Source: a virus
DNA: 31,729 nt
Strand: one strand, 5' to 3'
IMG/VR virus record: IMGVR_UViG_3300029448_000219
Coordinates: 1-31,729 of that record
Shown here: positions 1-31,729 of the stretch, one piece after another
Layout of the letters: each line of letters starts with the position of its first letter
Position numbering within the stretch: the stretch's first letter is position 1
The notes under the pieces: model-generated
What the model was told of the DNA's origin: nothing
Databases searched by the model: none
What the model saw: the letters and a program-made list of their open reading frames with translations, nothing else
Made by a program: the position numbers and the translations under genes

Positions 1-18
1 AATCAGATTCAGAGGAAC

Positions 19-58
19 AAAAGTGACTCAGTCACTTTTAGACTGAACTTGTTCAGTC
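19..58. repeat. Two tandem perfect hairpins upstream of the DNA methyltransferase
   Basis: Two perfect inverted repeats lie side by side. The first is AAAAGTGAC (19-27) against GTCACTTTT (31-39) with a 3-base loop. The second is GACTGAAC (41-48) against GTTCAGTC (51-58) with a 2-base loop. The A-run before and T-run after the first stem would let it act as a short intrinsic terminator in either direction. They end seven bases before a TAAATA box and the methyltransferase start. Function is inferred; the pairing is seen directly. Confidence 0.7.
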
Positions 59-64
59 TCTATC

Positions 65-78
65 TAAATATCTATATG
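65..78 (+). promoter_or_regulatory. TAAATA-N5-ATG start signal (putative late promoter giving a leaderless message)
   Basis: TAAATA at 65-70 is followed by exactly five bases and the ATG at 76. The same arrangement recurs at 908-921 and 6655-6668. No Shine-Dalgarno site precedes this ATG and no -35 hexamer is visible at the usual distance. T4-type late promoters use a lone TATAAATA element, with transcription starting a few bases downstream. By that analogy the message would begin at or next to the ATG. Confidence 0.45.
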
Positions 79-765
79 ACAGTTAAGTTGGGAGATTATC
101 GCGATCACATCACAGAAGAACATTCAATCAATGCCATCATCACAGATCCACCCTACAACATGACTGATTTAGATTGGGATAATCAATTTGATCCCAAACA
201 ATTTTGGGCAATCATCACACCACTGTTGGCAGAACAGTGTGTGGTTATCTGCACAGCACAGATGCGATTGGCAGTGGATCTTATCTCAACTGCCACAATT
301 CCTTTTAGACATGATCTCGTTTGGGAGAAACCCAACGGCACAGGACAGGTGAGATATCAACCCAACAGATGTCATGAACTGGTTCTTGTATTTGGCAGAG
401 GCACACCAGTTTACAATCCACAATATGTTGAAGGCAAACCATACACATGGCAATCCCAAAGAAGCAAAGGTGGCGCATCAGGATACCGGGGTGGAGGTTC
501 AATCATCAACACAGGCACAAGACACCCTAGATCAGTGTTGAGGATGCCGCAACAAAGAGGTCTGCATCCTACTCAGAAACCTGTTGACCTTTGGCGTTTC
601 CTCATTGAATCATACACAGAACCCGCATGGAGAATATATGATCCATTTGCTGGAGCAGGTGTCACTGCTGTTGCTTGTGAACAATTGAAAAGAATGTATT
701 GGTGTTGTGAACTGATGCCTGAACACCATGCCACTATGCTTGAACGCATTCAGGATCACAAATAA
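76..765 (+). CDS. Beta-class DNA N4-cytosine/N6-adenine methyltransferase
   Basis: 229 residues. It should transfer a methyl group from S-adenosylmethionine to an exocyclic amino group of adenine or cytosine in DNA. The catalytic motif IITDPPYN (DPPY at residues 24-27) comes first, a HPTQKP motif follows at about 164-169, and the SAM-binding motif DPFAGAG is at 189-195. This order (motif IV before motif I) is typical of the beta class (N6_N4_Mtase, PF01555). An upstream in-frame TTG at 49 would start inside a hairpin stem, so ATG 76 is preferred; it has a TAAATA box but no Shine-Dalgarno. No restriction endonuclease partner is adjacent, so it probably protects phage DNA from host restriction. 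The target sequence cannot be read from the gene. Confidence 0.88.
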   Translation: MTVKLGDYRDHITEEHSINAIITDPPYNMTDLDWDNQFDPKQFWAIITPLLAEQCVVICTAQMRLAVDLISTATIPFRHDLVWEKPNGTGQVRYQPNRCHELVLVFGRGTPVYNPQYVEGKPYTWQSQRSKGGASGYRGGGSIINTGTRHPRSVLRMPQQRGLHPTQKPVDLWRFLIESYTEPAWRIYDPFAGAGVTAVACEQLKRMYWCCELMPEHHATMLERIQDHK

Positions 766-818
766 ATAATTTTAGCATCGGATCATTTCATACTTTACTG
801 TCACATAGTCTGATGCGA

Positions 819-905
819 GGATTGAGGCGTCTATCGATTTGCCATTGGTTATACTCAATCCGCTGTGTGTGGTTCTCAGATCTTCCCATCAGTTGCCACA
901 CACAG
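819..905 (+). ncRNA. Two-hairpin leader element before the second methyltransferase
   Basis: The 153-base gap at 766-918 holds two consecutive stem-loops. The first pairs GGATTGAG (819-826) with CTCAATCC (854-861). The second pairs CTGTGTGTGG (863-872) with CCACACACAG (896-905), a perfect 10-bp stem with a 23-base loop. The second stem ends two bases before the TAAATA box of the next gene. It may be a terminator without a T-run, an attenuator or a small RNA. I cannot assign it to a known RNA family. Confidence 0.4.
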
Positions 906-907
906 TT

Positions 908-921
908 TAAATATCGATATG
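908..921 (+). promoter_or_regulatory. TAAATA-N5-ATG start signal, second copy
   Basis: TAAATA at 908-913 is followed by tcgat and the ATG at 919. This matches the arrangement at 65 (tctat) and 6655 (acgat) in box, spacing and flanking AT. There is no Shine-Dalgarno and no obvious -35. It most likely acts as a phage-specific promoter, giving a message with little or no leader. Confidence 0.45.
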
Positions 922-1446
922 CGAGATTGGCACAAAATTTTCCCAGGATCAGGACAAGGCAAACAGATGCCACAACTGCTGGAATTCATTCAGCAGTATG
1001 AATTACAAGACAAGCGACTGTTGGACTTTGGATGTGGCCGAGGCGGCACCATGACATGGTTACAAGGATTGTATCCCCGAATGATGTTGCGTGGTTGGGA
1101 CATTGGCACAGAGCAATATCGCCGGAGACCCAGAGACACAGACTTTGATGGCATCTATTCCATAGACTGTTTTGAACACATAGAACTTGAAGAGGTGCCC
1201 TCGGTAATTGACAGTCTTAGACAGTTGTCAGCACCTGGGTCAGCATGGTGCCACATCATAGATTTAACACCTGCCAAGAAGCGATTGCCAGATGGTAGGA
1301 ATGCTCATGTGACCTTGATCACCGCACAGGAATGGCAGGATCAGTTTGAACAACTGGGATGCCAAGTGAGTGAGTTGAGAGTGTTTGATCAACCAGATCC
1401 CAATTTTGGAGTGAGAAAACGATGTCAGATACACTGCCGCCCCTAA
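919..1446 (+). CDS. Class I SAM-dependent methyltransferase
   Basis: 175 residues. The SAM-binding glycine-rich motif LLDFGCGRGG lies near residues 33-42, followed by an acidic strand end (GWDIG) and the DCFEHIE segment expected at motif IV of Rossmann-fold methyltransferases. The short single-domain form resembles small-molecule or sugar methyltransferases (Methyltransf_11/23 type) more than DNA methylases. ATG 919 is chosen because of the TAAATA-N5-ATG signal; an upstream ATG at 865 would run through a 10-bp hairpin stem. The gene overlaps the next by 25 bases, so the two are probably co-translated. Substrate unknown. It may modify a sugar or nucleotide made or transferred by the adjacent glycosyltransferase. 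Confidence 0.8.
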   Translation: MRDWHKIFPGSGQGKQMPQLLEFIQQYELQDKRLLDFGCGRGGTMTWLQGLYPRMMLRGWDIGTEQYRRRPRDTDFDGIYSIDCFEHIELEEVPSVIDSLRQLSAPGSAWCHIIDLTPAKKRLPDGRNAHVTLITAQEWQDQFEQLGCQVSELRVFDQPDPNFGVRKRCQIHCRP

Positions 1447-2204
1447 TCATAACCTCAATGAATGAACGCCTATATGAAGCATATGGGCACAGACTGTTTG
1501 ACACATGGGACCGGCGATATGAACTCATAGTGTATCATGAAGACTATTCAGACTCCGCCAATCATGCTCCCCCATATATTCCTGAATGGGCAGGTCATAT
1601 ACACACACCCACAGTGGTGCCAGAACTGTATAGATGGACAGAAGCACACAGAGATAGACCAGTAAAAAGTTATAAAGAAGATGCTGTGAGATTCTCACAC
1701 AAAGTGTGGGCCATGTGGCATGGAGTCAGCAACTATGTGGGTTGGTCAGGTGCTTATTCAGGTATTGTATGGATGGATGCGGACACCACAATAAAACAGA
1801 TGCCTGCCCCAATGGAGTTGGTGAAATACTTGGACCGTGCAGATATAACCTTATACGACAGACCAGAGCACCCAGAGACAGGCATGATATGGTTCAGCAC
1901 AAGGCACAAAGAGATCAACAGATACAATTCAACATATGAGAACACAGCACTACACTTTGTGAACACACTGAGACTGTACTATGAGTCAGATAAGATATAC
2001 CAATTGAAAGAACAGCATGATGCTTATGTGACAGGGCATATACTACGCACAGAGTTCCGAGGCCGTTGGAAGAGTCTAAGCACTGTGGAACGAGCGCCAG
2101 GGAGACACCCGCAAGCGGTGAGCGACAGTGCCTCGTGGTGGGATCATTGTAAAGGTCCCAGAAAGATGAGGGGTGCTTCCATAGAAAACCGCTCGAACTC
2201 CTAA
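1422..2204 (+). CDS. GT-A-type glycosyltransferase with a DxD motif
   Basis: 260 residues. The segment GIVWMDADTTI has the DxD metal-nucleotide-sugar motif at residues 119-121, at the end of a hydrophobic strand as in GT-A enzymes. A later HDAYVTGH segment resembles the second conserved region of GMA12/MNN10-type or related transferases. The N-terminus (LPPLIITSMNERLYEAYGHRL) has the usual first beta strand and helix. It starts 25 bases inside the methyltransferase gene. The C-terminal 40 residues are basic and less structured. It may glycosylate phage DNA, a virion protein or a host surface polymer; nothing here decides between them. Family level is reasonably secure, acceptor unknown. Confidence 0.7.
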   Translation: MSDTLPPLIITSMNERLYEAYGHRLFDTWDRRYELIVYHEDYSDSANHAPPYIPEWAGHIHTPTVVPELYRWTEAHRDRPVKSYKEDAVRFSHKVWAMWHGVSNYVGWSGAYSGIVWMDADTTIKQMPAPMELVKYLDRADITLYDRPEHPETGMIWFSTRHKEINRYNSTYENTALHFVNTLRLYYESDKIYQLKEQHDAYVTGHILRTEFRGRWKSLSTVERAPGRHPQAVSDSASWWDHCKGPRKMRGASIENRSNS

Positions 2205-2280
2205 GCATTCTTACGGAATAATCAACAGAATTGGCAGAGTGATGTCACTGTGACCCAATGAATATGATTCAGTTTGGGCA

Positions 2281-2508
2281 GTGCCAACATATTTAACATG
2301 GGAGGATTTCGGTTCTCAACCTTTCAAAACCAACCCCGATGATGTCAAATCAAGGCGACAGACACCGTATTCACCAGAATCACCGCCATACCTACCACCC
2401 ATTAATGGTTCCGATGGTTCAGATTCTGTCAGGATTGATTGGAGATTGGTGGCGGATGCAACTTATATGGAGTATATGAATCACCCACCCCCCAGCTCTC
2501 TACGGTGA
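2281..2508 (+). CDS. Small hypothetical protein, proline-rich
   Basis: 75 residues from a GTG start. There is no clear Shine-Dalgarno and the upstream reading frame is closed by a TGA at 2251. The product is rich in Pro, Ser and Asp, has no membrane segment and no motif I recognise. The N-terminal stretch (VPTYLTWEDFGSQPF) looks protein-like, but the composition is not convincing overall. It sits at the end of the rightward gene group, just before a structured non-coding region. It may be a decayed or spurious ORF; without it, 2205-2753 is a gap of about 550 bases. Confidence 0.35.
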   Translation: MPTYLTWEDFGSQPFKTNPDDVKSRRQTPYSPESPPYLPPINGSDGSDSVRIDWRLVADATYMEYMNHPPPSSLR

Positions 2509-2654
2509 GGCACCATGAGAAAGATTATGTCAGACAGTCTCCTGGGTAGCCCCACTGTGATCTACATTATAGCACGGTCAGGAGCCGAAGTCAATGGTGC
2601 GGTTTGCCAAAAATCCGGTGGGGCCTGGGTGAGGAATGGTTGACACAGTGGGGC
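2509..2654. other. Non-coding segment with nested inverted repeats
   Basis: Three perfect inverted repeats are packed here. GCACCAT (2510-2516) pairs with ATGGTGC (2594-2600). Inside it CTCCTG (2539-2544) pairs with CAGGAG (2579-2584). GCCCCACTGTG (2549-2559) matches CACAGTGGGGC (2644-2654), which overlaps the -35 box and spacer of the promoter at 2640. GTGGGGC also occurs at 2618-2624 and 2673-2679, giving three direct copies around the promoter. This may be a folded RNA or an operator array. No known RNA family is recognised. Confidence 0.45.
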
Positions 2655-2668
2655 ATCGGTGTTATAAT
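2640..2668 (+). promoter_or_regulatory. Perfect consensus sigma70 promoter
   Basis: TTGACA at 2640-2645 and TATAAT at 2663-2668 are separated by exactly 17 bases, so both hexamers and the spacing are ideal. Transcription should begin near 2675, reading rightward. The only short ORF downstream on this strand is the 27-codon membrane peptide at 2754, before the convergent endonuclease gene ends at 2856. It should be a strong early or constitutive promoter for the host RNA polymerase. Repeats of GTGGGGC around it suggest repression. Confidence 0.8.
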
Positions 2669-2753
2669 AGATGTGGGGCGTCCTACCGCAGATTCTGGTG
2701 ACGGGCCTCCTCCTGCTGTGTAAATCTCCAGTCAAAAACCGGTAAGTATCTGA

Positions 2754-2837
2754 ATGATCACAACCATTCTATTCTTGCTGGGTATTCTTGTGGGATTGGT
2801 GTATGCTGATTATCTGAAAAACCAGTTGAGAAAATAA
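2754..2837 (+). CDS. 27-residue single-TM hydrophobic peptide
   Basis: The peptide begins MITTILFLLGILVGLVYADY and ends in a basic tail (KNQLRK). One membrane helix fills residues 2-18. It starts about 79 bases after the predicted transcription start of the perfect promoter at 2640-2668, with a weak GGTAAG ribosome site 7 bases upstream. Size and layout resemble small membrane toxins of type I toxin-antitoxin loci, or small phage membrane effectors. This is resemblance only, since short hydrophobic ORFs arise easily by chance. The ORF is closed by TAA before the convergent endonuclease gene. Confidence 0.4.
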   Translation: MITTILFLLGILVGLVYADYLKNQLRK

Positions 2838-2855
2838 CCGCCGTTCAAAACCGTG

Positions 2856-3467
2856 CTATATGTGGTTCCAATTCTTACCATAGACAATCTTTTCTATCAT
2901 GCTCTGTGAAACACCAAATTGTTCTGCCAAATCCAATCTTGTGTGTGCTCTGACTGGTCTAGGCAATTGTTTTATCAGTTTCACTTGCAACGCAGTCAGT
3001 TTTGCTCGGCCATGCTGTTCACCTTTCAGTGCATTATGCCCTTTTAATGCTTTGCTTAGAGCAGTGAGATGTTGGGGCGATTTCTTTCGGCCTTTCAATG
3101 CACGACTGATGCCCAGTGATATCTTCCTGATTGTATCTGCGGAATGACGATAACCTTTTGTGGTAGGTTGCGTAGCATAACAATTATAGTATTTTTGATT
3201 TGGTAACCTTCTTGATTTTAACCAATCTCTTTCTTTGAAAAAACAGTGATTATGACTGCCCACACACAGTATCCGTCTACGGTATCCTTTAGGAATACAA
3301 TCCCGTGTAAACCGTTGCATTTTTGAGGAAGAATGACAATACCAATCCTGCACTGATCCTTTGTGACTGCCTAAATAGTATTTCTTATTGGGTGCATCAT
3401 ACCAAAGGTACACAAATGCTTCTGATGTCAGTGTGTGATCAAATCCTTTTTGCCATCTCTGTGCCAT
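2856..3467 (-). CDS. GIY-YIG homing endonuclease with NUMOD3 repeats and C-terminal HTH
   Basis: 203 residues. The N-terminal domain has VYLWYD at about 19-24 and YYLGSHKG about ten residues later, matching the two strands of a GIY-YIG nuclease. The middle carries two NUMOD3-like DNA-contact repeats (SADTIRKISLGISRALKGR and SPQHLTALSKALKGHN). The C-terminus is a helix-turn-helix ending LAEQFGVSQSMIEKIVYGKNW. This is the domain order of free-standing phage (Seg-type) homing enzymes. ATG 3467 is chosen because the longer frame to 3596 runs back through the cupin gene. It lies 7 bases after the cupin stop and is probably a selfish insertion. Nuclease activity is inferred from the fold. Confidence 0.75.
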   Translation of the reverse strand: MAQRWQKGFDHTLTSEAFVYLWYDAPNKKYYLGSHKGSVQDWYCHSSSKMQRFTRDCIPKGYRRRILCVGSHNHCFFKERDWLKSRRLPNQKYYNCYATQPTTKGYRHSADTIRKISLGISRALKGRKKSPQHLTALSKALKGHNALKGEQHGRAKLTALQVKLIKQLPRPVRAHTRLDLAEQFGVSQSMIEKIVYGKNWNHI

Positions 3468-3474
3468 AAAATTG

Positions 3475-3846
3475 CTAACCGTTTTTCTGCGAACGCTTCG
3501 CGTCAGTTGAGGTGCCCACTGTGCGTCGCACAATGTCGTCGTGATTGAATTCTGCCCAATACAGTTCAAATGCCACTCCGTCCTGGACACCTTCAAACTG
3601 ATGCGTTTTGCCTGGTTTCACCTGAGTGAAATCACCTGCTCGCAGTACAGTCTCATCCACCAGACCTTGATCGTCCTGCCACACACGCACAATCATTTCA
3701 CCTGATTCCACATAGAAACCATTCCATTTAAAACGGTGTTCATGCTCTGAGCATTTGTAACCCTTGCGATATTCTATTCTGTGAAACTCCAACACACCGT
3801 TGGCGTGTATCAGTTCAGTCTCACCCCATATTTTTCCTGCTTTCAT
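3475..3846 (-). CDS. Cupin-fold protein
   Basis: 123 residues in a single cupin domain. Motif 1 contains CSEHEHRFKWNGFYVESGE (His35 and His37 as likely metal ligands) and motif 2 contains RAGDFTQVKPGKTHQFEG with a further His. This resembles small mannose-6-phosphate-isomerase-like cupins, which bind a divalent metal and often act on sugars or small acids. The start is well set: AAGGAG lies 7 bases before the ATG. It directly follows the small gene ending at 3848 and precedes the homing endonuclease. A sugar-related role would fit the glycosyltransferases nearby, but the substrate is unknown. The last 20 residues (RRTVGTSTDAKRSQKNG) are basic and outside the cupin core. Confidence 0.7.
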   Translation of the reverse strand: MKAGKIWGETELIHANGVLEFHRIEYRKGYKCSEHEHRFKWNGFYVESGEMIVRVWQDDQGLVDETVLRAGDFTQVKPGKTHQFEGVQDGVAFELYWAEFNHDDIVRRTVGTSTDAKRSQKNG

Positions 3847-3847
3847 A

Positions 3848-4066
3848 CTATTCTCCTTTGATTCTTCTGAAACTGTGATCATCCATCTCTGACATCCATT
3901 TTTTGAACCAAAACGGATATGCGTTGGAGGCCCATTGGTACCATGCTCTCACACACTCCACTCGTTGTTCAGGAGGTGCCACTTCTGACCAATGATGTAT
4001 GGTCTGACGACACATCAGGTCAAATTGAGCATAGTCATCTATCAGTATTTTGAATTTGTTATTCAC
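3848..4066 (-). CDS. Small Trp-rich hypothetical protein
   Basis: About 72 residues. A GTG start at 4066 overlaps the stop of the upstream gene (GTGAATAA), and the gene ends just before the cupin ATG. The frame stays open further upstream to a TTG at 4147, but that would overlap the previous gene by 89 bases with no Shine-Dalgarno. The product is helical and aromatic, with CVRAWYQWASNAYPFWFKKW near the middle. No signal peptide or TM segment. I do not recognise the family. Translational coupling with its neighbours suggests it is a real operon member. Confidence 0.5.
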   Translation of the reverse strand: MNNKFKILIDDYAQFDLMCRQTIHHWSEVAPPEQRVECVRAWYQWASNAYPFWFKKWMSEMDDHSFRRIKGE

Positions 4067-4475
4067 TGTCAAACAATTGGTTGTAGGTGCTCTGTTGAGG
4101 ATATTGACTCTCCAAACACCATTCCATTTCGTGTCCTGTGCCATCAAATGCTCGGTTCCATCTGTTTGAAATGCTCACAGTCATGTCGTGCTTCAGTGTG
4201 TTCATCTGTCTGTGTGCGTCCTCAATGGCGTCCCAACGAGTGTATTTGGTGCCTGCTAGATTGCCTTCTTTACGAGTATTGCGTCGCATGGGTTCCTCAC
4301 ACCAGTCTTTCACACACTGTTCTATGTGTTTGGCTTGGAACACCTTGTTGTAGATTTTCTCTATGCGTTCAGCAGTCTGCTGTCTGTGAGGCGCACTCTG
4401 TTTGATGTAGGTGGTGGAGTAGGATCGACCATCCCTTGCGTCCATCCGTTGATGTTCTCTGTAGTAGTGCTTCAT
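4059..4475 (-). CDS. Hypothetical protein in the lipoprotein operon
   Basis: 138 residues, mostly charged and helical, with a basic N-terminal third (MKHYYREHQRMDARDGRSY) and an acidic C-terminus. The ATG overlaps the stop of the lipoprotein gene by four bases (ATGA), so it is probably translationally coupled. No domain, signal peptide or membrane segment is recognised. It has four cysteines without a clear metal-binding spacing. Function unknown; position suggests a shared transcript with the lipoprotein, the next small gene and the cupin. Confidence 0.6.
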   Translation of the reverse strand: MKHYYREHQRMDARDGRSYSTTYIKQSAPHRQQTAERIEKIYNKVFQAKHIEQCVKDWCEEPMRRNTRKEGNLAGTKYTRWDAIEDAHRQMNTLKHDMTVSISNRWNRAFDGTGHEMEWCLESQYPQQSTYNQLFDSE

Positions 4476-4777
4476 TTCACCACAGAATGTCCTCTGTTTT
4501 CAAGACATTTCCTTGTAACTTTATGGGTCTCCATTTCTCTTTTTGGAATCAATCCCAGTGTGCCTGTTGAAAGATACAGATTGCCTGCCTGTTGCATCAT
4601 GTCCCACACCTGATTCACATTGTCTTTTGCCAGTGTGTCACAGTGCTGTATGTCATTGGTGATTTCTCTTGCTTTGTCTTCATCAAAAGTGCCTGATCTG
4701 CCTGCTGTGTCTATCACAGGTTTGTAAGCACAGTTGGTCAAAAGCACCAAACTGATTATCAATAATATTTTTGCCAT
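4472..4777 (-). CDS. Small lipoprotein, possible superinfection-exclusion or conversion factor
   Basis: 101 residues. MAKILLIISLVLLTNC is a signal peptide ending in a lipobox-like LTNC, with Cys16 as the expected lipid-attachment site. Asn at -1 is less usual than Gly or Ala. The mature part is small and mostly polar, with two more cysteines, and ends CLENRGHSVVK. I recall a similar C-terminal CLxxRGHSV signature in small lipoproteins of marine phages, but could not check this. The start is strongly supported by AAGGAGG 5 bases before the ATG; the frame upstream runs through the HNH gene. It has its own promoter with palindromic operators (4793-4827), fitting expression apart from the virion genes. 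Known phage lipoproteins of this size (T5 Llp, phage TP-J34 Ltp) block further infection; that role is inferred. Confidence 0.7.
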   Translation of the reverse strand: MAKILLIISLVLLTNCAYKPVIDTAGRSGTFDEDKAREITNDIQHCDTLAKDNVNQVWDMMQQAGNLYLSTGTLGLIPKREMETHKVTRKCLENRGHSVVK

Positions 4778-4792
4778 TGTTCCTCCTTGTAT

Positions 4793-4827
4793 GTGTATAT
4801 TATACACTAGATTTTGGTTTAAACCAA
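4793..4827 (-). promoter_or_regulatory. Lipoprotein promoter overlapped by two perfect palindromes
   Basis: On the minus strand a TATAAT -10 box (4804-4799) lies 17 bases after a weak TTGGTT -35 (4827-4822). The -10 sits inside the perfect palindrome GTGTATA-T-TATACAC (4793-4807). The -35 sits inside the perfect 14-bp palindrome TTGGTTTAAACCAA (4814-4827). Two dyads over the two promoter elements look like repressor operators. The sequence also encodes the last codons of the HNH gene. Confidence 0.55.
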
Positions 4828-5333
4828 CCAAGAATCTTACCAAAATATTTTGATTTTGTGGATTTTTTTGGTTTTTGGTGGCGTATTTTACTATAACGAT
4901 TGCTCTGATCAGGCGGCACATTCACAATATCGTCAAAACTCCAACCTCTCTTGTGTCTGCTCCAGAATCTCTGTTTGACTGCTTTGTTGTGTCCCCATTT
5001 TTCATACATCTTGGTGAGTGCTTGACCTCTTTCTGTGTGTTTGTGAAATCTTGTGTTTCTGTTCTGTACCGTTCTACTAACCCACCGGCAGTTGTGGGCA
5101 TCATATTGGCCTCTTGGATCTATGCGATCCAGTGTAAGATCCTCATCAAAGTCCTCCATCATATCCTCAGCGAAATTTAAGAACCCTTGTTCTCCTGATA
5201 ATTCAATATGCCACTCCGCACACACCGACACATCTTCATAGGCAGGTTCGTTGTTGATACATCTCATATTCATTTGGTACCACCTGCCCCAAAAATTCCT
5301 GTTTGCTTTTCTCATTGCTGTGTATTGTCTCAT
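4800..5333 (-). CDS. HNH-family homing endonuclease
   Basis: 177 residues. The core LTLDRIDPRGQYDAHNCRWVS, with the following RTVQNRN, is the signature of small phage HNH nucleases, in which Asp/Arg/Asp and the NCRW segment frame the beta-beta-alpha metal site. The N-terminal RWYQMNMRC...CAEW also matches this family. The C-terminal 50 residues are very basic (RHQKPKKSTKSKY) and probably hold DNA. The canonical first His is not obvious. The start overlaps the stop of the upstream gene by four bases (ATGA). The 3' end contains the palindromes of the lipoprotein promoter. Confidence 0.75.
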   Translation of the reverse strand: MRQYTAMRKANRNFWGRWYQMNMRCINNEPAYEDVSVCAEWHIELSGEQGFLNFAEDMMEDFDEDLTLDRIDPRGQYDAHNCRWVSRTVQNRNTRFHKHTERGQALTKMYEKWGHNKAVKQRFWSRHKRGWSFDDIVNVPPDQSNRYSKIRHQKPKKSTKSKYFGKILGWFKPKSSV

Positions 5334-5686
5334 TTGAAACTCCTTATTTGTTTGTGTTTAGGAGTCACATCATCTTCCACAGTGAATGGCTCCTGTCTTA
5401 TTTTTCTTTTTTGTGTGCCATAGTTTAATGTTTTACGCAACTGTTCTCTTCTATTCACAATCACGCAGTTGTGAGGTCCCCATGCCTCCAACTTATCAAT
5501 ACGAGCCATACAGTATCCGTGTGGCAGTCTATGACGATGTTGCATCACACCCGAGTTTACCCAACTGCGGTACCATGTCTCAGGTGTGAATGCCCACTCT
5601 TCCCGGCGAAACTTTGCTTGTGATTTTGCTCTTGAATAGAACACATTCCAAGGATTAGGCAACATATATTTTCTAGGAAAAGGCAT
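5330..5686 (-). CDS. Second small HNH-like endonuclease
   Basis: 118 residues. The segment YCMARIDKLEAWGPHNCVIV followed by NRREQLRK matches the DxxxxWxPxNC...R pattern of small phage HNH/HNH-like proteins, and the N-terminal FYSRAKSQAKFRREEW fits the usual opening helix. It sits directly after the glycosyltransferase gene and overlaps the larger HNH gene by four bases, forming a tandem pair of unlike nucleases. The catalytic His is not clear, so activity is uncertain. It may be a mobile endonuclease or a domesticated DNA-binding protein. Confidence 0.6.
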   Translation of the reverse strand: MPFPRKYMLPNPWNVFYSRAKSQAKFRREEWAFTPETWYRSWVNSGVMQHRHRLPHGYCMARIDKLEAWGPHNCVIVNRREQLRKTLNYGTQKRKIRQEPFTVEDDVTPKHKQIRSFK

Positions 5687-5687
5687 A

Positions 5688-6593
5688 CTACCTCAAATGT
5701 CCTGCTTGTGGATGTACCTTGATCCAACTCAATGAATCCAGTTCAGGTCTGTTGTATGTGTAAGCACATATTCTTGTGACCCAATCATCAATCTCTTGTG
5801 TGGTGTTCATTTTTAATTCTCCATTGAACACAAAATCGGTCCAATGGGTTGCCACCAACCTAGCGGGATTCCAGGGAGATGTTGTGATGACAGGGTACCC
5901 CTCAACCACTGCTTCACTCAAACCAGCGGAATGATTTGCAATTACACAATCATATCCATCTCGTTTGATTTCATCTATTATCTGATTACCAGGTCTTTTA
6001 CTGGCGGCAACTTTTCTTCTAACACCATATGAATATCCATGGTCTTGTAAAACTTGGGCGATTGTTTTAAACCATTGATCCCAAGTGGTGTCGTAGAATT
6101 CTCTATAATTTCTATCTGATGATCTTATAATTAAACATCTTTTTGATTTTGCTGGTCTGGTCTCTTTACAACCACCCCATATGTCTGTGATATCTTTATG
6201 TACTCCTGCACTCATCTGGTGCAACTGTCTATTAACTCTGTCTCTGTGTGTGTGATCTATTTGTGCTAGACATTCTCCGTCTTCATTGAAAGGCAATGCC
6301 CAATCACAGTGTGTTAATCTTGACCAATGTTTTGTGCCTTTAGGATTGGATGCTGACACATGACGAAGATGAGGCATCATCGAATTGTCCCACCACCACC
6401 AACGAAATCCATCAGGTTCCATTCCAGGTTTGAACATTGTGTGAGGTTCAACACCCACCAACAAATAATCTGAATTGAAGTCCGTGATGTCTTTGGGTTT
6501 GATAGCAGGCACAGTGACACCATTCTGCTTGGGTCTAGCAACTTGTGATGTGGGATCTATTTTCCAATAACCAAAGGGCATAAGTGAAGCCAT
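5688..6593 (-). CDS. GT-B-like glycosyltransferase or capsule-type transferase
   Basis: 301 residues. The C-terminal half has a Rossmann-type strand with YDCVIANHSAGLSEAVVEGYP then VITT, like the nucleotide-sugar-binding loop of GT-B or KpsC/KpsS-type polysaccharide enzymes (serine-rich loop after H, then AVVEGYPVI). An earlier CLIIRSSDRNYREFYDTTW fits the start of that domain. The N-terminal half has a tryptophan run (FRWWWWDN) and is not recognised. Start: ATG with GAGAGG 8 bases upstream. It is the first gene of the leftward block, divergent from 6666 across 72 bases. With the GT-A gene at 1422 it suggests glycan modification by the phage. Acceptor unknown. Confidence 0.5.
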   Translation of the reverse strand: MASLMPFGYWKIDPTSQVARPKQNGVTVPAIKPKDITDFNSDYLLVGVEPHTMFKPGMEPDGFRWWWWDNSMMPHLRHVSASNPKGTKHWSRLTHCDWALPFNEDGECLAQIDHTHRDRVNRQLHQMSAGVHKDITDIWGGCKETRPAKSKRCLIIRSSDRNYREFYDTTWDQWFKTIAQVLQDHGYSYGVRRKVAASKRPGNQIIDEIKRDGYDCVIANHSAGLSEAVVEGYPVITTSPWNPARLVATHWTDFVFNGELKMNTTQEIDDWVTRICAYTYNRPELDSLSWIKVHPQAGHLR

Positions 6594-6668
6594 GTTTTCC
6601 TCTCAATATATTTATGTATATTCCAATAAAAGTGGTGAATAAGTGGGTCAAATCTAAATAACGATATG
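6594..6668. promoter_or_regulatory. Divergent promoter gap, with third TAAATA-N5-ATG signal
   Basis: These 72 bases separate the leftward and rightward blocks. On the + strand TAAATA at 6655-6660 is followed by acgat and the ATG at 6666, with no Shine-Dalgarno. On the minus strand TAAATA (6614-6609) lies 15 bases before the ATG at 6593, which does have GAGAGG. The same -10-like box therefore serves both directions. Confidence 0.45.
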
Positions 6669-7208
6669 ATAGCACATTTTATCGGCAATGGTGCCTCACA
6701 AACACTTTTTGGAGACTTTCATTATGGCACCATCGTGGTTGGCAATATTACCAAACACAAAATTAGATGGGACGCCTGTTCTATCATAGACACCAAAGTA
6801 ATTTTGTACATGAAAGACAACAACATACATCTCAAAAACAAAACAATATGGTGCACCAAAGACATTGCCAAACAAGCAAAACATCACAAAGTACAAGGCA
6901 TATGGGAAGTGCATTATGAACCTAAACACAGATTCAATTCAGGACATCATGCTATAAACAAATTAAGCAAGTCACACAAAATAATCAATCTTTATGGTAT
7001 GGATTCAATGTTCACAGATGATTTAACCAGTCAAATGGATGACAGAGTTCCAAGACCAAGTCGTCCTCCATTAAATAACGAGTGGAGACCACATTGGTCA
7101 AAACTATTTGCTAAACATCCTGATGTGATGTACAGAATTCATGTACCACAAGGAACAAAAGAGATTGATTATGGTAAAAACTGTAGGTTCATACACCACA
7201 CGACATAA
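6666..7208 (+). CDS. Hypothetical protein with an N-terminal GNG motif
   Basis: 180 residues. The N-terminus MIAHFIGNGASQTLF resembles the GNGPS strand-loop at the start of GT42-type sialyltransferase-like and MptE-like (DUF115) Rossmann folds, which bind nucleotide sugars or pterins. A later HKIINLYGMDSMF could be another strand and loop. It is basic overall. The start carries the TAAATA-N5-ATG signal. It overlaps the next gene by 38 bases. Placement after a glycosyltransferase makes a sugar role attractive, but the similarity is one motif only. Confidence 0.55.
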   Translation: MIAHFIGNGASQTLFGDFHYGTIVVGNITKHKIRWDACSIIDTKVILYMKDNNIHLKNKTIWCTKDIAKQAKHHKVQGIWEVHYEPKHRFNSGHHAINKLSKSHKIINLYGMDSMFTDDLTSQMDDRVPRPSRPPLNNEWRPHWSKLFAKHPDVMYRIHVPQGTKEIDYGKNCRFIHHTT

Positions 7209-7620
7209 TTTACAAAAGTGGATACAACTGCTGATGAAACCACAACGCAAATTGGATGGTTTATCCATTTGTCCATATCTACAAAAATTTAGAAATCAAA
7301 TCATGTTGGTTAGAAACAATGATCCAGAAAAACTGGCAAACAATTTTGCTGATCAAAAAAACATATTTCAATTGGAAGGCATGGTGGTATATGGATTCGC
7401 AATGAAGTATGAAAAACTGGAAAGATTGGTTGCTCAACTGAACAAAAAATTAAAGGCAAAAGATGTGTGCTGTTTTATGTTTCATCCTGAAGGAGACGAA
7501 GATGTACTGCCAGTAGAATATCCATTTAACCAGCCATTATTAATTGTACAGAAAATAAGTACATTAACAGCGGCTAAAAAGCAATTAAGCAAAACAAATT
7601 ATTACAAACATTATAAATAG
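7171..7620 (+). CDS. Hypothetical protein, weakly DUF1415-like
   Basis: 149 residues. LDGLSICPYLQKFRNQIML near residue 25 and CCFMFHPEGDED near residue 105 recall the CPY/CPF and FHP motifs of DUF1415 proteins, whose function is unknown. ATG 7171 is chosen over an earlier start at 7141 because it shortens the overlap with the upstream gene and gives a typical N-terminus; neither has a strong ribosome site. The C-terminus is lysine-rich. It is the last gene before the first fibre cluster. Confidence 0.5.
   Translation: MVKTVGSYTTRHNLQKWIQLLMKPQRKLDGLSICPYLQKFRNQIMLVRNNDPEKLANNFADQKNIFQLEGMVVYGFAMKYEKLERLVAQLNKKLKAKDVCCFMFHPEGDEDVLPVEYPFNQPLLIVQKISTLTAAKKQLSKTNYYKHYK
7612..7619 (+). promoter_or_regulatory. 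TATAAATA late-promoter-like box before the first fibre gene
   Basis: An exact TATAAATA, the T4-type late promoter core, lies 24 bases before the ATG at 7644, which has AAGGAG. Exact copies also occur at 18458 and 30137, each in a gap before a structural gene. No -35 box is seen. Confidence 0.45.
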
Positions 7621-7643
7621 TTAGAACGCCAAGGAGCATTGCA

Positions 7644-9266
7644 ATGACAATTACATTAAGACAAGAATCAGCCACAGGAGCAACAACGAAGGGTTCGACG
7701 CTGACCTTTCAAGAATTAGATAACTCATTCATCGATCTTTTACAAAACAAATTGATTCCAATTCAAGTGGACGCAGACACAGGTTCAGTCAAAGTTGGTA
7801 GAGCACAGGAAAACGGTGTGCTCACAGTGACAGGAGCAGGTGGTATCACAACCACAGTGACAGAAGATTCAGCAGGCAATGCCAATTTAACCATCACAAA
7901 AAGCACAGACGAATTAGGAGTGTTTGAAATTGTGGGTGGTTCAAACATAGAAGCAACCAAACCAGATTCAGCAGGCGCAGTCACATTGGAAGTCACAAAT
8001 CCAGCAGAGTTAAATGTGGATGGTGCTGTGGTATTCACAGCAAAAAACACATCAGGTAGTACCATTGAAAAAGGACAGGTGGTTTATATCTCAGGTCACG
8101 ATGGAACCAATCCCACAATAGGTTTAGCAGATGCAGACGATGCCGCCAAGATGCCAGCATTTGGATTGGCCAACGAACAGATCACAAATAACAACACAGG
8201 TAAAATCATCACATATGGTCCAATCACCAACATCAACACATCATTCTTTCAAGCAGGAGAAGAATTGTTTGTGAACACCACAAATGATTCTGCAGGTGAC
8301 ACAATCACCAGCACAGCACCAACAGGTGAATCAGGACTGATACAAAAAATAGGTAAGGTGATTAGAAGTCACGCATCCACAGGCACAATATTTGTGACAG
8401 GTGCAGGCAGAACCAATGCCACACCTAATCTAAACAACAACAATATTTTTATAGGTAATGGATCTAATCAAGTTTCAACCACAGCATTCGCAATCAGTCT
8501 AGACAGCACCCCACAACTATCCGGAAATTTGGATGTGAATGGCAACAAAATTGTTACTGTATCAGGCAACGCCAATCTAAAATTATCTCCACACGGCACA
8601 GGTGTGGTAGAAATTGAAGGTGATGGTGTTTCAGCAGACGGCACAATACAATTGAACTGTTCACAGAACTCACATGGTATCAAATTGGCATCTCCACCTC
8701 ACTCAGCCGGACAATCATACACAATTACTTTTCCTAGCACAGCACCAGGTGCCAACAAAATATTCCAAACAGATGCAAACGGAGATTTAAGTTTTGTGGA
8801 TCTACCTACAGGAGGTGATTCAGTACAAGAAGGTGACAACATTTCAATCACATCACCAGATTCAGCAGGTGGTAAAACAATAGGATTTAGAAATCCACTT
8901 AACCAACCAGTGGTGGGCGGTGATCAAACATTCAGTCAGATCAATCTAAAAGATTATTCAGAAACAGTTTATACATCAGGCACAACAACAGGTACAATTA
9001 CTCCAGATGTGGCCAACGGCAATGTTCAATCAATCACACTGACAGGTTCAATCACATTCAGTGCATTCTCAAATGCGGCGGCAGGACAATCAATGACCAT
9101 GATCATAAGACAACCATCATCAGGTGGTCCTTACACATTGACATCCACAATGAAGTTCGCTGGAGGCACAAAAACTTTAAGTACAACAGCAGATGCATAT
9201 GACATTATGACTGTGTTCTATGATGGCACAAATTACTTTGCATCTCTGTCAACCAACTTTAGTTAA
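7644..9266 (+). CDS. Tail fibre protein
   Basis: 540 residues. The N-terminus contains TLTFQELDNSFIDLL, a helix common at the start of marine phage fibres and probably the virion anchor. The body is rich in Thr, Ser, Gly and Asn, with many short beta repeats (GDNISITSPDSAGGKTIGF), as in trimeric beta-helical fibres. The last 40 residues (MKFAGGTKTLST...FYDGTNYFASLSTNFS) are nearly the same protein sequence as the end of the fibre at 28692. It contains DSAG four times and HSAG once. Start: AAGGAG 8 bases before the ATG. It should bind a host surface receptor, though no enzymatic domain is seen. Confidence 0.8.
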   Translation: MTITLRQESATGATTKGSTLTFQELDNSFIDLLQNKLIPIQVDADTGSVKVGRAQENGVLTVTGAGGITTTVTEDSAGNANLTITKSTDELGVFEIVGGSNIEATKPDSAGAVTLEVTNPAELNVDGAVVFTAKNTSGSTIEKGQVVYISGHDGTNPTIGLADADDAAKMPAFGLANEQITNNNTGKIITYGPITNINTSFFQAGEELFVNTTNDSAGDTITSTAPTGESGLIQKIGKVIRSHASTGTIFVTGAGRTNATPNLNNNNIFIGNGSNQVSTTAFAISLDSTPQLSGNLDVNGNKIVTVSGNANLKLSPHGTGVVEIEGDGVSADGTIQLNCSQNSHGIKLASPPHSAGQSYTITFPSTAPGANKIFQTDANGDLSFVDLPTGGDSVQEGDNISITSPDSAGGKTIGFRNPLNQPVVGGDQTFSQINLKDYSETVYTSGTTTGTITPDVANGNVQSITLTGSITFSAFSNAAAGQSMTMIIRQPSSGGPYTLTSTMKFAGGTKTLSTTADAYDIMTVFYDGTNYFASLSTNFS

Positions 9267-9275
9267 GGAGACACA

Positions 9276-10703
9276 ATGCCATTAGGTATAGCAAGATTAA
9301 ACACATTATCCAAAGTTTTAGCAGAGGAAGTTGATCCAAGAACATTTGATTCAGTGCCAATAACTGTGTCAGGTGATGCTCAAATCAGCACAGCACAATC
9401 AAAGTTTGGAGGATCAAGTATCCTGTTTGATGGCACAGATGATGCTGTGGATCCAGATCACACACTGCTAAACATAGGTTCAGGCGATTTCACTATAGAA
9501 TTTTGGATTTATGTAACAGATTTTACCACTGTGTATGGCAGATACTTTTTTGACACAGGCAGTGGAGTGTCAGGCAGACTGAATGCATTCTTTGATACAG
9601 CAACAACATTCAAAATCAGATCAGGTAACACAGTGCTGTTGTCAGGCAGTCACGGCATGAGCACAAACCAATGGTATCATTTGGCCATTATGAGAGAATC
9701 AGGCACTATACGATTTTATAGAGATGGCACATCATTAGCAAGTGCTTCAAACAGCACAAATTTTACCAACAACGATTACAAGATAGGTTCATATCTCACA
9801 GGCGGAGGATTTGGCGTCATAGGTTATATAGATGAATGGAGACAGTCAGATTCAGCAAGATATTCAGGCACATCATTCACAGTGCCAACCTCAGCATTTG
9901 AACCAGATGTTAACACAAAACTATTGATACATGGTGACGGCGACAACGGAAGCACCAACATTGTAGATGATCCACCTTTCGCACCACATCTTGAAGCAGT
10001 CACATTTGATGGGTCAAACAATTACATGAAACACACATCATCGTCAGGTTGGTCAGATTCAAAACAATTCACAATCTCAATATGGTTTAGAGCAAGTTCT
10101 CTGCATGATGGATTTCTTTTTGACATAGGTAACTCATCAATCACACAATCATCACATCTGTATCTTGAAAGTGATGGAGGCATCATATTGGGATTCAAAG
10201 ATGGAGATAATTCATACAATCAGAAACACACCATCACATCATCTGATTCCGCAAAATACGCCGCAAACACCTGGTATCATCTGTTGGCAAGTGTGAGAAC
10301 AAATAGTTCTGCAACAGCATACTTCTACAAAAATGACACAGTGTCTGATGGCACTTGGTCAGACCATTTCAATTCAAATATTGATTGGACAAGAAATCAA
10401 TACTCAATTGGATCAAAAATTAATGAAGGAAACAAATTTAATGGTGATTTAGGACCCATATGGATAGATAACACATACCTTGATATCACGGTGGAAAGCA
10501 ACAGAAGAAAATTTATTTCAGCATCAGGCACACCAGTGGATCTTGGTAGTGATGGATCAATACCAACAGGATCGCAACCCAAAGTGTATATCAGAGGTGA
10601 GGCCAGTGTTTGGAATTCAGCAGACAACAACAAAGGTTCAACATCAGATTATTCAGAGATAGGTGGAACGATAACAGATTCCAGCAACGAACCTATTGGT
10701 TAA
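9276..10703 (+). CDS. Double LamG (concanavalin-A-like lectin) adhesin
   Basis: 475 residues. Two LamG/Laminin_G_3 domains are visible. The first spans about 38-205, with KFGGSSILFDGTDDAV, FTIEFWIYV, and RFYRDGTSLAS followed by YKIGSY. The second spans about 245-410, with TFDGSNNYMKH, FTISIWFRA, TWYHLLASV and YSIGSK. Such domains bind sugars and are common on phage tails. ATG has AAGGAG 5 bases upstream and lies nine bases after the fibre stop. It likely sits at the fibre tip or as a separate spike. DSAR and DSAK occur but no DSAG. Confidence 0.82.
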   Translation: MPLGIARLNTLSKVLAEEVDPRTFDSVPITVSGDAQISTAQSKFGGSSILFDGTDDAVDPDHTLLNIGSGDFTIEFWIYVTDFTTVYGRYFFDTGSGVSGRLNAFFDTATTFKIRSGNTVLLSGSHGMSTNQWYHLAIMRESGTIRFYRDGTSLASASNSTNFTNNDYKIGSYLTGGGFGVIGYIDEWRQSDSARYSGTSFTVPTSAFEPDVNTKLLIHGDGDNGSTNIVDDPPFAPHLEAVTFDGSNNYMKHTSSSGWSDSKQFTISIWFRASSLHDGFLFDIGNSSITQSSHLYLESDGGIILGFKDGDNSYNQKHTITSSDSAKYAANTWYHLLASVRTNSSATAYFYKNDTVSDGTWSDHFNSNIDWTRNQYSIGSKINEGNKFNGDLGPIWIDNTYLDITVESNRRKFISASGTPVDLGSDGSIPTGSQPKVYIRGEASVWNSADNNKGSTSDYSEIGGTITDSSNEPIG

Positions 10704-10724
10704 ATATAACAAAGGAGAACACAC

Positions 10725-11369
10725 ATGCCCACATGGCCATCAGGATCAAAAGCAAGTACCAGCAATGTTGATTCGCCAACAGACAGCATCACCAGTGCAA
10801 GAGCAGACATTCAGCAGAACATCAGCAATGTGAATGATATCATAGACACATTCAACATCGCATCTCCCACAGATGGAGATCTTTTACAGTATTCATCATC
10901 CTCAGGCAAATGGGAACAGGTTGCTACCAGTTCAGTGGGTGCCCAAGCGAACATAGTGGCGTTTGACAGCACAGTGAATGAAGATTCAACAGGCACTCCT
11001 TCAGATTATGCCAGCACATTCACAGTGACAGGAGGTGGTTCAATCACAACCAGCACCAACACACTCACAATACCAGCAGGTGTTTTTGTGCTACAAACAT
11101 TGGGATATATCTTCCAAAGCACAGCGTCAACTGCCCCATATAATTCAGACGACATTGAAATAAGATTGATTGATAACACAGGCACAGTGTTGGCAACCAG
11201 CGTTGAAAAAAGTGTAACTGCCGCTGGTGGTAAGTTTTTCTTTGGATTTAACACACATTTCACACTGGCATCACAAACTGTATGTAGAATAGAACTTGAT
11301 ATTGATGATAGTGAGGGTCTATTAACCAGTTATCAATTACCACCAATGTTATTTCTAAAAATTAGTTAA
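10725..11369 (+). CDS. Short tail fibre with MPTWP-type N-terminal anchor
   Basis: 214 residues. The N-terminus (MPTWPSGSKASTSNVDSPTD...ISNVNDIIDTFNI...GDLLQYSSSSGKWEQV) matches the plan of the fibre at 28692, which also begins MPTWP and has a VNDIVDF helix then a VLVYNASTSRLEV strand. This is probably a shared virion-attachment domain. The C-terminal half is a beta-rich domain with alternating strands (TIPAGVFVLQTLGYIFQS), like a C1q/TNF-type or knob fold. It should act in host binding. Start has AAAGGAG upstream. Confidence 0.7.
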   Translation: MPTWPSGSKASTSNVDSPTDSITSARADIQQNISNVNDIIDTFNIASPTDGDLLQYSSSSGKWEQVATSSVGAQANIVAFDSTVNEDSTGTPSDYASTFTVTGGGSITTSTNTLTIPAGVFVLQTLGYIFQSTASTAPYNSDDIEIRLIDNTGTVLATSVEKSVTAAGGKFFFGFNTHFTLASQTVCRIELDIDDSEGLLTSYQLPPMLFLKIS

Positions 11370-11417
11370 TAAATAAACAAGTTATAACAACAAAAACCTT
11401 TAAAGGAGGATAAAATC

Positions 11418-11831
11418 ATGTCGGCATTGTCAAATCAATATGAGAATAAAATTCTTAATCATATTTTGAACAATACTGCTCTAACACAAGGAACTGTTTA
11501 TGTGGGACTATTCACAGGCAGTGCTTCCTCTAACCTAGAGCAATCTATCTTAACAAACGAAGTGTCAGGCAACGGATACAGCAGACAATCTGCTACATTC
11601 GGTGCGGCATCATCAGGATCAGCATCTAACTCAGGCAACTTAACATGGACTGCAAGTGGAGGTGCCTTTGGCACAATCACAACAGTGGCCCTGATTAATG
11701 CGTCAGGTTCAACTGATTCAGCAGGTGAGGGCGATGTAATCGCTTATGCTACATTGGCGGCTTCCAAGGACATACAAGATGGAGATTCATTCCAAATAAG
11801 CACTGGTAATCTTACACTTACACTTGCTTAA
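11418..11831 (+). CDS. Tail fibre-like protein (Gp80-type)
   Basis: 137 residues. The opening MSALSNQYENKILNHILNNT followed by YVGLFTG and later GYSRQSATFG matches the phage family typified by mycobacteriophage Gp80-like fibre proteins (xLTNYxENxLLNHL...LYVALFT...GYARVxVTF). The loop before DVIAYATL carries a DSAG that the family, as I remember it, lacks. Strong ribosome site (AAAGGAGG). Likely a small beta-sandwich at the tail end or head surface. Rated high on family, moderate on location. Confidence 0.7.
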   Translation: MSALSNQYENKILNHILNNTALTQGTVYVGLFTGSASSNLEQSILTNEVSGNGYSRQSATFGAASSGSASNSGNLTWTASGGAFGTITTVALINASGSTDSAGEGDVIAYATLAASKDIQDGDSFQISTGNLTLTLA

Positions 11832-11850
11832 TTAGAATAGGAGTCTCACA

Positions 11851-12867
11851 GTGGCAGATATCCTATATGTAGTAGATGGATATGTCGCTAATGGCTATGT
11901 TCAAGCGACGAGAATATCGTCCGCATCACCGTCAGCAACATCCACACTAACAGTCAGTGGCGGAGTAATTCGTCAAGGACAAGCCACTCTCAAGGCAAAT
12001 CAATCAGGACTGACATGGGCCGAAATGGGCACATGGGAAGAACCTATACAAGAATATTGGGGTCCTAATTTTATTGTTTCAGCACAGAAGTTTCTAGGCG
12101 GTACAGCGAATATGAATGCTGTTGCCACAGCATCATCATCTGCAATATTCACAGCAAATCCTACAATCGATTTAGATGGAGTGATGAGTGCCACAATGAC
12201 AGCAAACATTGTGGGTTCAGGCATTGTGATTCCTGCAGGAACTTTTACAGCAACCATTGTTGGTAATAGAATAGGAAAAACAAGTGCCAGTGTATCAGCA
12301 ACAGGAGCCAGCACAGCAACTGGTGTCCTACAAGCAAAAGCATCAAGCACACCTACAATACAAGGCACATTGTCCTCTACTGGCAACAGCACACTGCAAG
12401 GTTCAGGTACATCAGCATCAACCACAAGTGCGTCTATTGATGGCGATGCTACGAAAAGAAGCACAGCGACAGCAAACAATACTCTCACAGTTTCAGCCAG
12501 TGGTATTATAGCAATCGGCGGGAGAGCAACTCCAACAGTCACTGCAACTTTAAACATTCCAAACACAGGAGTATTAATAACCAGAGGCACAACAGCAACC
12601 GCAACAACAACTGGTTCATTAAATGTTGTGGGAGGAATATTGGCAGACGGTACAGCCACAATGGGCGGAATATTGTCCACACTGTCTATAGGAAGTCAAT
12701 TTGCTATTGATCCGTTTAGAGTGCTTACTATTGACACAGAGAACCGTATAAATATCTTACAACAAGAAACCAGAAACCATCTTGTGCCGAGTGAAACCAG
12801 AAAATATCAAGTGCAACACTTATCACTGGTAGATGAGACGGGAATATTAGACAGGAGAGAAGGATAA
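11851..12867 (+). CDS. Thr/Ser/Ala-rich structural protein
   Basis: 338 residues from GTG 11851, with ATAGGAG upstream. From about residue 85 to 285 it is a low-complexity series of Thr, Ala, Ser and Gly with short repeating beta strands (STATGVLQ, STPTIQGTLSSTGNSTLQ), likely an extended fibre shaft or surface decoration. The last 50 residues (FRVLTIDTENRINILQQETR) form a more conserved-looking end domain seen in phage structural proteins. It sits among fibres and just before a small Ig-like gene. Exact position in the virion unknown. Confidence 0.6.
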   Translation: MADILYVVDGYVANGYVQATRISSASPSATSTLTVSGGVIRQGQATLKANQSGLTWAEMGTWEEPIQEYWGPNFIVSAQKFLGGTANMNAVATASSSAIFTANPTIDLDGVMSATMTANIVGSGIVIPAGTFTATIVGNRIGKTSASVSATGASTATGVLQAKASSTPTIQGTLSSTGNSTLQGSGTSASTTSASIDGDATKRSTATANNTLTVSASGIIAIGGRATPTVTATLNIPNTGVLITRGTTATATTTGSLNVVGGILADGTATMGGILSTLSIGSQFAIDPFRVLTIDTENRINILQQETRNHLVPSETRKYQVQHLSLVDETGILDRREG

Positions 12868-12870
12868 TTC

Positions 12871-13206
12871 ATGGCAACACTAACAGGATTCAAACAAGAC
12901 AGAGCAGGATTGTACATTGAGAAAGATCCTTTTTCATTATTAGATTACACATTGGATTGGACCAATTGGATGCCAACAGGTGATACAATTGCCTCTGCCA
13001 CAATAAACATTGAAACAATCAACGGAGATGCGGCACCTTTAGCGGCGAGCGGCAGTCCAACTATAAGCAATAATACGATAGCAACACAAAAGATACAAGC
13101 CGGAACAGCAGGCAACATCTACAATATAGAATTTCAAATAACAACCACTAACGGATTGAAAGATTCAAGAAACTTTAGAATTAAAGTTATAGAAAGACAA
13201 GCATAA
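12871..13206 (+). CDS. Small Ig-like structural protein
   Basis: 111 residues, nearly all predicted beta strand. The pattern (DYTLDWTNWMPTGDTIASATI...NIYNIEFQITTTNGLKDSRNFRIKVIE) matches the small Ig-like fold of phage baseplate and fibre adaptors (BppU N-terminal type). It starts three bases after the preceding stop and its stop overlaps the terminase small subunit start by one base. It probably decorates or joins fibres. Confidence 0.6.
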   Translation: MATLTGFKQDRAGLYIEKDPFSLLDYTLDWTNWMPTGDTIASATINIETINGDAAPLAASGSPTISNNTIATQKIQAGTAGNIYNIEFQITTTNGLKDSRNFRIKVIERQA

Positions 13207-13520
13207 TGGAACAAGAAAAAGATAACCACAGAGGCAAGAAAGTAGATAAGGATTTAATCTACAGACTGGCAACCATGATGTGCACCTACAGAGAGATTGC
13301 ATTGTGTGTGGGTATCAGTGAAAAAGCAGTTTCTAAAAAATACAAAAATTTAATTGAGAAAGGCAGAGAGGAAGGCAAGAAGTCTCTGCGTAGAGCACAA
13401 TTTGAAAAAGCATTGAAAGGTGATACAAAAATGTTGACTTGGTTGGGTAAACAATATCTAGGTCAAAAAGATTCACCAGAAGATAGGGAAGGCACAGCAC
13501 CTTTACCTTGGGAGGATTAA
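13206..13520 (+). CDS. terS: Terminase small subunit
   Basis: 104 residues. A helix-turn-helix occupies about 17-50 (YRLATMMCTYREIALCVGIS then KKYKNLIEKG), followed by a helical segment KSLRRAQFEKALKGDTKMLT suited to ring assembly, and an acidic C-terminus. This is the usual plan of small subunits that recognise the packaging start on phage DNA. It overlaps the large subunit by one base (TAATG). Assigned by its HTH and position. Confidence 0.78.
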   Translation: MEQEKDNHRGKKVDKDLIYRLATMMCTYREIALCVGISEKAVSKKYKNLIEKGREEGKKSLRRAQFEKALKGDTKMLTWLGKQYLGQKDSPEDREGTAPLPWED

Positions 13521-14752
13521 TGGCACTATCAGTAGCACAAAAAAACATTTGCGATTCAGATGCTAGATTCCGTGTCGCTGTGACAGGAAGAAGATTTGGA
13601 AAAACATTTTGTGCCATGAGAGAATTGGCACGACACGCATCTAAAACAAATCAAGAAGTTTTATATGTGGCACCTTCCTATCGTATGGCAAAATCAATTG
13701 CTTGGGAGGCATTGAAAGACAAATTAAAAAAATTAAGATGGGTAGAACAAACCAACGAAGCAGAATTAACTATTAGATTAAAATCAGGATCAAAAATTTA
13801 TTTAAAAGGTGCGGAGAACAAAGACGCACTCAGAGGTATTGGTTGTGATTTTTTAGTGTTAGATGAGTTTCAAGATTTAGATCCAGAACTTTGGACTGCT
13901 GTATTAAGACCTACTCTTTCAGATAGAAAAGGCAAGGCATTGTTCATTGGTACGCCAAGAGGCATTGGATCAATGAGCCATGAGATGTATGTCATGGCCC
14001 AGAATACAGACGATTGGGCGGCTTTCACTTATCGCACAATTGACGGAGGCATAGTTGGTGAAGATGAAATTGATCAAGCAAAAAGAGACCTAGACACAAA
14101 AACATTTGAACAGGAATACTTGGCAACCTTCAACACTTTCTCAGGCATGGTGTATTACAATTTTGAAAGAGATCATCATGTACAACCTTTGAACAACATC
14201 AACACAGCAGATATACACGCGGGAATGGATTTTGGTTTTACTCCGATGTCGGTTGCTGTGAGTGTGATACAAAACAACGCAATATATTTTGTGGATGAGA
14301 TATCTATCAACAAAACCAACACAGAAGAAATTTGTGATGAATTGAAAAGAAGATATCCAACATCTCGTATCACAATATATCCAGATGCGGCAGGCAGACA
14401 AAGAAAATCATCTGCAGGTGGTAAAACAGACATATCAATACTACAAAATGCAGGATTCAGGGTATGTGCCAAGATGGCCAATCCTCCTATAAGAGACAGA
14501 GTAAATGCTGTAAATAGCAAGTTAAAGAATGCTCAAGGATTGAGAACAATATTCATTGATCCTAAATGCAAACAAATTATAAAGAGTTTAGAATCAATGC
14601 AGTACAAACCAAATTCATCAATCATAGACAACAACGAAAACACACACATGGCAGATGCTGTAGGTTATCTTGTGGATTATCTATATCCTATCAAGAGACA
14701 GATCGAAAGCAAGAAAAACCAAAGATGGGTGTTTGGAAAGGGGATTAACTAA
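13520..14752 (+). CDS. terL: Terminase large subunit
   Basis: 410 residues. It packages DNA using an N-terminal ATPase and a C-terminal nuclease. Walker A is TGRRFGKT at 22-29; Walker B with catalytic Glu is FLVLDE at 111-116; the coupling motif is LFIGTPRG near 145-152. The nuclease domain shows acidic sites in HAGMDFGFTP, TIYPDAAG and THMADAVGYL, as in RNase H-like Terminase_6 enzymes. ATG 13520 follows GGGAGG and overlaps the small subunit stop; an in-frame start at 13508 is less likely. It overlaps the portal gene by one base. Confidence 0.95.
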   Translation: MALSVAQKNICDSDARFRVAVTGRRFGKTFCAMRELARHASKTNQEVLYVAPSYRMAKSIAWEALKDKLKKLRWVEQTNEAELTIRLKSGSKIYLKGAENKDALRGIGCDFLVLDEFQDLDPELWTAVLRPTLSDRKGKALFIGTPRGIGSMSHEMYVMAQNTDDWAAFTYRTIDGGIVGEDEIDQAKRDLDTKTFEQEYLATFNTFSGMVYYNFERDHHVQPLNNINTADIHAGMDFGFTPMSVAVSVIQNNAIYFVDEISINKTNTEEICDELKRRYPTSRITIYPDAAGRQRKSSAGGKTDISILQNAGFRVCAKMANPPIRDRVNAVNSKLKNAQGLRTIFIDPKCKQIIKSLESMQYKPNSSIIDNNENTHMADAVGYLVDYLYPIKRQIESKKNQRWVFGKGIN

Positions 14753-16290
14753 TGCCGGTTATCAGAGACAAATTAATTAAAGGTGATTCAAGATACGCAA
14801 TAGATTATATCACAGAAGCACACGCGGCATACAAGCATTACATCAATAGATGGACATTCTTGAATGATTCCTACAATGGTGGTTATGATTATTTCATGGG
14901 CAGATATTTAGAGCCTTACTACTACGAGTCTAGAGATGATTACGAAAAAAGATTAAGAATGGTTGCTTTAGACAATCATGCTAAATCCGTGGTTGGCATT
15001 TATACAAGTTTCTTGTTTAGAAAACCTTGTCAAAGAATGTACGGCACACTTGAAAACAATCAAAATTTACAAGCATTCCTAAGAGATGCTGACCTTGATG
15101 GCAGATCTTTTGAATCTTTCATAAAAGATGTAAGCACAATGGCAATGGTGTATGGAAATGCTTGGGTGATTGTTGATAAACCAGAAACACAGGTGAACAC
15201 AAGAGCAGAAGCACTTGAACAAGGCATCAGACCTTATGTTTCATTATTCACACCTGACAATGTGTTGGATTGGAAATATGAAAGACAAGCAAATGGTTCA
15301 TATCAATTGACATATCTAAAAGTTAAAGAAGAAATTATTGAAGACGAACAATTTATTAGAGAATACACAATGGATGAAATCAATGTGTACAAATTGTACG
15401 GCAATGACAAACGAGGAGAATATTTAGAAACAATTCCTAACACACTAGGAAAGATTCCTGCTGTTTGTGTGTATGCACAGAGATCAAACATTCGTGGAGT
15501 AGGAGTAAGCACCATTGGAGATATCTGCGATCAGCAAAAAATGATCTTTGAAGAATATTCAGAGATAGAACAAATTATTAGATTGACAAACCATCCATCA
15601 CTTGTACTAGAAGAAGGTGTTGAAGCATCAGCAGGCGCAGGCGCAATAATCAAAATGACCAGCACAAACGACGCACAGAAAAAACCATACTTGCTACAAC
15701 CAGCAGGTTCGTCAATTGAAAGTGTGCTGTCATCTATACAGAGAAAAGTAGATGCCATAGACAGAATGGCTTGCTTGGGTGGCATAAGATCAGTTGAGTC
15801 AAGAAGATTATCAGGCATAGGATTACAAACAGAATTCCAAATGTTGAATGCTAAACTGGCAGACTTTGCGATGAGTTTAGAACACGCAGAAGAACAGATA
15901 TGGGACATATGGGCACAGTTCGAAGGCACAAAATTTGATGGCAAAGTGAAATATCCAAGATCATTTTCAATACAAGACAAAGTTAATGATGTGTCAATGT
16001 TAAAATTAGCAAAAGAAACTAATCCTACAGATCCTATGACACTTGAAAAGATTGAAAAAATGTTATTGGAAACAATCACAGAAAAACCATATGATGAAGT
16101 AAAACAAGCATATGACGAAGACAAATTAAAAAATAAACCTGCCAAAGACCTTGTACAGCACACACCAATCACTGATGTTAATGACATGGTGGTTCATTTG
16201 AGAGAAATGGTACAAGCAGGATACACAGACGAAGAAATAAAATCATTACATCCAGAATTGGCACAACTATTTTCAAACGAACAAAATTAA
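14752..16290 (+). CDS. Portal protein
   Basis: 512 residues. It forms the ring at one capsid vertex through which DNA passes and onto which the tail connector docks. The central part (NHAKSVVGIYTSFLFRKPCQ...FESFIKDVSTMAMVYGNAWVIVDKP) matches DUF4055/SPP1 gp6-type portals, and the helical C-terminus (LQTEFQMLNAKLADFAMSLEHAEEQIWDIW) matches the stem and crown helices. Size is usual for the family. It starts within the terminase stop (TAATG), which fixes both ends. Confidence 0.88.
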   Translation: MPVIRDKLIKGDSRYAIDYITEAHAAYKHYINRWTFLNDSYNGGYDYFMGRYLEPYYYESRDDYEKRLRMVALDNHAKSVVGIYTSFLFRKPCQRMYGTLENNQNLQAFLRDADLDGRSFESFIKDVSTMAMVYGNAWVIVDKPETQVNTRAEALEQGIRPYVSLFTPDNVLDWKYERQANGSYQLTYLKVKEEIIEDEQFIREYTMDEINVYKLYGNDKRGEYLETIPNTLGKIPAVCVYAQRSNIRGVGVSTIGDICDQQKMIFEEYSEIEQIIRLTNHPSLVLEEGVEASAGAGAIIKMTSTNDAQKKPYLLQPAGSSIESVLSSIQRKVDAIDRMACLGGIRSVESRRLSGIGLQTEFQMLNAKLADFAMSLEHAEEQIWDIWAQFEGTKFDGKVKYPRSFSIQDKVNDVSMLKLAKETNPTDPMTLEKIEKMLLETITEKPYDEVKQAYDEDKLKNKPAKDLVQHTPITDVNDMVVHLREMVQAGYTDEEIKSLHPELAQLFSNEQN

Positions 16291-16304
16291 TTGTAAGGTT
16301 TGTG

Positions 16305-16562
16305 ATGGCAAAATATCAAGGTAGAACTGTAAAATTAAACACACCATCAAGAGGTGATGTAAAAAAATTTAAAGTATTTGTGCGTGATAGATCAACCGGC
16401 AATGTCAAAAAGATAAACTTTGGACAAAAAGGTATGACCATCAAAAAGAACAATCCTGTCAGACAAAGATCGTTCCTAGCACGAATGGGTGCTGTGCTGA
16501 AAAAGGTTAGAGGACAAAAATCTTTATCACCTGCTTACTGGAGTATGAAAGCATGGCGATAG
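16305..16562 (+). CDS. Small basic head-region protein (marine-phage family, cysteines lost)
   Basis: 85 residues, strongly basic. The core (FKVFVRDRSTGNVKKINFGQ, then KNNPVRQRSFLAR and a YWSMKAW end) matches a family I recall from marine phages. In that family the equivalents read roughly SFRARHxC and YWSCKxW. Here both cysteines are replaced (RMG and YWSMK), so a possible metal site is gone. ATG 16305 has TAAGG upstream. Function unknown; position between portal and scaffold suggests a head or DNA-binding role. The family match is from memory. Confidence 0.65.
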   Translation: MAKYQGRTVKLNTPSRGDVKKFKVFVRDRSTGNVKKINFGQKGMTIKKNNPVRQRSFLARMGAVLKKVRGQKSLSPAYWSMKAWR

Positions 16563-16723
16563 TGACTTCAGGCAGTATGTCTGCTTTTGTTGGTGACCGA
16601 CCAAGCAAAAGAAAATTCAAATTAAAAATAGGAGCAAATATCATGGCAACTAGAGGAAAAAAGAAAAATTCTATGGCTAAAGGTAGAAAATCATCTACAA
16701 GAGGCAAAAAGAAGAAGAGATAA
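16553..16723 (+). CDS. Tiny lysine/arginine-rich protein, protamine-like
   Basis: 56 residues from ATG 16553, overlapping the previous gene by ten bases, with GGAG 11 bases upstream. A better ribosome site (TAGGAG, 8 bases) precedes an in-frame ATG at 16643, which would give 26 residues beginning MATRGKKKNSMAKGRKSSTR. In either case the end is nearly all Lys, Arg, Gly and Ser. Such a protein should bind nucleic acid or a negatively charged scaffold. It is not a family I can name. Position between portal and scaffold suggests packaged DNA or prohead assembly. Confidence 0.5.
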   Translation: MAIVTSGSMSAFVGDRPSKRKFKLKIGANIMATRGKKKNSMAKGRKSSTRGKKKKR

Positions 16724-16791
16724 TAAATAAGTTTCTAATGTGCTAAAACACATGGAGGGCACTCTAACTCATTATACAAAAGGAGGACATA

Positions 16792-17493
16792 ATGGACGCA
16801 GAAACACAAGCGGTAAAAACACAGGACACTGCACCTGTAAACGAACAGCAGGCACAGACAACAGTCAGTGAAGAAAAAACTGAAACTTTCTCTCAAGACG
16901 CAGTTAATAAAATAGTTGCTGAAAGAGTAGCAAAGGAAAAAGCCAAATACGATAAAAAGTATGGAAGCATTGATGTTGATCACTATCAATCGTTGATTGA
17001 GAAAGAAGAAAAGGCAAGAAAGTCTGAATTGGAAAAAAGAGGCGAATTTGAAAAATTGTTAAAAGAACAAGCGGACAAATTTGCTGGAAAAATAAACCAA
17101 TATCAGTCAGAACTTACTTCAATCAAAATTGACGGAGCATTGTTAAGTGAGGCTTCAAGTCTAAAAGCAGTGAATCCTAATCAGGTAGTTCAATTGCTTA
17201 AAGCACAATTGAAGTTGAATGAAACAGGCACAGTTGATGTGGTTGACACAAACACGGGTCAAGTGCGTTATAATGACAAAGGCGAACCGATACAAGTTAA
17301 AAACTTGGTGCAGGAGTTTCTTCAAGCAAACCCACACTTTGTTTCAGCAGGACCTTCGGGTTCAGGCACAGGACAAGGAACAGGCAAGCAACAGGCTGTG
17401 ACAGACAACGATATAAGCAAACTAAACATGGGCAACCCTGAACATAGAGAACAGTATCGAAAGATAATGGCTTCTAAAGGGATCCAAGTTTAA
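16792..17493 (+). CDS. Scaffolding protein
   Basis: 233 residues, acidic at the N-terminus, with a long charged coiled coil at about 45-110 (NKIVAERVAKEKAKYDKKYG... EKEEKARKSELEKRGEFEKL) and a flexible Gly/Ser/Gln linker near 195-205. This is the usual make-up of scaffolding proteins that guide capsid assembly and then leave. It sits just before the capsid gene. Strong ribosome site (AAAGGAGG). No protease gene is nearby, so it is probably released or recycled rather than digested. Confidence 0.85.
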   Translation: MDAETQAVKTQDTAPVNEQQAQTTVSEEKTETFSQDAVNKIVAERVAKEKAKYDKKYGSIDVDHYQSLIEKEEKARKSELEKRGEFEKLLKEQADKFAGKINQYQSELTSIKIDGALLSEASSLKAVNPNQVVQLLKAQLKLNETGTVDVVDTNTGQVRYNDKGEPIQVKNLVQEFLQANPHFVSAGPSGSGTGQGTGKQQAVTDNDISKLNMGNPEHREQYRKIMASKGIQV

Positions 17494-17516
17494 CATTTTA
17501 AAAGGAGAAAAATAAA

Positions 17517-18383
17517 ATGGCTAATGAAGTAACAAGTTCCGTAGTAAGCGAACTTTATTCAAACATCGTTCAGTCGGCTTTGTACACTTACAGTGAACAA
17601 GCAGTGATTAGACCTGTTGTAAGAAATTACGACATGACTGGAACTCCAGGCTTAACAGCACAGGTTCCAAAATATCCTGCAATCGCGGCAAGTGATTTAA
17701 CTGACGGAACGGACTTAACATCAAACACGGCTTTCAACACTACATCAATCACGATGACAGCGGCTGAAAGAGGTGCTAGAATCACATTAACTGATCTTGC
17801 AAAAGAATCCGCACAAGAAGATGTTGCGGCGGCAGTTGGAAGACAATTAGGTGAAGCAATGGTTAACAAAGTAGACGGTGAAATCGCGGCATTGTTCCCA
17901 TCATTCTCAAACAGAGTTGGTGCGGCAGGCGACGGTATCACAGCAGAAACTATCTTCAAAGCAGTTGGTCAATTAAGATCACAAAATGCTAGAGGACAAG
18001 TATTTGTAGTTCTGCATCCATTCCAAGCAATGGATCTTAAGATCCAATTAGCAGGTGCTGGAAACACTAACATGGCAAATCCACCACAAGTAGGTAACAC
18101 AGTTCTTACTTCAGGTGTAGTGGGATCCATAGGCGGTGCAATTATACTGGAAAGTAATAATTGTGGTAAAGACACTAACGATTCTGTCTCAGGAACAGGT
18201 AACTTTGTAGGTTGTGCATTTACACAAGATGCAATTGGTTACATGGTCAAAAGAAACATCAGAGTAGAAACGCAACGGGACGCTAGTCTTCGTGGCGAGG
18301 AAATAATTGGAAGCATGGCTTATGCAACAGCAGAGCTTTTCGATGAATATGGTGTTGGTATCTTAGGAAAAGCATCACTATAA
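17517..18383 (+). CDS. Major capsid protein (HK97 fold)
   Basis: 288 residues. N-terminal helix (EVTSSVVSELYSNIVQSALY), an extended arm with VPKYPAIAAS, spine-type helix (DVAAAVGRQLGEAMVNKVDGE), and a C-terminal segment (TQDAIGYMVKRNIRVETQRD and AYATAELFDEYGVGIL) match short HK97-fold capsid proteins without a delta domain cleaved by a protease. It has an AAAAGGAG ribosome site and stands alone before a terminator, fitting high expression. Codon choice includes more GCG/GCT Ala codons than neighbours. It contains DSVSG but no DSAG. Confidence 0.9.
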   Translation: MANEVTSSVVSELYSNIVQSALYTYSEQAVIRPVVRNYDMTGTPGLTAQVPKYPAIAASDLTDGTDLTSNTAFNTTSITMTAAERGARITLTDLAKESAQEDVAAAVGRQLGEAMVNKVDGEIAALFPSFSNRVGAAGDGITAETIFKAVGQLRSQNARGQVFVVLHPFQAMDLKIQLAGAGNTNMANPPQVGNTVLTSGVVGSIGGAIILESNNCGKDTNDSVSGTGNFVGCAFTQDAIGYMVKRNIRVETQRDASLRGEEIIGSMAYATAELFDEYGVGILGKASL

Positions 18384-18390
18384 TAAATAC

Positions 18391-18447
18391 AGCATAATCT
18401 TTATGCTCTATACATTAGGGGCGGCAGGCAACTGTCGCCCTTTTTTT
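18391..18447 (+). terminator. Rho-independent terminator after the capsid gene, with an upstream hairpin
   Basis: The stem GGGCGGCAG (18418-18426) pairs with CTGTCGCCC (18432-18440), with one G-T pair, and is followed by seven T (18441-18447). A separate perfect hairpin, AGCATAA (18391-18397) against TTATGCT (18401-18407), comes just before. The terminator probably lets capsid mRNA exceed that of the tail genes. Confidence 0.88.
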
Positions 18448-18457
18448 ATGACTTTGA

Positions 18458-18492
18458 TATAAATAATCAAGTATAGGCAAGAAGCACTTGCC
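18458..18492 (+). promoter_or_regulatory. TATAAATA box and hairpin before the connector and tail genes
   Basis: An exact TATAAATA at 18458-18465 lies after the terminator and 58 bases before the ATG at 18524, suited to restart transcription. A hairpin follows: GGCAAG (18476-18481) against CTTGCC (18487-18492), then ATATTTTTATT. That hairpin could be a partial terminator, or a message-stabilising 5' stem if the box is a promoter. Confidence 0.4.
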
Positions 18493-18523
18493 ATATTTTT
18501 ATTAACAGGAGGAAGAACCCCTA

Positions 18524-18976
18524 ATGGCAACATTACTAACCATATCAGACATACAAGAATACGAACCAGACATCTTAAATTTCGGAGTACCAGATTTCGC
18601 AACGGAAATAACAAGAGCACAAAATGATGTGTTCAGAGACTTAAGAATAAAATGGTGGCCCACACAAACAATTGGATTGTATGATCTAAAATACATCGCA
18701 GGTGGCAACACTGAACCAGATGAAGATTTATACACAGCAAGTCAATTGACAAGAGCCGCAGTGTATCAATGTTTGGGGTATCATATCTATCCGACACTAT
18801 CAAAATTCGAACCAGACCAAGACATTTTCGAAAGAAAGATGCTGTTCTACAGAGAAGAGTATCAGAGAGAATTCGAACTTGTTTTAAGAGATGGTGTAGA
18901 GTATGATTTGGATTCATCAGGCACAGTTGACGACACTGAAAAGGAAGCAACTCATTTTCTACGCCTAAAGAGGTAG
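18524..18976 (+). CDS. Head-tail connector protein
   Basis: 150 residues. The N-terminal ISDIQEYEPDILNFGVPDFATEITRAQNDVFRDLR and helices around LTRAAVYQCLGYHIYPTLSK match small helical connector proteins (HK97 gp6/SPP1 gp15 type) that dock beneath the portal. The C-terminus has an acidic stretch (YDLDSSGTVDDTEKEA). Strong AGGAGG ribosome site. First gene after the terminator and directly ahead of the tail terminator-like gene. Confidence 0.65.
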   Translation: MATLLTISDIQEYEPDILNFGVPDFATEITRAQNDVFRDLRIKWWPTQTIGLYDLKYIAGGNTEPDEDLYTASQLTRAAVYQCLGYHIYPTLSKFEPDQDIFERKMLFYREEYQREFELVLRDGVEYDLDSSGTVDDTEKEATHFLRLKR

Positions 18977-18979
18977 TAG

Positions 18980-19429
18980 ATGTCCAACAGAGAAAACATA
19001 GTCAACAACATTATTACAGTTTTGGAAGACATGGATCATCCGAAACCTACATTTGTGACCAGAGAACCATTTGATGTTCTTAAATTGGCAATCACACAAT
19101 TTCCTGCACTACTAATCACCACAGGCAACGAAACAAGAGAAGATCATGCCATGGGTGGAGCAAGAAGAGGTGTCATTCAGATACAGATCAGAGGATTTGT
19201 GAGAGCAGATGGCAGATCAGCACAGATTATCACAGTGGATCAAAAAAGAAATGAATTGATTGAAAGAATTGAAGAAACACTCAACACAGACAGAACAAGA
19301 GAATTAAATGCATCGAGGGCGGCGACGACACAAGTATCGAGCATAGAGGTTATAGACAGAACACCACCATTGGGTGAGTTTTTAATGACTGCCGCAGTCA
19401 GTTATTCATTTACTAAAGGAGCAACATAA
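18980..19429 (+). CDS. Tail terminator / completion protein
   Basis: 149 residues. Mixed alpha/beta pattern with FPALLITTGNETRED, VIQIQIRGFVRADG and a long helix ELIERIEETLNTD, ending in a strand LMTAAVSYSFTKG. This order is typical of tail terminator proteins (lambda gpU and related minor tail proteins), which cap the tube and join it to the head. Start has AGAGG upstream; the end overlaps the next gene by one base. Assigned on fold pattern and position. Confidence 0.6.
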   Translation: MSNRENIVNNIITVLEDMDHPKPTFVTREPFDVLKLAITQFPALLITTGNETREDHAMGGARRGVIQIQIRGFVRADGRSAQIITVDQKRNELIERIEETLNTDRTRELNASRAATTQVSSIEVIDRTPPLGEFLMTAAVSYSFTKGAT

Positions 19430-19761
19430 TGGATCAAAAGAATTACACAAAGATGCTGGACAACAACAATCAACAGGTGTTGGTCAGCAACGAAAGAGTA
19501 AACAGATTTCTTGGAGAAGGATGGCAGGTGCTATCCTCACAGGAAAAGTCACCGGTGAGCACTAAATTAGAACTTACTGTGAATGCCCAAGTGACTAAAC
19601 CAAAAAAATCTAGAAGCAAGAAGAAAAAACAACCAGAACCAGATTATATTGATGAAGTGAAATACGACATGGATGCTGAAGAAGGTGAAGATATCTTGTT
19701 GCCCGAGGATTTAAACCATGAGGATGATGTAGATCATCCTGATGACAAAAAGGAGGACTAA
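19429..19761 (+). CDS. Charge-segregated hypothetical protein
   Basis: 110 residues in three parts: a short N-terminal fold with NERVNRFLGEGWQVLSSQ, a basic run at about 57-66 (KPKKSRSKKKKQ), and a strongly acidic tail at about 70-110 (DAEEGEDILLPEDLNHEDD). No family is recognised. The acidic tail may act as a DNA mimic or chaperone-like extension. Position between tail terminator and tube genes suggests tail assembly. ATG overlaps the previous stop by one base and has AAAGGAG. Confidence 0.65.
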   Translation: MDQKNYTKMLDNNNQQVLVSNERVNRFLGEGWQVLSSQEKSPVSTKLELTVNAQVTKPKKSRSKKKKQPEPDYIDEVKYDMDAEEGEDILLPEDLNHEDDVDHPDDKKED

Positions 19762-19764
19762 ACT

Positions 19765-20178
19765 ATGGCAACTTTTGAAGGTTCGCAAGGCGCCGTTCGT
19801 ATCATCGATACAGCGGATTCGGCTGGCTTCGGTAAGAACATTGCTGAGGTTCGTTCTTGGACAGTGGAACACACTAAAGATGTGATCGAAGACACTGCTA
19901 TGGGCGACACGGCAAGAACTTACAAGCACGGCTTACAACAATTCACGGGATCAATGGAAGTGATATATGATTCAACTCATACAGTCACTACAAGAGCATT
20001 TGATCCAACGCACGAAGATGCATTGACTGTTGAATTTTATCCAAATGAAACAACTGGACAAAAATTCACAGGTTCAATCTTGGTAACATCTGTATCAAGA
20101 ACAGCATCATTCGACGATTTGGTGACTGCAACTGTGAATTTCCAAGGCTCAGGCGCACTAACAGTGGGATCTGCGTAA
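19765..20178 (+). CDS. Major tail tube protein
   Basis: 137 residues. Starts MATFEGSQGAVRI and has VRSWTVEHTKDVIEDTAMGD and TGSMEVIYDST, which match the beta-sandwich tube proteins of siphoviruses (hexameric ring with an inner beta barrel). The C-terminal TASFDDLVTATVNFQGSGAL completes the fold. It has the strongest ribosome site of the region (AAAGGAGG), as expected for an abundant protein. DSAG lies in the N-terminal loop after RIIDTA. Position before the tail chaperones supports the call. Confidence 0.82.
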   Translation: MATFEGSQGAVRIIDTADSAGFGKNIAEVRSWTVEHTKDVIEDTAMGDTARTYKHGLQQFTGSMEVIYDSTHTVTTRAFDPTHEDALTVEFYPNETTGQKFTGSILVTSVSRTASFDDLVTATVNFQGSGALTVGSA

Positions 20179-20183
20179 GGATA

Positions 20184-20483
20184 ATGTTTAAGACAAGAGT
20201 CTTAAATTTAGAGAAGGTGTTGACCTCGGTAGAGCAATCTGTCAAAAAGGTCAGCACTAATCTAATAAAAACTTTGTTGGTTGAAGTTAAGAAAGCAACT
20301 CCAATCAGACAAGGTAGAGCCAGGAAGGGATGGCGTGTTGAACGACAAGGCACAAATACAAAAGTCGTCAATCGTGTTCCTTATATTGGTACTTTAGAAC
20401 GAGGGCGATCTAAACAAGCACCACGAGGTATTTTAAGACCAACGGTGCAGAAAATAAAAAACAGGAGAAAACTATATGAGTAA
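20184..20483 (+). CDS. HK97 gp10-like tail completion protein
   Basis: 99 residues. The pattern VKKATPIRQGRARKGWRVE followed by NRVPYIGTLERGRSKQAPRG is the signature of the HK97-gp10_like family (PF04883; TPVRTGxLRxS...YxxxxExG), which joins head and tail. It is basic, and its order here (after the tube gene) is slightly shifted from the usual connector order. It overlaps the chaperone start by eight bases. Confidence 0.75.
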   Translation: MFKTRVLNLEKVLTSVEQSVKKVSTNLIKTLLVEVKKATPIRQGRARKGWRVERQGTNTKVVNRVPYIGTLERGRSKQAPRGILRPTVQKIKNRRKLYE

Positions 20484-20829
20484 AATACTGGAAAACGCAA
20501 AGACGCACTTCAAATCTAAATTGAATGGTGAATTACAAAAAATAAGTGTTGAAGAATGGAAGAGTGATGTCTATTTTAAAGGCACTTACCCTTTTGCTGT
20601 AGAATCTAAAATTATAGAACTACAACAACAAGGTAAAACTGTGGAAGCACTGGTTGAGTCAGTGATAGCAAAGGCTTTGAACATGGATGGACAACCTATG
20701 TTTGGAAAATTTGACAAAGTTTCATTGATGAATGAAGTAGATCCGCAAGTGTTGATCAGAGTTGCGACAGCACTCAACAACGGCACTATGGAATACAATC
20801 AACCGATGGAGGAAACGGTAAAAAACTAA
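20476..20829 (+). CDS. Tail assembly chaperone (gpG-like)
   Basis: 117 residues, the unshifted product. Helical and acidic-basic mixed, ending MEETVKN. Lies between the tube and tape measure genes, where tailed phages encode a chaperone that coats the tape measure protein. Its last codons GTA AAA AAC TAA contain an in-frame A AAA AAC slippery heptamer just before the stop, which supports the identification. Start has AGGAG upstream. It is chaperone by context and by the frameshift, not by sequence motif. Confidence 0.8.
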   Translation: MSKILENAKTHFKSKLNGELQKISVEEWKSDVYFKGTYPFAVESKIIELQQQGKTVEALVESVIAKALNMDGQPMFGKFDKVSLMNEVDPQVLIRVATALNNGTMEYNQPMEETVKN

Positions 20830-21017
20830 AAGAGGACATTGAACTTTTATTGATTATGAAAGTTGCTAAAGAACTTGGCAAATCAATACAAGAAGTTATG
20901 CAGTTCAGTGTCCTGGAACTTAAACTGTGGTCAGCATATTTTAAAATAGAATTTGATGATCAAAACAAGGTGATGCAAAATGGCAGAACAGGTAAAAATA
21001 GAACTCGTCGTCGTTGA
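20476..21017 (+). CDS. Frameshifted tail assembly chaperone (gpGT-like fusion)
   Basis: A -1 shift at 20820-20826 reads past the 0-frame TAA into an open frame that continues 63 codons to a TGA at 21015-21017. The added part has KVAKELGKSIQEVMQFSVLE and then LKLWSAYFKIEFDDQ, which resembles the T domain of lambda gpGT and related proteins (G/S, E, xxW, Y pattern). This domain recruits tube protein to the tape measure. The final 38 bases overlap the tape measure gene. The total length would be about 179 residues. The annotation should join 20476-20825 with 20825-21017 (one base re-read). Confidence 0.85.
20820..20826 (+). promoter_or_regulatory. A AAA AAC slippery heptamer for -1 frameshift
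   Basis: The heptamer is in the right phase (GTA AAA AAC) and directly abuts the 0-frame stop TAA at 20827-20829. Both tRNAs can re-pair one base back on AAA AAA. This is one of the best-known -1 slip sites in bacterial and phage genes. I saw no strong stem-loop just downstream, so efficiency is unknown. Confidence 0.85.
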
Positions 21018-22926
21018 TAAAACATCGGGAGCTCTAAAAAGAACAAAAAACCAGGTTGTACAATTAAACAGCAGTTTAATTGGCACAGGTAGATTGGCAC
21101 GACTGGCTGGTACTGCCCTTGTGGCAATTGGAGCGGCAAGAATAGCAAAAGCAATTCTAAACACTGCCGCACAATTCCAAGACTTAAGAATTGCATTGGC
21201 ATCTGTTACAGGATCTATCAAACAAGGTAGAGAAGCATTTGATTTCATACTAGATTTTGCAAGAACTTCAATATTTGAAGTTAGTGATTTAACAAACACT
21301 TTCATTAAATTAAGAGGGGCAGGGATTGAACCCACTAGAAAACTTTTAACCACTTTCCAAGATGTTGCGGCGGTATCGGCAGATAGAATAGGTACTTTAC
21401 AAGCAATCACAGACTTGTTTGCTAGAACAACAGCAGGGGGTTTAGGACTAGAAGAATTAAACAGATTAGGAGACAGAGGTATTCCTGTCTTCAAGATGTT
21501 GGAAGACACACTAGGTTTATCTAGATTAGAAATATCCAAAGTAGGACAGACAGCAGAAGGTGCCACATTAATATTAGATGCATTACAATTCAGTATCAAC
21601 AATGCTTTTGGTGGATCATCTGCACTACTAACAACCAATTACAGTCAAGCAGTATCAAACTTGAATGACGCATTCTCCAGTTTGGCAGACACAATAGGTC
21701 AAGGCTTTTTGCCTGTGTTGACAGATTCAATCAAAAAGATTTCTCAAGGCACAGGAGACTTCAATGAACTAGGAAGAAGTGTTGGTATAAAAGTTGGCGC
21801 CGCATTGGCATTGATTGCTGAGGGTTTTTTAATAATTGCTCAAAACTTTAAAATAATTTTAGGATTATCATTAGGATTATTCTTCGTTAAATTGGCAGGT
21901 GCGGCGATTAGATTGTCAGGTGCCATATTCCTAGTTGGTTCGTCAATTGTAAATGGAGTACTTGCTCCAGGCAAAGGATTATTAAATCTTTTCAAAAAAT
22001 TAATACCAGCATTAGGTAAAATTACACTGGTTGCCTCAGGAGCATTTGTGGCATTCGAATTTGCTACAAAAATATTAGATGAATTCGACAAGAAAGCAAA
22101 AGAAGTTGAGCAGTCAATTAAAGACAACAATGCTCAATTGGAAGAAAACGAAAAAAGAATCAAAGCACTAAAATTATCTATTGAAGATGCCAGCGGTGTG
22201 ATTGCAAAATTTAGAAAAAGATTAACAGGTATTGGAAAAGCATTGATGATAGATGCATCCATAAAAGGTTTCCAAAAATTAGATCAAGAAATACAATTAT
22301 CCACAGGTTCAGTAGAGATTGCCACTGAAGCATTTATGACATTCACAAAAGGCATAGGAGATGCTTTTGCAGATGCAATATTCGATGCTAAAAATTTAAC
22401 AGAAGCATTATCTAACCTTGCAAGAACAGTGGTCAAACAGGTTGTTGCCAGTATTATTACACTTGCAATTCAAATCATGATCTTGGACAAATTAAGACCA
22501 GTGTTCGAGAAGATGGCAGAAGGTATTAGAAAGAAGAAAAACGAACAAGACAAATTAAACAATTCTTTAAAAACAGAAATAGGATTGAGAGCAGTGTTGG
22601 CACTATTCGGCGGTGGAGGCGGAGGTGGTATTCCGTTCCTTGCAGATGGTGGTTCATTGCAAAGAGGACAACCAGCGATTGTTGGTGAAGAAGGACCAGA
22701 GTTATTTGTTCCCAACAGTTCGGGCACCATTGTGCCAAACAACATGATGCCACAAGCAGGTTCATCAACAGGTTCAGCAATGGGCGGAGATGTCCATGTG
22801 AACTTCAACATCAACACTGTGGATGCATCAGGATTTGATGAACTTCTAGTTGGAAGACGCAACACCATTGTGGGCATAATTAATCAAGCATTAACAAAAA
22901 GAGGCAAACAAGGAGTAACCGGCTAA
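20980..22926 (+). CDS. Tape measure protein
   Basis: 648 residues. Sets tail length and helps pass DNA. The N-terminal third (KIELVVVDKTSGALKRTKNQ... FQDLRIALASVTGSIKQG, ISKVGQTAEGA) matches TMP_N/Phage_tape family domains. A hydrophobic span near 270-335 has several possible membrane helices, followed by a charged coiled coil (about 365-420). The C-terminus has a Gly run and the sequence ADGGSLQRGQPAIVGEEGPE followed by LFVPNSSGTIVPN, typical of tape measures. By the rule of about 0.15 nm per residue the tail would be near 100 nm. ATG has AAGGTG; its stop overlaps the next ATG. Confidence 0.9.
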   Translation: MAEQVKIELVVVDKTSGALKRTKNQVVQLNSSLIGTGRLARLAGTALVAIGAARIAKAILNTAAQFQDLRIALASVTGSIKQGREAFDFILDFARTSIFEVSDLTNTFIKLRGAGIEPTRKLLTTFQDVAAVSADRIGTLQAITDLFARTTAGGLGLEELNRLGDRGIPVFKMLEDTLGLSRLEISKVGQTAEGATLILDALQFSINNAFGGSSALLTTNYSQAVSNLNDAFSSLADTIGQGFLPVLTDSIKKISQGTGDFNELGRSVGIKVGAALALIAEGFLIIAQNFKIILGLSLGLFFVKLAGAAIRLSGAIFLVGSSIVNGVLAPGKGLLNLFKKLIPALGKITLVASGAFVAFEFATKILDEFDKKAKEVEQSIKDNNAQLEENEKRIKALKLSIEDASGVIAKFRKRLTGIGKALMIDASIKGFQKLDQEIQLSTGSVEIATEAFMTFTKGIGDAFADAIFDAKNLTEALSNLARTVVKQVVASIITLAIQIMILDKLRPVFEKMAEGIRKKKNEQDKLNNSLKTEIGLRAVLALFGGGGGGGIPFLADGGSLQRGQPAIVGEEGPELFVPNSSGTIVPNNMMPQAGSSTGSAMGGDVHVNFNINTVDASGFDELLVGRRNTIVGIINQALTKRGKQGVTG

Positions 22927-23651
22927 TGGCTTATATAGGATTTTTCAACGGCACAAGTTCAGTGCTTTCAAATGTGAATCAAATTGGATTCAGATCAGTA
23001 AATTTTAAACAAAGAACACAAACAGTGGTCACTAAAACAATTTCAGGTAGAACCATAAGAACACAACAAGCCACAACACTGTGGGAAGGCACACTGGAGT
23101 TTCCTGCACTGACACACAAAGAATTTAGACAGGTACAAGGATTTGTGGCATTGGCACAAGGTTCATTAAACGAATTTGATATCATACTGCCCAACATATC
23201 ATCAAGAACAGCAGGCGGTACATTGCACAATCTATCTGTAAAAGACAACACAGCGGCAGGTAGCACAACCATAGCGGCATATCAAACTTTAGACTCTGCA
23301 GGACAACCTATAAAAGGAGATGGAGATTCAGCAGGTTACACACCAGCAGATGGATTCACAATATTGAACATGGGTGACATTATAAGATTTGACAATCATA
23401 ACAAAGTGTATATGTGTACTTCAGATGTGACACCAGACACATCAGGAGATTTTGATATTCCAATACAACCAGCACTTACCACAGCAGTGGTAGGTTTAAC
23501 TGGCAAAGACAACAGCAATTTTTCCACAATAACAGAAATCAATTATGACGATGTGGCATTCAGAATGATTTTCAAAACCGATTCACAAGATTATAGATAC
23601 AATGTGGATGGCACAGTAAGTTTTAGAGTAGATGTAGAAGAGGTGCTTTAA
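22926..23651 (+). CDS. Distal tail / minor tail protein
   Basis: 241 residues. An N-terminal beta domain (WEGTLEFPALTHKEFRQVQG and GFVALAQGSLNEFDIILPN) recalls distal tail proteins and DUF2460-like proteins that start the tail tip. A middle insertion carries two DSAG copies 12 residues apart (TLDSAGQPIKGDGDSAGY). The end is a strand-rich domain (YRYNVDGTVSFRVDVEEVL). It is flanked by one-base TAATG overlaps. Assigned from order (tape measure, then distal tail). Confidence 0.6.
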   Translation: MAYIGFFNGTSSVLSNVNQIGFRSVNFKQRTQTVVTKTISGRTIRTQQATTLWEGTLEFPALTHKEFRQVQGFVALAQGSLNEFDIILPNISSRTAGGTLHNLSVKDNTAAGSTTIAAYQTLDSAGQPIKGDGDSAGYTPADGFTILNMGDIIRFDNHNKVYMCTSDVTPDTSGDFDIPIQPALTTAVVGLTGKDNSNFSTITEINYDDVAFRMIFKTDSQDYRYNVDGTVSFRVDVEEVL

Positions 23652-24232
23652 TGACTAGGGAATTTCCAAGCAACTTGCAGACTTATCTAGCAGGCAACAG
23701 TCTTATTGAAGTATTTCTAGTTTCAATTCAAACAACCACGGGCACAAACTATTTTACCTCAGCACCTTATGATATCACATTTGATTCACAAACATATCAA
23801 GCACAAGGTGATTTTTTAACACTGAGTGAAGGACAAGAAACAGCAGAACTACAGATACATTCTGTGAATATAATTTTAAGTGCTGTGGATGTCAGCAATG
23901 TGACCACATATGGTGTCAGCGGCATCATCAACAAAGATGTTGAAATACGCAGAGCATATCTAGATCCAATCACACTGCAATTGCAAGGTGACAGTGCCGG
24001 CGATGCTGTGTTCTTAGCATTCAAAGGCAAGATAGCAGGATATCAAATCACCAACAATGTTAACACAGCGGACATACAACTACAAGTTTCAAGTCAATTC
24101 ATAAACTTTACAAGGAAAGCAGGACGCAGATCCAACCTTGTTAGTTTTCAAAGAGAACATCCAACAGATTTTTCAATGCAGTATTCACACGAAACATTGA
24201 CTGATATCTTTTGGGGTAGAAAAGGAATATAA
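23651..24232 (+). CDS. Minor tail protein, DUF2163-like
   Basis: 193 residues. SLIEVFLVSIQTTTGTNYFTS, then DITFDSQTYQAQGDFLTLSE, and VEIRRAYLDPITLQLQ with KGKIAGYQI match the DUF2163/gp13-type tail-hub proteins of gene transfer agents and siphoviruses. DSAG (QLQGDSAGDAVFLAFKG) sits at a loop where the family, as I know it, is shorter. The C-terminus ends at TDIFWGRKGI. It probably forms part of the hub under the tape measure. Overlaps are TAATG on both sides. Confidence 0.65.
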   Translation: MTREFPSNLQTYLAGNSLIEVFLVSIQTTTGTNYFTSAPYDITFDSQTYQAQGDFLTLSEGQETAELQIHSVNIILSAVDVSNVTTYGVSGIINKDVEIRRAYLDPITLQLQGDSAGDAVFLAFKGKIAGYQITNNVNTADIQLQVSSQFINFTRKAGRRSNLVSFQREHPTDFSMQYSHETLTDIFWGRKGI

Positions 24233-24699
24233 TGATTAGAGAGTGCATGATAGATGACATCAACAAATTGATTGAATGTATTGATCTACTACAATCAGTA
24301 AATGATGTGCCCACATCAAATCAAGTGGACAAAAATTTTCTAATTGAAAATCTTAAAAAAGGCATGGTGTCTCCGCAACACAAAATAGTGGTAAAAGAAA
24401 CTGCAGACAAGATTGTGGCTTTTGCAATTGGTTCAGTGTCACAAAACATACACAACAGCAAAATATATGGAGAAATAACTTATATGTTTGTGCATCCAGA
24501 AATGATGAACCAAACAGTATCACAACAATTGTTTGATCAATTGGTGGAATGGTTTAAAGAACAACAGTGTCAATATCTTATAGCACTGCCCAGCATATGG
24601 AATCAAGATTACACAGCAAACGACACATTAGAAGACATAAAAAAATTTTACACAAACAATTGTAATCTAGTAGGTTACACATTTATAAAAGGACTATAA
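24232..24699 (+). CDS. GNAT-family N-acetyltransferase-like protein
   Basis: 155 residues. N-terminal IRECMIDDINKLIECIDLL matches beta1-alpha1 of GNAT enzymes; KIVAFAIGSVSQ and GEITYMFVHPEMMNQTVSQQ form the central strands and the acetyl-CoA-binding turn, though the usual R/QxxGxG/A is degenerate (MMNQTVSQ). The C-terminal FYTNNCNLVGYTFIKGL matches the last GNAT segment. The catalytic state is uncertain. It lies in the tail-tip row, where many phages encode an NlpC/P60 peptidase. Confidence 0.7.
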   Translation: MIRECMIDDINKLIECIDLLQSVNDVPTSNQVDKNFLIENLKKGMVSPQHKIVVKETADKIVAFAIGSVSQNIHNSKIYGEITYMFVHPEMMNQTVSQQLFDQLVEWFKEQQCQYLIALPSIWNQDYTANDTLEDIKKFYTNNCNLVGYTFIKGL

Positions 24700-25157
24700 T
24701 GCTTGAATGGAGAACAACCACAATTGAAGATTGCGAACAATTGTCGCAAACAATCAATCATACAGATGCACAAGAACTGTATGACGCAACAGGTTTGAAT
24801 CCTTATCAAGGTTTAGTGATGTGCGTAAAATTGTGTCCAGATTGTGAAACAGCAATCAATGAACACAATGAAGTGTTGGCCATCAGAGGCGTACAAAAAT
24901 TAAACACACACGGTATGGTTTGGGCAATTTTGACCAAACAAGCATACACCAAAGCAGGTTTTAAACAAGCAATGCAAGAAACTAAACAATGGGTTGTAAA
25001 TAAAACTGAACAATATAAAAAATTAATGAACTTTGTAAGCGAAGAAAATCAATCGGCAGTTAGATGGTTAAAGTACATAGGATTTTCTATAACAAAAAAA
25101 ATAGATCATTATGGTTATTCAAAAAAACCATTTTTACAATTTGAAAGGGTGTTATAA
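24699..25157 (+). CDS. GNAT-fold protein resembling T7 gp13 (DUF2833)
   Basis: 152 residues. MVWAILTKQAYTKAGFKQAM followed by a helix and NFVSEENQSAVRWLKYIGFS, then FLQFERV, resembles T7 internal virion protein gp13/DUF2833 (a W-x-V/L-T-S/K ... K-x-F-R/K ... N..HIRFL..IGA pattern) and ordinary GNAT enzymes. N-terminal EWRTTTIEDCEQLSQTINH also fits. The resemblance is by eye. The usual R/QxxGxG acetyl-CoA loop is absent. As the second GNAT in a row before the tip protein, it may modify a tail-tip component or be a structural leftover. Confidence 0.6.
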   Translation: MLEWRTTTIEDCEQLSQTINHTDAQELYDATGLNPYQGLVMCVKLCPDCETAINEHNEVLAIRGVQKLNTHGMVWAILTKQAYTKAGFKQAMQETKQWVVNKTEQYKKLMNFVSEENQSAVRWLKYIGFSITKKIDHYGYSKKPFLQFERVL

Positions 25158-27952
25158 TGTGTATATGTTGTTTTGATGCAGATACAGAAATAAAATTATC
25201 CAACGGTGAAGTCAAAAAGATAAAAGACATCAAACCGGGTGATCAAGTGTTGGGTATGGATAAAAAAGTGAACACTGTAAAAAAGGTTGAAAAACCTATC
25301 ATCCATTTTAGAAATTTATATTCAATAAATGACACAAAACCATTCACAACAGCAGAACATCCTTTTAAGACACCACAAGGTTGGAGCAGTATAAAAAACA
25401 ATCGCAGTTTGTTTGATGCTGACACATGGGCAAACTTTTTTGAAAAGTTTTCTAAAAATTGTAAAAAAATATTGCCAGGCACAGTCCTAATCAATGACAA
25501 ACAAGGCAAAGTAAAGGTAGAAAAAATTACACCACACAAACGATGGAAAGACTTTTTCAAATCAGTTTACAATTTACAACTGGACGGTAATAACACATTC
25601 TACGCCAACAATTATCTTGTACACAACAAAGGCGGTGGTGGTACCATAGGTAAAATTATTGGTGGAGTGGTCAAAGTGTTCAAAAAAACTGTGGGTAAAA
25701 TATTTGATTTCATAGGTGATGTGATTGGCTTTGTGTTCAAACCATTTGGTATCCCAGACATTCCAGATTTTTCAGCAGAAAATTCTGCATCAGGTGTAAA
25801 ACTGCAAAAACCAGGAACCAATGTGGGTTTCCCAGTGGTGTATGGTTTTAGAAGAGTAGGTTCAGTGCCTGTGTATGCAGAAACAAATGGTTCAGACAAT
25901 CAAGATTTATATGTGGTGTATGCCATATGTGAAGGAGAAATAGAAGGCATCAGAAACATCAAAGTGGATGGCAACTCAATTGGCAATTCAACTGCTGTCT
26001 ACACAGCAGGACAAGAACTGAATGCAGGTTATCCTTATGATGGCGGCAGAATGGTGTTTCAATGTTTCAACGGCACAGAAAATCAAACACAATCCTCATT
26101 GATGTCCGGATCTGCAAGTTGGGGCAACAAACAGAGAACACTGCCAGGACTAGCATATGTGGCGGCAAGATTTAGATGGATAGCAAGTGATCAAACAGAA
26201 TCAGATCGTAATCCTTTTGGTGGCGGTATTCCTGCACTTGAATTTGATGTGTATGGCAAAAAAGTTTATGATTTAGCCACACACTCAGGAGGTTTAGACC
26301 TTGCAAATGATTATGCCAATCTAACAAAAACCTATTCAACCAACCCTGCCAATTGTTTGTTGGATATATTAATGAATCCAAGATATGGAGCAGGCTATGA
26401 CAAGAGTTTTATCAATGCAGATTCATTCAAAACAGTGGCTACCAAATTAAATCAAACAGTGGTGCATGATGCCAATGATCCTGCCAATTCCACAGCAAAA
26501 ATTATAACTTGTAATGGTGTGTTGAACACAGAATCAGAAATATTACAAAATGTAAAAAAGATTTTATCAGGTTGCAGAACCATGATGCCATTTGTTGAAG
26601 GTAGATACAAATTAAAAGTTGAAGATGGAGGTCATCCTACAGACATCACTTCAAGCACAGTGGCTATTGCATTTGATGTCACAGCAGATCATATTGTGGG
26701 TGCAATTAATCTTTCAGGTGAATCAAAAGAATCCAAATACAATCAGGTCTTGGTGAATTACATAGACCCAGATGAAGAATTTTCATCACAGCAAGAATTT
26801 TTCAATACCACAGGAGATTTAGCAATAGATGACAATGAAACACTCACAGGTGAATTTACATTTGACACCATGACCAACAGAGCGATGGCCAAAGACTTTG
26901 CTAGACTGATCTATCAAAAATCAAGAAATCAAAGAACCATAGCATTCAGTGCCACGCAAGAATTAATGAATGTGGAAGTGGGTGATGTGATCAGAGTGAC
27001 AGATACTGTGCTCAATCTTAATCAAGCCACATTTAGAGTGGTAGCAATGACATTGCAAAATGACAGCACAGTGAGATTAGAAGGTGTAGAACATGATGCC
27101 ACAATATATCCACACATATCAACACCACAAAAAGAAATTGCACCACAAATATTCAAACCCAACACAGTGTACAACTATGTGAGAACAGCATCACAAAATG
27201 CCGCTCCAGAAAATTACAACAACGGTACTACATCAGCACCACCTCTACTGACTTATCAATTGGCACCACAGGTAAACGAGTATTCAACAGCAACCACAGG
27301 CGCTGGACCCGGCAATGTCACTTTGCCAAATACTCATCAATTGGTAGATCAAGATTCATTTGTGCTACAACACAAGGATACATCCAAAAGAATACTGTTT
27401 GGAGGTGCCATAGACATTCAAACCAATCAAGGATACAGACCAATTGCCTACAACAACACCCAAGTCACAAGAGCCTTAAATATGCAGTTGTTTGTGTCAC
27501 CACCTAAAGGGTTTTTACAATTTGAAATGGTGATTGACATTTTTCAAAATCAGAAACGATTAACAACCATTAGAAATTCTATTGCAGTAACGAACGCAAC
27601 ATCACAAAGTCCGGGTGGAGGAATTTTCGGAACACCTCAAATACAAGTTCCTGTCACAAGAATAGATATGACGCCTATTATTGTTCCTCTTCATCCTGCG
27701 TTCAGTTATCAAATCAGATACAAAAATTCAACTGCAGGACAAAGTTATGTTGTGTTGGGTGACACCAACACATGGTCAGGTTTTACCAATCATCAATACA
27801 AAGTTAATGGCAAAGAATTTATAGACACAGGATTGGAAGGCATGGTGAACTATGTGGCCAACAATTATGCAATCAGTGTGGCACAATTTCCAAATGGATC
27901 AAACTTTGTTGCCAAAACAGGTGGAAGTGTGAACATGGGAGGTACACCATAA
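25157..27952 (+). CDS. Central tail tip (TipJ-like) protein with N-terminal Hint domain
   Basis: 931 residues. Residues 5-157 form a Hint/intein-like domain (see the separate entry). After it come KGGGGTIGKIIGGVVKVFKK and FVFKPFGIPDIPDFSA, then a tip-protein core: GTNVGFPVVYGFRRVGSVPV, YVVYAICEGEIEGIRNIKVD, and RARFRW/ANCLLDILMNPRYGAGY, as in lambda J and TipJ-type proteins. The C-terminal half is beta-rich with fibronectin-like patches. J-like proteins normally begin M-G-K-G-rich, so cleavage after residue 157 would give a normal-looking N-terminus KGGGG. It binds the receptor or hub at the tail end. TAATG joins it to neighbours. Confidence 0.82.
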   Translation: MCICCFDADTEIKLSNGEVKKIKDIKPGDQVLGMDKKVNTVKKVEKPIIHFRNLYSINDTKPFTTAEHPFKTPQGWSSIKNNRSLFDADTWANFFEKFSKNCKKILPGTVLINDKQGKVKVEKITPHKRWKDFFKSVYNLQLDGNNTFYANNYLVHNKGGGGTIGKIIGGVVKVFKKTVGKIFDFIGDVIGFVFKPFGIPDIPDFSAENSASGVKLQKPGTNVGFPVVYGFRRVGSVPVYAETNGSDNQDLYVVYAICEGEIEGIRNIKVDGNSIGNSTAVYTAGQELNAGYPYDGGRMVFQCFNGTENQTQSSLMSGSASWGNKQRTLPGLAYVAARFRWIASDQTESDRNPFGGGIPALEFDVYGKKVYDLATHSGGLDLANDYANLTKTYSTNPANCLLDILMNPRYGAGYDKSFINADSFKTVATKLNQTVVHDANDPANSTAKIITCNGVLNTESEILQNVKKILSGCRTMMPFVEGRYKLKVEDGGHPTDITSSTVAIAFDVTADHIVGAINLSGESKESKYNQVLVNYIDPDEEFSSQQEFFNTTGDLAIDDNETLTGEFTFDTMTNRAMAKDFARLIYQKSRNQRTIAFSATQELMNVEVGDVIRVTDTVLNLNQATFRVVAMTLQNDSTVRLEGVEHDATIYPHISTPQKEIAPQIFKPNTVYNYVRTASQNAAPENYNNGTTSAPPLLTYQLAPQVNEYSTATTGAGPGNVTLPNTHQLVDQDSFVLQHKDTSKRILFGGAIDIQTNQGYRPIAYNNTQVTRALNMQLFVSPPKGFLQFEMVIDIFQNQKRLTTIRNSIAVTNATSQSPGGGIFGTPQIQVPVTRIDMTPIIVPLHPAFSYQIRYKNSTAGQSYVVLGDTNTWSGFTNHQYKVNGKEFIDTGLEGMVNYVANNYAISVAQFPNGSNFVAKTGGSVNMGGTP
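25169..25627 (+). other. Hint domain (intein-like, probably self-cleaving) in the tail-tip gene
   Basis: Block A: CFDADTEIKLSNGEVKKIKD, with Cys5 as the first residue of the domain. Block B: TTAEHPFKTPQGW, holding the TxxH site. C-terminal blocks: FYANNYLVHNK, with His156-Asn157 as the cyclising pair. The residue after Asn is Lys, not Cys, Ser or Thr, so full splicing is not expected. Only MCIC precedes Cys5. C-terminal cleavage at Asn157/Lys158 (nt 25627/25628) is the most likely reaction, as in bacterial intein-like (BIL) domains. About 153 residues, a usual mini-Hint size with no homing endonuclease. Confidence 0.8.
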
Positions 27953-28692
27953 TGGCAAGCAACGGATATTTTGATCAGTCATCAGGCACTTACAAATCAT
28001 TGCCGACAGAAACTTGGGCTTCGTACACCAATTGGAGCACATTTACTTCTTGGGCTGGCACACCATCAGACACCGTTACATTTTCAACAGAAATATTTGA
28101 CGGCGGCAAGATAGATTATTTCAACCCCACAGTGTTGGTGGATGCCAGCATTCCTGTGGACATAAAAATAAATCATGGCAACACAGTGGATTCATCAGGT
28201 GGTGCAATTGATTCACCGACCACTGTTAATTTAACACCCAGCACTGCCACAGTGGCAGGCATACAAGCAAGATTTTTTCAATTTGATATCACACTCAACA
28301 GAGACAGTGCCACACAGGCAGATCCAGAAATATTCTCAATAGATGTCAATCTATCTAATCAATTGAAACAGGTACAGCAATCAGACATAGACACCAGCAC
28401 ACTGGCGGGTTCTGTGGGTGCTAGACAATTGAGTTTCAATGTGCAAACAGGTAAAATTGTTAATCTATTGGTGCAAATACACAGTTCAACACTGAACACA
28501 GATTCGGCAGGAGATAGTGTCACACCCATGGTGTTTGTTGACAAGACATCATCACCTGCTGTATTAAATATATTCGACATAGACACATACGGTAAAAGAA
28601 CAAGAGTGGACTGTGTGGTAGATGTTCAAGCAACAACACTGCCCTTGCTACAAACAGATGTGGACGGCAACCTAGTGGAGGTAAATGACTAA
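27952..28692 (+). CDS. Minor tail / fibre-base protein
   Basis: 246 residues, nearly all beta. The N-terminal 85 residues include a Trp-rich pattern (TETWASYTNWSTFTSWAG). Later segments alternate strands (FFQFDITLNRDSATQADPEI, VGARQLSFNVQT). DSAG and DSSG occur once each. I do not recognise a family. It is joined by TAATG overlaps to the tip protein and the next fibre, so it may be the adaptor between them. Confidence 0.55.
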   Translation: MASNGYFDQSSGTYKSLPTETWASYTNWSTFTSWAGTPSDTVTFSTEIFDGGKIDYFNPTVLVDASIPVDIKINHGNTVDSSGGAIDSPTTVNLTPSTATVAGIQARFFQFDITLNRDSATQADPEIFSIDVNLSNQLKQVQQSDIDTSTLAGSVGARQLSFNVQTGKIVNLLVQIHSSTLNTDSAGDSVTPMVFVDKTSSPAVLNIFDIDTYGKRTRVDCVVDVQATTLPLLQTDVDGNLVEVND

Positions 28693-30053
28693 TGCCAACT
28701 TGGCCAACCAATAAACCAGATTCAAATAGATTTAATTCTGATTCTGATTCTATCAAACAATCAAGAACTGAATTGAAGACAATGAGTGACGCAGTCAACG
28801 ACATTGTTGATTTCATAGACACCACAGGCATAGGAGCAGGCAAAGTTCTTGTGTACAATGCTTCTACTTCTAGACTGGAAGTTGGAGAAAATTTATTAAA
28901 CATTTCAGCAGGCACAAACATCACAATCGACAATGACAGTGCTGGCGGTATCACTATTAATGCCACAGGTGGTCTGTCAAATCCGCTTACAGCAAATTTA
29001 GAAACAAATGAATTTACCATAGGTCATCTTCAAGGAGATGATTCAGCAGGTGGTGAATCCACTGCCATGCGTTTCACAGACAACGGTGAAATACATTTAT
29101 TCACATCAGGAAAATTCACTGGTTCTAGCGGTGGCGCACATGAAGTTAAATTGGCCAACGCAAAATTTGATAGATTTTTTGATGCAAACCCACCAGGTCC
29201 TGGACCTGCAGGCGACAACAACAATTATGGTCCAATCAGTTTGTTCAGTCAGGATCTACATACCGACGATTCGGCTGGTACTTCGGGTTCAGCCAAAATA
29301 GGTGTGTTGAATAATGGCGATGGAGTGCTCATATCGACTACAAAAACAGATGGAGGAACCACTTTTACCGGTGAAATAAAATTAAATCAAAGGAATGGTA
29401 TACTATTAAAAAATTCAAGCAATCTATTTGACAGTGGTGGCGAGGATGTATCAGGTATCACACTGCAAACCACAGCAGGTAATGTGCGTTTGGAACCAAA
29501 CAACACCATCTATCTCAAATACACCAACTGGCCCACTTCAGATGGATCATCAGGACAAGTTTTACAAACAAATGGTTCAGGACAATTAAGTTGGGCGGCA
29601 AATGGTGGTCAAGATATTACAGCAGGAGATAACATCACAATATCTTCACCAGATTCAGCAGGTGGCATCACAATCAGTCAAAGTCAATTGAATGCTACAC
29701 TCAACATGAATGATCAGCAGTTGACCAACATGGCAATAAAAAATTATGGAGAGATTGTGCATGATTTAGGCACAACAAGTGGTACATTAACGCCAGATCC
29801 TAACAACGGCAGTGTGCAGAAAATTACATTGAACAATAACTTAACACTTAATTCATTAAGCAATGTGGCAAGTGGCGATTCAATGACACTACTTGTGACA
29901 CAGGACGGTACAGGTGGAAGAACTTTGAGTTCCACAATGAAGTTTGCGGGAGGAACCAAAACATTAAGTACTGGTGCCAATGCAATTGATGTGATCACAA
30001 TATTTTATGATGGTACAAATTATTTGGCAAGTTTAAGCACCAACTTTAGTTAA
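28692..30053 (+). CDS. Second tail fibre protein
   Basis: 453 residues. Begins MPTWPTNKPDSNRFNSDSDS, with a VNDIVDFIDT helix and VLVYNASTSRLEV strand, matching the anchor of the fibre at 10725. The C-terminal part (AGDNITISSPDSAGGITISQ and SSTMKFAGGTKTLST...FYDGTNYLASLSTNFS) is nearly the same protein as the end of the fibre at 7644, while the DNA is well diverged. It thus joins the N-terminus of one fibre to the C-terminus of another. It has four DSAG copies. It should bind the host surface. Confidence 0.8.
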   Translation: MPTWPTNKPDSNRFNSDSDSIKQSRTELKTMSDAVNDIVDFIDTTGIGAGKVLVYNASTSRLEVGENLLNISAGTNITIDNDSAGGITINATGGLSNPLTANLETNEFTIGHLQGDDSAGGESTAMRFTDNGEIHLFTSGKFTGSSGGAHEVKLANAKFDRFFDANPPGPGPAGDNNNYGPISLFSQDLHTDDSAGTSGSAKIGVLNNGDGVLISTTKTDGGTTFTGEIKLNQRNGILLKNSSNLFDSGGEDVSGITLQTTAGNVRLEPNNTIYLKYTNWPTSDGSSGQVLQTNGSGQLSWAANGGQDITAGDNITISSPDSAGGITISQSQLNATLNMNDQQLTNMAIKNYGEIVHDLGTTSGTLTPDPNNGSVQKITLNNNLTLNSLSNVASGDSMTLLVTQDGTGGRTLSSTMKFAGGTKTLSTGANAIDVITIFYDGTNYLASLSTNFS

Positions 30054-30136
30054 TAAAAGGTGTCTTACTGCGTCATACAACAACGCACAAGGGCCTTAAA
30101 CAGAAAAGATATACAAAGATATATGACAACCAAATT

Positions 30137-30144
30137 TATAAATA
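30137..30144 (+). promoter_or_regulatory. TATAAATA late-promoter-like box before the last fibre gene
   Basis: Exact TATAAATA in the 112-base gap at 30054-30165, 21 bases ahead of the ATG at 30166. It matches the boxes at 7612 and 18458. The gap otherwise shows only a weak 5-bp inverted repeat (TGCGT/ACGCA) and no terminator. Confidence 0.45.
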
Positions 30145-30165
30145 AAACAACACAAGGAGAACATT

Positions 30166-30597
30166 ATGGCTTGGGCAAATCCCTCTAACATAGTCACAAC
30201 AAATTTAGACGATGCAACAGATTCACCAGCATCAGCTCGTGCAAATCTAAAGACAGCACTGGATGAATTGAGCAATGTCATTAATGGTAGAAACACAGCA
30301 AATGGTGTGCCCGGATTGGATGCTTCATCAAAAATATCTGCCGCACAACTGCCAGATGAAATCAATTCTTCTTCTTCAACAGATTTAACATTGGACCCCA
30401 GCACAGGCAAGGTCAAGTTGGAAGAAATACTAAATCTAAAACCACAAACCACAGCACAATTGAATGCAAGATCAGACAAGGCGGCAGGAGATGTTGCTTT
30501 CTGTTCTGACGCGGGAGATGACAGTGCTGGCGTGGGTGCTTTGGCAGTGTGCGATGGCACAGCCTGGCGTGTGGTACAATTGGGTGCAACAATCTAA
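30166..30597 (+). CDS. Short fibre / structural protein
   Basis: 143 residues. N-terminal half MAWANPSNIVTTNLDDATDS with the helix SARANLKTALDELSNVI recalls the anchor of the other fibres (DSITSARADIQQNISNVNDI at 10725). The middle has a fibre-style linker (VPGLDASSKISAAQLPDEIN), a motif common just before fibre tips. The end contains VAFCSDAGDDSAGVGALAVC followed by DGTAWRVV, a compact domain with two cysteines and one DSAG. AAGGAG precedes the ATG. Confidence 0.65.
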   Translation: MAWANPSNIVTTNLDDATDSPASARANLKTALDELSNVINGRNTANGVPGLDASSKISAAQLPDEINSSSSTDLTLDPSTGKVKLEEILNLKPQTTAQLNARSDKAAGDVAFCSDAGDDSAGVGALAVCDGTAWRVVQLGATI

Positions 30598-30761
30598 TGA
30601 AACTGCAAGATTTAGAAAAACGCATCTCTAAAATAGAACGCACATTGGACAAGATAATGAACAACCATCTTCACCATATCCAAGGCTACCAATTTTATAT
30701 CCTAGCATTGACAGGTCTGATTGTGACCATGTTGATTGGCATTTTCATCAAGGTGATGTAA
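30597..30761 (+). CDS. Small coiled-coil / one-TM protein, holin-like
   Basis: 54 residues. A charged helix (MKLQDLEKRISKIERTLDKI) is followed by a short His-rich turn and a C-terminal TM helix (FYILALTGLIVTMLIGIFIK). TAATG links it to both neighbours. The layout (N-terminal coiled coil, C-terminal TM) is seen in small phage membrane proteins, including some class of holins and spanin-like proteins. No endolysin is present in the window, so the role is open. An in-frame start further upstream at 30549 would lie in the previous gene and is rejected. Confidence 0.6.
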   Translation: MKLQDLEKRISKIERTLDKIMNNHLHHIQGYQFYILALTGLIVTMLIGIFIKVM

Positions 30762-31051
30762 TGGGACGACCTAACATTACCAGTTTCAAATATCGCGACG
30801 GTTGGAGCAAATACTCAATCAAAAGACCCAAAATGACTTCTGAACAATTTCATTCCAAAAAAAATCAATGTGAAGAATGTAAAGGCACAATATTTTTGGC
30901 GGAAAAACCCATGAGTATGCACCCCTACTACAGAACCTATGGTTATCAAACCAAACGAGTGACATGGAGAATAAGATGTGCCACCAAAAATTGTGGCGAA
31001 CCTTATTGTGTGATACTCAAACCGGATTATTGGGACTCTGCTGGAGAATAA
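30761..31051 (+). CDS. Cys-rich (zinc-ribbon-like) hypothetical protein
   Basis: 96 residues, basic. NQCEECKGTIFLAEKPM supplies a CxxC pair, and later RIRCATKNCGEPYC a C-x4-C-x4-C set, suggesting a zinc-binding knuckle. There is an RDGWSKYSIKRPKM segment at the start. It ends YWDSAGE, so a DSAG lies at the very C-terminus. TAATG joins it to the small TM gene. The stop TAA is the first half of a TAAATA box at 31049. Possibly DNA-binding; family not recognised. Confidence 0.6.
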   Translation: MGRPNITSFKYRDGWSKYSIKRPKMTSEQFHSKKNQCEECKGTIFLAEKPMSMHPYYRTYGYQTKRVTWRIRCATKNCGEPYCVILKPDYWDSAGE

Positions 31052-31176
31052 ATATCTATGGTGGTTCACAAGACTGCCATTGTTATCTCTTATAAGTGAT
31101 TGCGGGGCGATTCCAAGGCTGGCATAGCATAGACTCCCTCGCAATCATCAAATTGCCCAAAAGATCCACTTATCCA
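31052..31176 (+). other. Non-coding leader with inverted repeats
   Basis: Two nested repeats are seen: ATAAGTG (31092-31098) with CACTTAT (31167-31173), and TGATTGCG (31097-31104) with CGCAATCA (31140-31147), the latter extended by GGG/CCC across a one-base bulge. The two stems share two bases. An RNA from this region could fold, but no known class is recognised. Confidence 0.35.
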
Positions 31177-31205
31177 TTGACTTTTTCAAGGTTGTCATAT
31201 ATACT
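31177..31205 (+). promoter_or_regulatory. Near-consensus sigma70 promoter
   Basis: TTGACT (31177-31182), 17 bases, then TATACT (31200-31205). Seven bases later is the ATG of the small gene at 31213, so the message may have no leader. The gene also has no Shine-Dalgarno. Confidence 0.6.
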
Positions 31206-31212
31206 TGTGACA

Positions 31213-31494
31213 ATGGCAATAACAAGACTTCAAAAACACAACAAATGTCCAGTAAAGGCAGTGAAAATCCACGACAAGGCAAATCATTACGCACAATTAA
31301 TCTGTATAAGGCACAAAAAGCACATTCAGTGGCTGTCTAGACAACAGTTTCATCTGATAATCCAATCCTGTCCAACAGCGATTGGTAAGAGCGGGATTAA
31401 AGCACGATCCCTGCGTCCCAGTTTGCGGAAAGAATACACATTCCAGAAAAAACAGGGAAACACATGGCGCAAAGCGTATCAGTTCGTACAATAG
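31213..31494 (+). CDS. Small basic protein, possibly a degenerate zinc-binding domain
   Basis: 93 residues, basic. The segment HDKANHYAQLICIRHKKHIQ and the following WLSRQQF recalls a small phage domain with the pattern C..CGKFIKWLS; here the second Cys of CxxC appears as His (CIRH). The end is rich in Lys, Arg and Gln (LRKEYTFQKKQGNTWRKAYQ). The frame extends upstream to 31096, but only ATG 31213 sits behind a promoter. The family match is from memory. Confidence 0.5.
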   Translation: MAITRLQKHNKCPVKAVKIHDKANHYAQLICIRHKKHIQWLSRQQFHLIIQSCPTAIGKSGIKARSLRPSLRKEYTFQKKQGNTWRKAYQFVQ

Positions 31495-31729
31495 AGCATG
31501 ATGCCTGCTGTGTGTTAGGTTGACCCAACTGAGCAGATAAAGAAGATTACATAAACGCAACAGGGTGGCTGGCAGGTCCCAGTTTTCAAAGGCGTGCTGA
31601 TTCTTATGACTATCACTTGAGAACGAACAAGTTCGTTCTACTCACAAATTGCTTCGCAATTTGATTCGTTTCGCTATCGCTCCAGTTTCTTTTGGCGTCA
31701 AATCAAAGAGAAAAAACCAGTGGCGACAG
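31495..31729. repeat. Non-coding end region with two tandem perfect hairpins
   Basis: No gene is seen. Two perfect hairpins occur: GAACGAAC (31621-31628) with GTTCGTTC (31631-31638), a 2-base loop, extended by an A-T pair at 31620/31639; and CAAATTGC (31645-31652) with GCAATTTG (31656-31663), a 3-base loop. No T-run follows either. They mirror the twin hairpins at 19-58 near the other end of the window. Confidence 0.65.

Follow-up and report, generated by a model that had tools for sequence, protein, structure and literature searches.

The tetrapeptide Asp-Ser-Ala-Gly (DSAG) is not a trait of one genome but is enriched throughout the DSL-LC06 ('Nanhuiviridae') group, a clade of uncultured siphophages of ~30 kb. 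It is placed in exterior-type virion proteins, was gained separately at many sites, and is under selection at the amino-acid level. We favour, at somewhat less than an even chance, the reading that DSAG is a linear motif on outer virion proteins whose Ser is covalently modified, likely O-glycosylated by a phage transferase, with the product of gene 6666 as the leading candidate.

In the window, the whole 31,729-nucleotide stretch of viral DNA analysed here, nine proteins together carry 16 DSAG copies, at each place listed by the first-pass annotation, and every copy is in frame on the + strand (Table 1). The other frames and the opposite strand of the window contain none. The tally per protein also holds: four copies in each of the fibres 7644 and 28692, two in 22926, and one each in 11418, 19765, 23651, 27952, 30166 and 30761, the last at the C-terminus. 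The annotation had estimated well under one copy by chance, in agreement with an independent-residue expectation of 0.235 and with 1000 within-protein shuffles, which gave a mean of 0.27 and a maximum of 3. The runner-up tetrapeptides in window proteins reach 5 copies each, the maximum for any tetrapeptide in 300 within-protein shuffles is 6, and the other 23 orders of the four DSAG residues have 0–3 copies each in the window proteins. The 16 copies are not all independent, because the two fibres have homologous segments around 8859 and 29652. The VTEDSAGNAN site of the 7866 copy recurs in L009, L042 and L133. The C-terminal copy of 30761–31051, found elsewhere only in L025, may be due to chance. 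In the window, DSAG is absent from terminase, portal, scaffold, capsid and tape measure, as claimed, though 20/54 capsid proteins across the wider clade have it, at one loop.

Table 1. Positions of the DSAG copies and candidate enzyme genes in the window
Feature	Coordinates	Strand	Codons	Remarks
DSAG, fibre 7644-9266	7866..7877	+	GAT TCA GCA GGC	
DSAG, fibre 7644-9266	7965..7976	+	GAT TCA GCA GGC	
DSAG, fibre 7644-9266	8286..8297	+	GAT TCT GCA GGT	
DSAG, fibre 7644-9266	8859..8870	+	GAT TCA GCA GGT	Segment homologous to 29621-29674
DSAG, Gp80-like fibre protein 11418-11831	11715..11726	+	GAT TCA GCA GGT	
DSAG, tail tube protein 19765-20178	19816..19827	+	GAT TCG GCT GGC	First beta-hairpin loop
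DSAG, distal tail protein 22926-23651	23292..23303	+	GAC TCT GCA GGA	Insertion
DSAG, distal tail protein 22926-23651	23325..23336	+	GAT TCA GCA GGT	
DSAG, hub-type tail protein 23651-24232	23990..24001	+	GAC AGT GCC GGC	
DSAG, protein 27952-28692	28501..28512	+	GAT TCG GCA GGA	
DSAG, fibre 28692-30053	28935..28946	+	GAC AGT GCT GGC	
DSAG, fibre 28692-30053	29040..29051	+	GAT TCA GCA GGT	
DSAG, fibre 28692-30053	29268..29279	+	GAT TCG GCT GGT	
DSAG, fibre 28692-30053	29652..29663	+	GAT TCA GCA GGT	Homologous to 8859 copy
DSAG, protein 30166-30597	30520..30531	+	GAC AGT GCT GGC	
DSAG, C-terminus of 30761-31051	31034..31045	+	GAC TCT GCT GGA	
6666, candidate modifying enzyme	6666..7208	+		Small nucleotide-binding domain; predicted GT42 sialyltransferase / MptE / thiamin pyrophosphokinase fold
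5688, clade-specific protein	5688..6593	-		Annotated KpsC-like in DSL-LC06; 10/12 DSAG-rich, 0/6 sister genomes
1422, putative GT-A-type glycosyltransferase	1422..2204	+		DAD at residues 119-121; function predicted

Across the clade (clade A), whose members are all known from metagenome sequence, 141 copies are seen against 4.3 expected, a 33-fold enrichment over 174,495 non-redundant residues; the second tetrapeptide, SETR, reaches 41 copies. The sister clade has 2 copies against 1.4 expected and none in its structural proteins. In a TerL tree, all DSAG-bearing rows fall within one clade of 61 with 100/99 support, and none is among the 33 other rows. This clade takes in the window, L027 and DSL-LC06, apart from HTVC111P-type pelagiphages. 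DSAG-poor relatives and sister phages yielded no other tetrapeptide with equal enrichment. When IMG/VR was scanned for pairs of neighbouring DSAG-coding strings, a search that samples part of codon space only, 16 contigs were returned; these are clade members or unrelated contigs with no DSAG excess, and thus no second DSAG lineage was found. Literature searches returned nothing on a 'DSAG motif' and no paper on phage virion glycosylation with such a sequon. We know of no comparable tetrapeptide, enriched 33-fold over a phage clade at ~50 sites in a dozen non-homologous outer virion proteins.

Only exterior-type virion proteins show the enrichment. Specifically, 129 copies are seen against 3.4 after shuffling in exterior-type families of the clade, and 4 against 1.1 in interior proteins and enzymes, 'exterior-type' being assigned by protein family, not by structure. 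Two probably exterior proteins, the LamG protein 9276 and protein 11851, have almost no DSAG. The clade copies occupy ~51 aligned sites in 11 protein families. At many of these sites relatives have no residues, and alignment to homologues often places DSAG within a lineage-specific loop insertion. For the 23325 copy of the distal tail protein, 19 of the 21 spanning relatives that lack DSAG have no residues there. The first-pass annotation took the loops carrying DSAG in 11418 and 23651 to be shorter in relatives. This is the case for 11418, compared with L009, L003 and L007, and only partly so for 23651, where 3/15 others have the short loop and the site is mostly filled with DSAG or with DSSG, DSGG or DSTG. 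In the tube hairpin, DSAG is fixed across relatives while loop length and flanks vary; in the model of tail tube 19765 (mean pLDDT of 75), loop residues 16–22 have pLDDT below 50. DSAG is also present in Pro-rich linkers, such as PVDSAGTPIVDSAGIPIVDSAGE in L131.

Asp, Ser and Gly of the motif are strict, and Ala is strongly preferred at the third position. The nearest sequences in clade A are enriched far less: DSSG 6.3-fold, DGTG 6.1-fold, DSTG 4.9-fold and DSGG 3.8-fold, versus 33-fold for DSAG. Among single-residue variants, DTAG (5 seen, 4.8 expected) and NSAG are each at 1.0-fold, ESAG at 0.3-fold, DNAG at 0.3-fold and DGAG at 1.2-fold; DAAG is likewise not enriched. A change at the fourth position leaves 1 DSAA against 4.3 expected, and aliphatic third residues give DSIG 1/3.7, DSLG 5/4.4, DSVG 3/3.6 and DSMG 2/1.1 (seen/expected).

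These features suggest a modification sequon. Within one clade, selection would have placed DSAG again and again in loops and linkers exposed on outer virion proteins, namely fibres, the Gp80-like fibre, tail tube, distal tail, hub and central tail proteins, and the capsid in relatives. The Ser would accept a covalent modification, probably added in the cytoplasm and no later than assembly, and the most likely modification would be O-glycosylation by a phage-encoded transferase. The outcome would be a glycan coat on the whole particle that could serve adsorption, shielding or solubility. Of the meanings first proposed, that of a common surface motif for binding or glycosylation is still the best reading given the exterior and insertion placement, while the reader of the motif stays at candidate level. 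That the clade evolved its own sequon, D-S-(A, less often S/T/G)-G, together with a dedicated Ser-directed enzyme, and that the sequon spread by repeated insertion from capsid to tail tip, is possible, with the balance tilted against it.

The putative enzyme is best sought in 6666, our best candidate, whose predicted fold is of GT42/MptE type. 6666 is the sole non-structural gene present in 12/12 DSAG-rich and 0/6 sister genomes; its match in one DSAG-rich genome, G013, is weak (E = 0.01), and the DSAG-poor relative G012 retains it. Both DSAG and 6666 go back to one clade, which makes their joint occurrence close to a single evolutionary event. A remote relative of 6666 is present in phage C48C1, which has no DSAG enrichment, and large cyanophages with remote relatives of 6666 and 7141 are not DSAG-rich. 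The AlphaFold2 model of 6666 (pLDDT 90.6) aligns by VIA-align to CstII with Z of 9.2 over 160 residues (rmsd 4.2), to SteA with Z of 10.2, to HPPK of M. jannaschii with Z of 9.3 and to thiamin pyrophosphokinase with Z of 9.2. Because SteA and the pyrophosphokinases match equally well, 6666 may not transfer sugar. Foldseek gave a best E of 0.07 and nothing below 0.001; 8 relatives gave no Pfam match above noise, and 6666 has no PDB profile match. The gene belongs to a group that immediately precedes the fibre gene, and its 180-residue product is shorter than CstII (chain 1ro7_C, 243 residues).

Profile searches against Pfam, PHROG and PDB placed none of 6666, 5688, 7141 and 1422 in a clear family. 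For 5688, a second-rank candidate for glycan handling, no family match was found in any of the three, and 7141 has weak DUF6875 matches at most. In 1422, both Asp of the DAD are invariant in five relatives, and the gene is not universal. As the DSAG enzyme, 7141, 5688, 865, 1422 and the GNAT protein 24232 were rejected, each being missing from some DSAG-rich genomes.

The modification reading has to be weighed first against a non-covalent docking motif for a decoration protein, chaperone or host-surface ligand, with many weak contacts over the particle, which we regard as unlikely but worth serious attention. Docking would fit the exterior placement on head, tube, tip and fibres, the strict linear specificity, and the presence in 12/12 genomes of structural proteins of unassigned role, 11851, 12871 and 20184 (1/6, 1/6 and 0/6 in sisters). 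However, exclusion of Thr is probably more typical of a Ser-acting enzyme than of a docking pocket, contact with a receptor through capsid or tube is unlikely, and no recognisable binding domain was found.

Many copies are in hairpin-like contexts and DSSG, DSTG, DSGG and DGTG are enriched 4–6-fold in the clade, consistent with DSAG being a favourite tight turn (an Asp-x-x-Gly hairpin), a folding preference carried with beta-rich fibre modules. This explanation, also raised at the outset, is improbable and less supported, because the turn-compatible DTAG, DNAG, DAAG and DGAG are flat, DSAG is at least 5 times above any other DxxG, and copies are found in Pro-rich linkers. The motif has also been gained at new sites, and the structural proteins of the sister clade do without it.

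Alternatively, a host enzyme might modify or bind DSAG, the clade having adapted after a host shift. The trait arose once with the clade and was lost in a few lineages, and no phage enzyme besides 6666 is universal, as a host reader would allow. The one MAG with a clade contig is Porticoccaceae, where bin membership proves little; its other contigs have ~14 DSAG-pattern matches in 1.9 Mb versus 13 for a control pattern, with no excess. We consider a host reader distinctly improbable.

A DNA-level repeat, local duplication or gene conversion, or plain common descent, is very improbable as the origin of the motif. A few copies are common to the homologous segments of the two fibres and several sites are orthologous across relatives. 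Descent is a partial explanation only, because in relatives the motif also turns up at different sites, some of them newly gained, and in different proteins. The repeat reading is contradicted by the codons, as first noted: Ser is encoded by TCA 7, TCT 3, TCG 3 and AGT 3 times in the window, the 141 clade copies are encoded by 43 distinct 12-mers, and single orthologous sites in tube and hub use TCN as well as AGY. Nucleotide conservation independent of frame and strand, as in a DNA repeat or uptake-like sequence, was not found, and codon-pair usage at DSAG equals background, which argues for selection on the peptide. The codons and the exterior-family counts thus bear out the original view of a protein-level feature of virion-exterior proteins; relatives are enriched too and shuffles fall short. 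A proteolytic processing site, suggested for a motif that is short, exposed and Asp- and Ser-specific, has hardly any likelihood, as cleavage of fibres with up to four copies and of every tube subunit would break up the virion, and the window proteins scanned showed no recognisable protease family.

Should DSAG prove to be a modification sequon, its sites and a small set of candidate enzymes are already predicted, making virion glycosylation in environmental phages directly testable, and the motif could serve as a compact peptide tag with which to label surface loops enzymatically. With a dedicated enzyme, it would be a virus-encoded, sequon-based surface modification covering the entire virion. 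A docking motif would point to a virion-wide ligand. Either way, the motif is a strong selection signal of a kind to which gene-by-gene annotation is blind.

The DSL-LC06 clade consists of uncultured aquatic phages. DSL-LC06 itself (OR003941) belongs to the proposed family 'Nanhuiviridae', and no mention of the DSAG motif was found in the sections of its description available to us (PMC10611076). It has 8 DSAG copies and shares with the window the TerL clade and the late-gene order of its group (fibre, terminase, portal, capsid, tube, tip); unlike the window, it has no 7141, and its accessory GT genes are different ones.

Among known systems, Maf glycosyltransferases accept Thr as well as Ser and are not known to have a strict four-residue sequon. 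For flagellin, it is established that Maf enzymes O-glycosylate Ser/Thr of this surface appendage in the cytoplasm (PMC11339370, PMC4065374). The arrangement proposed here is similar in that a cytoplasmic transferase would decorate a surface appendage and 6666 has a GT42/MptE-like predicted fold; it differs in that DTAG is not enriched, DSAG is in about a dozen unrelated proteins, and the enzyme is a candidate.

The general O-glycosylation motif of Bacteroidota, D(S/T)(A/I/L/V/M/T), belongs to a periplasmic system. It shares with DSAG the Asp-Ser-Ala core and the recognition of a few consecutive residues across many proteins, and sets no requirement at the fourth position. However, in the clade neither Thr nor large aliphatic third residues show enrichment, and the fourth Gly is needed; a Bacteroidota-type motif is therefore a misfit (DTAG, DSIG, DSLG, DSVG and DSMG not enriched; DSAA at 1/4.3).

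Some mycobacteriophages encode glycosyltransferases and have modified capsid and tail proteins, as would be the case here under the sequon reading; to our knowledge they have no fixed tetrapeptide sequon of the DSAG kind. Ig-like domains on phage virions are thought to add weak surface contacts. Like them, DSAG is a repeated accessory feature on the head, tube and fibres of one virion, in four residues instead of a domain of ~90.

A six-frame scan of the window finds 16 copies of the tetrapeptide DSAG, all on the + strand and each within one of nine named genes, in agreement with the first-pass annotation. In the 10,142-residue gene set, 0.235 copies are expected under independent residues, and the runner-up tetrapeptides have 5 copies. 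DSAG has a mean of 0.27 and a maximum of 3 in 1000 within-protein shuffles, while the commonest tetrapeptide of any kind does not exceed 6 in 300 shuffles; the remaining 23 orderings of the letters D, S, A and G occur 0–3 times each. The reported excess is real, and much stronger than could be known at first reading. The two fibres have homologous segments in common, including around 8859 and 29652, so a few of the copies are related. The C-terminal copy in protein 30761 recurs only in L025 and may be due to chance.

The window, a 31,729-base virus record, has the gene content of a siphophage (TerL, portal, scaffold, capsid, tail terminator, tube, tape measure, distal tail, hub and gpJ-like protein). 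The closest public record is DSL-LC06, described as a metagenome-assembled lake phage that is proposed as 'Nanhuiviridae' and predicted to infect Pseudomonadota (PMC10611076). In relatives L016 and L031, the 30166-30761 genes adjoin the 865-1422 genes, which suggests that the window is a near-complete, circularly permuted genome. A Porticoccaceae MAG (MED754) includes a clade contig, L142/L143 (NZEU01000001.1), which hints weakly at a gammaproteobacterial host.

In the TerL tree, the window lies inside a 61-sequence clade (support 100/99), apart from HTVC111P-type pelagiphages and other relatives. All DSAG-bearing rows are inside this clade and none outside, with a few apparent losses. In most near-complete clade genomes DSAG scores above every other tetrapeptide, with 7–16 copies each versus about 0.2 expected. 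The clade total is 141 copies versus 4.26 expected (174,495 residues, clustered at 70% identity), with homologous copies not independent, gene calling mechanical and many contigs fragments; next by the same score is SETR, with 41 copies. The sister set contains 2 copies versus 1.4 expected (80,318 residues). That the trait is a property of the whole clade is well supported. The tubes of L134/L135 (genome G012), L061, L089 and L056 are only 35–37% identical to that of the window, as would fit a gene replacement; G012, L061 and L089 are almost devoid of DSAG, and L056 retains it in fibres.

A DNA-level repeat is contradicted by codon variety, in line with the first-pass annotation: the 141 copies are encoded by 43 different 12-mers, codon use follows the clade background (AGT before Ala, 0.47 versus 0.45; GCA before Gly, 0.67 versus 0.69), and TCN and AGY serines are both used at individual orthologous sites in tube and hub, indicating that the constraint acts on the peptide. 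Across the clade's coding sequences, AGC accounts for ~2% of Ser codons before Ala (GCN), and GCC for ~2% of Ala codons before Gly (GGN), each versus 13% overall, an avoidance of C|G codon junctions. Mere common descent is rejected because DSAG occupies some 51 separate sites across 11 families (per-family alignments, those of fibres being uncertain), at many of which relatives have no residues, indicating that DSAG arrived with an insertion. The distal tail protein carries TLDSAGQPIKGDGDSAG in the window, with a similar insertion in L010 and a different one, GLTDSAGAVT, in L012; the L009 homologue of DSAG-free 10725 has QPDSAGQP. In the tube hairpin, DSAG is retained in loops of different length and with different flanks (TADSAGFGKN, AGDSAGGSN, SVDSAGANTNT, GTDSAGEVA).

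A main rival is a preference for hairpin turns. DSAG is enriched 33-fold in the clade. DTAG, NSAG and DGAG show background levels, DNAG and ESAG fall below them, DSAA has 1 copy versus 4.3 expected and DAAG 6 versus 4.2. DSSG, DSTG and DSGG are enriched 4–6-fold, without enrichment in sisters. Asp, Ser and Gly are thus strict, and the third residue is small, Ala best; a preference for turns would be expected to tolerate Thr, Asn and Gly. The gpJ-like proteins also carry DSAG in linkers rich in Pro (L131, PVDSAGTPIVDSAGIPIVDSAGE; L041, DPEDSAGPTPTPTPP). Model confidence for the tube is lowest exactly at the DSAG loop (residues 16–22), as expected for a flexible loop.

Exterior-type families, assigned from protein family, contain 129 copies versus 3.4 in shuffles, and interior proteins and enzymes 4 versus 1.1. 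In the non-redundant clade set, DSAG is absent from tape measure (17,612 residues), portal (8,257) and TerL (4,045); the single TerL copy, in L001, results from replacement of A by S within a PDAAG motif. In 20 of 54 clade members the capsid carries DSAG, all at one loop. LamG protein 9276 and protein 11851 nearly lack it, so exterior position alone is insufficient. That DSAG is a linear, clade-wide motif of exterior proteins, set at the protein level, is well supported.

Coordinates of features in the window
Position	Feature	Observation
6666	candidate modifying enzyme	
7141-7620	149-aa protein directly upstream of fibre	weakly DUF6875-like; relative adjoins baseplate genes in Synechococcus phage Sf-FR1
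7644; 28692	fibres	
9135-9266; 29922-30053	fibre gene 3' ends	common 132-nt segment, 74% identity; duplicated C-terminal tip
19765	tube	
22926	distal tail	
23651	hub	
24232-24699; 24699-25157	acetyltransferase-like genes (GNAT; T7 Gp13-like)	in tail operon, between hub and gpJ; same slot annotated toxin-activating or RTX acyltransferase in HTVC111P, HTVC112P and HTVC026P
25157-27952	gpJ-like central tail protein	N-terminal Hint (hedgehog/intein-type) domain, residues 1-160 (Pfam Vint + Hint); L007 match begins only at residue 158, so domain seems absent there
31034	DSAG copy in 30761	

Gene presence was scored with iterated profiles over 20 genomes. The only non-structural gene in 12 of 12 DSAG-rich and 0 of 6 sister genomes is 6666 (G013 weak, E = 0.01); 7141, 5688, 865, 1422 and GNAT gene 24232 are each missing from some DSAG-rich genomes. 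Structural protein 20184 is distributed like 6666, and 11851 and 12871 nearly so. Sequence searches with 6666 found no named family. Its confident model (pLDDT 90.6) matches SteA (Z 10.2), M. jannaschii HPPK (9.3), CstII sialyltransferase (9.2, 160 residues) and thiamin pyrophosphokinases (9.2), a predicted fold set that includes CMP-sugar transferases. A GNG-x-S motif is conserved at the N-terminus, and DSL-LC06 has additional sugar-enzyme annotations in the corresponding region.

Counting against a role for 6666, DSAG-poor G012 retains the gene, the joint occurrence amounts to little more than one evolutionary event, and phage C48C1, which has a remote relative of the gene, is not DSAG-rich. 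The other main rivals are a docking motif and a motif read by the host. A putative Ser-directed modification motif, probably for glycosylation, is the most likely mechanism, at somewhat below an even chance. Maf enzymes carry out cytoplasmic flagellin O-glycosylation (PMC11339370, PMC4065374); by analogy, 6666, alone or with neighbours, would modify the Ser of DSAG.

Follow-up and report, generated by a model that had tools for sequence, protein, structure and literature searches.

A-type bacterial intein-like (BIL) domains, such as that of Clostridium thermocellum (PDB 2lwy), share with the domain reported here Cys1, a TxxH motif, a final His-Asn and a non-nucleophilic +1 residue, and both are small and carry no endonuclease. 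According to reviews, however, the host proteins of the reported BILs are variable or secreted proteins of bacteria. Our domain instead occupies the very N-terminus of a structural protein of a phage, the tail tip, where it stands at the native start site behind an N-flank of one to four residues. Mini-inteins such as gp41-1 and DnaB have the same fold and catalytic residues. In contrast to them, the domain lacks a +1 Cys, Ser or Thr as well as a conserved N-extein, and it is inserted at residue 1 instead of in an active site. The Hedgehog autoprocessing domain and Vint also have the Hint fold, and Vint is the best Pfam match over the N-terminal part of the tip ORF (1.9e-7, followed by Hint at 3.5e-7, with Intein_splicing also among the matches). 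Hedgehog uses only the N-terminal thioester step, while the type described here conserves His-Asn at the C-terminal junction.

Lambda gpJ (TipJ) is the reference for the remainder of the protein, which belongs to the same family (phrog_31) and follows the same order of tape measure, distal tail, hub and tip. Unlike our protein, lambda-type tips and most relatives have no Hint; their sequence opens at once with a short N-terminal stretch that is Gly-rich or amphipathic. The gp13-gp14 pair of T7 resembles the locus in that a gp13-like gene immediately precedes a gene whose product starts with Met-Cys. The T7 product is a podovirus ejection protein, whereas ours is a Hint-tail-tip fusion among siphophage-type tail genes.

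The window, that is the whole stretch of DNA that was analysed, is a 31,729-base IMG/VR virus record from an uncultured environmental phage and is possibly a fragment. The tip ORF (25157-27952, + strand, 931 aa) starts with ATG, has AAAGGG upstream and encodes a complete Hint domain fused to a lambda-J-like tail-tip protein; before it lie genes for the tape measure, distal tail, hub, a GNAT protein and a T7 gp13-like protein. Further upstream, 9276-10703 encodes a Laminin-G/concanavalin-like lectin protein (1.6e-23), ahead of an SPP1-type portal gene at 14752-16290. The features of the locus are as follows.

24232..24699, + strand: GNAT gene (phrog_1249), found in nearly all relatives with or without a Hint
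24699..25157, + strand: T7 gp13-like (phrog_308) GNAT-fold gene, linked to and exchanged with the window's Hint type
25157..25168, + strand: N-flank Met-Cys-Ile-Cys before the Hint; relatives have MCC or MC, and the Cys at position 2 is invariant in this type
25169..25627, + strand: BIL/Hint domain, Cys5 to Asn157 (Pfam Vint/Hint, PDB 2lwy profile match, AlphaFold model, Foldseek)
25349..25360, + strand: block B, T65-A-E-H68, with T65 and H68 invariant in 53 diverse relatives
25622..25627, + strand: His156-Asn157, predicted C-terminal scission dyad, retained by 70/70 N-terminal Hints
25628..25642, + strand: K158-GGGG, predicted new N-terminus of the tip, matching the start of Hint-free relatives
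25643..25735, + strand: cationic, strongly amphipathic segment TIGKIIGGVVKVFKKTVGKIFDFIGDVIGFV at the start of the predicted mature tip, with the top hydrophobic moment in the tip body and a low-confidence helix in the models; similar segments open Hint-free relatives
25628..27952, + strand: tail-tip body (lambda-J-like hub), residues 158-931 plus stop (phrog_31 9e-46, Phage-tail_3 1e-8)

The translation reads MCIC, C5FDADTEIKL, FTT65AEH68, YLVH156N157 and K158GGGGTIGK, with the Cys5 codon at 25169-25171 and the K158 codon at 25628-25630. This confirms the original prediction in placing Cys5, TxxH and His156-Asn157, in noting Lys at residue 158 and in describing the N-terminal flank as just MCIC. 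Its assignment of the ORF to a tail-tip protein also held: residues beyond about 208 match tail-tip families, with central tail fibre J (phrog_31, 9.3e-46) as the best and Phage-tail_3 at 1e-8, and the gene lies after the hub gene, in synteny with more than 60 relatives.

When a profile of 53 relatives was compared with the PDB, the BIL domain 2lwy was the top match (6.4e-24), aligned from block A, just after Cys1, to the final His-Asn; the gp41-1 intein and Tetrahymena BIL2 came next. In an AlphaFold model of residues 1-205 the pLDDT of the domain was mostly above 90, and Foldseek returned BIL2 (6y75), the gp41-1 intein, DnaB mini-inteins and 2lwy. A low-confidence stretch (residues 159-221) connects the domain to the remainder in the full-length model. 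The Hint fold with blocks A, B, F and G was thus found by Pfam, PDB profile, model and Foldseek alike. From profile and model comparisons the domain is closest to BIL domains, having Cys at position 1, TxxH, C-terminal His-Asn and, after the last Asn, the non-nucleophilic K158. We call it BIL-like, in a new context, because the host is a phage tail-tip protein and not a variable bacterial protein. An ordinary class 1 intein is ruled out, as there is no +1 nucleophile (K158; 0/69 relatives) and no N-extein; moreover, no conserved host sequence is interrupted, with just one to four residues preceding the domain. A polymorphic-toxin (PT-HINT) reading was rejected since the downstream part is a tail-tip protein and not a toxin.

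Our initial DNA pattern, VHNxGGGG, was selected on His-Asn and revealed the architecture as common. Three scans were blind to His-Asn (tip-body patterns, MCCFxxDT starts and GGGCFxxDT starts) and were followed by an HMM over all ORFs. Among the matches listed from these blind searches, 70/70 N-terminal Hints that reach this position have His-Asn, in a sample of related, redundant metagenomic contigs that do not represent independent events. The 71 N-terminal Hints longer than 110 residues form 14 clusters at 70% identity and five at 50%. One locus listed without His-Asn (L208) and one Hint flagged as truncated both end at the contig end. It had been proposed that homologues keeping the domain while losing His-Asn would speak against the reading, and none was found in the blind scans. 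In 69 readable cases the following residue is Ala (58), Lys (9) or Gly (2), and never Cys, Ser or Thr. By comparison, internal Hints of other phage proteins have lost His-Asn several times (L237, L259, L297). Across 53 relatives of 25-78% identity, a set partly selected on His-Asn, the invariant columns include Cys5, T65, H68, H156 and N157. The dN/dS of the Hint is 0.07-0.31, so the domain is maintained by purifying selection and not decaying, and this value together with the full catalytic retention rules out a degenerate intein remnant. C-terminal scission at Asn157 is therefore a prediction well supported by sequence.

The distance from the predicted cut (His-Asn) to the FxGD motif is 25-27 aa (n=7), compared with 20-29 aa from the start Met in Hint-free relatives (median 26, one outlier at 47, n=31). 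The predicted cut point coincides with the start of the Hint-free proteins, in agreement with the earlier suggestion that a product beginning KGGGG lies near the normal start of tip proteins. Hint-free members of the window's tip family start directly with MGG.. or MS.., and the nearest named relative, phage DSL-LC06 (46% identical), with MSKVLGKIFK. A second, commoner tip lineage has a Gly leader, Hint and HN followed by AGLGPNIAGAGGGG, and its Hint-free counterpart, marine virus AG-345-A17, starts MTDAPKNIIGSGGGG. Because the Hint-free relatives of both lineages begin at the junction, the residue after Asn takes the place of the start Met in two tip lineages. The most common class (many of L214-L321) reads M..I.G[AS]GGGG-Hint-HN-AGLG..I.G[AS]GGGG-TipJ, the leader being apparently duplicated on either side of the Hint. 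The codons immediately preceding Asn157 in the window include no ATG, GTG or TTG. Translation of the tip from a start of its own at the junction, bypassing the Hint, was therefore rejected.

On balance, the sequence comparisons lead us to favour the view that the N-terminal 157 residues are an active BIL Hint and serve the tail-tip protein as a pro-domain that removes itself. Once the domain has folded, His156 would assist cyclisation of Asn157, and the Asn157-Lys158 bond would break to give a free tip starting KGGGG, with the N-terminal length of the tips of Hint-free relatives. Cys5, T65 and H68 may be retained since the thioester step is coupled to Asn cyclisation in the Hint fold, or since some molecules ligate. 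The cut product would presumably be the species that is assembled, and the benefit would be that the N-terminus of the tip is unavailable until the protein has folded. It is plausible that the domain keeps the tip inactive or blocks early assembly, and delayed freeing of the amphipathic tip N-terminus would likewise be a plausible benefit. In the lambda tail-tip structure, the HDII domain of gpJ belongs to the last tail ring (PMC10721106); we infer that three uncut 17-kDa Hint domains in this ring would be awkward. Some observations count against a pro-domain: Cys5 is invariant although C-terminal cleavage alone would not need it, and Hint-free relatives manage without the domain, so that any regulatory benefit is only putative.

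The last base of the gene at 24699-25157 is the A of the tip ORF's ATG. Its product matches phrog_308 (7e-26) and PF11090 (26.7 bits against a 25-bit cut-off), which assigns it to the T7 gp13-like family. A gp13-like gene lies directly upstream in 12/12 distinct Met-Cys(-x)(-Cys) Hints with upstream sequence. By contrast, about 85 N-terminal Hints of other types and about 66 Hint-free relatives have no gp13-like neighbour; nearly all of these relatives retain the other GNAT gene. That gene (phrog_1249) is not specific to the Hint, because nearly all relatives carry it with or without the domain. At 70% identity the 11 complete Met-Cys Hints fall into four clusters, and the bodies attached to them into four that are less than 50% identical. 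The Met-Cys Hint type and the gp13-like gene are exchanged together.

In a search for gp13-like proteins made without reference to the Hint, the product of the following gene was in some cases a Met-Cys Hint and in the majority a gp14-like protein that begins with Met-Cys. Among 15 diverse cultured phages including T7, the product of the gene after the gp13-like one starts Met-Cys in 13, compared with 0/14 for the second gene after it and a rough baseline of 4%; the binomial value of 1e-16 is optimistic, as the phages are related. In T7 (L367 308-1319) the gp14 that follows gp13 starts MCWAAAI; the other cultured loci are L368-L381. Exceptions to the Met-Cys start were Acinetobacter phage 4316, Pseudomonas phage FBPa19 and the environmental loci L339, L344 and L345. 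As the adjoining gene product starts Met-Cys in these cultured phages and in most environmental loci, we propose, with low confidence, that gp13-like proteins may act on N-terminal Cys. We found no description of such an action in the literature searched, nor a described activity of T7 gp13 in the papers searched. A modification cassette, in which the gp13-like GNAT modifies the N-terminal Cys of its neighbour, the BIL ligates or releases this piece and the tip N-terminus is processed and possibly acylated, is quite unlikely; its substrates would be gp14-like ejection proteins in podoviruses and the MC(I)C flank of the BIL in the window.

That Met-Cys is invariant at the start and that a gp13-like gene is linked to it suggests a role for the short N-flank, which makes ligation possible. 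The alternative that survives best is a nucleophile-independent BIL splicing: the alpha-amine of Lys158 freed by the Asn157 cut would attack the thioester at Cys5, and the tip would gain a Cys-rich flank (CIC, CC or C); the flank may first be modified by the gp13-like GNAT, the Hint then attaching a tagged Cys peptide to the tip. Besides the invariant Cys5, the 12/12 linkage (none of about 85 others) and the 13/15 Met-Cys neighbours in cultured phages, it is favoured by references in PMC7664689 and PMC5874633 that report BIL ligation without a side-chain nucleophile. Nevertheless, we regard splicing as unlikely, since the +1 residues are not nucleophiles and some N-flanks are just Met-Cys, leaving a single residue if Met is removed. 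Moreover, ligation in the Gly-leader lineage would join two leaders. Cleavage is favoured over ligation, as far as the sequences tell, because the flank can be one residue and cleavage alone restores the normal start in that lineage. The original prediction of a tip released and not spliced thus stands for the scission, given 70/70 His-Asn and a predicted cut at the native start, but not for cleavage as the only reaction, since BIL domains without a +1 nucleophile have been reported to cleave as well as to ligate (PMC7664689, PMC7765530, PMC5874633). With an N-flank of one to four residues, the cleaved and spliced products of the window would differ by at most MCIC.

It is improbable that no peptide bond is cut and that the tip keeps the Hint for a structural or binding function. 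Hint folds without His-Asn do occur in phage proteins; here, however, both catalytic halves are fully kept, with the His-Asn loss of internal Hints absent from all 70, and the junction lies exactly at the native start.

The Hint-TipJ architecture is widespread in IMG/VR: the search beyond the window that had been suggested recovered it in many environmental phages and several tip lineages. Within the window's tip family the tip-body scan gave at least 80 loci, about 10 of them with a Hint, which is absent from most relatives. With three Hint types as tblastn queries, no Hint-tip fusion was found in GenBank phages; most matches were inteins, or Hints belonging to replication proteins or to others that are not tips. 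The Hint-free tip homologues inspected contained none, and when bacterial genomes were scanned with another Hint-TipJ the single match was a metagenome-assembled contig. None of the papers that could be searched describes this architecture.

The Hint is exchanged independently of the tip body. L063 is 81% identical to the window in the body and 39% in the Hint, and L030 and L094 have bodies that are 60% identical but Hints of only 40% identity. The window and L129 share about 94% identity on either side of a block of 54-80%; this block spans the gp13-like gene together with the greater part of the Hint, and its end falls within the last block of the Hint. Synonymous divergence (dS) is 0.20 for the body but 0.96 for the Hint. 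A self-removing passenger without benefit could spread by recombination via the conserved C-terminal block and the Gly-rich linker, and would retain its catalysis solely to avoid a defective, uncut tip. The conserved residues would then be no different, and such a passenger is consistent with this exchange (L063, L129) and with the lack of a Hint in most relatives, but the lack of a homing endonuclease or other drive, the recurrence in several tip lineages and the joint exchange with a specific gene make it very unlikely.

Hints were also seen in other arrangements. Of the Hints found, that of L111 comes closest (56%) to the one swapped into L063. In L016, L056, L066, L111 and L118 a Hint followed by KGGGG lies inside long phage proteins; downstream of the Hint, those of L066, L111 and L118 have similar C-terminal segments of the VICT/IICT type. 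L073, L101, L093, L050 and L066 have tandem Hints in single phage ORFs (three in L093), joined by short, mostly Gly-rich linkers; most end in His-Asn, followed by Lys, Gly or Cys. In L223, L258, L262 and L266 the ORFs are about 370-390 aa long and have a Gly tract followed, close to the C-terminus, by a VHN-bearing Hint; in L223 and L262 the ORF opens with a part that resembles the hub protein, whose gene precedes the tip gene. In Achromobacter phage 2-1 (L008 2083-3525), a neighbour of the tip gene has a C-terminal Hint without His-Asn, preceded by the Cys-rich run CNCDCNCSC.

If the predicted cut takes place, a large group of phage structural proteins would owe their maturation to a built-in intein-like domain and not to a protease, and this in the tail part from which assembly nucleates and which contacts the host. 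BIL domains would thereby gain a biological role that is testable in the virion. Moreover, the gp13-like gene travelling with the Hint, together with the Met-Cys rule in T7-like phages, points to a testable substrate for T7 gp13.
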